From: Sipunculus nudus
Taxonomy: Eukaryota > Annelida > Sipuncula > Golfingiida > Sipunculidae
Direction of reading: 5' to 3'
Length of the DNA stretch: 64,000 nt
Assembly: GCA_026874595.1 (NCBI GenBank)
Contig: CM049315.1
Coordinates: 1,926,501 to 1,990,500 of the forward strand
Below are positions 1 through 64,000 of the stretch, piece by piece. Both the position numbers and the translations under genes were made by a program. Under the pieces are notes generated by a model that saw only the letters and a list, made by a program, of their open reading frames with translations, made no database searches and was not told where the DNA came from. Each line of letters opens with the position of its first letter. Positions within the stretch are counted from its first letter, which is position 1.

Positions 1-2309
1 CCATGCAAAGAATCATGGTGATCTCCCCATTAGTTGTTCAGATACTTCAGCTTTTGTATCAAATTGTCCATTATTCTGAGGGATACTTCGGAGTCCTATA
101 GCTTGAAGGATATGGGTAACAGAGACCTTATTTTAAGTTTCCACAGGCACTTTTCATGGGCCTTCTTGCATGACAAGAATGAAGATTCTAGGTCCAGTTG
201 TTGCGATTTGTACCCTGTTGACAGATAACCACATCTTTAAAGGTATCAAAAAAAGAGAAAAAAAAATCGTAAAAATTTGAAAAAAATAGAGGTGGTGCAC
301 CCAGTCTGCAGAAACTGATGGAACAGGTCATGATCAATATGTATGCCGAAAGTCATGACCATCAGTGTTGTAGTTATTGAGATACTGCAGTTTTTGTATC
401 AAATTTTCCATTATTCTGGGGGGTAATTTGGAGCCATACAGCTTAAAGAATATGGGTAACAGAGACCTAATTTCAGGTTTCCATGGAGACTTTCATGGGT
501 CTCCCTGTGTGTCAAGAATGAAGATTCTAGGTCCAGTTTTAATGATTTGTGCCCTGTTAACAGATGTTCATAACTTTAAAGGTCTCAAAAATAGAGAAAA
601 AATTTGTAAAAAAACCCGAACAAATACAGGTGGTGCCACCAGTCTGCAGAAACTGATGAAACACTCCATGATCAATATCCATGAAAACAATTATGGTGAT
701 CTCTGCATTAGTTGTTCAGATACTTCAGCTTTTGTATCAAATTTTCCATTATTCTGAGCTGTACTTTGGAGTGCAATAGCTCAAAGGATACGGGTAACAG
801 AGACCTAATTTCAGGTGTCCATGGAGACTTATCATGGGTCTCCCTGTGTGTTAACAATGAAGATTCTAGGTCCAGTCCTTACGATTTGTACCCTGTTGAC
901 AGATAACTACATCCTGAAAGGTCTCGAAAATAGAGAAAAAAAAATTGTGAAAATTTGAAAAAATACAGGTGGCACCACCAGTCTGCAGGTACTGATGAAA
1001 CACCTCTTCATCAATATGTATGCCAAAAATCATGACCATCAGTGTTGTCGTTATTGAGATGTTGCAGTTTGTTTTTATCAAATTTTCCATTATTCTGGGG
1101 GGTTATTGGGAGCCCCCCATAGCTCAAAGGATATGGGTAACAGAGACCTTATTTCAGGTTTCCATGCAGAATTTTTATGGACCTCTCAGTGTGTCAAGAA
1201 TGAAGATTCTAGGTCCAGTCTTTATGATTTGTGCCCTGTTAACAGCTGTTCGCATTTTTAAATTCGTAAAAAATCGAAAAATTCAGGTGGCACCACCAGT
1301 CTGCAGGAAGTGATGGAACATCTCATGATCAATACGTATGCCAAAAATCATGACCATCAGTCAAGTAGTTAATAAGATATTGAAGTTTTTGTATGAAATT
1401 TTTGACTTTTCTGGGGGGTACTTTGGGGCCCCATAGCTCGAAGGATATGGGTAACAGAGATCTAATTTATGGTTTCCACAGAGACTTTTAATAGGTTTCT
1501 CAGTGTGTCGAGAATGAAGATTCTAGGTCCAGCGGTTACGATTTGTGTCACGTTAACAGATGACAGCATCTTTAAACGTCTCAAAAATAGAGGAAAAAAT
1601 TGTAAAAAAATCGAAAAATACAGGTGGCGCCACCAGTCTGCAGGAACTTATGGAACATCTCATGATCAATATGTATGCCAAAAATCATGACCATCAGTGT
1701 TGTAGTTATTGAGATATTGAAGTTTTTGTATGAAATTTTTTACTATTCTGGGGGGGTACTTTGGGGCCCCATAGCTCGAAGGATATGGGTAACAGAGACC
1801 TATTTTCTGGTTTCCAAGGAGATTTTTCATGGACCTCTCAGTGTATCAAGAATTAAGATTCTAGGTCTAGGCTTTACGATTTGTGCCTTGTTAACAGATG
1901 TTCACATTTTAAAGGTCTCAAAAATAGAGAAAAAAATTTGTAAAAAATCGAAAAATACAGGTGGCGCCACCAGTCTGCAGGAAGTGAAGGAACATCTCAT
2001 GATCAATATGTATACCAAAAATCATGACCATCAGTCAAGTAGTTAATGAGATATTGAAGTTTTTGTATGAAATTTTTGACTTTTCTGGGGGGTACTTTGG
2101 GGCCCCATAGCTCGAAGGATATGGGTAACAGAGACCTAATTTCTGGTTTCCAAGGAGATTTTTCATGGACCTCTCAGAATCCCAAGTTACAAGGTTCTAG
2201 GTTCAGCGGTTACGATTTGTGCCTGGTTAACGGACGGACAGACGGACAGACGGACGACGGACAAAGAGTGATCGCTATAGCTCAGATGACTTTCAGTCAG
2301 CTGAGCTAA
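1..2309 (+). repeat. ~340-bp tandem array ending in an F1-type terminal hairpin
   Basis: About seven diverged copies of a unit of roughly 316-343 bp. The marker gatatgggtaacagagacc recurs near 109, 451, 787, 1130, 1446, 1782 and 2120. Several copies carry the palindrome ggtggcgccacc. The array ends in a (GGAC)n-like tract at 2231-2262 and a near-perfect hairpin, tagctcagatgac (2278-2290) with gtcagctgagcta (2296-2308), followed by A residues. The same end closes the elements at 20960, 44669 and 54244, so this is the 3' part of an F1 element whose 5' end lies left of the window. Short ORFs here repeat with the unit and are not genes. Confidence 0.85.
2278..2309 (+). other. F1 3'-terminal hairpin
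   Basis: A 13-bp stem with one mismatch and a 5-base loop, ending CTAAAAA. It is the first of four copies of the same terminus in the window. Such a hairpin next to the 3' end is typical of Helitron/Helentron-type elements. Confidence 0.7.
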
Positions 2310-3519
2310 AAACCCTGTCACTTTGATGCTTTGACCTTGTAGACTTAAGTCGAGGACACAGGTTTTTATTTAAAACAGAATTTGGTTAAAACTACTTGTA
2401 CACAAGAATCTGAGGAAAAATTATGTAGTAATTTAACAGTTATTGGACTAACAAAGTCCTATATTTGGCTCATCTGATCATGTAGAACAAGGTCAAGGTC
2501 ACCAGGCTTCAAACCTCATCTGATATTTTTGATGAAACATTTTGTGTGAAATTTTAGAGAAAAATATGCAGTGCTTCAGAAGTTATTGCCTCAACAAGGA
2601 TCACATAATTGACAGGACTGTAACAGTGTTATATCTCTGAGGGAGGAGTCCTGATTAACATTTACTGCACTACGTATTGAATTGTTTTGGAAATACCATG
2701 TCAAGCATACAGTATTTAATAAAGTTTGTGTTCACACTACACAGAAAATTGATATTGTGTACCATTATCAACATATGTATTTAATTCCCCACTGATGTGC
2801 ACACTGGTTTGCACTAAAACTAGAATACAGGTAGTCCAAGAGCAACTACGTGTATTTACCAAAATCAGAATGGTATTGGTAAAGTGAGATATGAGTGATT
2901 TTAACCCCAGGCACACGAAAAAGATGGACACTAAGCAAAAATGGTTGTAGATGGTGCAACAATGTGTATGATAAAGAGCTATGTAAGATATATACACATG
3001 CAAAATTAAGGACGATACATCAAACCAATCCTGAGATATTAGCATGGATATATGCTGCATAAATGTGTTTATAGGTGGCATCACCTGCAAACTTAACATT
3101 AAATCTATCCGAGATCTAAAACCATGCAAAAGTTCAGGTGGATAAGTCCAACCACTGCAGAGATATGAGTGATTTAAATCCAAGGCATGTGGACATCATG
3201 CAAAAATGGTTGTAGGTGCCAGCAGTTTTGTATGATATAAAGCTGTGTAAGATCTATACACATGTGACACAAATGTGATACTCAACTAGTTGATATCAAA
3301 TGGAATTTCATAAAATAATGAAATAAGTAAGGGAAAACATAATTTATGCGGTGCATTAACAGGTCAGTTTATATTAATTTGGAATATCAACTCATAAAGT
3401 GTAGTTAGACAGACAGAGTTAATGATATCTGGTAAAGTTGTAAGCTATTGTTGTCATCCAGATTGTTTACATCAGTACCGAGGAGGCTGGTGGATTATTC
3501 AATAGTATTTTGTTTATTA
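2310..3519. other. Intergenic DNA with degraded F2-type repeats
   Basis: No convincing coding region. Bases 2880-3290 hold two diverged copies of a ~300-bp unit (phrases such as atacacatgcaaaatt and gcaaaaatggttgtag) that also forms the core of the F2 element at 36046-39150. A 148-codon minus-strand ORF at 2737-3183 lies over this repeat and has no recognisable protein character. Confidence 0.55.
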
Positions 3520-4434
3520 CCGTATTTCATCCAATTGTTCGATCCCTCTATTTATACGACCTCCAAAAATATTCAAGGTTATTAATTTCTAAATTTCCTC
3601 TAATTTTCGACTGCTTGAAAAGTTTTTCGTCTCACTGAATCATGTCCAAACTGGCGGACATGGTGTCGAAAGAGACCAGTCATATCCAGTAAGGTAAGTG
3701 ACTGATGAATAAAATAAAGGAATATATGTAACATACTGTATTTGGTGTTTGTTTCATTCATCAGGATAAATGTAAAGGCGTCTTCTACATTATAAAAATG
3801 TGATTTTCTTTAATACTTTTAACAAACTGCGCAAAAGTGATCGCATTATAGCGATGTTTAAAATGGCTCATGACTGTCAGCTCTGACCCCTGACCTTGTT
3901 GCCGTAAATACGCCAAACATTGACGTTTGTTGATGAAAAGATATCTCTAACACTCGCTCGATAGTAGTTGATAACTGACGTAAGATAATCATGTTAATTA
4001 TAAAATAATGCTGTATTCACGGCATTCATATCTCTTGGCTGGCACTCTTGGTCGTTTGGGGCGTAAATAGCTCGCCCATGAACACAAACTCACAGGCCAT
4101 GCGCAAAGCAGCATGGGACATGGGAAATGGGAACAGACTTAAACAACAACCAGTAGCGCTTAAATAAATATTAATCGAGAGGAACCCTCTGAAAAAAGTA
4201 CCGTACTTATAAGCATAAATTATGTGATTTATTGGATTCAGCCTTGACACTACACGTTTTGCATCCCTTCAGTCCCGTATGAATGATCTAACTTATTTGA
4301 GATTTAATAAATGCATCGTTTTAAATGAAACAAAAAAAACATGGGCGAATTTTCTTACCACTACAGTTCGAAAGTGAGAAGAATTATCATTAAATTTTAT
4401 AATCCTTATTTTTATTTACTATTGTTATATATAA

Positions 4435-4438
<4 letters not shown>

Positions 4439-4478
<40 letters not shown>
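4439..4478. repeat. (GA)n microsatellite
   Basis: About 20 uninterrupted GA dinucleotides, with one C interruption at the right edge. Confidence 0.95.
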
Positions 4479-4482
<4 letters not shown>

Positions 4483-4771
4483 CTGATTGTGTTTCTCTAT
4501 GGACCGCTAGAGACACGGTTCTATACTTCGCGTATTATCGAGTCAGTATTGAGCATTTTCATTCATGATTTCAGTAATTCTGAATACCGGTACAGTTACA
4601 TTGTGTGGAAATATGCGAGTAAAAAAAAAAAATCTGCATGCAGTCAGATGAAAATGAAAATCTTACCTCAGTATGTTGATCACGATATCAATTAAATGTC
4701 AAAATGAGTCATGAAATATGAAATGAACCAGTGTTTAGAGAACGTCTTGCCCTATTAGGTGCTTCCGATGC

Positions 4772-4790
4772 CCCCCCCCCCCCCCCCCCC
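4772..4790. repeat. Poly-C tract
   Basis: About 19-20 consecutive C. The exact length in an assembly is often unreliable. Confidence 0.9.
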
Positions 4791-5153
4791 GTTAATTACG
4801 TTCAATGAAAATCGACTCACTAATTACCGACTGGTCACAGTTTACCCTCTGACACGGTCTGGCCAAGATTACACGGTAGTGGTCAAAGGGCAAACTATCG
4901 CCTTTCATGTTAATCAATGTTTGGGCAACGGGAACACTTGGCCGGGATATCATGTCCCGTGTCCGTGTTTGGACAACAGGCATTATAATAACCAAGCTCG
5001 CTATTAAAGCTTCCTCAGCCCCTTTTACCGACATATTCCCTCACTATTCCTTTTTGTTTTTCATATAACAACCTCATTTACATAACACAGTGTCTTGACA
5101 AACACAATAGGTATTCTGTGAAACGTAGTTTGCATTCATCACTTTGTATTATA

Positions 5154-6735
5154 ACTGACAAATACGCTGAGCATGCTGTGAATATTTGTTTTCTTACAAA
5201 CACGGTGAGCAGGATGTTTGTATTTTGTATTTCTTTAAAATACGATTAAAATCTTGTGAAATTTACTGGTCTTATTTATGATAAGACTGTAAAATTTATT
5301 TATTTTTTTATGGTCGAACAATTGGATGAAATACGGTATTATATTGTCACATGACGGGATTTAATAGCACACATAAAGATATAGCTGTAATGGACAATAC
5401 GAGAGACACGACCATGAACTGAGGTGATGGCTGATGAACCCATACAAAACTGACAAATACGCTGAGCATGCTGTGAATATTTGTTTTCTTACAAACACGG
5501 TGAGCAGGATGTTTGTATTTTGTATTTCTTTAAAATACGATTAAAATCTTGTGAAATTTACTGGTCTTATTTATGATATTTTTGAGAAGATCTGACAAGA
5601 TAATAAACCAAATTTTTCTTAAAAGCTATAATATCGCCCATCGTACGACGGCAAATCACGCACTTCATATGTCCACCACAGTAATATATGAATGCCCGTA
5701 ACTCGCCATTTGAATGGAATTAATACAGTTGATTTTAAGAAACAGCTCCCTTTTATAATGGATAACATTTATTTTGTAACCTATTATATTGTCACATGAC
5801 GGGATTTAATAGCACACATAAAGATATAGCTGTAATGGACAATACGAGAGACACGACCATGAACTGAGGTGATGGCTGACGAACCCATACATAAAAGCGA
5901 TTCTATTTATTCGACCATGACGTGATTTGCAAGGTACTAATTTCTAATTATCCTCCATTTAATCGACCTCTGTAAAATTTATTTATTTTTTTATGGTCGA
6001 ACAATTGGATGAAATACGGTATTATATTTTCACATGACGGGATTTAATAGCACACATAAAGATATAGCTGTAATGGACAATACAAGAGACACGACCATGA
6101 ACTGAGGTGATGGCTGATGAACCCATACATAAAAGCGATTCTATTTATTCGACCATGACGTGATTTGCAAGGTACTAATTTCTAATTATCCTCCATTTAA
6201 TCGACCTCTGTAAAATTTATTTATTTTTTTATGGTCGAACAATTGGATGAAATACGGTATTATATTGTCACATGACGGGATTTAATAGCACACATAAAGA
6301 TATAGCTGTAATGGACAATACGAGAGACACGACCATGAACTGAGGTGATGGCTGATGAACCCATACATAAAAGCGATTCTATTTATTCGACCATGACGTG
6401 ATTTGCAAGGTACTAATTTCTAATTATCCTCCATTTAATCGACCTCTGTAAAATTTATTTATTTTTTTATGGTCGAACAATTGGATGAAATACGGTATTA
6501 TATTGTCACATGACGGGATTTAATAGCACACATAAAGATATAGCTGTAATGGACAATACGAGAGACACGACCATGAACTGAGGTGATGGCTGATGAACCC
6601 ATACATAAAAGCGATTCTATTTATTCGACCATGACGTGATTTGCAAGGTACTAATTTCTAATTATCCTCCATTTAATCGACCTCTGTAAAATTTATTTAT
6701 TTTTTTATGGTCGAACAATTGGATGAAATACGGTA
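5154..6735. repeat. 238-bp tandem array plus a duplicated 130-bp block
   Basis: A 238-bp unit beginning tgtaaaatttatttattttt recurs at 5971, 6209, 6447 and 6685 with almost no divergence. A partial unit starts at 5289 and another partial at about 5781. A separate ~130-bp block is duplicated at 5154-5283 and 5449-5578. Each 238-bp unit carries the transposon's terminal sequence tcgaacaattggatgaaata, so the array is amplified terminal DNA. Near-identity of the units implies recent expansion or homogenisation. Confidence 0.9.
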
Positions 6736-6783
6736 TGTAAGCAAATTGACTTACTGTACCATAATTTATTATAATTAGATGAC

Positions 6784-6803
6784 AGAAGGTTCTAGAGAAT
6801 TCA
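6784..6803. promoter_or_regulatory. Heat-shock-element-like array 1
   Basis: Four contiguous pentamers: AGAAG GTTCT AGAGA ATTCA. Three match the nGAAn/nTTCn consensus exactly and one has a single mismatch. Confidence 0.5.
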
Positions 6804-6878
6804 GGTAATGTGTAATTTCCAATAGGTAAATTCTAGACAATCCTGTAGGTGCCAGTCTTGACAAGAAAAGACCTGATC

Positions 6879-6903
6879 ATTCTAGAGAATTCTAGAAGTT
6901 TCG
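6879..6903. promoter_or_regulatory. Heat-shock-element-like array 2
   Basis: Five contiguous alternating pentamers (ATTCT, AGAGA, ATTCT, AGAAG, TTTCG). Four are exact and one has a single mismatch. The array ends 10 bases before the TATA box, as in classical heat-shock promoters. Confidence 0.6.
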
Positions 6904-6913
6904 GTTACCCAGG

Positions 6914-6921
6914 TATAAATA
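6914..6921 (+). promoter_or_regulatory. TATA box
   Basis: TATAAATA followed by gggcgg, downstream of two heat-shock-like arrays. A start site would be expected about 30 bases further on. Confidence 0.5.
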
Positions 6922-7075
6922 GGGCGGTGTCAAGGCCAGTCAGGGAGGAGTGAATGAATTTGGAAGTTAGTGTAAACTGGTGACGGGTCGAGAAAAACTC
7001 CCATCATAAATAATGTGTTACATGTGTTACATGATAATTCATTAAATTTCTAAGAATTTAATTATATCAGGAACT

Positions 7076-7242
7076 CAGGGTTTTTCTAATCAGAATCATT
7101 ATACGTGTTAGATATTGTCTGATCGATGATGGGTAGCCTGAGCGCTACAGGTGTGTATTAAATATACCCTCATTTCCCAAAAATACAACTGACTTGCTTT
7201 ATGATTCAGTGAACTGTTGGAGGCGTAAAATAAACATTCATT
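7076..7242 (+). repeat. Direct repeat copy 1 (~165 bp)
   Basis: Shares, with moderate divergence, gttagatattgtctgat, gggtagcct and accctcatttccc with 12787-12949, in the same orientation. The two copies bracket the DIRS-order element, but no LTR-retrotransposon coding sequence lies between them apart from that element. Confidence 0.75.
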
Positions 7243-7419
7243 GCGTGAATGTGATTTTATGCCAAACGGTGATAGGCTGCGACACTTTCACCTTGCTTAC
7301 AACGGCACATCAGTCTTAATAAATATGCATTAGCCCACCAAATTTGAACAAAGGGCTAGGGCTTGCCTCGTGCAGTCGGGGGGCAGCACACAGCCCAGCA
7401 AAATGAATCTATACCTGCC

Positions 7420-7625
7420 AAAATATTTCCCTGAAACTGTTTGCTTTCTCCTGTTAAAAATGTTAAAAAGTGTGGACCGGGCCCCATGAAAGGTGTCAAG
7501 AAAAACACAGCGCATGGGGTTGTATGCATCGCTGAGCCAAAACTAGTGTCAATTAGGAGATGCCTGGTTTGACTTGGCCGAAAAAATGTAGTACATGTTT
7601 CTGCTGGCTGAAACACAGCGTGTTG
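7420..7625 (-). repeat. Dispersed repeat, copy inverted relative to 57490-57720
   Basis: Read on the minus strand, phrases such as tttcagccagcag, acatgta, ggccaagtca and cctctta/cctaattgacac match the plus strand of 57490-57720 in order. ORFs at 7330-7616 are shadows. The element class is not recognised. Confidence 0.6.
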
Positions 7626-7674
7626 CCCCTCTTAATCAGACCTCCAGGTCATGCTGCCTTGTTATGGTAAACAG

Positions 7675-7757
7675 TTTCAGCAAATCTACGTCACAACAAA
7701 CAAGTAAACAGTAAATAATTTATTTATAACATAAAAATAAATTATAATGTGCCTTAT
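7675..7757 (-). repeat. DIRS-order split repeat B2
   Basis: 83 bp repeated at 7954-8036 with essentially one difference (an ataaaaata/ataaaaatt change). It forms the 3' terminus of the element in coding orientation. Confidence 0.9.
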
Positions 7758-7847
7758 CCATGCCCAGTGCTTCACCATCACCGAACCGTCTTAACCTAGG
7801 TAGCCTGGTCATTAATATATGATAAATATGATTAATATATTACCACT

Positions 7848-7953
7848 TAGCACCTAGCATGAATAAATTACCGTAAGCGACCTAGCGCTTACGAAGTGCA
7901 GCTGACCGCCGCAGGCGGCAGCACATGCAGTTTAATTGTTTGTGTGACTACTA
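7848..7953 (-). repeat. DIRS-order split repeat A2
   Basis: 106 bp identical or nearly so to 12080-12185. It contains the short palindrome-rich stretch agcgcttacg ... ccgccgcaggcggc. It abuts B1 directly, giving the internal B1-A2 junction expected of a circular intermediate. Confidence 0.9.
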
Positions 7954-8036
7954 TTTCAGCAAATCTACGTCACAACAAACAAGTAAACAGTAAATAATTT
8001 ATTTATAACATAAAAATTAATTATAATGTGCCTTAT
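7954..8036 (-). repeat. DIRS-order split repeat B1
   Basis: Copy of 7675-7757, placed just after the recombinase ORF. Confidence 0.9.
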
Positions 8037-8159
8037 TTCAGAGTATATCCATAACACCAAAATGAGAAACAAGTAAAAAAGACTAGGCCTGTATGTCCTG
8101 CCCATCTGAAGATAAGAAAACAGGAAATGAAAGCACATGAATGTGCAAATAAAAACTAA

Positions 8160-9416
8160 TTACTGTGACAGCATGAACGATGTGTACTCCTTTGGTGCTC
8201 TACAGGATACATAATGTTCAAAGAAAACAGATCTAGACTTCCATCTACCAATATGCATAGCTGTGTCAGGATCACATTGGTGCTCAACTGCCCTTGTGGC
8301 AGCTGAGGGACGGAAACATTTAGCAGAAAAACCCTGTCCACCAAGGCCTGCAGCAGTAATACTGTCCTGTAAAATCTGACCTACCGTAGCAGCAGAAATA
8401 GCAGAGTATGGCTTCCTAAGAGTAAGGAACACTGGGCCCTTTGGCCCTCTCATATGAGATGTCCGGAAAATATAAGTCTGTAGGCAAAGTACAGGGTCGA
8501 GCTGTCTATCAGCACAATGGGGCACAGTAACGGAAAACCCTGATCTATCAGTGTCATTCTTTATTCCATGGTAAGTAACAGTAAGGGATCCATCGTTGTT
8601 AAACTCTAATTGGTCCATGGAAAATAACATGCGCTTAGCATCACCTGACCCTGGGTCAAACTGAACAGCCTTAGGTGCAAGATCAGAGGGTCTAAGCATG
8701 CAAGTCATAGCGATGAGTGTGATTGCTTTCATACGTAGTTGCTTTATTGACAGCTTGTCATTCTCTGGCCAAGCTTTGAAGAGATCAGTAAATGGTTCCA
8801 CTGGGAGCAATTTTACACGTCTACGAGGGAGAGTGGTACCTGACTTGATCAAGGCATCCACCAATCTTCTAATATTATTATCAACAGTAATATCAGGCAA
8901 CTGATAGGCCACATAGCAGTGAGACAAAGCAGCAAGCATGGATTGTAGAGTGGACCTAGGCCTATCAGACGCATCAGATAGTACACATAGAAAATCTGCT
9001 AGGTCTGCCGTTTTCGTTGGTGGGAACACAACCTTGTTTTCCTTGCAAAAGTAAAATAACTTGTTTAAAAGTCTGTTATAAAGCTGAAATGTGGACTGAG
9101 ACAGACTGAAAGGGAGCTGCACTGCAGCACGTTGTGACCAACCTATGGCAAGTAGCTGATCTTGCCAATGATTCGCCAAGCATACAGGCGCCACCCTGGG
9201 TTCTTTAACGGTTCCGGCTGCAGTCCCAGTGGTATTACCCACCGTTTGTTTCTCGGTAGCCTGACAGGCCTGTCTATGCATAAGCTGAGGAGCCTGTGGA
9301 ACCAAGACTGACTGGGCCACCAGGGGGCGATCAGGGTAGCGTCTGCCTTCTGAGAGACGACTAGGGCCAGCACTCGCGGAATTAGCCAAAACGGGCAGTT
9401 TACAAAGTTGTTGCAT
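8160..9416 (-). CDS. Tyrosine recombinase (integrase) of DIRS-order element
   Basis: Catalyses integration of the circular cDNA by site-specific recombination. The C-terminal half shows the tyrosine-recombinase pattern: a box I arginine in CMLRPSDLA, then a box II region KCFRPSAATRAVE, HIGRWKS, and a candidate catalytic Tyr in SVFFEHYVS near the C-terminus. An N-terminal SAM-like core-binding segment begins about STFQLYNRLLNKLFYF. The frame is open to 9542 (460 codons) with no ATG there, so I use the first in-frame ATG at 9416 (418 residues). The upstream part overlaps the RT ORF in another frame by 274-400 nt. No stops or frameshifts are visible. Expression may need coupling to the upstream ORF. 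Confidence 0.88.
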   Translation of the reverse strand: MQQLCKLPVLANSASAGPSRLSEGRRYPDRPLVAQSVLVPQAPQLMHRQACQATEKQTVGNTTGTAAGTVKEPRVAPVCLANHWQDQLLAIGWSQRAAVQLPFSLSQSTFQLYNRLLNKLFYFCKENKVVFPPTKTADLADFLCVLSDASDRPRSTLQSMLAALSHCYVAYQLPDITVDNNIRRLVDALIKSGTTLPRRRVKLLPVEPFTDLFKAWPENDKLSIKQLRMKAITLIAMTCMLRPSDLAPKAVQFDPGSGDAKRMLFSMDQLEFNNDGSLTVTYHGIKNDTDRSGFSVTVPHCADRQLDPVLCLQTYIFRTSHMRGPKGPVFLTLRKPYSAISAATVGQILQDSITAAGLGGQGFSAKCFRPSAATRAVEHQCDPDTAMHIGRWKSRSVFFEHYVSCRAPKEYTSFMLSQ

Positions 9417-10984
9417 CCCCCCCAGTTGGTTTGGGCCAGGGCATCGACAGCCTCGGTTAGAGGATCCCAGTACAGGCTGTTGTATCTGGGGAGCTGAGTT
9501 GTTATGAGGGATGCAAACCGGTCTATGTCGTGAGGACCCCACAGTCGGTCTAACATTTGAAATAAGCGAGGGCTCATCATCCAGTGGTAAGTAGTTAGCT
9601 TTCGTGATAATAAGTCAGCATGAGTATTTTCTGGACCAGCCAAATGCTTCGCAGAGAGGTCTATCTGATTGTTGTATGCGGCAGCCCATATAGCCCTTGC
9701 TACATGTGTCAGTTGTAAACATGGGCCGCCTAAGTGGTTGATGTAGGCAACACTGGAGATATTGTCTGTTAGAACCTGTACAACCTTTCCCTTGAGAAGA
9801 GGCATAAAAGTTAGTAAGGCTAACAGTATGGCGAACAGCTCCCTGTAGTTTGACGACTGATGGGTGGTGAATACATCCCATAAGCCGCTTGCCTCCATGT
9901 TGTTGCATACAGCCCCCCAGCCGGAGGCTGATGCGTCTGTTACAAGTTGTACCTGAATGGACTTGTTGGTTACTGGGCTCCCATTCCAGGTTGTTAGGGC
10001 ACACAGCCACCAACGAAGATCCCTGCAAGTGGCGGGATTTAGACATAGTCGGTCTGTCCATGAGTTTCTTGTAGCAAGTAACCGATACAAATTGCGAAGA
10101 AGTAGTTTGGCAGGTAAAATACACAATGTCATACTAATACATTGGCCTGCTATACGTGCTAGTGCCCTAGCAGTTAGCCAACCTTGATTTAAGGCTCTAT
10201 TTATATCCTTCCTAAGTCTCCTCACCCTATCTTTGGGAATATAAATCCAAGTTTTGTTATCATTTGTAACGGTACATATTTTATACCCAAGGAAATTAAC
10301 CACATGACTCGGAACCAGATTGGATTTTTCCCAGTTTATAAACCAGCCAAGATTCTGTAATACTGTTAGCAGTAAATCTTTGTGTGCATCAATATTATGA
10401 CTATCTACCATTAATATGAAGTCATCAACATAAGCAACAACCCTCAAGTTGTTTTCTCTCAAATATTTAACTACAGGCCTAATACACTTCTGGAAATAAA
10501 ATGGAGAAACACATAAACCAAAGGGTAAAACCTGCCATACATAGTATTTTCCCCTCCAGGAAAACCCTAAATACTGTTGGTGCTCCCTGAGAACAGGGAT
10601 ATGATAAAAACCATTGCGTATATCAAGTGTGATAAGTTTGTCATGAGGCTTGACAAGTGACTGTACAGTTCTAATATCCTCTTGTTTGAATGAAGGTACA
10701 TCACAGCACCTGTTTACCTCTCGAAGATCTATAATTAGTCTCAACTGATTATTTCTCTTCGGCACCACTGAAATGGGAGACACACAAGCAGGTGTAGAGT
10801 CAACCTGTCTCACAGCCCCTGATTGCAATAAGCATTCAAGTTCATTGTCAATAAACACACAGTGTTTAGAATCAACAACCCTATTTTGGAATTCAAAATG
10901 TTGAGGTAATACCCTGAACGGTATTGCAACACCATGTGTTAAACACCTAATGACTTGTGAAGGCGCTCCAATGTTTTCATAAGC
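9143..10984 (-). CDS. Reverse transcriptase-RNase H of DIRS-order element
   Basis: Copies element RNA into cDNA. In order: an N-terminal segment ending IPFRVLPQHF, RT fingers LRLIIDLREVNRCC, LITLDIRNGFYHIPV, palm LPFGLCVSPFYFQK, catalytic YVDD in VVAYVDDFILM, then RNase H with VTDASASGWGA, YRELFAILLALL, LTDN and HADLLSRK, then a C-terminal DIRS-type extension (DIRFASL-like, LYWDPLTEAVDAL, NCPFWLIPRVL). The frame is open from just after a TAA at 10985-10987 to the stop at 9143, about 613 codons, with no ATG before the RT core. A conventional start is therefore missing. Frameshifting, readthrough, splicing or a non-AUG start is implied. The coordinates given are the open frame. Confidence 0.9.
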   Translation of the reverse strand, partial: AYENIGAPSQVIRCLTHGVAIPFRVLPQHFEFQNRVVDSKHCVFIDNELECLLQSGAVRQVDSTPACVSPISVVPKRNNQLRLIIDLREVNRCCDVPSFKQEDIRTVQSLVKPHDKLITLDIRNGFYHIPVLREHQQYLGFSWRGKYYVWQVLPFGLCVSPFYFQKCIRPVVKYLRENNLRVVAYVDDFILMVDSHNIDAHKDLLLTVLQNLGWFINWEKSNLVPSHVVNFLGYKICTVTNDNKTWIYIPKDRVRRLRKDINRALNQGWLTARALARIAGQCISMTLCILPAKLLLRNLYRLLATRNSWTDRLCLNPATCRDLRWWLCALTTWNGSPVTNKSIQVQLVTDASASGWGAVCNNMEASGLWDVFTTHQSSNYRELFAILLALLTFMPLLKGKVVQVLTDNISSVAYINHLGGPCLQLTHVARAIWAAAYNNQIDLSAKHLAGPENTHADLLSRKLTTYHWMMSPRLFQMLDRLWGPHDIDRFASLITTQLPRYNSLYWDPLTEAVDALAQTNWGGCNNFVNCPFWLIPRVLALVVSQKADATLIAPWWPSQSWFHRLLSLCIDRPVRLPRNKRWVIPLGLQPEPLKNPGWRLYAWRIIGKISYLP

Positions 10985-11103
10985 TTAAGCATTTAATGAG
11001 TCTGCTGAAAATGGTATACACATAGTCCATGGGCATCAAAATTATCAATGAGTCTGCTGGAAACTGTATACACATAGTCCATGGGCGTCAAAAGTAGGCA
11101 GCA
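10985..11103 (-). repeat. ~52-bp tandem duplication between gag and RT
   Basis: Two diverged copies of a unit containing tacacatagtccatgggc lie in tandem between the gag stop and the RT frame. The in-frame stop that blocks 5' extension of the RT frame sits at the duplication edge. Confidence 0.8.
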
Positions 11104-11162
11104 GTGTTGAGAATCAACAGAAGAAGCTAAAAATCTAAATGTTAACAGCACAGTGTCACCAA

Positions 11163-12056
11163 TCAGTTCTGATCATGGGCGTCCTGCTGGGATGGCCTTG
11201 AATATGGAACACCAGAATCTTGGAAGTTCCGGAATGCAGAGGTATTGGCATTGTACTGTCTTGAATGATAACGACCACGATACCCAGGCCTGTAGCCAAA
11301 ACCTCTGGGACGGCTGTATGACCTCTCTCTGTCATGTGCTTGGTTCTGCGGGATAATGCTGTTTGCTATGCGAAGATTTTCAATTGCCCTCGGTGGTAAG
11401 GCAGACATATTTTTCTGCAGGGTACGAAAAATTCTGGAGGCTTGTGGATATTGTGAGCGAACAATTAAGTCTGCATACTCATCTTGCAAGGACTGCACAT
11501 GCGCCAGGTTTATCAGGTATATGTGGTTAAGTTCTTGTTCGAGGGCCTTATCCTGTGGTAGTGTTGCCAAGAGTTTTAATGTAGTTTCAGCATAACGAGC
11601 CGACTTACTAATAACATTGAGCAGTGGTTGGTCATTGCGTGGCACTCCTTGTCTACAGTCATGTACCTTATGGTCAGCAGGAAGCACAACATGAGCTAGA
11701 GAGTCACGTAATGATTTGAACTGTCCTTGCAAATCTTCCTCAGGGTGATTCACTGTACCGTGACCAGGACTGAGGGGGCCCCTCAAGCAGTGACAGGGGC
11801 AAGAATTATCAGATGCGGCCTGGTGTGGCAAAGCATGTGCTACAAAAGTCGCACTGTTTATCTGAGTCGAATCAGTACTCACGGGCGGGTTTGGTGCCGG
11901 CCCAGTCTCGCCTTCATTTTTATGAACAGCGGCTTGCCCCTCCAGACTTTCAATCCTGGCATTTATTTTCGACTGTTCGACTTTAAAACACTGGAAGTCG
12001 CTGCATAATTGACTAACTAACACTTCAATTTTACAAAGTTTTTCATTATCGCCCAT
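11163..12056 (-). CDS. Gag-like protein of DIRS-order element
   Basis: First ORF of the element in coding order, placed where DIRS-order elements encode gag. The ATG chosen (12056) begins MGDNEKLCKIEVLV and lies outside the A1 repeat. An in-frame ATG at 12092 lies inside A1 and would add 12 residues. The N-terminal 50 residues look coiled-coil-like (SKINARIESLEGQAAV), the middle is helical (NVISKSARYAETTLKLLATL) and the C-terminus is rich in Arg, Gly and Tyr (RPRGFGYRPGYRGRYHSRQ), suggesting RNA binding. There is no zinc knuckle. Function is assigned from position and composition, not homology. Confidence 0.7.
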   Translation of the reverse strand: MGDNEKLCKIEVLVSQLCSDFQCFKVEQSKINARIESLEGQAAVHKNEGETGPAPNPPVSTDSTQINSATFVAHALPHQAASDNSCPCHCLRGPLSPGHGTVNHPEEDLQGQFKSLRDSLAHVVLPADHKVHDCRQGVPRNDQPLLNVISKSARYAETTLKLLATLPQDKALEQELNHIYLINLAHVQSLQDEYADLIVRSQYPQASRIFRTLQKNMSALPPRAIENLRIANSIIPQNQAHDRERSYSRPRGFGYRPGYRGRYHSRQYNANTSAFRNFQDSGVPYSRPSQQDAHDQN

Positions 12057-12079
12057 CGCGGCTGACCCAAGCGGTGAGG

Positions 12080-12185
12080 TAGCACCTAGCATGAATAAAT
12101 TACCGTAAGCGACCTAGCGCTTACGAAGTGCAGCTGACCGCCGCAGGCGGCAGCACATGCAGTTTAATTGTTTGTGTGACTACTA
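12080..12185 (-). repeat. DIRS-order split repeat A1
   Basis: 5' terminus of the element in coding orientation and a copy of 7848-7953. The transcription start is expected in or near it. Confidence 0.9.
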
Positions 12186-13337
12186 ACTGTGCTTATCAAC
12201 ACACAGATCCATAATATGGTGTTTAACAGCCGTATGTGAGGAAATAAGACTATGTGCTTGTATGGTTTTGCTTATGAAACATTTGTATAAAGCAAAATTG
12301 AACTGATGGTGTGAAAGAATAGCCATAATTTAGCTCCTAATTATATCCCTTTAAGAGGTCTGAAGGATAATGATAAATCGCTTCATCTTAGCTAATGTCT
12401 AGAGCATATGTATATTTTGTACTCAACCTGGGGTTGTTATATGTTATAATGTACCTATGTTTAACATGCAGATATACTAGTAATAATGAAATGACCTTAG
12501 GGTAAAACGTTCCCGCAGTTGAATCCTAGCAGGTATCACATTCTATAACAATGCTCTCATGGACACTCACACTCTTGTATTTGTATGCTATTATCACTGT
12601 TAAATGGCACTTCAGTATTTGTATGTATAAACACGTGAAACATTCTGGAGAGATTAATACTTAATTACATACGCTTCCTTCCCTTTCTCAGGAAGAAATG
12701 CATTGCAACAGGTCCCAAGAGGGGATGTAAAAAGTGGATGTATTCTAATGTGTAGTTGATCAGAGCACTACAGCTGCTGCTCATGACTGGGGGTTTCTCT
12801 AATCAGAAATGTTAGATGTGTTAGATATTGTCTGATAGATGACGGGTAGCCTCAGCGCTATGGGTGTGCATTGAATAAACCCTCATTTCCCAAATGTACT
12901 ACATACTTGCTTTATGACTCAGGGAACAGTTGAAAGTGTAAAATACCTTTTCTTATGGCAAGTGTAGTGGAAGCCCAGCATAAACAATAACTTACACACA
13001 GAATTACATGAATAATCCCAGAACACATGGATATATTGGAATCTGACAAACATTGCTAGTGACATGTTCACAATGCCCTGCAATAGATACAGTATTCATG
13101 TACACAGTATCTGAAGCACTAACCAAGTGGGTTTATCAAAAACAGCTGAAAACAACGCAATACTGGTGTAGTCACTAGTGTGAACAGAAAAATGGATTGA
13201 AAGACAATAAAACAGTTTCAAATACTGTATTCAGTGAATAGGATTAAAATGTAAAACAGTTTTACTAACCTCAAAATAAATGTTCAAAGACTACTTCATG
13301 CTGAATTAGTTTTTAAGTGTAATATAACACTAGTTAC
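12186..13337. other. Non-coding, with second direct-repeat copy
   Basis: Nothing coding is seen. Bases 12787-12949 carry the second copy of the ~165-bp repeat. The remainder is AT-rich DNA, probably intron of the STXBP4-like gene, since the donor at 13337 has no partner acceptor exon in the window. Confidence 0.5.
12787..12949 (+). repeat. Direct repeat copy 2 (~165 bp)
   Basis: Partner of 7076-7242. The TATA/heat-shock part of the first copy is not present upstream here. Confidence 0.75.
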
Positions 13338-13437
13338 CTCCATATGTAACTGTCTGTGTACTCTCACTGATCTTCAACCGATCTCGCAAGAGATTTTGTT
13401 GTCCTTCTGTTGGTTCCAGGCCCAGGTACTGAAGTGC
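13338..13437 (-). CDS. STXBP4: STXBP4-like exon: conserved ALQYLGLEP segment
   Basis: 100 nt, acceptor aactacag, donor gtaact. Encodes [20 protein letters not shown] then [13 protein letters not shown]. This is the segment on which the family call mainly rests. It ends in phase 1, so at least one more exon follows, but none is recognised down to base 1. Confidence 0.88.
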
Positions 13438-16400
13438 CTGTAGTTTAAAAATGTGAAGAACTTTATACTAATCATTTGATGATTGTCTGTGACATTTCAT
13501 GATTCTTTTTAAAGAAACAGCCCATGTCATGTTACAATATTAGGTTGGCCAAATTAATTTTTCCATCAGCCTTAAAGTTAGATAATTAATGCAAGTGCAT
13601 ACTTGTCTTAAGATTTAACTTAGAAAATATTTCTTTCACTTCAGTTTATGCATCTATATCTTCAAATGTCCACATATAAATGCTTTTGAATTATATAATC
13701 AATTAAAGAAATAACATTAATACTCTGACATTTGTGACGTCTCAAAAATTCTCAAATGTTTACAGTTGGTAAAATAAAATGATATATATATACATATATA
13801 TATATGTCAACAGCAAAAATAATAAACATGGATATAAAACAAAGACTTAAGAATTATTCTAAAATTATCTGTTATCACAAATTGAAAGAAGTTAAATCTG
13901 CCAGGTTTTAACTTTCATTTATTGCCCAAAAGTTTATCTCACCAATACCAGCCTCTCCACATGGATTTTGATGTGTGGGTCAAGAGAGAGTTTACTTGCT
14001 GATCCCCTCTTGAGGCTAGATGACCCCTGACCTGTGACCTCTGGTGTGACCTCTGTCACACTGTGCCCATTTTGTTCTGCACTGGTTTGGTTTGTAATTG
14101 GTGAAAGTCCAGCTAGAGTCTGGTCAGGTGACCAATTTGTAGGTGGCTTTGATACTCCATCTACAAATGGACAACTCCAATTATTAGTTCAGTTGCTTTG
14201 AACTGGGATGCAAAATAACCAGGAATTGTGGAATTGCCACCGTTGTGTAATTTCATGAGGGTAATGATAACTTATGCAACTTATCTGGATCACTATACAA
14301 TGTTTTTGATAAACCATTCTGTTATGGGGCACTTTGTTTAACCTGGGTGAGGGTTTGAGCCATTCATGGGTATGAGGGACTGCCTTTCATCATCTGTGAT
14401 CCAACCATGAAGTGAAGTGAATTGTGACACACATTTCTCCGTGTACCACACAGCATAAGGATCCTGACTAAGGTATAGATGTAGTCCCAGGTTACTTTCC
14501 TAACTCTAAATAAGATTTGACTCAAAGAGGGAGTTCTGATGAATTGTGCCTATTCACCATGATATAAAATTAACTCCAAGGAACAGTACTTCGTATATTC
14601 ACCTGTAAAACAGGAAAGTGCTCTTTTGGAGTGGATCTGAAATATTGCCACAGGAAATTAATGGTATTCAAACCTGTTGCAGTGAACTGCAATGACCCAT
14701 CATTAAAAGACCAGAGCAAAAAAAAGGTTCTTTTAAGATAAAATACTGATTAAATTTTGAGGCTTTGAACAGTTTTCTTAGTTTACAGACACTGGCTAGA
14801 CATTGATTTTTTAGTCTTAGAATCATAATTAATCATAAAATGTTTATTTTTCAGAAAAATTGTGAACTAAGGAAAAAATAAATAAATAATATGTTCCTCA
14901 GGCACTTTTTTCAGAAAATGATGTAAGCCGGCAGCTTTTTGATTTAAATGTTTTTTCTACCTTGAAAATAGCGTAAAATATCATAAACTGTTTCTCAGGA
15001 ACTGGCATAGAAATGACAAGTAATGATTACAGTATGAAATAATAAACGATGTAGAGGTTGAATTTGTAATAAGTTTGAAAGGATCTTCAAAATATATGAC
15101 ATTATTTCTTTTACATGTAATATTAACATATAAAGCAGATTATGGAATGCTACGGGTGTCAAAATCCTGCAGTGATCATGGGCCCCGCCAATGGCAATGA
15201 CATGGGGGATTCCTTATCAAAATGCATTATGCTCATGCATAGTTAAAACAAGATCTTTGATTGTTTAATAAAGAAATAAAATAGAAGTCTTGCATAAACT
15301 TTATTGATATTTCTCATTTAAATTTTAATGCAAAAGACATACGATGTAAGTTGGTTTAAAAAAGGATCTCAGTGAAGATGGACTGTAATGGCAGCCATGT
15401 TTAATCTCGTCAAATTGTCACATGAAAAAAAGGAAAAATACGCAAATAATTTCTCTTTGTAGGACGAAATTTTACATTTGAATTTTAGCACATAAGTGCA
15501 AGTGTTAATATAAAGAATAGTATACATTTTAAGAGAAAATGAACTATTAACACATCTTTAGCTATGAACACTTGTGCTACAGCTACACTGCTAGAGAAAA
15601 TAGTTCAGAAAGATGGAAATAAAAGATAATAAACTATGTTCAGGTCTAACTTGGCATAGGTTTTAGAGGAATTATCAATGTGCTGAAGTATATTTGTTGG
15701 TAAAATGTCCTCAAGAACAACAGGAGGGGAAACTGGCTGATGCGGGGGTCACACATTTTTTTTAGTAGCCATTAAGCACTTTACCAGATCACCACGTGTC
15801 ACTTTGGCAATAAAACGTTTGACAAAGGGGGCTTAGAGAGATGCAGGAGGTGTTGAGAAACATATCATTGATTTCTTTTGGCCTAATAGATCACTGTTGT
15901 ATCCACATTGTAACAAAAACACGTTGATGACATTGCATTTCATCACTGAGTATAAGTTGCAATTTAATTGACTTTGCAAACACACGTTTTATAGAAATCC
16001 ACATATCAACAGGAAACAAACACATTCTTTGATTGCCTGTTGGATGTGGTTTGCACTCGGAGTGTGACCTTTACCTGAACACTACTTATCTTGTTACTGG
16101 GCCCTGTGTATTGACATCAATTAAAACAATCCCTGGGAGTTTGGTGACTTATTTACTAATTAACAGGTGACAGTGGACAATCTCCACCTACTTATGAGTT
16201 TGACACAAACAGACTTTACATTTGGCTTTAAAATCATTTGTTTCATATTTAATAAATTATCAAAAATAATAAGGGCATGAGAAAGCAAAATCAAAGCATA
16301 ACACGGATTAGTGTCTATTACTGTCATTTGAAGTTCACTCAAGTTGGCCAACCAGAATGAAATTACCCTCCCAAAAAAGTTTTATGCCATTTTCTCTATA

Positions 16401-17471
16401 CAGTATTTCATTCAACTACACTATGTGTTTTTGGCAATTTCTTAATACTGTATTTTGATCATTTTCACAATATTCAAAACTGCATTTCTCACAAACTTAT
16501 TGTTGTGAAGCTTTCCAATATTACATATTTAGAGTATGTAATCTGAAATGCATTTATTTCAATTTCTATATATACTTTTGTAATACAGTGGAAGGCAATA
16601 TCTAACAAATTTTCATTTTTCAAATCATCCAAAATTTTCAAAATCAAAATTTTAGAAACAAGAATGATGAAAAATGAACAAAACAAATGGAGATTTTTAA
16701 ATGCATTTTAAGATAATTATTGTTAAATGCTCACTTGTTGCCACATCTTGTTTTTTTTTTTGTAAAAATTAAAATTTTGCTTTGAATTTTATATCTCAAA
16801 ACCAACAAGAATAAAATTATTCTTATATAGTGATCTTAAAGATGATGTTTTGAATATTCCATGCACCAATCTTTTGTGCTTAAATTTAATTAACACAAGT
16901 TTAAAAGATAAACTGACACACAGTAGTTTGATATTACAAAGACCTTAACAGAGAAGCAATTGTATAAGACTTCCATGTGTCTATTACCACTAGTGTATCT
17001 GTAACAGAGAGGTGTGTAAAGCCGGGTTACACTACACAACAATCCCTGGTTGCACATTCCAACCAAATATCGTAGCAGGACACACAACAAAGTTCAGCAA
17101 CAAAATCCTGTTTACACTAAGTGACTTTGCTGCTTACACTTGCCAATTTGTGAAAATATGATTGTTACATAAAATATAAATAAATTTCAAAATGTGTAAA
17201 AATAGAATAAAATAAATTATATATGTATACATTTCAATATTATATTAATTTTTTATATATTAGTGTATATATATCTTAATTGATATAAAATATAAACATT
17301 TTATATATACATATTTATTATATATACAATAACAAGCAAACACACATGCCTGTGTAAAAAATATAGCACTTGTTTATAAATATAAATTTTTTATTACTTT
17401 TTATTAATTTTATTATGTATATGTAAAACTATGTTTATATATATATATATATATGTTTATATTTATATAGG

Positions 17472-17522
<51 letters not shown>

Positions 17523-20500
17523 AAGAATATTTATTTATTAATATATGTAAATTATATATTTGATTTCAAATTTTATTTATATATATATACACAGACACAC
17601 ATGCATATATATACAAACTGTATATATATATACATATTATATATACACTGTATGTTTTTGTGAATATGTATGTGTATTTATAATATTTTAAGAATATTCA
17701 TTTATTTAAATATGTAAATTATATAGTCTATTTCAAATTTTATTTCTACACACACACGCCATCACAAACACATCAACACATATATAAAGTAGTTCAAGGG
17801 TTGCTTGGCTATATTTGACTATTTAAGGCTTTTTTGCTTTGCATTCCCAGTGAACTGTTTGATACCAGTGCCACATGACCCTGAAAGTCTTTGTCCTATT
17901 GGATGAACCACATGATCAGCCCTTGCGATTGTCGTTATACTGCTTACAATGATAATTGTAAGAAAAAAATTTGACATGTCAAACTTTTTATGTCTGCCGA
18001 TTATCTGTTGAGACAAGTGATTATCACTGAAAAATGCTGTTTACACTACAGGAAAATCACAAAGAAATGCTGAAAATTGTGAGTGACAAGCGATTGTTGT
18101 GTAGTGTAACCCTGGCTTGTGTAATGGAAGGGTTTCTTTGTATGTTTTTACCTGGCTTGTGGACCTGAGGAGTTGACGCTATCACTGGACCCGATGTTGG
18201 TCTGAGGAAGCTGGATGAAGGCACGGAGTGAGTGATTGGCACATCGGGTGGGGATTTAGGAGGGTATGAGTGAGCTGAATATAAACTTGTATTGTTTTCC
18301 TGCAACAAAACATAACAGGTATATAATGAAGATAATACTGCTGTGGTAATCAGGTCAGACTGTAACAATACAATCAATATCCAATCAAACTATACATATC
18401 AACATACTTTACAAACAATACATTATATGATACCATACATGTAATTATTATCAAGAGTTCAGATATGATCATGTGGAATAATTATACCTCACAGTACTGG
18501 AAGTTCTGTTGGTGTCTATTTGTCATGTGTTAAAGGTCAATGTTAATACAATTTGCTGTTTATGTCTGCATTTTATATATGGTATTGAGATCCTTGATTG
18601 GTTACGCCTTCATATTGCTAATAAACAGTTACACAAAAGCATGATAAAAAAGGTTCATATTTGTTTTATTAAATGACTATGCACAATATCAACGTTATAA
18701 ATGGTGTCTATTCCTTACCTCAATATAACTTGGAAAAAATGTTTTAAATGTAATACACATGGAATGTCCCATGGCACCCAGGGATGTCACTTGCCAATGT
18801 CATTTTCAGGTGATATATTATGACATCACAGGGCAAAATAAGCCACACAGTTTGACTGTCAAAAACATTAATTTTCAAAGATATTCCAGGGCTCATTGTC
18901 CTGAATTCCGGTGGACTGATACAGGCATGAGGCAGACTCATATAACCTGTTGTGACATTTAGCTATACAGATTAACTGCTCAGCACAGTCATTGAGTAAG
19001 AAAATGAGTCACTTCATTCATGTTTCACTTTCACTCATTAACAAAGACTACTTACTTGTGGATGAGATGAGCTTGCAGTCACATGATTTGGTACTGAATG
19101 CTGAGTGGTTGGACTGTTACCTCCACTGCTTTGCATAGATTTCTTTCTGTTGACTAAAAAAATTAAAGGCAAGAAATACCAAACCTTCATCTACAACAAT
19201 CATAAACAACCAGCACGTTTACTCTTTTATTAAAAAACTTTCTAATATTTCATGCAAAGTGCAAATATTGACATAATATGCATATATAAACAAGGGACCC
19301 ATTGGTCACATCGCTCAGCTGAATTTTGGAAAATATTAGTAATTGCAAAATATTTTTAATTCTTTTAGTTTTTCATGTATATTATCATTAGAAAAGCTAT
19401 GAGAAAATGGCCCTGTAAATTAAAACTTTGTAAATTATAGAATAATGGACATGAGCTAAACCATTTAGTGATGCACCAAGGGAACAAATAGGCCTATGGT
19501 AAGTGTTATATAAAAGTAACATTTCATAAACAAATAATGTGTGAAGGTAATTAAGTTTTCAAAAGTTAAATATATGGCCATATGAGTTAAAAATTAATCC
19601 CACAAAGTTTGACCAATATTCCTAATTTTAATACTAAGTTAACAGTGTCATTTACACCTAGGCCCCACCAACTTTAAGAGAGATGAATGAAATGCTACAA
19701 AGTATTTATATCTTTTTAAATCTTGTCAGTTAGCACTTACATTAGATCCTAAAATTTTATCACATTTAAATATTAGGATTAAATTTCTAAAATTTTTTTC
19801 TTTAAAAAAATCAAAATTGTCAAACTCTCATAAAAAAGAATTTATTTAACATTAAAATTATAAGATTCATCTTGTTTTTTAGTCCTGTCTATTGAAGGGG
19901 TGGGTGGGGGGAGGGGTCTCCGTTGTTACTGCTTGTTGCTGAAAAAATGTTAATTTTAAGATTCATCTAGTTCATAGTACAGGTCTGTCAACTGAATGGG
20001 GTGGGGGGGGGGGGGGGTGCCAGAGAAAAAGGCTCCCTGTGGTATGGTATTAACTGCAGACAGCCTGATCAAGCTCAACTCAGTGGAGAGAGGGCTTGCC
20101 TTAGTGATGGGATTGCATAACATTATGCCAACCCCCTGGGGAGCATAGAGAGCTGCACTGAATGACCTACAGTCACCAAAGTGGACTGCTTGACAATGTA
20201 AGGGAATACAACAAGAGCCTCCAAAAAAAATTCAATAACTAGCCTAATTTTGCAGCTTTTATTTTCAAATTTCAGATTTTAACAGATTAAATCCTTATGT
20301 GTACATGCTGTGAAAATTTTATCCACAGTACTTACATGAAAAAAACGTGCCGTGGCCAAAGTTAGGCAAAATTTAAGGTACCAATTTTATATTTTTGCCA
20401 ATATTTAAAAAAAATGAACAGATTTTGATCTAATTTTTGGTAAACAATTAAATTTTTGTTTAATTAAAGTTGTATTACTGTAAAAAAGTCCCTGCCTTTA

Positions 20501-23500
20501 ACACTTTTGGTCCTAAGTGACCAAATATCTTTCCTGATATGTTTTCCATTATGTTTTGGCCCATAACTTTTTTAAATTAAATAATAATGACTTAATTTCT
20601 GGCATGTACATAGGAACTATATAAAGGAATATTTATGGTAAATATGAAGAAAACCAGATGAGTGGTTTTGATATTAGGCAGTCCTGAAGTGTGAAAATAG
20701 ATTTCTAATAAAAAATTGAGGTTTTTCCTTAATATCTCGAAGAAACAAAGTCCTATTGACCCAATTTTTGGCATGGTAGGAGATTTTGGGGACATCTAAC
20801 TGTATGCCAAATTTCAGATTCGTAGGTCCAATAGTGTGCAAACGTGCCAGTCTTACGGACGGACATCCGGACGGACGGATGGACAGATGGAAGGACGACG
20901 GTTGACGGACAATGGACCATGACTATAGCTCAGATGACTTATAGTCAGCTGAGCTAAAAACAAGGCCTACAGACCTAATGTAAACCTGTGCAAAGTTTGG
21001 GAGTATGAAAGTTTATTTTTAAAATTTAATACTGATCCTCTCATGTCCTGCATATCTACCTCAGTCATTATTATTTCAGCCAAATGGACATTTTGGACCT
21101 GCACTTTTCGGACTAGGATATTTTAAGACTAGGATATATCAGTCAGGATATTTCGGATATGTTCTTTTTGCCAGGGAGGGATATTGGGACAGATGATTGG
21201 ATAATTTGGCAGCATGGTTTCGTAGAAGAACATTTTAAAATGGTTTTTTTTAGCTTATTCCCTATAAAATCTAAGAACAAGTTCCTCTTTTAGCCTTGGT
21301 ATTGAGTCACACCTACTCATGCATCCTGGCAATGGAGGCTCAGCTTTCCCCCAGGTCAAGGGTACCTAATGTGCCACATGTAACCGCACCACTGGCTCTT
21401 ACAGACTGAAACTTACCACTGGCTCTTACAGACTGAAACTAACCACTGGTCTTACAGACTGAAACTTGACCTGTTGGCAAATCTGATACAGATGGCAGGT
21501 TCTAAATGTGTAGATGGTGTGTCTAGACACATTGCCTAGACATCTAGACTGTATCTGAACACCAGGCAGAGTCAGGTCAATTGCCATGGTGATGTCTGGA
21601 CTGCACCTAGGTGCACTGATTTACCTCTTGACTTGACATGTTGAAACTTGCCATGCTGCCAAATCTGTTTTCAAACACTGAAAGCATTTTTCAATTGGCT
21701 ACACTGATTTTTTAAAGCTGCATTTACCCAATCTATTCTTATAAAACTGACAGAAAAATACCATAGAACAATTCATTTAAGTTTAAACCAATCAGCTTTA
21801 CAGTTTCTTAAAAAAACATGTATAAGCTAAAAGAATCTAAACTTACATTTTTGCTTGTAAAAAAGAGATCAATATAGGTGGCGCCACCAACACCTCAATT
21901 TCAGATATGACTCATGACAAACATTAGCATAAAATTTGGTGATGACAGCTCCAGCTATTTCTGAGATTTTAAGTTTAGTATGCTTTTTTGCACAGATGAC
22001 TAACTTAAAACTCCTGTAACTCAACCAAAACTCACTGAACTGGAGCCATTCAAACAAATTTGTGAGAGATTGTTCTAGGGACCATTTCTGTGAAAAATTG
22101 GACAATTTGGCTGGACAGTTTCAGAGAAGAAGATTTTTATATCTTTTTTTACTTTTCCTGTATAAAATCTAAGAAAATCACTGAATCAAAACCATCTGGA
22201 CAAATTTGAATTATCAACATTTAAGAATCTTTCATGTGTGAGATTAAAGAATTTGACTCAGTGGTTTTTTGAGAAGAAGATCTTTGTAGCCACTGAGCAG
22301 AAATGGGCTGCTATGACATTTGACTATATTCAGCTTCCCATAACTCGGCCAAAAGTCACTGAACAGAGACCATTTGAACAAACTTAAGAAAGCACTACCC
22401 TAGGAGCATTTCTGTGCAATATTGAACATTTTGGCTTTATGCTTTCAGAGTAGAAGTTTTTTGTAGCCCTTTGTATGCTTTGGGCACCGTTGACCCCCGT
22501 ACAAAAAGACCAATGCAGGTGGCACCACCAATACCTCAATTTCAGATATGAAGTGACCAACATTAACATAAAATTTGATGATGGTAGCTCCAGCCGTTTC
22601 TGAGATTGTAATTTTAGCATGCAAATGACTAAGTTCAACTTCCTGTAACCAGGTCAAAATCACCGAACTGGAACTATTCGAACAAACTTGAGAGAGATTG
22701 TTCCAGGGAAAATTTCTGTGAAATATTAGACAATTTGGCTGGACAGTTTCAGAAAAGAAGATTTCTAAAGGTTTTTAAGCTTTTTCTCTTTAAAATCTAA
22801 TTTATGCAGATACCCAAAAATAAGCTCTAGGGTACCAAGTTTCATATGTGACTAATTCTTGTATGTAATTTGGAGCTGCTAGCTCTGACGGTTTCTGACT
22901 TACAGCCATGGATGGCGGACGGCAAGCCATGGACGGCTGACGTCGGACAGACAATGCCGCGCCATCACATAAGCTCAAAGATTCGCTGAAAAACAAAATA
23001 TCACTTCCAACCTAATCAGACACTGAAAATTTTTAAAAATCTTATATTCATGGAAATATTTTTCAGAAATTGTGTACGATGGACCATATATCAATGTACA
23101 TCCAGACATACATCTGAAGCACCAACATGTCTCCCATTGCTGTAACTTAGTCCCCTATATTTGAGTTTCAGTGCACATCAAAGTACAACCAGTTTAGTTT
23201 AATTCTTAAGTCTAAAGTCTAAAGGTAAAAGTCTAAGTCCATTCTCTTCAAGTTTTTTTGAATTTTAGAAAATGGAGTTCAAGTCCCAGTCCATTTAAAA
23301 CTAGTGGCCCATGGGCCATGACGCTCAGCTAATATTGATTTGGTGCTCATGTTTTTATGCCCCCGCCACAAAGTGGCCGGGGCATATAGTTTTACCCATG
23401 TCCGTCATTCCGTCCTTCCGTCATTCCGAAATCAAACAGTTGTTTGGACTTTTTTTCGCAATGCCTGCAGATATTGGCCTGATTTTTGGTGTGTGGGCAG

Positions 23501-26500
23501 ATATAGACCAGTTACAGATCAAGTTCACGTTTCGTCCTGGTTGACCTACTTTTGACCGTTTTACGGCTCCTTAACTTAGAAAATTTCATGAAAAATAGAA
23601 ATTTCATGACAAATACACATGTACGGACTTTTTTTCGCAATGCCTGCAGATATTGGCCTGATTTTTGGTGTGTAGGCAGATAATGACCAGTTACAGATCG
23701 AGTTCACATTTCTTCCCAGTTGTCCTACTTTTGACTGTTTTACGGCTCCTAAACTTAGAAAATTTCATGAAAAATAGAAATTTTCATGACAAATACACAT
23801 GTACGGACTTTTTTTCGCAATGCCTGCAGATATTGGCTTGATTTTTGGTGTGTGGGCAGATATAGACCAGTTACAGATCGAGTTCGTGTTTCGTCCCGGT
23901 TGACCTTCTTTTGACCGTTTTACAGCTCCTGAACATAGAAAATTTCATGAAAAATATGAAATTTCATGACAAATACACATGTACGGACTTTTTTTCGCAA
24001 TGCCTGCAGATATTGGCCTGATTTTTGGTGTGTTGGCAGATATTGACCAGTTACAGATCGAGTTCGCGTTTTATCCCAGTTGACTTACTTTTGACCATTT
24101 GACGGTGCTCTAACATAGAAAATTTCATAAAAAAGTGCACATGCATAGACTTTTTTTCGCAGTGCCTGCAGATACAGGCCTGATTTTTGGTGTGTAGGCA
24201 GATATTGACCAGTTACAGATCGAGTTCTTGTTTTGTCCCAGTTGACCTACTTTTGACCATTTGACTGCTCCTGTACATAGAAAGTTTCATGAAAAATAGA
24301 AATTTTCATAACAAATGCATATGTACTGACTTTTTTTCCTCAATGCCTGCAGATACCCCCCTGATTTTTTATGTGTGGCCAGATAATGACAGTTACAGAT
24401 CAAGTTCGCGTTTTGTCCCGGTTGACCTACTTTTCATTGTTTTACGGCTCCTAAACTTAGAAAATTTCATGAAAGACGGAAATTTTTATGGAAAATACAC
24501 ATGTATGGACTTTTTTTCACAATGCCTGCATATACTGGCATGATTTTTGGTGTGTTGCTTGATAATGACTCGTTACAGATCGAGTTTGCATTTTGCCCTT
24601 GTTGACCTACTTTTGACCATACGACACCTCCTGAACTTAAAAAATTTTTCAAAATTTTACAAATGTTTCTAATTTGCCCCAGGCGGGGGCATTCGTGTCG
24701 TTCCGACACATCTAGTTTATTAATGTTATATACTGTCTGTGAGAATAGCCTATGGCTAAAGTTAGTGTTGAAAAATGGACAGATAATTAAAATTTCAGGA
24801 TTCATAGGAGACCTGCCAAGGACCCCCCCATGATTTCACAATAGAGGGTTCCAAGGAAAATAGATACAATTTGTACCCTGTCTGTCTGGGTGCTCAAAAT
24901 CGTGTTTCTGGTCCATAGCTAGCAGAATATACTGTGGTTGCCTTTATATTGGCGGGGCTTAATTTTCGCGGTTTTTATATTTTTAAAACTTTCACGGGGT
25001 TCCTTTTTCGCGCTCTATCATTGGTTTAGTAGTATATTTCATTATCAAAAATAGTTTCATTTACTGGTGATTTCACTGTTATCTGGGTCTCCTATTTCTC
25101 TGTCCGGATATCGCATGTTCGAACATTCACAGACAGCTGAGCCGACGCCTGCGGGAAGCATTGACCCCGCTGGCTGTAATTAGTTCAGGACCGAGGCTCA
25201 TTAAAAACAACTCAAATGATATTAAGGTGTGTAGAGAAACCAACCTGTAACTAAAAAACGGTATATTAAGTTTGTTTAGGGAAACTGTCTTGATAAGGGT
25301 ATCTTACTCCTGTTAATTAAAAGTCGAGTCGTAATCACCTGCTCAACCAACAAGGGACGCCTGTAGGTAGCCCCCTTGTTTCAGTATCAAAGGCAGGGAT
25401 GTGCCCAGAATAATTTGAATGCCGTTTATATATGTTGCTAATTACTTCCATACAGGTGGAAGAAGGAACCGTATTCAGTTTCTCACAGTTAAAATCTGAA
25501 GCAAAACATAATATTCCACTGTTTTAAGGCACTTTGGCCCCAAAATGAACTGCGACCTTTCAAATATATTCAAAACTCACGTCATCATTAGCCAATCATA
25601 CATCGTTTGGCGCGTCATGATTTCACAGAATTAGTCTTTTATACAATTACAAGGTGGCGCAACCCTAGCGGCTATGTTCACTACTTTAGTGGCAAATTTT
25701 ATTCATTAACATGACTAAATACGGCACAATGTGAACGAGTACCTTCTACTCAATATTCATTTTTAAGGGGCACTGGATGTCATCTAACTTGGCACACATA
25801 CACGTAATTTTTAAATATTACTGCCCAGCGGGCATTGACACTTTCCAGTCATGTGCCGGGGGGAAGGAATAACTGCCAGGCGCATCCGCCAGAGTTAGCA
25901 CGCACCTGCAAAGGGTCCCGGTTTTCTACATCAAAGCCAACCGATATTATTTAAAATGGGCCCAGCATTCTCCCTGAATCATTTATCGTATATGCACCAA
26001 GCTCGATGGACAATCACTACGTAGCTGAAGATGAATATCAACTGTCCCAAACTATCGGCAGCTTCTGAAATTAATGATTATTGTCTGGTATATGTGCATT
26101 CAAAACTGCGCGGTTTCATTTTCGCGGTCAGGGAGTGACTGCGAATATCGGAATTTGAAACCACCGCAAATAAGAAGACAACCACAGTAGGTCACCATCA
26201 TTTAATTTCAGGTTTCCAAGGAGAATTGCCAAGGATTACCCTGAATGTCATGTTAGAAGAGTCTAGGGCTAATGGATACAATTTGTGCCTTGTCTGTCTG
26301 GGTGCACAAAACCATTTTCAGCCTATAGATCACACAATATAGGTCACCATGACCTAAGTTCAGGTTTCCAAGGACACTTGACTAGGACCTCCCTGAATTT
26401 TATGTTAAAAGATTCTAGGCCTCATGGATACAATTTGTGCCCTGTCTGACTGTCTGGGTGCTTATATGACATCTTTTCTTATAGGTTGCAAAATATAGGT

Positions 26501-29500
26501 CATGGTGACCTAATTTCAGTTTTCTAAGGACACTGGCCAAAGATGTCTCAGAATGTTACATTAGAAGATTCTAAGCCTAACAGATACAATATGTGCCCTG
26601 ACTGACTGTCTGATGCTGAAAAACCTTATTTTTGGCCCGAAGGTCACAAAATATAGGTCACCATGACCTAATTTCAGGTTTCCTAGGAGATTTGCCTAGA
26701 AACTCCCATGATATTGTTTAAGAAGATTGTAGGCCTCACAGAAACAAAATGTACCCATCTAGCATTCAGGGTGCTCATATGACATCTTTTACGTATAGGT
26801 GGCAGAATAAAGGTCAAAGTGACCTAGTTTCAGGTTTCCTAGGACATTTGCCAAGGATCTCCCAAAATGTCAGGTTAGAGATTTCTGGGCCTAATGGATA
26901 CAGTTTGTGCCCTATCTGACTGTCTGGGTGCCCAAAATCATGTTTATGGCCCGTATGTCACAAAATATAGGTCACCATGACCTAATTTCAGGTTTCCCAA
27001 GAGATTTGCCTAGAAACTCTCAGGATATTGAGTTAGAAGATTCCAGGCCTAATGGATACAATTTTTGCCCCGTCTGACATTCAGGGTGCTTAAAATCATG
27101 TTTTCGGCCCGTAGGTCACAAGGAGATTTGCCAAGGACCTCCCTAAATGTCACTTTGGAGGATTAAAGGCCTCACAGTTACGTTTGTCCCCATCTGACAA
27201 TCAGGGTGCTCATATGACATCTTTTCCCTATAGGTGCCCCGTTTGACTGTCTGGGTGCTGGAAATAATGTTTTCGGCCCATAGGTCACAAAAAATAGGTC
27301 ACCAAGACCTAGTTTCAGGTTTCCTAGGACATTTGCCAAGGTACTCCCGAAATGTCAGGTTAGAGGTTTCTAGGCCTAATGGATACAGTTTGTGCCCTAT
27401 CTGACTGTCTGGGTGCCCAAAATCATGTTTATGGCCCGTAAGTCACAAAATATAGGTCACCATGACCTAATTTCAGGTTTCCAAGGAGATTTGCCTAGAA
27501 ACTCTCAGGATATTGATTTAGAAGATTCTAGGCCTCACATATATAATTTGTCCCCATCTGACATTCAGGGTGCTTGAAATCATGTTTTCGTCCGTAGGTC
27601 ACAAAATATGTCACAATGACCTAATTTCAGGTTTCCGAGGAGATCTGCCCAGGACCTAGCCTGTCACTAACCGACTCTCATGGCCATGCCAGGGATCAAA
27701 CCCAGGTTGCCAAAAGATTTACTCCTCAAATGTCCAGGCACCTTTGACAGAACAATTTACGTTTACTAGATAAGAACTAAAGTGGAGTCCTGACCTCTAT
27801 GTTCTAGGTCCAATATTACCGTAAAATCTCCACTTATAACCGCGGTTTAATCAAGAAATTCAAAATCTTGAAACCAGGTTGATTTCCTGAAAGCACTGTG
27901 TGGTTTATACTAGAAGGGTTTCCTGAATATATCTTCCTGACAGACATCGTTTTGGGGCCGGCTAGTGGGCGATAATATTGCAACTTTCGAAGGCCGTTCT
28001 TAGCAGCAGTCTCGCATGCATGGGAGCCGTGTGTAAATGTATTATTTACGATTATTTGTTATTTATAAATTAAATATCGCTGATTAGTTTTCGTGTGATA
28101 TATAACTTGTTATAAAATTTGGTAATTGCCACCAAATAATACGTTTACAACAACCCTGCTGTAACACAAAGCGGCCCACTTCGTTGGGCATGGTCAAGCA
28201 AACTTGAAATAAAAGCCTACTTTAAACCCATTTGCGGCATTATTTTGCAATGATAATTTGTTTAAAACGTAAAATGAATAACAAGCTGACATCGTAAGGA
28301 GTCACACAATGACAGACGATAGCTTTAAAATCAAGTTTGAGTGCCGCCATGTGCTGAAATGCCTCGGTATTCTGCTAAGAATAATTTGAACGGCTGTACG
28401 CGGTGGGTGGTAAACAGAACAGCCACCTATTTCGTCCCTGCGTGCCTTGCATGAACACTGCCTTGACAAAATGGCTCCCCACACGGAAACTTTCTTCCAA
28501 CAAAAAACATTTGCTTACCCCGACTGGCCACTGTAATTTTACCTTAAAATCACTTGTTATCAAGCGTCATGTTTCCTATACGTGCATATCTCGACAAGGT
28601 AACTTCAATTACTTTGATATTTAGTTAAGTTGACCAGCAATGTTTTCAAATGCGCCAGCAAATTGTGACACGGAGCGATGTCAAAGTACGATGTGACGAT
28701 AATACCGAAGTAACCGGTATGAAAATGATTTGAATCTTCCGAGTAATTCCAGAAAATGGAATTTTCATCAAAAATTTTTAGAATTAAAATATACAGTGAC
28801 TTGAAATGGATCAGCAGAAATTTTTTTTTTTTCAAAATATAATGACAAATCAGTAGCAAACAAGAATACGGTACGGAATATAAAATCTGTATAAACAGGC
28901 AGAGGTTCACCGGCCCTTACGTATTCCCAAACTTCATGCTTGAGTGACCCTGCAAAAAAGTGTTATGATGTGTTTAAATAAAATGCCCAAGGAATTTAAA
29001 AGTGGACAGGAATGGCCGAGTCACAACCTACGCGTGTTCATTTCTAGATGATAGCTTAATTGTGTCTTTTGTCAAATCATTCCGTAGCGAAAGTTGGTGC
29101 GGTTTTAAAGGGGGGTTCTTAGTATTTGAGCCCCTCGCGATGTCTTGCCTGGAATTTCAGCGAAGTCTGGGTGCGGTTTTGATCAGAAGTGCGGTTTTAA
29201 GTGGAGATTTACGGTACCATCCATATTAACAGGATATTGTGACGTACAAATTCTATGATTTTTTTTTATATTTTGAAGAAAACTTTGCTATAATGATCTT
29301 CAATATGTCATATATGGAAAATTTAATGTGCACATTCAAAGACTATTCAAGGTCCTTACAGGTTTTCGGTAATTCCTACCTTTCTAAAAATAAAGCTAAC
29401 AGTATAAGCCATTGCTCTGGAAATTTTTTTATGCTTTATTCATTAAATCTACAGTTACAAAAACATTTGAGCTGAGCAGTCTTATTAACTCACTGCTTGC

Positions 29501-32500
29501 AGATGATGTGCTGGCCCCTGAAGACTGACTGTGTCTGTCAGAGGCTGTGACGCTGTAGCCGTACATGTCCACCAGTTCCTGGTACTCTGACCTACAAGAA
29601 CATATACAAGCTTGACTGTTTTCATTTGAATCTCATTATTATCAAAGAAAAGATACATTTCAAATATATAACTTGAAAGCATGTTGATGTGGCACATTAT
29701 TCATATTACAAGTTAGGCTTCTTTTACTAAATGAACAAGCACTAAAATCTAATTACAAGATCTAAATAGTGACTAACAGGTGTCCATGCAGTGAGTTGCA
29801 AATCCACAAACAAATTACACTGTATTGACAGATGCCACTCTGATAGCCCCTTTACGAATTAATTTCAAATTTCTTAAGATTTATGGAAATGGAAATAATG
29901 GAAAAGGATACCTCTTAGGACATAATTAGTATTGTTCCCAACATTTCTAAACCAATAACAGGCATTTTCTTAGGACTTCTGTGACTTAGGCCGAGTGCCC
30001 CCATAGTCAGTTATAAGTTAATACAGATGCATATTAGATATTAAGATATACCTTGAGAGTGCATCCCTGGCCACTTGAAGTTCAATGTAGTTGTTGGCTG
30101 ATCCCGACCTCAACAGTGCAACAGCCCTAAAACAGCAGCAAAAACATTCACTGAAGTTAATCTTCATAATTTATATTAATAAATATTAATAATATCAAGT
30201 TTAAATAAGCCAGGAGTTAGCTTAATATAATTACTACAAAAGTTGGGCAAGGGTGCATGTAAATTTGTTAAATTTTTCTAGTGAAAGGGTATATTTTTCT
30301 CAGGCTAATAATAATATCTGTAAGGCACAGAGTTGTCACAGTCAATACTAGCTTACTGTGTGTATGTAGTATGGTCCAATCATTCAGACCAAGTCTTGAA
30401 TGGATTACACTTGATTGTCTGATTTCTGGCATTGTCAAAGCTTTTCCAGCTTAAAGGGACCCATTCCATTATCTGAGGGGTATAAAATAAAGATATTCTC
30501 TCAGTTCAATGATGCACAAGATGTCCATTTATATCCACATGTTGTGTTTTGATGTTTCAGAGTAGTTGTCTGTTTATATCAATGTGTTGACTTTTGAATA
30601 AGTGTTGGGGAGGGTTGTCTGTTTATATCCATGTGCTGAGTTTTGATAAAGTGTAAGGGTGGGTTGTCTGTTTATATCCACATGTTGAGTTTTGATTAAG
30701 TGTTAGGGTGGGTTGTCTGTTTATATCCACATGTTGAGTTTTGATAAAGTGTTGGGGTGGGTTGTCTGTTTATATCCACATGTTGAGTTTTGATAAAGTG
30801 TTGGGGTGGGTTGTCTGTTTATATCAACATGTTGAGTTTTGATAAAGTGTTGGGGTGGGTTGTCTGTTTATATCCACATGTTGAGTTTTGATAAAGTGTT
30901 GGGGTGGGTTGTCTGTTTATATCCACCTGTTGAGTTTTGATAAAGTGTTAGGGTGGGTTGTCTGTTTATATCCACATGTTGAGTTTTGATAAAGTGTTGG
31001 GGTGGGTTGTCTGTTTATATCCACATGTTGAGTTTTGATAAAGTGTTGGGGTGGGTTGTCTGTTTATATCCACATGTTGAGTTTTGATAAAGTGTTGGGG
31101 CGGGTTGTCTGTTTATATCCTCATGCTGAGTTTTGATAAAGTGTTGGGGTGGGTTGTCTGTTTATATCCTCATGCTGAGTTTGATAAAGTGTTGGGGTGG
31201 GTTGTCTGTTTATATCCACATGTTGAGTTTTGATAAAGTGTTAGGGTGGGTTGTCTGTTTATATCCACATGCTGAGTTCTGATAAAGTGTTGGGGTGGGC
31301 TGTCTGTTTATATCCACATGTTGAGTTTTGATAAAGTGTTGGTGTGGGTTGTCTGTTTATATTCATGTGTTGAGTTTTGATAAATTGTTGGAGTGGGTTG
31401 TCTGTTTATATCCACGTGTTGAGTTTTGATAAAGTGTTGGGGTGGGTTGTCTGTTTATATCCACATGTTGAGTTTTGATAAAGTGTTGGGGTGGGTTGTC
31501 TGTTTATATCCACCTGTTGAGTTTTGATAAAGTGTTGGGGTGGGTTGTCTGTTTATATCCACGTGTTGAATTTTGATAAAGTGTTGGGGTAGGGTTGTCT
31601 GTTTATATCCACATATTGAGTTTTGATAAAGTGTTGGGATGGGTTGTCTGTTTATATCCACGTGTTGAGTTTTGATAAAGTGTTGGGGTGGGTTGTCTGT
31701 TTATATCCACATATTAAGTTCTGATAAAGTGTTGGGGTGGGTTGTCTGTTTATATTCACATGTTGAGTTTTGATAAAGTGTTGGGGTGGGTTGTCTGTTT
31801 ATATCCACATGTTGAGTTTTGATAAAGTGTTAGGGTGGGTTGTCTGTTTATATCCACATGTTGAGTTTTGATAAAGTGTTGGGGTGGGTTGTCTGTTTAT
31901 ATCCACGTGTTGAGTTTTGATAAAGTGTTGGGGTGGGTTGTCTGTTTATATCCACCTGTTGAGTTTTGATAAAGTGTTGGGGTGGGTTGTCTGTTTATAT
32001 CCACATGTTGAGTTTTGATAGAGTGTTAGGGTGGGTTGTCTGTTTATATCCACATGTTGAGTTTTGATAAAGTGTTGGGGTGGGTTGTCTGTTTATATCC
32101 ACGTGTTGAGTTTTGATAAAGTGTTGGGGTGGGTTGTCTGTTTATATCCACAAGTTGAGTTTTGATAAAGTGTTGGGGTGGGTTGTCTGTTTATATCCAC
32201 ATGCTGAGTTCTGATAAAGTGTTGGGGTGGGCTGTCTGTTTATATCCACGTGTTGAGTTTTGATAAAGTGTTCGGGTGGGTTGTCTGTTTATATTCACGT
32301 GTTGAGTTTTGATAAATTGTTGGAGTGGGTTGTCTGTTTATATCCACGTGTTGAGTTTTGATAAAGTGTTGGGGTGGGTTGTCTGTTTATATCCACATGT
32401 TGAGTTTTGATAAAGTGTTGGGGTGGGTTGTCTGTTTATATCCACATGCTGAGTTCTGATAAAGTGTTGGGGTGGGTTGTCTGTTTATATCCACGTGTTG

Positions 32501-35500
32501 AATTTTGATAAAGTGTTGGGGTAGGGTTGTCTGTTTATATCCACATATTGAGTTTTGATAAAGTGTTGGGATGGGTTGTCTGTTTATATCCACGTGTTGA
32601 GTTTTGATAAAGTGTTGGGGTGGGTTGTCTGTTTATATCCACATATTGAGTTCTGATAAAGTGTTGGGGTGGGTTGTCTGTTTATATTCACATGTTGAGT
32701 TTTGATAAAGTGTTGGGGTGGGTTGTCTGTTTATATCCACATGTTGAGTTTTGATAAAGTGTTAGGGTGGGTTGTCTGTTTATATCCACATGTTGAGTTT
32801 TGATAAAGTGTTAGGGTGGGTTGTCTGTTTATATCCACATGTTGAGTTTTGATAAAGTGTTAGGGTGGGTTGTCTGTTTATATCCACATGTTGAGTTTTG
32901 ATAAAGTGTTAGGGTGGGTTGTCTGTTTATATCCACATGTTGAGTTTTGATAAAGTGTTGGGGTGGGTTGTCTGTTTATATTCACATGTTGAGTTTTGAT
33001 AAAATGTTGGGGTGGGTTGTCTGTTTATATCCTCATGCTGAGTTTTGATAAAGTGTTAGGGTGGGTTGTCTGTTTACATCCACATGTTGAGTTTTGATAA
33101 AATGTTGGGGTGGGTTGTCTGTTTATATCCACATGTTGAGTTTTGATAAAGTGTTGGGGTGGGTTGTCTGTTTAGATCCACATGTTGAGTTTTGATAAAG
33201 TGTTGGGGTGAGTTGTCTGTTCATATACATATGTTGAGTTTTGATAAAGTGTTGAGGTGGGTTGTCTGTTTATATCCACATGTTGAGTTTTGATAAAGTG
33301 TTGGGGTGGGTTGTCTGTTTATATCCACATGTTGAGTTTTGATAAAGTGTTGGGGTGGGTTGTCTGTTTATATCCACATGTTGAGTTTTGATAAAGTGTT
33401 GGGATGGGTTGTCTGTTTATTCCACATGTTGAGTTTTGATAAAGTGTTGGGGTGGGTTGTCTGTTTATATCCACATGTTGAGTTTTGATAAAGTGTTAGG
33501 GTGGGTTGTCTGTTTATATCCACATGTTGAGTTTTGATAAAGTGTTGGGGTGGGTTGTCTGTTTATATCCACATGTTGAGTTTTGATAAAGTGTTGGGGT
33601 GGGTTGTCTGTTTATATCCACATGTTGAGTTTTGATAAAGTGTTGGGGTGGGTTGTCTGTTTATATCCACATGTTGAGTTTTGATAAAGTGTTGGGGTGG
33701 GTTGTCTGTTTATATCCACATGTTGAGTTTTGATAAAGTGTTAGGGTGGGTTGTCTGTTTATATCCACATGTTGAGTTTTGATAAAGTGTTGGGGTGGGT
33801 TGTCTGTTTATATCCACATGTTGAGTTTTGATAAAGTGTTGGGGTGGGTTGTCTGTTTATATCCACATGTTGAGTTTTGATAAAGTGTTGGGGTGGGTTG
33901 TCTGTTTATATCCACATGTTGAGTTTTGATAAAGTGTTAGGGTGGGTTGTCTGTTTATATCCACGTGTTGAGTTTTGATAAAGTGTTGGGGTGGGTTGTC
34001 TGTTTATATCCACGTGTTGAGTTTTGATAAAGTGTTGGGGTGGGTTGTCTGTTTATATCCACATGCTGAGATTTTGATATTGTGTCCTGGGAGATTCGGC
34101 TGCTGATCATAATCTAAACATGTCCAACAACATCTAATGGCAAATGTGACAAGTTTACAAGAATTTTGTAAGTGACAAAAGAAAGAGCTGCCTCACATGC
34201 TCCCACCACTACCAGCAACTACTGTCCTTTCAATTTCCATACATGTAATCAACCTTCTCACATGGTTTTTCAGTTTGTTAACATGGTAAGTATAGTATGT
34301 TCACTTACAGCTAATAGACAAGAATTTCATGTGAATTCATAAGATTTTATCTTAGCAGGCATAACCTGCAGTTCATTAACATGTTCCCACATTAACTGAG
34401 GGATCCTATGTATTCTACAAATAAAGCAGATGAAACACTGCCTATATTTCAATGATCCTACAATAAGATATTACTATATATTTACCTGTGTGACAGACAT
34501 CAATGATATCTGACATACTTTGTAAAAGGCACATAAATTTCATAGCAAACAAATTACTTTTAATAATCCAGGTTTTCTTCTGAGATTCACAAATGGAATA
34601 TACTGTGATATTTCTATTTCCCTGTATGTAACAATGACAAAGATTCCTAAAGACCTACTCATCATTTGTAACATGTTCAAGACTCTCCCCATTCACACTC
34701 AGCAGTTGGTCCCCTTCTTGTAGCCCTAAAAGTATGAAGCACAAAGTAAATACTTAATAATGACCAGTAAAGCCAGGCACTAATGAATATATACAGTTAG
34801 GTTACAAAGCTGTTCCTTAGTAATATAGTGACCTAATATATATCATATCTTTTTCTAGTTTAATCTTGACTTTATCTCCACATAACAAATTTTCCCTTCA
34901 CAGCTGACATAATTGAGAATTTAAAAAAAATGGTTATAATAAAAACAATAATAAAAAATATAATAATATTTATAATAATAATTATAATTATTATATTCAT
35001 TATTATTTACTTTATTAAATTTATGCTTAACATTGTAATCATCCCTTACTGTGCAAGAAATGCAGTTTTAAAATGGATTTCCTCCATGTCACCAATCAAA
35101 CTCTTTCAATCTGTGCAAACTTGCCTCAAGAATCCCTATTTGCCAGTGTGATTTTATTAAGAGATCAATTAATTAACGAGAAATAAATGGTTGAAACTTT
35201 GCATTGAAGGTGTATATGATCATGCCTTAGGTACTTTGTACAGAGATGGGGGTGTCAAGCGAGGGTGATTTGTGAAAGCAGATATGACAAAACTGCACAT
35301 TTTTGTATCTTCCTAACAGCACACCTCACACAGTGTTCAATTATTCTGAGTGGTCAAATTCAGTGAACTAATTTATTATACTACACACCGTATTGTTCTG
35401 CTAACCCTCCAGGAAGAACTCTCCGCACATGTATTCCATAATCCCTCTCTTCTTCTTCACCAGCACCACCGATGATCTTAACTCCTGTGATTAAATGAGA

Positions 35501-38500
35501 CTCAAGTTATCTAATGCAACAAAGGCTCTGACTAGCCAAAATTTTCAGAGTCATTGTTCAATTCTTAGTCCACAGTCAAGACTAAACCTGTAACAGATTA
35601 CTGCACATATATTCTTAATGTTATTAATAAACAAGGGACCTGTGGGTCACAGCACTCAGCTGAAATTGATTCTGAGAATACTGGCATAAAATCCCAGTGA
35701 ATGTGTTGACTGTGCACTTTTATGGGTTAAATGAAAGATGTAGAAGCCTCATGATCACATAATTGTTAGAGTTTCAGTATTTCTACTGAGGGACTGAAAT
35801 TTGCATGAAAATGTACCAAGGGGGCACTTATGAAACACTGTAAATTATAGGATGATGGACATGAGCCAAAGTATAATAATAATCAATTTATTGACTGAAA
35901 TATAATGCTGTTAAAAAATTCAAATGGGCATTATATAACTAAATTTGATAAACATGTTAAAACAAGCCAATTAGGTATAAAAAGCATTTGCACTGTGTAA
36001 TGAAAGAAACTTGTGGCCTGAAACCATTTAATTATGCAATACGCAAACAAGGCCTACAGGCCTAATGTGAACCTGTGCAATGAGATTACACCAGGTATAC
36101 AGCATTACTCTTCAAGAACATGTGTAATATGTATATGAACAATGCAAGTACTAAACACTTAGAACAAGAAACAATTAAACAAACATCACTGCTGAAATTC
36201 TGGCATGGGTGCACATAACACAAAAACTAGAATACGGGCAGTCAACAAGCGACAACGTGTATCCGCCAAAATCAGAGTGAGACGGGTGAAGTGAGGCATC
36301 GAATGAGTGGCAAGGGGAAATAGAGTGAGGTGTGTTGCATAATAGCCTTGACGTCTGCAGTCAAAATGTGTATGTAGGTTGTGCCACCTACCACAAAATC
36401 CAGAAAGCTGTCCAAGATGTATAAACATGCAAAATTTTAGGCAAATAAGTCAAACCACTACTATTTTAGCCCATAACAGACAAACAGACAGATGTTGTGC
36501 AAAAATGGTGGCAGGTGACACCACTAATTTTGTGTATGATTAAGAGCTATGTGAGATCTATACACATGCAAAATTTCAGGGGGATATGTCAAACCAGTCT
36601 TGATATATAAGCCTGAATGTCTGCAGCGTATACATAATGTAGGTGGCACCACCTGCCAAAAAAATTTAGAAAGCTATCAAAGATGTATAAACATGCAAAA
36701 TTTTACGCAGATAAGACAAACCACTACTGAGATATGAGTTATTTTAGCCCAAGGCAGATGAACAAATGGACGCTGTGCAAAAATGGTGGCAGGCAGCGCC
36801 ACCAGTTTAATGTATGATAAAGATCTATGTGAGATCTATACACATGCAAAATTTTGGCCCTACTGGTCAAAGGGTTCCCTAGATATGAGCTTGGATGTCT
36901 GCAGCTTAAACCTGAATGTAGGTGGCGCCACCTGTCATAAAATCAAGAAAGTTGTCCTGGATGTATACACATGCAAAATTTCAGGTGGATAAGTCCAACC
37001 AATGCAGAGATATGAATGTTTTTATTCCAAGGTAGATGAACAGATGGACGCTGTGCAAAAATTGGTTGCAGGTGGCACCACCATTTTTAGTGTATGTTAT
37101 AAAGCTATCCAAGGGCTACATTTGTGCAAAATATTTAGCCTGATTGGTCAAACGGTTACTGAGATGTGGGTTTATGTGTGAAAACAGATGCACAAATGGA
37201 CGCTGGGCAGAGAGGAAAGGTCAGAGGTCAACCAAAAATGAGGGCGCAGCAGTTAACATTGGACCCGATCATAATTCAGAATTTAAAAAAATTCTGCCCA
37301 GTGGTTACGGAGGAGTTCTCCAAAAACCTATGCGACGGTGGTGGCGTCGGCGTCTGACTGAAAACATAGTATCCACAAAACTGTTTTGGCGGATACAATG
37401 ATTGTAGCTGGCACCACCAGTCTTGTATACAACAAAGAGATATATACCTATGCCCAATGTCAGACTGATATGTCAAACCCCTCCTGTGAAATTAGCAGGG
37501 ACATACACTGTGCAAAAATATTGTAGGTGGCGCCACCAGTCTTGTACACTGTAAAGCTACCTGATATTTATAAACATGCCCAATTTTAGGCTGATGTATC
37601 AAATTCCTCTGTAGAAATAAACAGGCGCATACACTGCAAAAGTCAATGTAGGTGGCACCACCTGTCTTGTAAATGAGAATACCGTCAAAGACACATAGAC
37701 AGGTCAAAATATCAGGCCAATACATCAAATTTCCCCAGAGTTTGATACACTGGACTGACAAGGCTTAGGTGAGTAATGCAGTTGCGCCTGAGTGAACTGT
37801 AACAAATTGCTGCCTCAAGCTACTGCACTGAGTGAACTCTTGACTTGCACCTTGCTAGAATGAGTGAACTTCTGACCTGTACCTGGCTGCACTGGGTGAA
37901 CTCTTGACCTGTTGCATAATCTGACACAGTTGGCAGTCTGCCAAAGCTATAAATAGATCCAGGCTGAACTTTGGTACTAAATCGAATGCAGTGAGTAGTC
38001 TGCCAGAGCTATAAATAGAATGCAGCTACTGCCCTGAGTGAACTGGCTGTACTTCTTCCAACCCTGGCACTGTGCCAAACCTATTTATAGAGCTGATATC
38101 ATCTTGGCAAACGGCCAACATCAGGGCACTGGCAATCTGCCAATGGTAAACCAAGTGCTGCCATCTGTACACAAAAGTGGTCCCTACTTGAAATAACTTT
38201 GAAATTAATTTTCCCAATACGAAATGCTTTTCAGCTGACTTTTTATAAAACAAGTTTTTTCAAACAGTTGAAAGATATTGTTCTAGTAGTTCTAATCTGG
38301 GAATTCAGCATCTAGATGATGTGTCTAGATGATTGTCTAGACGTCTAGACGCTACGTCTAGATGGCTAGACACATTTTCCAGACACCAAACAGAGCATGT
38401 CTGGACCCCATCTGGTTGCACTGAGTGACCTCTTGACTTGGCTGCTGAAACTCAGCATGTTGTCAAATCTGTTTTCAAACACAGAAAGCCTTTTTCAATT

Positions 38501-39987
38501 GGCTACACTGCTTTTATAAAGCTGCATTTACCCAATCTATTCTTATAAAACTGGCAGAACCCTATCATAGAATAATCCTCGTAAAGTTTAAACCAATCAG
38601 CTTGACAGTGTCATCATATAACAGTGTATAAGCTAGAAGAGTTTAAAATTACATTTTTGCTTGTAAAAATCAGATTAATGTAGCTAACGCCACCAATATC
38701 TCAATTTAAGATATGACTTATGTGACAAACATTGTCATAAATTTGGTGATGATAGCTTCTGCCGTTTCTGAGATTGAAATTTTAATATGCTTTTTTGAAC
38801 AGAAGACTAAGTTCAACATCTTGTAACTCCGCCAAAAATCACTAAACTGGAACCATTCAAACAAAATTGAAAGAGATTGTTCTAGGAATCATTTCTGTGA
38901 AATATTGGACAATTTGACTAGACAGTTTCAGAGAAGCAGATTTTTAAAGGTTTTTAAGCTTTTTTCCTATAAAATCTAAGTAAATGCAGATAGCAAAAAA
39001 ATAAACAAATTCCGATATAGTTTTTTAGATGACTGATTTTTGCATAAAGTTTGGTGATGCTAGCTCCTGCCGTTTTTAAGTTAGTACAGACTACAGACGC
39101 CGCACGACACACAAGGCCACACCATTGCATAAGCTCACAGGTTCACTAAAAATTTTAGAAAATTTTTTATCAAATTTCATGTATACAATAAAAACTAAGT
39201 TCAATATAGTTGAAAAGGCTCTCTTTCTTAAAAATTATCATGTTAAGTGAGTATATATATTCCCTGATTTTTTACATAGTGCATTATGTTGCAGCCCATA
39301 TATTTATTATTACTTCAAAGATTTACGCATTTTTTACCTAATTTCTGGCATGTCCATAAAAGATATAATCCAGGAAAAGTAATTTTTTAAACATGATAGG
39401 TATATCAGAGGCTGCTAGGAGTGCTGCTTCTGGCTTATCCCACTTTATGCACAAAACCTGTGACCGTCGAGCAGCAGTGGACCCTTGAGGGCATGCATTT
39501 TCAACCACAACATGTTAATGAGGGAAATTCCCTCATTTGTGCATACTGAATGGAAACTTTATTTTATACTCAGTTTTGCAAACTTTACATTATTCATGCA
39601 TAATACTTATGAGGTAGATCAGAAATTATCATTTTATAAAAGAAAATATAATATTAGCATATTATGCGACTGCATGGCGTATATTAAATAATATATTATT
39701 ATTATAAAAAAATGGATAGTCATTTTTTTATTTTTGATGGAAACACTGTGTGATGATCTCCTTCAAATATTGTGTCAATTGTTTGTTCATAATCTAGGTC
39801 AATTATATAGGCTAATAAACAAGAAGTCAACATTGACTTTTATAAAAAAAAAATTTAATCACAAAAAATAAATGGCTAAAATAATGGTAATGCTGAATCC
39901 ACTTTGAGCATACCTAATCCAATAGAGACATCGTTGAAGACCACAGTAAAGATGTTCCTGACTGCAGCGCCCCCTTCAGGATTCATA
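13338..39987 (-). CDS. STXBP4: STXBP4-like PDZ scaffold gene (partial, 9 exons; gene span)
   Basis: Nine exons (39987-39914, 35484-35389, 34725-34659, 30126-30052, 29591-29494, 19153-19056, 18299-18152, 14160-13943, 13437-13338) have AG acceptors and GT donors, and every junction phase matches, giving one stop-free frame of about 325 residues. Residues ~13-105 form a PDZ domain: [60 protein letters not shown] Ser/Thr/Pro-rich linker follows, then [20 protein letters not shown] and [13 protein letters not shown]. That last segment and the N-terminal PDZ match my recollection of vertebrate STXBP4 (Synip), a syntaxin-4-binding regulator of SNARE assembly and GLUT4 traffic. Its coiled coil and C-terminal WW domain would lie downstream, outside the window. 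Introns reach ~10 kb and are full of mobile elements. A different PDZ scaffold is possible. Orthology needs a search. Confidence 0.75.
13776..13806. repeat. (TA)n microsatellite
   Basis: Short TA-rich run with a C interruption, in an intron of the STXBP4-like gene. Confidence 0.8.
13943..14160 (-). CDS. STXBP4: STXBP4-like exon: linker 4 and start of conserved helix
   Basis: 218 nt, the largest exon, acceptor atttgtag, donor gtgaga. Begins [20 protein letters not shown] and ends [16 protein letters not shown]. The linker is Thr/Ser-rich; the last 15 residues begin the STXBP4-type segment. Confidence 0.87.
17014..18124. mobile_element. TIR element (~1.1 kb) with 5-6 bp target duplication
   Basis: The left end at 17020-17045 (core ggttacactacacaacaatc) is matched in reverse complement at 18091-18118. 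Flanking GTGTA(A) occurs at 17014-17019 and 18119-18124. The interior repeats subterminal tttacact motifs and holds long (TA)n tracts at 17434-17521 and 17577-17660. No transposase, so a MITE-like element. Superfamily uncertain. Confidence 0.75.
17434..17521. repeat. (TA)n microsatellite
   Basis: Two long AT/TA runs separated by a short unique stretch, inside the 17014-18124 element. Confidence 0.9.
18152..18299 (-). CDS. STXBP4: STXBP4-like exon: linker 3 (Pro/Ser-rich)
   Basis: 148 nt, acceptor gttgcag, donor gtaaaa. Encodes [20 protein letters not shown] and a further 29 residues ending TPQVHKP. It starts only 34 bp from the inner edge of the 17014-18124 element, which lies in the next intron. 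Confidence 0.82.
19056..19153 (-). CDS. STXBP4: STXBP4-like exon: linker 2
   Basis: 98 nt, acceptor ttttttag, donor gtaagt. Encodes [20 protein letters not shown] then [12 protein letters not shown]. Low complexity and basic at the start, probably disordered. RKKSMQ resembles a basophilic kinase site. Confidence 0.82.
19289..20960 (+). mobile_element. Helentron-like non-autonomous element, family F1 (copy b)
   Basis: 5' end caagggacccattggtcac followed by gctcagctga. 3' end: GGACGGAC-type tract (20856-20910) and the hairpin tagctcagatgac/gtcagctgagcta ending at 20960. The 5' motif gctcagctga is the reverse complement of tcagctgagc at the 3' end. The 3' ~850 bp is shared with the copies ending at 44669 and 54244. 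No replication protein or helicase is encoded. Contains poly-G tracts near 19900 and 20003. Confidence 0.7.
20961..22992 (+). mobile_element. Helentron-like non-autonomous element, family F2 (copy a)
   Basis: Starts directly against the end of F1 with caaggcctacagacctaat, then taaacctgtgcaa. Ends at about 22992 with cataagctcaaagattcgctg. Internal ~600-bp blocks starting near 21870 and 22490 repeat (ggtggcgccacc or ggtggcaccacc, cctcaatttcagatatga). Both termini are more diverged than in the copy at 36046-39150. Confidence 0.6.
23355..24716 (+). mobile_element. Helentron/HINE element, family F3, ending CTAG
   Basis: The 5' end forms a hairpin (atgcccccgccac ... gtggccggggcat, 23357-23385). 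Near the 3' end lies ggcgggggcat (24682-24692), the inverse of the 5' atgcccccgcc, then a hairpin gtgtcg ttc cgacac and CTAG at 24712-24715. Subterminal inverse repeat, 3' hairpin and CTAG are the recognised signature of Helentron-associated elements. The core is seven copies of a ~176-bp unit (gactttttttcgcaatgcctg near 23449, 23623, 23800, 23976, 24148, 24329, 24508). Confidence 0.82.
23445..24660 (+). repeat. ~176-bp tandem array within F3
   Basis: Seven diverged units containing cctgatttttggtgtgt and ccagttacagatc. Tandem cores of this size are common in HINE-type elements. Confidence 0.88.
24797..27660 (+). repeat. ~160-bp diverged tandem array, interrupted by a nested element
   Basis: Units contain taggtcaccatgacctaatt, tcaggtttcc, gatacaatttgtgccctgtc and tgactgtctgggtgct. 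The first unit (24797-24931) is separated from the rest by the TA-flanked element at 24932-26187. Short ORFs here follow the unit. Confidence 0.85.
24930..26189. mobile_element. TA-flanked MITE nested in the 160-bp array
   Basis: Ends are ctgtggttg (24932) and caaccacag (26187), with longer imperfect inverted similarity inward (ggcggggcttaattttcgcgg versus the complement of cgcggtttcattttcgcgg). TA at 24930-24931 and 26188-26189. Removing it and one TA restores the array sequence (agaata TA ggtcaccat, compare cacaaaatataggtcaccat), so the insertion is directly demonstrated. It has no coding sequence and is probably of Tc1/mariner type. Confidence 0.85.
27817..29216. mobile_element. TA-flanked TIR element (~1.4 kb)
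   Basis: The left end ccgtaaaatctccacttat (27819) is matched in reverse complement by the right end ataaa-like gtggagatttacgg (29201-29214), followed by tgcggttt on both sides inward. TA lies at 27817-27818 and 29215-29216. There is no transposase ORF. Several short ORFs inside (28302-28910) are not protein-like. Confidence 0.8.
29494..29591 (-). CDS. STXBP4: STXBP4-like exon: linker 1
   Basis: 98 nt, acceptor tcttgtag, donor gtgagt. Encodes [20 protein letters not shown] followed by a Ser-rich run. Its phases fit both neighbours. The next intron (19154-29493) is about 10.3 kb. Confidence 0.85.
30052..30126 (-). CDS. STXBP4: STXBP4-like exon: PDZ end
   Basis: 75 nt, acceptor gttttag, donor gtatat. 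Encodes [19 protein letters not shown] then RDALS, the last PDZ helix (AVALLR) and final strand (YIELQVAR). Confidence 0.88.
30127..34658 (-). other. STXBP4-like intron inside the PDZ domain
   Basis: About 4.5 kb, of which 3.5 kb is the 49-bp minisatellite. The rest is AT-rich with no exon signal. Confidence 0.8.
30521..34079 (+). repeat. 49-bp minisatellite, ~72 copies
   Basis: Unit gttgtctgtttatatccaca then tgttgagttttgataaagtg then ttggggtgg, 49 bp (for example 33554 to 33603). Units differ at a few positions (ggggtgg or agggtgg; cacatg, cacgtg, cacctg; ttgag or ctgag). The first and last units are degenerate. A block of about 19 units is duplicated with a 932-bp offset. ORFs such as 31455-31661 and 32387-32593 are only readthrough of the repeat: three unit frames translate in turn because 49 is not a multiple of 3. 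Confidence 0.97.
34659..34725 (-). CDS. STXBP4: STXBP4-like exon: PDZ middle 2
   Basis: 67 nt, acceptor cttttag, donor gtaggt. Encodes [18 protein letters not shown] then TND, the most conserved PDZ stretch (GDQLLSVNG). The 49-bp minisatellite begins about 580 bp into the intron after this exon. Confidence 0.88.
34928..35030. repeat. AT-rich simple repeat
   Basis: (AAT/ATT)n-like low-complexity tract in an intron. The overlapping poly-Ile ORF is an artefact. Confidence 0.9.
35389..35484 (-). CDS. STXBP4: STXBP4-like exon: PDZ middle 1
   Basis: 96 nt, acceptor atcacag, donor gtgtgt. Encodes [19 protein letters not shown] and [12 protein letters not shown]. It has an unusual acidic run, EEEE, in the loop between the first two PDZ strands. 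Confidence 0.85.
35631..36045 (+). mobile_element. F1 5'-end fragment
   Basis: Starts aacaagggacctgtgggtc then gcactcagctga, the F1 5' terminus. No F1 3' hairpin follows; an F2 element begins ~415 bp later. Confidence 0.6.
36046..39150 (+). mobile_element. Helentron-like element, family F2 (copy b)
   Basis: 5' end aacaaggcctacaggcct (a stem aggcc-taca-ggcct) followed by gtgaacctgtg at 36067-36077. The exact reverse complement cacaggttcac lies at 39136-39146, just before the 3' end. The core is tandem ~300-bp units with ggtggcgccacc, acacatgcaaaatt and gcaaaaatggtggcagg. A stretch at 38300-38390 is dense in gtctaga motifs, also seen near 21515-21550 in copy a. No autonomous coding capacity. 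Confidence 0.72.
39914..39987 (-). CDS. STXBP4: STXBP4-like exon: N-terminus and PDZ start
   Basis: 74 nt, acceptor tttcag, donor gtatgc. Encodes [18 protein letters not shown] then DVSIGL, the first PDZ strand and carboxylate-binding loop (GLGVKI across the junction). The ATG at 39986-39984 is a good start by comparison with the short N-terminus of vertebrate STXBP4, in which case upstream exons would be 5' UTR. Confidence 0.8.
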
Positions 39988-40105
39988 CTGAAACAGATAA
40001 CATTTATGATAACTTATGATAATCAATAACAGAAATGAACAATTGGCTTCATTTATGTTGATTCCTTTCATTTATGAGCTTAGGAGGCATCCCAGAATAA
40101 TACAC

Positions 40106-40197
40106 ATCCTACAAGGTATTCTATAAGTCCATTCTCCATTAGTAGTCACTGGCACAGCAGCAGTAGAGCCCTGTGAATTCTTCCAATATTCCAAGTT
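40106..40197 (-). CDS. Candidate upstream exon of STXBP4-like gene
   Basis: Stop-free 92-nt segment with an acceptor (aaatcag) and a possible donor (AGGAT/gtgtat). Encodes NLEYWKNSQGSTAAVPVTTN and GEWTYRIPCR, and joins exon 39987 in phase. The donor is weak; a stronger-looking one (CCTT/gtagga) would break the frame. The protein is not recognised. Confidence 0.3.
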
Positions 40198-40992
40198 CTG
40201 ATTTACATAAACATCATGCTGTTATATTTGTGATTATCCAAAACCAAGAAACTGATAACTCCTAAAAGAGCTTTATAGAAAATAAAGTACTCACAAATTC
40301 ATAAGAATTGTAACAAGTTGATTATATAAATGGTTTTCCATAGAAATTTATTTTCCTAAGTTTTTTAAATGAATATTTTTATTGTCCTCTCTATTGTCCT
40401 TGGCCATATATTTTCCTTTTTTCTCAATTACAAAACATCAATCAATGTTCATCACGAGGAAAGGATAAATAAAGTAAATTCAAGATAACAAAGAACTTTG
40501 GCAAAAATAAAATGCCAAGAGAATTGGAATTCATTATTTACCTTATTCCTGGGCAAACTAAAATGAAATAGCAAGTTTTTTTTACCACTTCCACATTTAC
40601 CAAACTGATTGATATTGAAAAAAATGCAAAAGTACACAGATTTCTATCACAATGATAACACTACTTTTCTGGTTTATAAGATGACCCTGGTTTTACCAGC
40701 CTCCCTGGTCCCCACTACCACAGAAAAATGAGAATCAGCTAGGACAGTTGACAAAATTGCATCCATTATAGTTTATACTAAATAGTATTTTCCTTGAATA
40801 TCATGCATCATTGCTTGGATCATAAACAGCAGACATGCTTTGTTAATGCAGACATTGTGTATCAGGTTAATTTTAGTTTCACAGAGTTGTGCCAAACAAA
40901 ACTTCTGTTCAATACAAACCTTTTTTATCACAAAGTACTTTTGGTTTTTTTTTCATGGTACCTATGAAAAACTGTTGTGGCATTAGCTATAA

Positions 40993-43900
40993 AACAAGGG
41001 ACCCATGGGTCATAACGCTCAGCTGATCGTGATTGGACTATAAATGTTTCTCCACTGTGATACTATATCGAGTCGATAAAGCTTATGAATATCATGGACG
41101 TGTTGGGCTATTATAAAGGAATGTAATGTAATATGTGAGTAAATGATAAATGAAATAACCTGACTGATGGATTGATAGAGTCAAATATAGTGGTTTATTT
41201 TTTATTTAATTAGGAGGGGTTGAAAATTGTGATATATTTGAGCAAATATGAATGCAATGACAGCAGTAATAAGCAGTAGTAGAATGATGATAAGGCTATT
41301 TGTTGAGAAACTAAAATGTATGGTAGTCTGCAAGCTTTCAATTTGACAGATATGATGTTATGATTAACTATGCTGATGAAGTGATTTATGAATTTGTGAC
41401 TGAATGACAATATCTCTTTAGTCTTGACAAGGTACATTATTGTGATGCCCACTATGTCTACATATAACACAATATTGACATTATTTCTGGCATGAACATA
41501 GGTACCTATGAACGAATAGTTATACAAAATATTAATGTATGAATATATCTGATTCATCTTGTTCTTGCTTACTGAGGCTGACTTTGGGATGGGGTTCGGA
41601 GAAGGGAAAAGTGAGGGCAGCACGAAGGTGGATGTAGAAATATTCTATTGTAATGTTTTTCATTTATATAAGAATATGAAACGCTAAGAGGAAAGGGGCC
41701 CTCCTACTTGGTTATAGTAAAGTTCTAAATATATGATTGCAAACTAATACTCTGACAAGACTGTCATGAAGAAAAACAGTAAATGCAAGCTTTCAATTTG
41801 ACAGATATGATGTTATGATTAACTATGCTGATGAAGTGATTTATGAATTTGTGACTGTATGACACAATATCTCTTTAGTCTTGACAAGGTACATTATTGT
41901 GATGCCCACTATGTCTACATATTACACAATATTGACATAATTTCTGGCATATACATAGGTACCTATGGATGAATAGTTATACAAAATATTAAAGTATGAA
42001 TATATATGATTCATCTTGTTCTTGCTTACTGAGGCTGACTTTGGGATGGGTTCGGAGAAGGGAAAAGTGAGGGCAGCATGAAGTGGATGTAGAAATATTC
42101 TATTGTAATGTTTTTCATTTATATAAGAATATGAAAAGCTAAGAGGAAAGGGGCCCTCCTACTTGGTTATAGTAAAGTTCTAAATATATGATTGCAAACT
42201 AATACTCTGACAAGACTGTCATGAAGAAAAACAGTAAAAGTTTTGAGATACTGTAATGCATATGAAAATTTACAGATGGACAGGCAAGTGGACAGAATGG
42301 ACTAATACCTTTATTTCACTTTCAAGGGAATAATGCATTTCAGTTTATATATAAGCCTATTTTTTTAAGCATATCCACTTTTTTTATTAAGAAGTTTTTA
42401 CCTGAATCATTTTTTTTATTTACAGGTTTTATAAATTTTTAATTAAAAAACCTGAAAATATAAGTTAAAATATTAGAATTGTTGCAAAAGTTGCAATCAT
42501 ATATACAGAGTAAAAAACTGAAACTGTAAGTTAAAATATTAGAATTGTTGCAAAAGTTGCAATCATCATATATTCAGAGTGTAGCTCATATTGGGTCATA
42601 TTATGCATACACATATATTTTATTATTTTAAATCATAAATGTTTAAACTGATTTTATAAGAAAATAATGCCACAACATGGCATCTACAAGAATATTCCTT
42701 GAATCACTATTAAAAAGTTTTGCACATTGGAGTTTTCAGTACATGCTTAATTTTATTCACCAAAATAAAATAAAAGAATCAGTAAATTTGATAAAATAAA
42801 ACATCTTTTCAAATAAAGTATACACACTGTTGGTTGAATGAGGGACAAACAATATCATTGTGCTTATTACTATCCCAGTTTTAATTTATTACTGGAATTA
42901 ATAGTCACTTTCACACCTGGTTTTTACTCCTCTGAAGTAAGAAATTACTTATCTCATGAACATCCACACTTTCATAGCAATACACCACTTTGTGGACACA
43001 ATTAAATGTACACTTTAATCATTGTAACCCTGGTGGTACAATACAAAATCTAAAATGTAGCATAGCCTGGAATAAGAATGAATCAAATACAGAAAATAAT
43101 AACATTCATCTAGTTTATGCACCATCTGGGGGGGGGGGTGCGCAGGGCAGAGGGGAAGCCTGCTGGTAGTGGCCAAGCTGACCCAAGGCAAGCTGCCTGG
43201 GGTGGGTTACATAATGCAAGTGGAGGCTGTACTACTAGCTGGGCTAGATGTAAACAACACTTGACATGGTGTATGAAAACATGAATAAAAGCTATTCTTT
43301 CCAATCAATTTCTTTGAAATTTCAGATTTTAAAAGATAAAATCCTTATGTATATATGCTGTGAAAATTAAATCAACAGTGCCAAAGTTGGACAAAATTTA
43401 AGGTATTGATTTTTTATTTATGCTAATAACTTGAAAAATTTTCAAAATTCAGATCTAATTTTGGGTAAACAATTGAATCTTGATTAAATAAAGTTATATT
43501 CCTGAAAAAAAGTCTCTAGGTTCAGCAATTCTCATGTTAGGTGAGTAAATATATTTCCTGATTTGTTTAAAAATTGCATTATGTTTTGGCCCATAACTTC
43601 AAAATAATACCCAATACTGACCTAATTTTTGGTAAGTTCAAAGAAAATGTATGAAAGAATGTGAATACTATATACGATCAAAAACAGATCAGTGGTTTTG
43701 ATATTAGGCAGCCTTGAAGTGTAACAATGGCTTTTTTTATGGAAAATTGAGTTTTTTCCTTAATATCTCGAAGGAACGAAGTCCTAATGACCCAATTTTC
43801 GGTATGGTAGGAGATTTTGGGGACATCTAAAATTATGCCAACAGCCTGGGGAGCATAGAGATGTGCACTGAATGACCTACAGTCATCGAAGTGGACTGCT

Positions 43901-44669
43901 TGACAATGTAAGGGAATACAACAAGAGCCTCCAAAAAAATTCAATAACTAGCCTAATTTTGCAGCTCTCATTTTCAAATTTCAGATTTGAACAGATTAAA
44001 TCCTTATGTATACATGCTGTGAAAATTAAATCCACAGTACTTACAGGAAAAAAATGTGCCGTGGCCAAAGTTGGGCAAAATTTAAGGTACCAATTTTATA
44101 TTTTTGCCAATATTTAAAAAAATTTAACAGATTTTGATCTAATTTTTGGTATACAATTAAATTTTGATTAATTAAAGTTGTATTACTGGAAAAAAGTCCC
44201 TACCTTTAACACTTTTGGTCTTAAGTGACCAAATATCTTCCTGATTTTTTTACAAAGTCCATTATGTTTGGGCCATAACTTTTTTAAATTATATAATACT
44301 GACTTAATATCTGGCATGTACATAGGAACTATATAGAGGAACATTTATGGTAAATATGAAGAAAACGAGATGAGTGGTTTACATATTAGGCAGTCCTGAA
44401 GTGTGAAAATAGATTTCTAATAAAAAATTGAGTTTTTTCCTTAATATCTCGAAGGAACAAAGTCCTATTGACCCAATTTTCGGCATGGTAGGAGATTTTG
44501 GGACATCTAACTGTATGCCGAATTTCAGATTCGTGGGTCCAAGGGCGTCGAAACCTGCCAGTCTTACGGACGGACATCCAGACGGACAGACGGACGGACG
44601 GACAGCCAGACGGACGACGGACAATGGACCACGACTATAGCTCAGATGACTTATAGTCAGCTGAGCTAA
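40993..44669 (+). mobile_element. Helentron-like element, family F1 (copy c, 3.7 kb)
   Basis: 5' aacaagggacccatgggtc, a perfect 12-bp palindrome gacccatgggtc, then gctcagctga. 3' GGACGGAC-type tract (44566-44625) and terminal hairpin ending at 44669. It matches copy d (50987-54244) almost throughout. It carries an internal 455-bp tandem duplication that copy d lacks. ORFs at 41210, 43110, 43678 and 44379 on the minus strand recur in copy d as spurious frames. Confidence 0.78.
41330..42238 (+). repeat. 455-bp internal tandem duplication in F1 copy c
   Basis: gcaagctttcaatttgacag begins at 41330 and again at 41785, and both copies run to gaaaaacagtaaa. Copy d has one such unit (from about 51325). 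Confidence 0.88.
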
Positions 44670-44760
44670 CCAGAATTTAAAAGAAGCATTTGCAATGTGG
44701 GTTTTGCCATTGCTCTGCAATGCCCCTGTACCTTGAATTTATTTTGCGATCAACACTTAC

Positions 44761-44849
44761 GGTGATGTACTGTGTATCGCTGTTGCTGATGGTCTGGGTG
44801 ATAAAACTGCTGTGGACATGATTATCTGTAAACTTCTTCTTTCTTCTGT
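44761..44849 (-). CDS. Candidate 5' exon of STXBP4-like gene
   Basis: 89 nt with good acceptor (gattacag) and donor (gtaagt), lying in unique sequence 92 bp outside F1 copy c. Two frames are open. One (RRKKKFTDNHVHSSFITQTI then SNSDTQYIT) would need the 40106-40197 exon to reach the PDZ frame. The other (ends ATAIHSTS) joins exon 39987 directly. It could also be non-coding leader. Confidence 0.4.
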
Positions 44850-45126
44850 CTGTAATCATATTCACATCAGTTATAACAGATATCAGTGCATAAAGGTCAA
44901 ATATCCAGACTGTCATTTAATCACACATCTTGGGAAATGAGGTTTTTTAAACATGAATGATCCAATAGAGTTACAATGCTGGAGAAGAAAATCTGTGGTT
45001 TCAGCTTAGTACACAACACTACAGGAACTGGCAGAAACTGGCTGGCAATATCAGCAATCATACAACAAACTATCATCTTTACATAACATTTACTTTTATA
45101 ATGCACAATATCATTTCATTGCGAAA

Positions 45127-46400
45127 AACAAGGAACCAGTGGGTCACGGTGCTCAGCTGAAATTGATTATTACAATATTTTCATAACAAAGCCTACAAGC
45201 CTAATGCTGACTTGTTCAATGGCATAAACACCAGGAATGCTGGGCCATTACTTTTAAAGTACATGTGTATTATGTACATGAACAATGCAAATATGAAACA
45301 TTTCGAACAAGAACTAATTACACAAACATCACTGCTGTAATACTGGGATGGGTGCACACAACAGAAAAATGACTGTAGGTGGCACCACCATATGACAAAG
45401 CTATCGGATTGTATAAATATGCACATTTTCAAGCAGATAAATCAAAATCCCTCCAGAGAAATAAGCAGGCACATACACTTTGCAAAATTCATTGCAGGTG
45501 GCAACACTTGTCTTGTGAATCAATAAACCATCAAAGATGCATGGAGAGGTCAAAATATCAGGCCAATACATCAAACTTCTCTTGAATTATGTGCACTGGG
45601 CTAATCAGGTTAAGGTAAGAAAGGCAGTTGCCCTGAGTGAACCAGAACAAATTGCTAGCTCCAGGTACTGCACTGAGTGAACACTTGATCTGTACCTGGG
45701 TGCACTGAGTGTACTCTTGACCTGTTGCATAATAGGACACAATTTGCAGTCTGCCAAATCTATAAACAGATCCAGACTGACCTTTGGCTTGTTGCCAAAT
45801 CTGAAATAGTTGACATTCTACCAGGCTATTTATAGATACAGACTCAATCTTGGCCTGTAGGTAAATCTGTTCACACATACTGAAAGACTAAGGCTACAAA
45901 GCCTTTTTTCAAGTTGACATATCCATAAGATTTTTTTATCAAAATTGTTAGATTAATAAAGATGTAGTCCTTTAATTGTTAAAGGTCCAAGAATACTGCC
46001 AACAATCATTTAAGTAAACTCAAACAAAGGCCTCCTAATAATCAGTTTTGTGCAATGTTACAGAAACTGAATGAACAGTTTTGCAGAAGGAGACCACTGC
46101 AGTCCTCAGTTTGAAATAGGTTTACTAATGGCAGCAAGACCAACTTACGCTTTCTATGACTCTTCCAAAAGAAAACAATCCCAATCTTTTCTTAGACAAC
46201 TGAAAGCATCCTACCCTAGGATAGTACTTGTGAGAAACTAAACAATTCAGCTTGACAGTTTCATCATAAAACATTTTTAAACTGTAAGAGGCTAAAATTA
46301 TGAGGTTTTTGTCCGTTAAAAACAGGTCAATGTTGGTGGCACCACAAAAACTGCAATTTCAAATATGAGCCATGTGACAAATATTTGCAACATATTGCAC
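45127..46400 (+). mobile_element. F1 5' end followed by diverged F2 (copy c)
   Basis: F1-like start caaggaaccagtgggtcac and gctcagctga at 45129-45165, then within ~60 bp an F2-like start aacaaagcctacaagccta at 45186. F2-type units (ggtggcaccacc, acatacact, gccaatacatcaaa) continue to about 46400. No clear F2 3' end was found. Confidence 0.55.
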
Positions 46401-47812
46401 CATTTTTCTTGTCACATGTTTTACTGCCATGAAAATTGACCATGGGGCTGGCAACAGCTATTTTCAATGATTACTCTGTAATGGCAACTTCCCAATGACC
46501 TGGCTGTCAAAGGGTGGCTCTGATAGGTCAGGCCATTCCAACATCCAGCCTTTGTGTCACTTGTTTTCAAGAATATTTTGCATATTTGTATTTGTACAAA
46601 AAGTCCTGACAAGCACGGGTGTGTGGCATAAAGACCAACCAGTGTTTTGGATGTTACAGAGGATCTACCAATGGCATTTATACATTTGGCCCTGGCTGAT
46701 TTATGTGTGTGTACACAGAGCCACAGACTGTAACTACAGAGTCACAGGAGAGCTGTTCAGCAGATTCACGCGCTCAGTCCGCTGACATTAGATAATTGGA
46801 GCTAGAGGTCTGTAACTCTGAACTCTATATACCACCAAGTAACAACTGCATGGGTCTACCTTGATGCTTGTTATTGGTTCATAACTATATGAGATTTCAG
46901 GCATGAGTGTCCTCTTATGGAAAAGCCTAGCAAAGGTACACCGGGGTATTTGCATAAATAAAGGGAGAGAATTCAGGCAATTAAGCAAAGTTCTTACCAA
47001 TAATGGCTAACAAACTGTTCGGGAGCATAAATAAATGTTGTACTTGTAGGAGTACTTTTATAAAGAAAATTGTTACAACTTCTACTCCTGTTGAATTTCT
47101 GTAGCCTGCCATGCTTTCATGTTTATCTTTTGTCAAATGACCGTAATCTTGGACCTTATTGATTTCGAAATGTTGTCCTATGCTTTTTGTCCCAAATAAA
47201 TTATATTGAATAATGGTTCCATAATTTCCATTAGCACACTTGTCAAAAACTTAAAAGATATAGCCATAAACATATAAGGGACTAATTGTATCCATGTTTT
47301 CATTAACTCTTACACTATTCTGAATTTCCTGAACTATGATGTTTTGAAATAGATTTATTAACAATAAATACTCTAATACACCAAAGAGGTCAGGACACAG
47401 GTCAGGTCATGGGTGACCAGAGTTCATCATGCCTCAGCAATATGGCTATGGCAGTGACGCATTTCTCCTCTTCTCTTTATGATAAGATATTGTTATATCA
47501 TATATAACATAACAAGGCACTCCACATGTATGGCAACTCAGAAATAAAGTGTATATAAGAAGAGTGAACATAGTTTAAGCTGCATCTTATACTTAATTCC
47601 TCTTTTATTCATTCCTTTTGAAATGCCAGAAGGAACACTACAAAATTTCGTGAGACAAAATCCAAGGCTGAGTATGTGTTGACCCCATCAGCACATATTC
47701 TCCACACAAGACCATTTGATTATCCATACAGATACAGATTCAGATGGAGCCCGGGTATGTAGCCTGACACATACAGACTCCATCGATTCATCTGTAATAG
47801 AGTCCTACTAAT

Positions 47813-47835
47813 GGGGGGGGGGGGGGGGGGGGGGG
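47813..47835. repeat. Poly-G tract
   Basis: About 23 consecutive G. Confidence 0.9.
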
Positions 47836-48236
47836 AGTTCACCCTGTAGTACTTGGAGGAACCTGTAACATGATATACCAGTACTTGTTGTGTGATAGAG
47901 AAGCAATCTTGTATTCATATATAGAAATAAACCTAATATACATGTATCAAATTATATTGATATATCACCTTTATGTGTGCCTGTGGATGTTTTTTATAAT
48001 TTGAACTCCCCGAGTTCATGTGTTGCCATCCTCACATGCAGGAATTGCAAATATGCCTGACGGAGTTGAAACAATATCTGATTTCATTCAGCAACAGTTT
48101 TGGTCCCAACGGATTCTAAGTATCTGCATCAATGATAATATGTTGGAGTTGTTTGGTGTCCTCACGCTACATGAGGCATATGTGCATGTCTGAGGGTTTG
48201 CATGGATCCATGCAAGCTTGCATAGTATAAACTCTG

Positions 48237-48260
48237 CCCCCCCCCCCCCCCCCCCCCCCC
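48237..48260. repeat. Poly-C tract
   Basis: About 24 consecutive C. Confidence 0.9.
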
Positions 48261-48422
48261 GAGGATGTAGCACTTGACACTTGTTCACAATATTTGAGTG
48301 CTGCAGAATGTAGCAACCCAACCTTGCACCTAGGAAACCTTGATGCAAGAGCTGGAGACTGAGAATTACATGAAATTCCCCCCCCCCCCACCTAATCTTT
48401 TCACCGAGATGAATGCTACCTA

Positions 48423-48605
48423 TTATTCTACATTAATTATCATTTTATTGTTATTATTATTGTCTCTACTTCCAACAAGGAGGGGTTTGGGGGTATCCCC
48501 CAAATTATTCTACATTTATTATCATTTTTATTTTTATTATTATGTCTCTACCTCCCACAAGGGGGGAGGTATTGGGGGTCTCCCCCAACTATTCTACATT
48601 AATCA
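48423..48605 (+). repeat. Tandem duplication (~90 bp unit)
   Basis: attattctacattaattatc ... tctctacttccaacaaggag followed by gggggtatcccccaa recurs as ctattctacatttattatc ... tctctacctcccacaagg and gggggtctcccccaa. The gggggtatccccc element is itself palindromic. Confidence 0.75.
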
Positions 48606-48744
48606 TTATTCCTTTATTCTGTATTGACTTGTGTTACTACTACACATTTTCATCTCAAACACATTAGAGGATTTGATATCAGGACGATTTCACCAACTAT
48701 AAATGACGTCATCACTACTGGGGATTCCCCCACTACATGACATG

Positions 48745-48832
48745 AATACAGGACACTTCGCCAGAACTCTATTTCGCCGAGCTTTGCAGGACGTTTCGCC
48801 GGAACTATGGTTTGCCGGTGATTCGTCCAACC
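48745..48832. repeat. 'ttcgccg' repeat block, left member of an inverted pair
   Basis: ggacacttcgccagaact, atttcgccga and gtttcgccggaact match, in reverse complement, 55243-55345. The pair could be the ends of a decayed ~6.6-kb element that encloses F1 copy d. Confidence 0.5.
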
Positions 48833-48905
48833 AACGCAGTGGGATCTTATTGACCTTGACTAACATTAATCAAGTACCTTTTAAATACTTAGTGTTTTTT
48901 TTTTA

Positions 48906-49266
48906 AATAAGCTTGCTTAAAAAGTTTATATTTATGCAACACAGCCGCTGATTTATTTGAAATGAGCTATTTTCATTCATGTCACCGTGTCTGATATGGC
49001 CGAAGTTGACTCGTTAGTTACAAATTCGACCACCAGGTAGCATGACAGCGCATACCTGCGGACTCATCAGCACCGTGACAATTATTATAATCCTACATTT
49101 TAAGATATAAAAATACTTAATGTTCATTATTTAAATTGTCACGTTTCGGGTTAGATTTACAAGTGTGAAAATAAAATGGGTATAAGTAAAGTTATTTGCC
49201 GAACTGTCTACAGAAAAGGCCTAAGGCACCAACCCAGCGATATAATATTTGTATATAATAAAATGA

Positions 49267-49311
<45 letters not shown>

Positions 49312-50751
49312 ATATTTATATATGTGTGTGTGTGAAGAAGTGATTTTTTACCGCTATACTGTTTATTATAACAAAGGAAATTCGTTCAAATCATTTACAT
49401 AATCATTATTTATAAATGCATTTGCATGTTTACATTTATTAATGCTAATAAATGAAAAAAACTTCAAACACAATTTGAATTTTATTTTATTATATACATA
49501 ATTAACATAAATAGTGCATACAGTGATATTAGAATATTCCTGATATTCATACAAATGAATCACGTCAAATGTTGCTTTATACAGAAAAAAATCATTAAGT
49601 TTAACTTCTCTAACATCAAAACATTAACCAAATAACCAAACCCAAGCAATGTTTGATTTCAAGTTAATTATCCTGTGAAATTGCGCTCAATACTTTTTAA
49701 ACTTTGTTCAACACATAGTAAACGTAGAGTATATTATTAAGTATATCAAGCGTAAAAGCCAACTTAAACTCAACGTGAAACTGAAGTTTATATGGAACGG
49801 CAAACTCAACGTTAACTTAGAGTTTAAGGAAACATAAACCAATCATATAGCTGTAGTTACAGGTAATGAAATCCGCAGAAAACTTTGAGTTTCATTTAAC
49901 GTAAACGCAAGGTAAATTAAACGTAAATAAGGCGTAAACTTTAAGATGCGGGTACAGTAAACGCAATGTATATTTGTAAACATGTATATACTTATTAAAG
50001 CTAACGTAAACTGGGCTTAACCAGTATTAAATTTCTCTGTTTAATTATAATTTAATACACATTTACTTTAACTAAACATGGATTAGAAGTAAACACGACG
50101 TAAACTTGGCAGAAATCTTTTCATTTAATCTCTCTGAAACGTACAGTAAATAGGAAATTTAATTTAAAAATTATTAGAGTATATTGGGAGTTTCAGGAAA
50201 TGTAAAGGTTACTGAAATTATGCTTAAATCGCTCAGTACACGCTAAGTAAATTTAAAATATCAATATCTATTTATGTGTAATTAAATAATATCAAAGTGC
50301 GATTTAATTTCATATACTCTAAATTAATAAAAAATTAAAGCCCTTTTTACATGCAGTGTTGCATCATCAAAAAAATTTATCAGTTGGTTATTTGTAAGAA
50401 GAAAATGATGTATACAAGATAAGATTAGAAACATTTATTAGCGTCCAGTTCCAGAAATTTGTTGACTTGCAATAAAATTAATAAAAATAAATAAATACAT
50501 AAAAATAACACAGAACGTATTTGACTATATGCAAGTAAAGGTAAGCATGTAAAAAAAGATGAAGGTAAAACACATAATTAAAAAAATTAAATAATTAGAG
50601 GCCATAAGAGGGTTATGAGCAAAAATGTTTAATACCTTATGACACAAGAGATTTTTTAAGCGAGTAGTTCTGCAGAATGTTACATCTAAGCATCATCTTA
50701 TCAGAAAGGTTCTGATTGTAAAAATACCGATAGCTAATTCGGCTATATCCT

Positions 50752-50824
<73 letters not shown>

Positions 50825-50980
50825 TAGCATATTTTTTTTCCAAGATAAATCCTTGATATTGATACATCATTTTTGTGCAATTTGCATTTTGTGCATTATG
50901 CATGGCGAACTTGTTATATGATTGCTTGGTTGTATTTAAATACTTGATACCTCTGTCCCCCTGTATTGACGCATGTACCT
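48906..50980. other. AT-rich DNA with (TA)n tracts and a cgtaaac-rich stretch
   Basis: No gene. (TA)n at 49269-49308 and 50755-50821. Bases ~49700-50240 hold many irregularly spaced acgtaaac/gcgtaaac-type motifs. The overlapping Ile-Tyr-repeat ORF is an artefact of the (TA)n tract. Confidence 0.6.
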
Positions 50981-50986
50981 GGTAAT

Positions 50987-53900
50987 AACAAGGGACCCAT
51001 GGGTCACGGCGCTCAGCTGATCGCGATTGGACCATAAATGTTTCTCCACTGTGATACTATATCGAGTCGATAAAGCTTATGAATATCATGGACATGTTGG
51101 GCTATTATAAAGGAATGTAATGTAATATGTGAGTAAATGATAAATGAAATAACCTGACTGATGGATTAATAGAGTCATATATAGTGGTTTATTTTTTATT
51201 TATTAAAGAGGTGTAGAAAATTGTGATATATTTGAGCAAATATGAATGCAATGACAGCAGTAATAAGCAGTAGTAGAATGATGATAAGGCTATTTGTTGA
51301 AGGATCTAAAGTGTATGGTAGTCTGCAAGCTTTGAATTTGACAGATATGATGTTATGATTAACTATGCTGATGAAGTGATTTATGAATTTGTGACTGTAT
51401 GACACAATATCTCTTTAGTCTTGACAAGGTACATTATTGTGATGCCCACTATGTCTACATATTACACAATATTGACATAATTTCTGGCATGTACATAGGT
51501 ACCTATGGACGAATAGTTATACAAAATATTAAAGTATGAATATATATGATTCATCTTGTTCTTGCTTACTGAGGCTGACTTTGGGATGGGTTCGGAGAAG
51601 GGAAAAGTGAGGGCAGCATGAAGTGGATGTAGAAATATTCTATTGTAATGTTTTTCATTTATATAAGAATATGAAAAGCTAAGAGGAAAGGGGCCCTCCT
51701 ACTTGGTTATAGTAAAGTTCTAAATATATGATTGCAAACTAATACTCTGACAAGACTGTCATGAAGAAAAACAGTAAAAGTTTTGAGATACTGTTATGTA
51801 TGAAAATTTACAGATGGAAAATTTACGGATGAACAGGCAAGTGGACAGAATAGACTAATACCTTTATTTCACTTTCAAGGGAATAATGCATTTAAGTTTA
51901 TATATAAGCCTATTTTTTTTAAGCATATCCACTTTTTCCATTAAGAAGTTTTTATCTGAATCATTTTTTTTATTTACAGGTTTTATAAATTTTAAATGAA
52001 AAAACCTAAAAATATAAGTTAAAATATTAAAATTGTTGCATAGGTTGCAATCATTATATATACAGAGTAAAAAACTGAAACTATAAGTTAAAATATTAGA
52101 ATTGTTGCAAAAGTTGCAATCATCATATATCCAGAGTGTAGCTCATATTGGGTCATATTATGCATACACATATATTTTATTATTTTTAAATCATAAATGT
52201 TTAAACTGAATTTAAAAGAAAATAATGCCACAACATGGCATCTACAAGAATATTCCTTGAATCACTATTAAAAAGTTTTGCACATTGGAGTTTTCAGTAC
52301 CTGCTTAATTTTATTCACCAAAATAAAATAAAAGATTCAGTAAATTTGATAAAATAAAACATCTTTTCAAATAAAGTATACACACTGTTGGTTGAATGAG
52401 AAACAAACAATATCATTGTGCTAATTACTATCCAAGTTTTAATTAATTACTGAAATTAATAGTCAATTTCACACCTGGTGAAGTTTTTACTCCTCTGAAG
52501 TAAGGAATTACTTATCTCATGAACATCCACACTTTCATAGCAATACACCACTTTGTGGACACAATTAAATGTACACTTTAATCATTGTAACCCTGGTGGT
52601 ACAATAAAAAATCTAAAATGTAGCATAGCCTAGAATAGGAATGAATCACATACAGAAAATAATAACATTCATCTAGTTTATGCACCATCTGGGGGGGGGG
52701 GGAGGGAGTGCAGAGCAGAGGGGAAGCCTGCTGGTAGTGGCCAAGCTGACCCAAGGCAAGCTGCCTGGGGTGGGTTACATAATGCAAGTGAAGGCTGTAC
52801 TACTAGGTGGGCTAGATGTAAACAACACTTGACATGGTGTATGAAAACATGAATAAAAGCTATTCTTTCCAATCAATTTCTTTGAAATTTCAGATTTTAA
52901 AAGATTAAATCCTTATGTATATATGCTGTGAAAATTAAATCAACAGTGCCAAAGTTGGACAAAATTTAAGGTATTGATTTTTTATTTATGCTAATAACTT
53001 GAAAAATTTGCAAAATTCAGATCTAATTTTGGGTAAACAATTGAATCTTGATTAAATAAAGTTATATTCCTGAAAAAAAGTCAGGTTCAGCAATTCTCAT
53101 GTGAGTAAATATATTTCCTGATTTTTTAACAAATTGCATTATGTTTTGGCCCATAACTTCAAAATAATACCCAATACTAACCTAAGTTTTGGTATGTTCA
53201 TAGAAAATGTATAAAAGAATGTGAATCCTAAATACGATCAAAAACAGATCAGTGGTTTTGATATTAGGCAGCCCTGAAGTGTAACAATGGCTTTTTTTAT
53301 GGAAAACGGAGTTTTTTTTTCCTTATACCTCGAAGTCCTGAACAAAGTCCTAATGACCCAATTTTCGGTATGGTAGGAGATTTTGGGGACATCTAAAATT
53401 ATGTCAACAGCCTGGGGAGCATAGAGATGTGCACTGAATGACCTACAGTCATCAAAGTGGACTGCTTGACAATGTAAGGGAATACAACAAGAGCCTCCAA
53501 AAAAATTCAATAACTAGCCTAATTTTGCAGCTTTTATTTTCAAATTTCAGATTTTAACAGATTAAATCCTTATGTATACATGGTGTGAAAATTAAATCCA
53601 CAGTACTTACAGGAAAAAAACGTGCCATGGCCAAAGTTGGGCAAAATTTAAGGTACCAATTTTATATTTTTGCCAATATTTAAAAAAATTTAACAAATTT
53701 TGATCTAATTTTTGGTATACAATTAAATTTTGATTAATATAAGTTGTATTACAGGAAAAAAGTCCCTACCTTTAACACTTTTGGTCTTAAGTGACCAAAT
53801 ATCTTCCTGATTTTTTTACAAAGTCCATTATGTTTGGGGCCATAACTTTTTTAAATTATATAATTCTGACTTAATATCTGGCATGTACATAGGAACTATA

Positions 53901-54244
53901 TAGAGGAATATTTATGGTAAATATGAAGAAAACCAGATGAGTGGTTTTGATTTTAGGCAGTCCTGAAGTGTGAAAATAGATTTTTAATAAAAAATTGAGG
54001 TTTTTCCTTAATATCTCAGGGGAACAAAGTCCTATTGACCCAATTTTTGGCATGGTAGGAGATTATGGGGACATCTAACTGGATGCCGAAATTCAGATTC
54101 GTAGGTCCAACGGTGTCGAAACGTGCCAGTCTTACGGACGGACATCCAGACGGACCGACGGACGGACGGACAGACAGACGGACGGACGACGGACAATGGA
54201 CCATGACTATAGCTCAGATGACTTATAGTCAGCTGAGCTAAAAA
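50987..54244 (+). mobile_element. Helentron-like element, family F1 (copy d, 3.25 kb)
   Basis: Same termini as copy c (aacaagggacccatgggtc at the left, terminal hairpin and gctaaaa at 54240) and nearly the same sequence throughout, without the 455-bp duplication. Inserted beside AT-rich DNA. The 3' GGACGGAC-type tract spans 54136-54195. Confidence 0.78.
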
Positions 54245-54319
54245 GCTTGAAACCAGAACCATGTGTATGAGTTATCTTATTTTTAAGATAGATGGCAGGG
54301 TTGTATTTCAAACAAAATA

Positions 54320-54914
54320 TACTGAATGAATGAATGAATATTTTATTCAGAAATATATATAAGGCTTCCGGCCCATATAGTTCCATATATGCATATATCA
54401 CATGCATGTAGTAAAACAAAATATACAACGTTTTCAAACTTGGAAAACAATATCACAAAAAAAACCCAGAAAAATGATATAGTAATCAAATGATAATATA
54501 TGATAAAGCATTCCAAAATATTAACAAAGAAAATAATCATGTTTCAACCATATATATAAATATACAATACACATAAGATTAATAAATATACAAGTTAATG
54601 AATACGTATATATGCATGTGCTTACACATATTCTCAATAAATATACATACAGACATATGTAATCATAAAAAATATATAAATACAAATATAACAATATTAA
54701 TACAATTTTAGGTGAAGTTTTACATATTTAACTCTCTTAATTTATGTGCATAATTTACTTAAATTTGATATGCATATATAATAATATAAAAAAAATTTCT
54801 ACTCAGCAACCCAAGGACTCGCATTTAACGCAGCTTTCCGCAGATGGTCCGCGTGGTAATATGCGGATCTAAGTAGTGCCAAATAGCATTGTACCTCATT
54901 GGTATGACAAAGAC
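54320..54914 (-). CDS. Candidate terminal exon with 3' UTR, unidentified gene (coding 54799-54914)
   Basis: After an acceptor (attctattaag) the minus strand reads 37 residues, LCHTNEVQCYLALLRSAYYH then ADHLRKAALNASPWVAE, and stops at TAG (54799-54801). GC content and residue mix stand out from the AT-rich surroundings. About 450 bases downstream lies AATAAA (minus; 54347-54342) followed by (ATTC)n, then the F1 copy. This looks like a last exon plus 3' UTR. The protein is not recognised and no confident upstream exon was joined. A retrotransposon 3' end is an alternative because of the (ATTC)n tail. Confidence 0.4.
54342..54347 (-). promoter_or_regulatory. Poly(A) signal AATAAA
   Basis: Canonical hexamer on the minus strand downstream of the stop at 54799. 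Confidence 0.4.
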
Positions 54915-55242
54915 CTTAATAGAATAATATTAATATAATAGAAATACAATAATATTTCTCTGTAATAAAACTCACATAAATATATTTAAAAAAAATAAAA
55001 CTTTAATTATAACGTTCAGTTTCAGTTAATAGTCTTTAGACAAATGGAACCATACACAAGGGAATAATGACAATTTAAAAACTATAATATATTTTTTTTA
55101 TAATATTTGAAAAATAAAACAATAATTATAACATTCAATTGAAATTAATTTAGACAAATGGAACAATACTCAGGGGAATAGTGACTGGGTCTTAATGACT
55201 AGATCTTAATATCTTGGTTGGAGTAATTGTTGGAGCCATATA

Positions 55243-55345
55243 TTGGACACTTCGCCGAGCATAATTGGACACTTCGCCGAGATTGCCGATTGGTCGCTTC
55301 GCCGAAGTCGGCGAAATGGAGTTCCGGCGAAGTGACCTGTTACCC
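55243..55345. repeat. 'ttcgccg' repeat block, right member of an inverted pair
   Basis: Three or more copies of gacacttcgccga and the inverse gtccggcgaagtgac-type motif. Inverted relative to 48745-48832. Confidence 0.5.
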
Positions 55346-55430
55346 ATGACAACATGATCATGATCATTCACCCATAAATATCTTTTGTCTAAACTTATTT
55401 TCTATTTTCCAAAAGCTCTCAACAAGTCAT

Positions 55431-55495
55431 GATGGCTCAGAGGTAGAGCTTAGGACTTCTATGCAGAAGGTTCCTGGTTCAAGTTTTGGTCATCC
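55431..55495 (+). other. Degenerate tRNA-like sequence (SINE head or tRNA pseudogene)
   Basis: An A-box-like tggctcagaggtagagc can form a D stem GCTC/GAGC. A B-box-like ggttcaagt lies at the expected distance, and GATG/CATC at the ends can pair as an acceptor stem. The T stem is broken (cctgg versus tttgg). A functional tRNA is unlikely. Confidence 0.5.
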
Positions 55496-56045
55496 GTATG
55501 TCCATTGAATGTCATGTATACTTATCACATATATCTGTCTCTTTCAGAATCAGCAGTAGGCGACGTCAGATATCTACCAGATTTGCATTACAGTAAGATA
55601 CTTAGAAGTTGAGAGTTGCATAACAAGTATACTATTATTTATAGTGAACCCCAAAAAGACTATACCCCATTTTTCCTCTCTATCCCCATCAAATGTATCG
55701 CCCTCTGTAGGACGATCTCCTAACCAGGGTGCCTGAGGTATTCTATATTCGCTCCTCTCATTTCAGCTATGAACCAATAATAGGAGCGATAATAGGTTAA
55801 TTTGCCGTTACAAACACTGACTTCAGGTAAAAATTTATAACATCTAACAGAGTACTGATAATTTAACGTATTTACAAGAGTATTATGCCAAAAGAGCGTT
55901 TAACGTTTGTTATCTTTATCTTTACGGGTTGCTATATTCACTTTGAATACTCACAAACTATACATCATTTATTGCCTTCGCCGTTGGACAACTGAGCTGT
56001 ACAACTGTACAAGCCAACTCTTGTTTTCATTGCAAGTGCAAATGT

Positions 56046-56190
56046 TCAGTGAATGCCAAGAACTGCCGAAGTCGGCCAAGATCTGCTGAAATTCATAATG
56101 TTGTCATTCTCCGCCAGATGTCTCTCCACTTCATCAATTCTGCCCTTGATGACCACTAAAGACTTTGCCAGGGATATGATGTCAATGCAC
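56046..56190 (-). CDS. Candidate exon, unidentified coiled-coil-like protein
   Basis: After tctatag the minus strand is open for 47 residues, CIDIISLAKSLVVIKGRIDE then VERHLAENDNIMNF then SRSWPTSAVLGIH, ending in TGA at 56048-56046. The heptad-like Ile/Leu/Val spacing and charged residues look like real protein, and the base composition exceeds the flanks. It may be a last exon. No GT donor in phase with the exon at 54914 was found, so I do not join them. Not recognised. Confidence 0.4.
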
Positions 56191-56340
56191 CTATAGACTA
56201 TAATTTATGAGCCTAATCTATTGATTTTCAATCAGACTTCTTTCAATCAGTCTTCTCTGATTATTTATGAGTCAACAAAATGGGGATAAATTTAAACACT
56301 CAATGGTCAGCTTAAAAGAACAGTGAATTATTACCGTGGC

Positions 56341-56391
56341 GGGGGGGGGGGGGGGGGGGGGTGGGGGGGTGGGGGGGGGGGGGGGGGGGGG
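56341..56391. repeat. Long poly-G tract
   Basis: About 50 bases of G with two T interruptions, potentially G-quadruplex forming and prone to assembly error. Confidence 0.9.
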
Positions 56392-57489
56392 ATTGAGGTG
56401 TTTTTAATTATATATTGGTCAGGGGGGGGGGGGAGGAAAAAGGTAATCCGTTCCTAGTGTATATACATCCTCTTTTTTATTCAAAGTATAAATTTGATAC
56501 ATATGTTAATACTTCAAATAGCAAACATTTAACGTACACACATACAGTTTTATGGGTGTGTGTGCATATAGTTAGGTGTGTTAGTATAACGTGTGTAATA
56601 TTATGGCTCTCTGTCCAAATGCAGTCATTTAGCTTTTCTTCCACCTAGACTGCTGAGAAAATGTGATATGGTGGGGGGGGGGGGGGGGGGGGCAATCAAC
56701 CGACAAATGCTCACTTGCGTCAAATATGTAAGCAGCGAAGATGGAAGCTATTTAGTCTTCGCTCTCCCTAGATAAATGTGGTTCAAAATTAACAACTATG
56801 GAGCAGTGTGCTGGGGAAGCAGGGTTTGTAGACCAGCGTCTTGGTGTTGGTGGTCAGGTTCAAGCCCTCTTATTTAACCATGAGAAGAACTGTGACTTCG
56901 AGTGTTGATTTCCGCTCCAACGGTACGGTTGCTTGACAGTGTGCTTGTTGCTTGCCCCTGGTAGGTTAATTTCAAGGACCTGACATTTAATGAACATCAA
57001 GGACCTGGTCGCTTATCTTGGTGATATAAAACCGGAAAGCCAAAAGATAAACATGCGTGAGTAAAATATAACCTTGCCTGAGGAAAAAAAATGTCCAAAA
57101 CACATTACCAATTTAACATTATAATAAAATTAAACTGCTCAATATGAGTTGATTTTAGCTCCTTGAAACTGCTCAGTCTGAGTAAGAATCCTGTTAAACT
57201 ATTCATGTACTTCTCTATCAGAGTAGTTTATTTGTGGCACACTGTTCACATTGATGAGTTGTCAAATTCAAAACTATTCAAGTTGAGTAGCTTTCCCTGA
57301 AAAATACTCATTGAGAGCATCATCAGCCTGAGTAGTTAAAAGAGACATAATCAGGGGATATATAATGTCTATACTTGCACAATATCAGTTCAGTTTTGCT
57401 TTATACAAAAGTTTCTAAGCAAAACAAGCTCAGTACACAGTCTCGGTAAACACAGTCCACGTGTGTCTGTTAACCATAACAGAAGAGGC

Positions 57490-57725
57490 CCGAGTGTGAG
57501 CCGCAACACGCGAAGTTTCAGCCAGCAGGAACATGTATTACATTATTTGGCCAAGTCAGTCAGAGCACCTCTTAATTAATTGACACGCGTTTGGCCTAAG
57601 CGGTACACGCACTGTTTATGTTTACACCTGCTATCGCGCCCGGTGCACTGTTTTTAACACTTGTTTACAGGAGTAAGGAAACGGTTTCAGAGCAATTTTT
57701 TGGCAGTTTCAAATTTATTATAAAG
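57490..57725 (+). repeat. Dispersed repeat, inverted copy of 7420-7625
   Basis: Shares, in order, tttcagccagcagg, acatgtattacatt, ggccaagtcag, ttaattgacac, tttaacacttg/ttaacattt and caggag...aaacggtttcag with the minus strand of 7420-7625. Confidence 0.6.
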
Positions 57726-58000
57726 GGAAGAAGGCATCGTGTTAATTAACACGCTTTATAGGTGATTTTGCCTCTTTTTTTTCTGGCGGATCCAGGATTT
57801 GTGAAGAGGGGGAGGGAAGGGGGGGGGTCTAATGCAGGAGGACTAATGTAAAACCTAAAAAAAGTCCCAATGTCAGGAAAAAGGGGGGTCCAGGCCGAAA
57901 AATTTTGTCTGAACCCCTTAAAAAAGGTTGCTTCGGATGAAAAAAGAGGGGGGGGGGGGGGACCGCAAGGACCCTCCCTCTGGTCCGCTTCTTCATCCGA

Positions 58001-58060
58001 ATTACCTACAATAACGGCATCATCAGCGACAAGGATATCTCTGATCAGACCTATCTTCAC
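58001..58060 (-). pseudogene. Reverse-transcriptase-like fragment (non-LTR type)
   Basis: The minus strand reads LIRDILVADDAVIVGNSDEE, resembling the (F/Y)ADD active-site strand of non-LTR reverse transcriptases. Only ~20 residues are preserved and no flanking RT motifs are seen. The 47-bp array begins within this sequence. Confidence 0.4.
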
Positions 58061-58668
58061 GACTCTTGATCAGCAACAAGGAGACATCTAATCAGAGCTA
58101 TCTTCACGACTCTTGATCAGCGACAAGGAGATCTCTGATCAGAGCTATCTTTACGACTCTTGATCAGCGAAAAGGATATCTCTGATCAGAGCTATCTTCA
58201 CGGCTCTTGATCAGCGACAAGGAGATCTCTGATCAGAGCTATCTTCACGACTTTTGATCAGCGACAAGGAGATCTCTGATCAGACCTATCTTTACGACTC
58301 TTGATCAGCAACAAGGAGACATCTAATCAGAGCTATCTTCACGACTCTTGATCAGAGACAAGGAGATCTCTGATCAGAGCTATCTTCACGACTCTTGATC
58401 AGCGAAGAGGAGATCTCTGATCAGAGCTATCTTCACGACTCTTGATCAGCGACAAGGAGATCTTTGATCTGAGCTATCTTCACGACTCTTGATCAGCGAC
58501 AAGGGGATCTTTGATCAGAGCTATCTTCACGACTCTTGATCAGCGATGAGGAGATCTCTGATCAGAGCTATCTTCACGACTCTTGATCAGCGACAAGATC
58601 ACTGATCAGACCTATCTTCACGACTCGTGATCAGCGACAAGATCTCTGATCAGAGCTATCTTCACCTT
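58016..58668 (+). repeat. 47-bp tandem array, ~14 copies
   Basis: Unit tcagcgacaaggagatctct then gatcagagctatcttcacga then ctcttga, 47 bp. Minor variants include cagcaacaaggagacatcta. The unit is rich in the palindromes ctgatcag and agatct. Confidence 0.93.
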
Positions 58669-59400
58669 GCTCCCAGGCGCGTTACGCTTTAGAGTGTGTC
58701 ATCTGTTCTGCTGCAAATGAAACGTTACGTCTGGGGAGTCCCGAAAGCGAAGGACAGCATAAGAGCGAAGAAGATCAGAAGCGGATCCGGGGGAGGGTCC
58801 AGGGGATCCGGCCCCACCCACCCCACCCTTTTTTCCGGCCCGCCGCAACTTATTTTAAAGGTTTCAGACCAGTTCTTACCATCTCGACCCCCCCCCCCCC
58901 CCGTTTTTTTTCGGACCTACGTATCTTGTTTTTGTTTTGTCATTAGACCTCCTAGGCTGGACTCCTCCTTTTCCTGAATCCTGGATCTGACAGAGGAGAC
59001 TGTTGTCGTATAGCTGGTTCATGAAATGCGTTGCAAGTCAATATTGTTGATCAAATTGCGGCTGCCTTCTTGACCCGCGCTATCGGTCCTCCATATTTTC
59101 ACTTCGCCGTGTTATTGAGGGAGAGATGCAAGTGTGACGCGTATTGCTCGTAGAATATCGTTAAAACGCGCCATCCTGGTAGTTTTTATTGAAAAATGTT
59201 GTCTTTTTTATTTTCGTTTTTTTTTCATTTACATGGCTCTATCGACTCTGTGTGAGATTAAACTCAGGTAATCTGACTATATAATTACTGATACGCTGGT
59301 ACAATCTGTAATTCCTTAACGGTTAAACTTCTCTCCTCGCGCAGCGTTAACACTATAGTTGTCCGATATCTCCTTTGTTTTAACCGCTGCTTTGTATAGA

Positions 59401-60047
59401 AGCGGATCCAGATATAAGTGGAGTAATCCAGGGGCGCCGAGCTTCCCTTTTTCAGCCGCAGCAACCATTTTTAAGGGTTTAAGATAGTGGTCAGAGTCGG
59501 TTCCTTTTTCATAAGCAATCATCAGTTTGAGCAAACCGATCGATGATCGATTAATAATCGGTTCAGACATATGTGAAGAAATATGCAGTTATCTGTGAAA
59601 CTACTGTGTTAATCTAGCCTGCATTTCTTAGTAAGAACAGAAGTGTTTGCCTTTTTATATTTTCCTATTATTACTAAAACATGCTATAAAAAGTATCATT
59701 TAAATCAATTTTAATAATCAAGAATTAAACCACAATCCAGGGTATCTACATAATTGCTGACCCTCATACAGGACAAACATAATTTTTTTATGTTAAATAA
59801 AGGCATTCTGGGGGAAAAAATCATGATTTTGATGTAATCGATTGCTGTCTATGGTAATCGAGCGCTTGAAAGTGGTAGCAAAGCGACTGACTTTCGAAAA
59901 AAACTCGATGATCGGCCCACCACTCGTTTAAGACCAAATTTTGCCGGCTGCTCCCAGACCCCCAACCGGACCTGAGGACCATTTTTAGATTTGGTCATTG
60001 GTCCTCTTGTACTGGACCCTCTTTTCCTAAATCCTGGATCCGCACCT
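59401..60047. mobile_element. Second candidate TIR element of the gcggatcc family
   Basis: gcggatccag at 59402-59411 is inverted as aaatcctggatccgc at 60029-60043. The interior phrase caaccatttttaagggttt resembles the complement of 57900-57945. The ORF at 59316-59570 lies over this repeat and is not protein-like. Confidence 0.45.
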
Positions 60048-60722
60048 GGTATAGCAATTCCCTCCGGGTTCCACCATCAGGTCTGCCACAGAGCACAGAT
60101 ATGTACACGAAGAGTTCGTTTTGACTAGAAACGACATATGGCGGAAGGTTGATGTAATCAGACGAATGAGTGCTTGGTTTCGCAATGTGCATCTAAATTT
60201 AAACAATTTAAGTATTTTTCGTCAAATAACACCGGTTCTGGCACAGGGCCAAGAATCAGACGCATAAAAGCTGGTGCATTTTATTTCAAAATATCTCCGG
60301 AATCGTTAACCAGTTATATTGACAAGCCTTGCCTTTGTACTTTGTCCGCATCAACATAGTGTCATAACTAATTTGTAAACTTTTTCCAAAGAGAGGCTAG
60401 GTCCAAGCGGACATTTACACTCGGTAACTATAAATGTATTTCTAACAAGTCAGTGTTAAAATTTGAAATGTGTCAGTCATTTAAACTAAAGCTTTATATC
60501 CGAGGGCTAAGCTATTTTTCCGCACAAGAGCCCAGGTTAGTGAGGAAAATATTAAGTGCCATCTTGGTCAGTGTGGTGATCTGAACCTGCATGGTAGGAT
60601 ATATGGTAAATTCAATATAAAAACTTGGTAAACCATCGATTATTTACAAAATAAAATCATCTTATGCCGGATGAAGTATTTCGTCATTTTATAGTTAATG
60701 TGTATGTTATTCCAGTACTTAA

Positions 60723-60730
<8 letters not shown>

Positions 60731-60762
<32 letters not shown>
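60731..60762. repeat. (TA)n microsatellite, insertion site of hAT element
   Basis: AT run ending exactly where the hAT terminus begins. It resumes at 62243. Confidence 0.9.
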
Positions 60763-60765
<3 letters not shown>

Positions 60766-62242
60766 GGTTGGGGCCAGGTACTTGTACCTGTACCTGTACC
60801 TAGGTACACAATTGGGAGTACCTGTACCTGTACCTGGCTCATGAGTAGGAAGTACCTTGTACCTGTACCTGTACCTGTAACTAAAGTACCTAAACCTGGT
60901 ATAAGGTACTTCAGGTACAAATGTGATACTGGAAATGGACACGAGGCTTGGGTCAATTGTATGAACAAAGCTGTCACCCCTGTCAGGGCAATTACCTATC
61001 TCAGGCAGGGGTAATTACAAGGCATTCATCCCTGCTGCCTTTGTAGCTAGTGGGGCTAGCAAGCTGGTATACCTCCAGCCTCTAAACAGGAAGTTCATTG
61101 TGAAATTATCAGCACAAGTATCATGTAACTCACAAAGGATAGGAACAGGGCTGCCCTCATGCCCATGCAATGTAGACACAGAACAGGGCTGGGGCCAGGT
61201 AATGGTACTTGTACCTAGGTGCACAATTCACAGTTATGAGGATTACAGGTAATGATACTGGAAATGGACATCAGGTTTGGTCAAGTAAGCCTACTAAGCT
61301 GTCACCCCTATCAGGTCTGTTACCTTATCCAGGCAGGGGTAATTACTAAGCTTTTCTCCAAGCAGCCTTTAAAGTTGACTGGGCTATGGCTAGTAGCATG
61401 CTGGCCTAGCTACCTCCAGCATCTACACAGAAAGTTCATTGTGGCATTATCAGATATAAAGGGTAGAGAGAAAAGGATATGGACAGTGTTGCTCACATGC
61501 CCCATGTAGAAACCTTTTGTCTAGTATACAAAGAACATGGTGAATGATAAACGAAGAAGTGAAAAAGGTACATATTATGTAACTGAACTCTCAACATATG
61601 CCAAAAAAAGCAGAACATTCCATTTCACAGAAAGAAAAGTCCCTGCTCAAGCATCAAATGCAGATGCTCTTAATTCTCAAAACATTCCTCAGTGTGACTT
61701 ATACTGCAATGAACATGTTTATTGTTACTTCTAATTATGTATGTATTATTGTTCACGTCATGAAGTTAATCTATAAAAACTGATAATAAGATTTTCCTTT
61801 CAGTCAAGCTGTCAAGCCTCTTTATTTTAAAGAGTGTGTAGTGCTTCCAGAGATGTTGACTTTAACACATTACTCTGAAACTCAAAGCTTGAATTGAAAT
61901 ATTGACATCATCCTTTAGTATATGAATGAAAGTTTTATATTTCTGTATCACTAACTTTGTAAACTTTATCAGCTTCATTCACTTATCACATTTACTAAAA
62001 GCAATCCTTTACATATGCCATGCTTGTTTTTTTTGTTGTGATGACATAAAAAACAAAAACTTTTTAATGTTATATTCAGCTATTCTATTACACTTATTAT
62101 CGCATATCTACAGGAAATTTATGCAATTATCATTAGTTCAAACATCTTTAAAATGTACCTGTACCTGTATCTGTACCTGACCATTTTGCAAGTACCTGTA
62201 CCTGTACCTAGGTACTTTTGCATGTACCTGGCCCCAACCCTG
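60763..62242. mobile_element. hAT-superfamily non-autonomous element
   Basis: Terminal inverted repeats begin cagggttggggccaggtac (60763) and end gtacctggccccaaccctg (62242). CAGGGTTGGGGCC is characteristic of hAT ends. Eight-base flanks atatatat (60755-60762) and atagatat (62243-62250) are a target duplication with one difference, in a (TA)n tract. The subterminal regions are built of gtacct hexamers. There is no transposase. The left terminal ~400 bp is repeated internally from 61184 (cagggctggggccaggtaa). Confidence 0.85.
61184..61480 (+). repeat. Internal second copy of the hAT left end
   Basis: cagggctggggccaggtaa followed by atgatactggaaatggacat and ctgtcacccctatcagg matches 60763-61090 in the same order, with divergence. 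Confidence 0.75.
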
Positions 62243-62443
62243 ATAGATATATATATATATAATGGTAGAGTCATGTTAGTCTCTTATCGAAGTGAAGTCA
62301 AAGAGTATCAGAGACGCGTTTTAGATAGACTAACTTATTGATTAAATGTTATGTTGTTAGTAAATAAATTAGTCTGTCTAAAAGGCGTCACTCTTACTCT
62401 TTACCTTCATTAGATAGACGTGGTTCTAACTCTTTAAATTAAC

Positions 62444-62481
62444 TATATATATATATATATATATGTGTATATATATATGTT
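62444..62481. repeat. (TA)n microsatellite
   Basis: AT run with one GTG interruption. Confidence 0.85.
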
Positions 62482-62976
62482 TTATTAAAACTTATTTCCT
62501 GCCAAATGTTGGTGCAGTGTACAAATAAGCATCATTTTTATATATGTACACGTGTATATATTGACACTTTATTTTTTTTATAAAACTTTATTGTAGGTTT
62601 AATTGTTAGTGATGTTAGACTTGCAACTAGGTTTTGACCAACGAGATAAAATGAAATTTCAATATCTTCTCAAACATAGGCTCCTGTTCAACATCTGTAC
62701 AATCGTTCCATTATATGAATATAGATATTGGTTAGAATTGATTTGGAAAGAGTGTAACTTCCTAATTAATAGTTTGAGCCGACCTAACCCTTTGTCAAAG
62801 GCCACACGAGGTCTATATTTAATGGAATCCCCTTGACGTATGTCTTGCCGCCGGAAACATACGACAATGTATGTTGGCGACTCGCCCGGCTGCTCCACGG
62901 TTTCTCGTCCTCTTTGACGAATATTAGCAGATGGAGGAAGGAGACAGACAGACCGCCCGTTGTAGCTTACTCACAA

Positions 62977-63055
62977 TTACCATTCATCGCTGAAGGATGA
63001 TTCATCTTTGTCCTCTTCACCTGCTTTCTTGTAATGACGTTCATTCAACGTACAC
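62977..63055 (-). CDS. Candidate acidic C-terminal exon, unidentified
   Basis: The minus strand reads CTLNERHYKKAGEEDKDESS then FSDEW and TAA (62979-62977). A GT donor (ATG/gtaatt) also lies exactly there, so it may be an internal exon. Acidic and hydrophilic, unlike the surrounding AT-rich sequence. The acceptor is weak (aaaaag). Not recognised. Confidence 0.25.
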
Positions 63056-63365
63056 CGTCTTTTTATAACCACCTAATTAATTCGCTAGAATTGTCAAAGC
63101 GACGGGCTTGACAAATGTATGCTGAGAAGTATGGTCGATTGGTCTTGGTAAGTGAGCGCAGTGAGAGACGCTGATATATATAAAAATCTAGTTAATTCCA
63201 ATGTCTAATTTTTAATTACATAAATTTATTTTCATATAGACGTATGTCTAATGCAGATATTGGAAAAAGGAACTTGATGGAATCCATAAACGTAGAACAT
63301 GAATTGGATTTTTCATTGAAAGGTACATTTCAAATCATCTCTTAATATAAACCCCTCCTTTCCCT

Positions 63366-63385
63366 AAATCCTGGATCCGCCCCTG
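63366..63385. repeat. Isolated gcggatcc-family terminus
   Basis: aaatcctggatccgcccctg, the inverted end motif of the family at 57786 and 59401. No left partner was found nearby. Confidence 0.5.
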
Positions 63386-63709
63386 AAGATCTCAAACATT
63401 GTAATGATACAAGCATGCAGCCCTGCTCGACTCCACAGCAAATACACAAAACTACAGATAATTAATATAAAAGCTGACGAAGCCTTTCGTGGAGTCGTGG
63501 AAAGATATAATTGTGGTGGTTTGCACTGGTGGGCATTCAATCTTCTATAGAAGCTGAAACAGGCCTACTTTGCTGAACAGATCAAAAGCATTGGTAAGAT
63601 AGCAGGGGATTACCTTGATCCCTACGGAGAGAAAATCATGTCAACATGGAACCAACACGGTACGGAGTCCACATTGAAATTAAGGAAACACACCATCTGC
63701 CAGGGATAG
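63386..63709 (+). pseudogene. Coding-like stretch with one in-frame stop, unidentified
   Basis: One frame is open from 63386 to TAG at 63548-63550 and again from 63551 to TAG at 63707-63709. Before the stop: CSPARLHSKYTKLQIINIKA then DEAFRGVVERYNCGGLHWWA. After it: KLKQAYFAEQIKSIGKIAGD then YLDPYGEKIMSTWNQH. Both halves have real-protein composition. The first TAG sits in ttcaatcttctatag, which could be a splice acceptor, and a possible donor (G/gtacgg) is at 63660-63661. So this is either a broken gene copy or an exon starting at 63551. It begins next to a transposon end at 63385. No family is recognised. Confidence 0.4.
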
Positions 63710-64000
63710 CAGTTCGGACAAGGCATCTCTGGCGTAGAGCCCGGCGCCGCCGCCAGCCGAGTAAAGTTCAAGCCGAGCCGAGCCTAATTTATCAGGAGGC
63801 GCCGCCGATATTTCATTCAGCCGAAGTGAGCCGATTTTGTGCAGCACAATTTGGTTTGAGAAAAAAAAATAAATAAAACTTTTGCGATCAAAAAATGCCC
63901 ATAACATATGTATACAGACAAATACGAAGTTTTTTTGTTGATTTTGAAATATTCTTTCAAATAATAAAACAAATGATTGATAACGATATTCCGAAAGCAA
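63710..64000. other. GC-rich repeat then AT-rich DNA
   Basis: Bases 63730-63840 are a CG-rich stretch of repeated gccgccg/agccgagcc motifs. The rest is AT-rich. Nothing coding is supported; the minus-strand ORF to 64000 lies over this. Confidence 0.5.

Follow-up and report, generated by a model that had tools for sequence, protein, structure and literature searches.

What kind of element are the repeat families F1, F2 and F3 of Sipunculus nudus, and what determines the strand on which their copies are inserted? These questions are raised by a window of 64,000 nt (CM049315.1, assembly GCA_026874595.1, positions 1,926,501-1,990,500), in which a sequence-only reading had assigned one Helentron-like terminal layout to all three. 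The motifs that it named were found where it had placed them, far above chance: GACCCATGGGTC (41000, 50994), GCTCAGCTGA (19313, 41017, 45151, 51011) and TCAGCTGAGC (2297, 20945, 44657, 54229) for F1, GTGAACCTGTG (36067) and CACAGGTTCAC (39136) for F2, and ATGCCCCCGCC (23357) and GGCGGGGGCAT (24682) for F3. Allowing up to 3 mismatches, the 34-nt end of F1 matched the window four times, versus none in 100 dinucleotide shuffles. The reading had F1 and F2 in the wrong direction, however, as their true orientation is the minus strand of the window. Thus, what had been taken for A-rich 5' ends are in fact 3' ends flanked by T, and their supposed 5' palindromes are 3' hairpins, the counterparts of the F3 hairpin TGTCGTTCCGACA rather than of its 5' hairpin ATGCCCCC..GGGGCAT. 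The latter corresponds to F1's own 5' hairpin, TAGCTCAGCTGA..TCATCTGAGCTA.

Once F1 and F2 are turned, the proposed shared layout emerges as a single geometry, consisting of a T, a 5' subterminal repeat, the core, a 3' subterminal repeat, 3-5 nt, a hairpin, and a T. The subterminal repeats are inverted in all three families, with the 5' copy a few nucleotides from the terminus (2 nt in F1 and in F2, for which few copies showed the 5' end, and directly behind the T-run in F3). The 3' repeat begins 33 nt from the terminus in F1, 31 nt in F2, and 34 nt in F3. Each family has a palindrome or hairpin close to its 3' terminus, on the outer side of the 3' repeat (GACCCATGGGTC, AGGCCTGTAGGCCT, and TGTCGttccGACA). 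By eye, the 5' repeat of F2 has no inverted counterpart inside the element.

The ends named by the sequence-only reading are present but its list was incomplete, since, when 6-7 mismatches are allowed, the window holds six F1-type 3' ends and three F2-type 3' ends, besides one F3 3' end, in elements of 1.4-3.7 kb. Two F1 copies on the minus strand are full length, copy C at 50988..54240 (5' end at 54240, 3' end at 50988) and copy B at 40994..44668, which is 95-96% identical to copy C in the shared parts and contains an internal 455-bp duplication. A shorter copy A occupies 19290..20956 (minus). An F1-type element at 1..2308 (minus) has its 5' end, with a microsatellite, at 2275-2308 and its other end outside the window; this 5' end adjoins a 338-bp tandem-repeat array, and the two were assigned to one element by position. 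Further F1-type 3' ends, all minus, were located at 45128..45165, at 35631..35658 (4 mismatches), and at 23300..23340 (6 mismatches, with the start of F3 at 23357). F2 is represented on the minus strand by a full-length copy at 36047..39147, by a diverged copy at 20960..22987, with a gap of 3 bases between its 3' end and F1 copy A's 5' end, and by an F2-like copy at 45186..46385. The extent of the last was set by BLAST similarity to F2, its 5' end was not located, and its 3' end lies about 25-30 bp further in than the F1-type end at 45128..45165. The full-length F3 (23357..24715, plus strand) contains, in order, the ATGCCCCCGCC hairpin, a microsatellite, 180-bp tandem repeats, the 3' subterminal repeat, a hairpin, and CATCTAG; it is opposite in direction to the nine F1 and F2 3' ends. 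As to other content, Pfam searches of 10 of the 15 listed frames gave matches only in two frames of a retroelement at 8160-10984, and neither Rfam families (at the gathering threshold) nor tRNAs were detected in the window.

F1, F2, and F3 are genuine repeat families. End patterns with a few open letters and no mismatches matched the 1.43-Gb genome at least 9,927 times for F1 (the reverse count, exactly 5,000, may be capped), 4,892 times for F2, and 1,816 times for F3, at least 16,635 times in all, and the same patterns read backwards had no match. Boundaries were fixed by the unrelated flanks of genome copies. All 30 F1 loci terminate in ..GACCCATGGGTCCCTTGT/T (the slash marks the boundary), and 14 of the 20 F1 partner regions fetched carry the 5' end TAGCTCAGCTGACTATAAGTCATCTGAGCTATAG (0-1 mismatch) and a CCGT-type microsatellite. 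The F3 junctions are TTTTT/ATGCCCCC and CATCTAG/TT in 8/8 loci, in agreement with the CTAG end attributed to this family. The suggested insertion between T and T was borne out: window copies included, the base following the 3' end is T in 30/30 loci for F1, 29/30 for F2 (for which the evidence is from the 3' side), and 8/8 for F3. T-skew in the 3' flanks is 0.37 (F1) and 0.31 (F2) over the first 10 bases and -0.02 to 0.07 thereafter. One F1-F1 head-to-tail junction, CCCTTGT/TAGCTC, was found at locus L077. Three scans of viral contigs for F1 and F3 ends gave no match.

Inverted repeats near both ends are also what MITE-like cut-and-paste elements with terminal inverted repeats, transposing otherwise than by a rolling circle, would display. 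The ends are asymmetric, however, the 17 paired F1 flanks have only 1-5 Ts in common, with no target duplication beyond these, and paralogous empty sites were found for 3 of the 17 F1 copies and 4 of the 7 F3 copies tried. The flanks and empty sites refute a cut-and-paste origin for F1 and F3, and F2 was judged by its like layout; for the three families taken together, this origin is highly improbable. A canonical Helitron (5' TC, 3' CTRR, insertion between A and T) was also rejected, since all three families are inserted at T/T and CTAG is present in F3 only. Based on the exact ends, the shared geometry, the adjoining T, the lack of F1 target duplication, the empty sites of some F1 and F3 copies, the thousands of copies, and the Rep-domain genes of the same genome, F1, F2, and F3 are very probably HINEs, short non-autonomous Helentrons inserted at T/T, as first proposed.

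Such elements would borrow a Rep/helicase protein, which would join one transposon strand into the T/T target. As to the anticipated autonomous partners, the Helitron Rep domain PF14214 has 143 matches in the genome, in frames of up to 2,426 codons, but none was linked to F1, F2, or F3 ends. Rep-domain elements with long frames are located at C11:50385293, C4:36174940, C8:80139053, and C13:66180677. Beside one of the long frames, 3.7 kb were read and the element ends were not reached.

Orientation was analyzed at the start of contig C1, using the first 100 places listed per family. The insertion strand of F1 and F2 is not random there. F1 forms 16 strand runs versus 42.2 ± 4.1 expected, and F2 forms 28 versus 50.0 ± 4.9, values reached in none of 20,000 shuffles in either case. 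F2 lies on the same strand as the closest listed F1 end in 37/39 cases at distances below 30 kb, 46/51 below 100 kb, and 49/54 below 300 kb, and agreement as good was obtained in 0 of 5,000 rotations and 0 of 99 circular shifts. Among its first 100 places listed, F3 agreed in 9/9 cases within 10 kb and 11/13 within 30 kb; its agreement at 100 kb (18/29; 471 of 3,000 rotations as good) and its strand runs (44 versus 50.3 ± 4.9) were not significant on C1. Among the best-scored genome-wide matches, which are sparse, cross-family agreement was 9/20 at 50-500 kb, providing no confirmation of the C1 pattern, and helicase-helicase agreement was 19/43. A retroelement control based on a reverse transcriptase motif was useless (257 genome matches, of which 2 fell in the mapped F1 stretch), and the candidate control repeats from the flanks that were looked into proved to be parts of other HINEs or to lie beside HINE ends.

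Shared strands would also result if F1, F2, and F3 were carried together, whether nested, as parts of composite elements, or within duplicated segments. Closely spaced ends do occur (at window position 20957 for F2/F1, and at loci L013, L016, L022, and L025), and the same downstream sequence with an F1-type end recurs at some F2 loci. Listed F1-F2 pairs nevertheless agree in 23/23 cases at 10-20 kb and 41/46 at 20-40 kb, beyond the element size of 1.4-3.7 kb, and neighboring listed F1 ends of different terminal subtype (less than 200 kb apart) share a strand in 59/65 cases, making this explanation improbable. The concordance on C1 is mostly gone near 40 kb: among listed ends located past 1.2 Mb, the strand is shared by 40/47 F1-F2 pairs at 0-40 kb, 21/34 at 40-80 kb, 26/53 at 80-160 kb, 101/149 at 160-320 kb, and 123/218 at 320-640 kb. 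The exception is a 1.1-Mb stretch in which all 47 listed F1 and F2 ends are minus.

Since unrelated families inserted nearby share a strand, local chromosomal polarity rather than the element appears to set orientation on the mapped stretch of C1. We infer that orientation is decided by a process that has a direction and exposes one strand, either replication or transcription; a Rep enzyme would then join the element to the single-stranded target DNA exposed. Lagging-strand replication is our first choice for this process, albeit a tentative one, held at somewhat less than even confidence. According to PMC5876387, the donor of Helraiser has to be double-stranded in cells, a point against the explanation adopted here. 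Transcription ranks second and is possible, if doubtful: single strands would be opened by R-loops or negative supercoiling, and elements would follow the gene strand. Domains usually measure about 40 kb, a size that fits gene length, and PMC4778049 suggests that single-stranded DNA could come from negative supercoiling in the wake of transcription and reports that Helraiser insertions are commoner in expressed genes. One splice-donor-like word, AAGGTAAGTTT, has the strand of the closest F1 or F2 in 25/30 cases (within 100 kb), with 8 of its 38 matches inside listed F2 copies, but other splice-donor matches, with arrays collapsed by hand, agree in 15/29, and no usable map of genes could be drawn from the whole splice-donor motif (13,375 matches versus 12,684 for the reversed control). 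The 1.1-Mb minus stretch would moreover need many genes on the same strand.

Selection after random insertion, purging one orientation in genes because of poly-A or splice signals, could also leave gene-sized blocks. The agreement of about 90% is, to our knowledge, stronger than the orientation biases known from selection, and the same strand would have to be harmful for three unrelated sequences. In addition, the best-scored 40 of 1,262 F1 candidates are 99-100% identical, which in this selected set hints at youth. Selection is therefore unlikely, even if orientation preferences in transcribed regions are known for L1, LTR, and Alu elements (PMC10030826, section 7).

The strand agreement bears on the source of single-stranded DNA for a eukaryotic rolling-circle transposase, a question left open in passages of PMC4778049. 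If the agreement holds genome-wide, this question becomes testable from sequence alone, and the polarity of germline replication or transcription becomes readable in species lacking such data. If replication is the process, element strands, read over thousands of copies both old and fresh, would form a germline map of replication direction. No earlier report of strand agreement between rolling-circle transposon families was found in the portions of the open-licence PMC literature covered.

The kind of element is already described (PMC4067079; PMC7492417), and F1, F2, and F3 are further HINEs. As set out in passages of Thomas et al. (2014; PMC4067079), HINE/DINE-1 elements are non-autonomous Helentrons and share with our families inverted subterminal repeats lying 2-4 nt inside the 5' end, a 3' end hairpin, T/T insertion with a variable number of terminal Ts and an unchanged target, and central microsatellite and tandem repeats. 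Their mite families differ in the distance from 3' repeat to terminus (about 38-60 bp, maybe measured otherwise, versus 31-34 nt here), a family-level measure rather than a class criterion, and orientation domains are not among the features described in those passages. In the account of Cg_HINE of Crassostrea gigas (PMC7492417), with which the reclassified Pearl element is grouped, F3 matches the 11-bp 5' repeat, complementary inverted repeat, GTCC-type microsatellite, 180-bp repeats, 3' repeat, and palindrome; the parts of F1 follow this order too when the element is turned, and F2 differs in lacking the inverted repeat by eye. This likeness is one of described layout, not of sequence alignment. 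Canonical Helitrons and Helraiser, as far as the excerpts of PMC4778049 and PMC5876387 describe them, have in common with our families a terminator 3' hairpin, insertion without target duplication, head-to-tail junctions and, for F3, the CTAG end, but insert between A and T with a 5' TC, whereas F1, F2, and F3 are at T/T without it. The bacterial IS200/IS605 elements are prokaryotic, lack a helicase, and have unrelated ends; the likeness is in working only, chromosomal polarity guiding the orientation of insertion, and in IS608 the guiding polarity is the lagging-strand template (PMC5371812, in part). By analogy, Helentrons might enter one strand of the moving eukaryotic replication fork as IS608 does in bacteria, a parallel that we regard as plausible without yet favoring it over all others combined.

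The window occupies C10:1926501-1990500 of an assembly that comprises 1.43 Gb in 153 contigs. The motif positions reported by the sequence-only reading for the repeat families F1, F2, and F3 were all verified in the window sequence. The orientation it had assigned to F1 and F2 was wrong, since side-by-side comparison of the window copies placed both families on the minus strand. Once turned, F1 consists of TAGCTCAGCTGA-CTATAAG-TCATCTGAGCTA, a CCGT-type microsatellite, repeats and unique parts, and TCAGCTGAGC-GCCGT-GACCCATGGGTC-CCTTGT, and F2 extends from TAGTGAACCTGTG to CACAGGTTCAC-ATT-AGGCCTGTAGGCCT-TGT. F3, on the plus strand, consists of ATGCCCCCGCCACAAAGTGGCCGGGGCAT, a GTCC-type microsatellite, 180-bp repeats, and GGCGGGGGCAT-TCG-TGTCGTTCCGACA-CATCTAG. 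All three are bordered by a T on each side. In this orientation, the 3' subterminal repeat starts 33, 31, and 34 nt from the terminus of F1, F2, and F3, respectively, indicating that the common layout is real. The layout proposed for the three families was thus retained, and is tighter than described, although the 3' hairpins of F1 and F2 had been mispaired with the 5' hairpin of F3. A fuzzy scan of the window placed every F1-type (six) and F2-type (three) 3' end that it detected on the minus strand and the one F3 on the plus strand; the same scan of three shuffled windows returned zero matches. The single F3 is the odd one out by strand in the window.

Strand agreement was analyzed for the first 100 matches listed per family, all on contig C1, out of totals of at least 9,927 (F1), 4,892 (F2), and 1,816 (F3). 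These matches reach 7.5 Mb for F1, 14.7 Mb for F2, and 49.3 Mb for F3. Among the matches listed, F1 formed 16 strand runs versus 42.2±4.1 in shuffles, and F2 formed 28 versus 50.0±4.9. The F1 runs are not due to one subfamily since neighboring ends of different terminal subtype (<200 kb) also shared the same strand (59/65), as did those of the same subtype (19/24). For A-type F1 ends, the closest C-type end lay on the same strand in 26/30 cases, a score equaled by 1 of 68 circular shifts. F2, which is unrelated to F1 in sequence, had the strand of the nearest listed F1 end in 16/17 cases below 10 kb, 37/39 below 30 kb, 46/51 below 100 kb, and 49/54 below 300 kb; neither 99 circular shifts nor 5,000 rotations produced agreement this high. 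Listed F3 matches agreed with the nearest F1 or F2 in 9/9 cases below 10 kb and 11/13 below 30 kb, the 18/29 obtained below 100 kb not being significant. Listed F3 pairs less than 50 kb apart agreed in 16/17 cases, and those 50–150 kb apart in 12/19.

Listed F1-F2 pairs, which are not independent because a single element can enter several of them, agreed in 81/88 cases up to 40 kb, 50/63 at 40–80 kb, and 107/135 at 80–160 kb. Upon exclusion of the first 1.2 Mb of C1, the corresponding counts were 40/47, 21/34, and 26/53, followed by 101/149 at 160–320 kb and 123/218 at 320–640 kb. Thus, the orientation domain is usually about 40 kb on C1. The first 1.14 Mb of this contig is exceptional in its single-strand orientation: between C1:64036 and 1143089, at one contig end, the listed 3' ends of F1 and F2 (47/47) and of F3 (3/3) were all on the minus strand. 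At C1:3702183-3754070, a motif recurs every 10.2–10.4 kb on one strand, probably reflecting a long tandem array.

In a hand tally of 68 loci, with ends accepted at ≤7 mismatches, a second element's end was present in 25, on the same strand in 19 and on the opposite strand in 6. This tally counts the window's own loci, L001 and L009, but omits L017 and L030, where the second end may belong to the element itself. Other results speak against the agreement: genome-wide, among the best 40 copies per family and 129 merged helicase matches, cross-family agreement was 4/6 below 50 kb, 4/9 at 50–200 kb, and 5/11 at 200–500 kb. The corresponding values for helicase pairs were 8/11, 6/16, and 13/27. The best-scored set is sparse, yet these data do not show long orientation domains.

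The strand agreement of F1, F2, and F3 calls for a local chromosomal polarity, which may come from replication or from transcription. HUH Rep enzymes have a fixed polarity and work on single-stranded DNA (PMC5876387; PMC4778049), although in cells the Helraiser donor has to be double-stranded (PMC5876387). Exposure of one target strand would set element orientation according to which strand is exposed. We rank first replication, which would expose the target strand and thereby set orientation, because of the megabase single-strand block on C1. PMC5371812 reports that bacterial IS608 uses the lagging-strand template, its orientation mirroring replication direction, and PMC4778049 leaves open for Helitrons both lagging-strand replication and supercoiling behind transcription. 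We place second the possibility that transcription sets orientation, a domain of 40 kb being also of gene size. A search for gene direction by a splice-donor motif gave 13,375 matches versus 12,684 for the reversed control and no usable map. One splice-donor word, AAGGTAAGTTT, had 38 matches after array collapse, 8 of them inside listed F2 copies, and its strand was that of the nearest F1 or F2 in 25/30 cases within 100 kb, which may reflect F2-like sequence or genes; the motif's other 31 matches, arrays collapsed, agreed in 15/29. Matches to a reverse transcriptase motif, used as a retroelement control, were too rare for strand comparison. Selection after insertion, and nesting or composite elements, are less likely explanations of the agreement than replication or transcription. 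The strand agreement, shown along the start of C1, is the part of this analysis that deserves independent study.

Other features were also noted. A DIRS/Ngaro-like retroelement at 7848-12185 (minus strand) has 106-bp direct repeats (7848-7953 and 12080-12185; 100% identical), between which lie frames that match reverse transcriptase (PF00078, E 3.4e-22) and, weakly and below cut-off, Phage_integrase (E 7e-4). Tandem arrays comprise a 238-bp unit at 5782-6736 (4 copies, 99% matches), a 47-bp unit at 58022-58665 (13.8 copies, 90% matches), and a 49-bp unit at 30528-34079 (72.6 copies, 94% matches), the last having the strongest strand skew of the window's 2-kb steps. Ends of different HINEs (short non-autonomous Helentrons) adjoin or lie within about 60 bp at 4 of 30 F2 3' ends (L013, L016, L022, and L025), and F2 and F1 ends adjoin in the window at 20956-20960. 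Related sequence directly follows the F2 3' end at L012, L032, and L036, with an F1-type 3' end after it at L012 and L036, as though F2 formed part of a bigger element or had extended past its own terminus to another one.

Genome searches scored the best 40 copies per family of 3,815 (F3), 2,897 (F2), and 1,262 (F1) first-look candidates. The F1 identity of 99–100% holds for these best 40 and is thus no measure of how old the C1 copies are. With the window's own loci included, F1 similarity ended after CCCTTGT, followed by T, in 30/30 loci, T followed the 3' end of F2 in 29/30, and both ends of F3 were present in 8/8. The other F1 end, sought for 20 copies, was present in 14 regions and absent in 6. 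Insertion between two Ts without target duplication, the check attached to the Helentron proposal, was borne out by 17 paired F1 flanks (14 fetched and three window copies), which had only Ts, 1 to 5, in common. For 7 F3 and 17 F1 copies, the two flanks were joined and compared to genome sequences for alignments crossing the junction with a gap of at most 2 bases, no duplication, and no loss. Empty sites were found for 4/7 F3 copies (L002, L003, L006, and L008) and 3/17 F1 copies (L046, L055, and L056) at 74–93% identity; these alignments provide no T counts, the leading Ts of the right flank having been removed from the queries. Junction-crossing matches for L007, L040, L045, L048, L052, and the shorter F1 copy of the window (19290..20956, minus strand) were weak, of low complexity, or to element ends and were not counted, and this search returned no match for the remaining 11 of 24 copies.

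Terminus patterns matched the two genome strands 4,927 and at least 5,000 times for F1, 2,493 and 2,399 times for F2, and 878 and 938 times for F3; the reversed patterns had zero matches in the genome. The Helitron Rep domain PF14214, for which 0/14 control genomes were positive, had 143 matches, seven within frames of 2,229 to 2,426 codons. No PF14214 gene was connected with F1, F2, or F3 ends in the 3.7 kb covered beside one long frame, short of its ends.

With F1 and F2 reoriented, the Helentron interpretation stands: subterminal repeats, a hairpin, and T-T insertion without target duplication were all found. HINEs are defined as non-autonomous Helentrons in PMC4067079, and the features of F1, F2, and F3 fit that definition; considered as elements, the three are unremarkable additions to a type already described. 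The layout of F3 and F1 matches that of the oyster Cg_HINE (PMC7492417). At locus L077, two F1 copies form an exact head-to-tail junction, CCCTTGT being directly joined to TAGCTC, as in the head-to-tail products of rolling-circle transposition.
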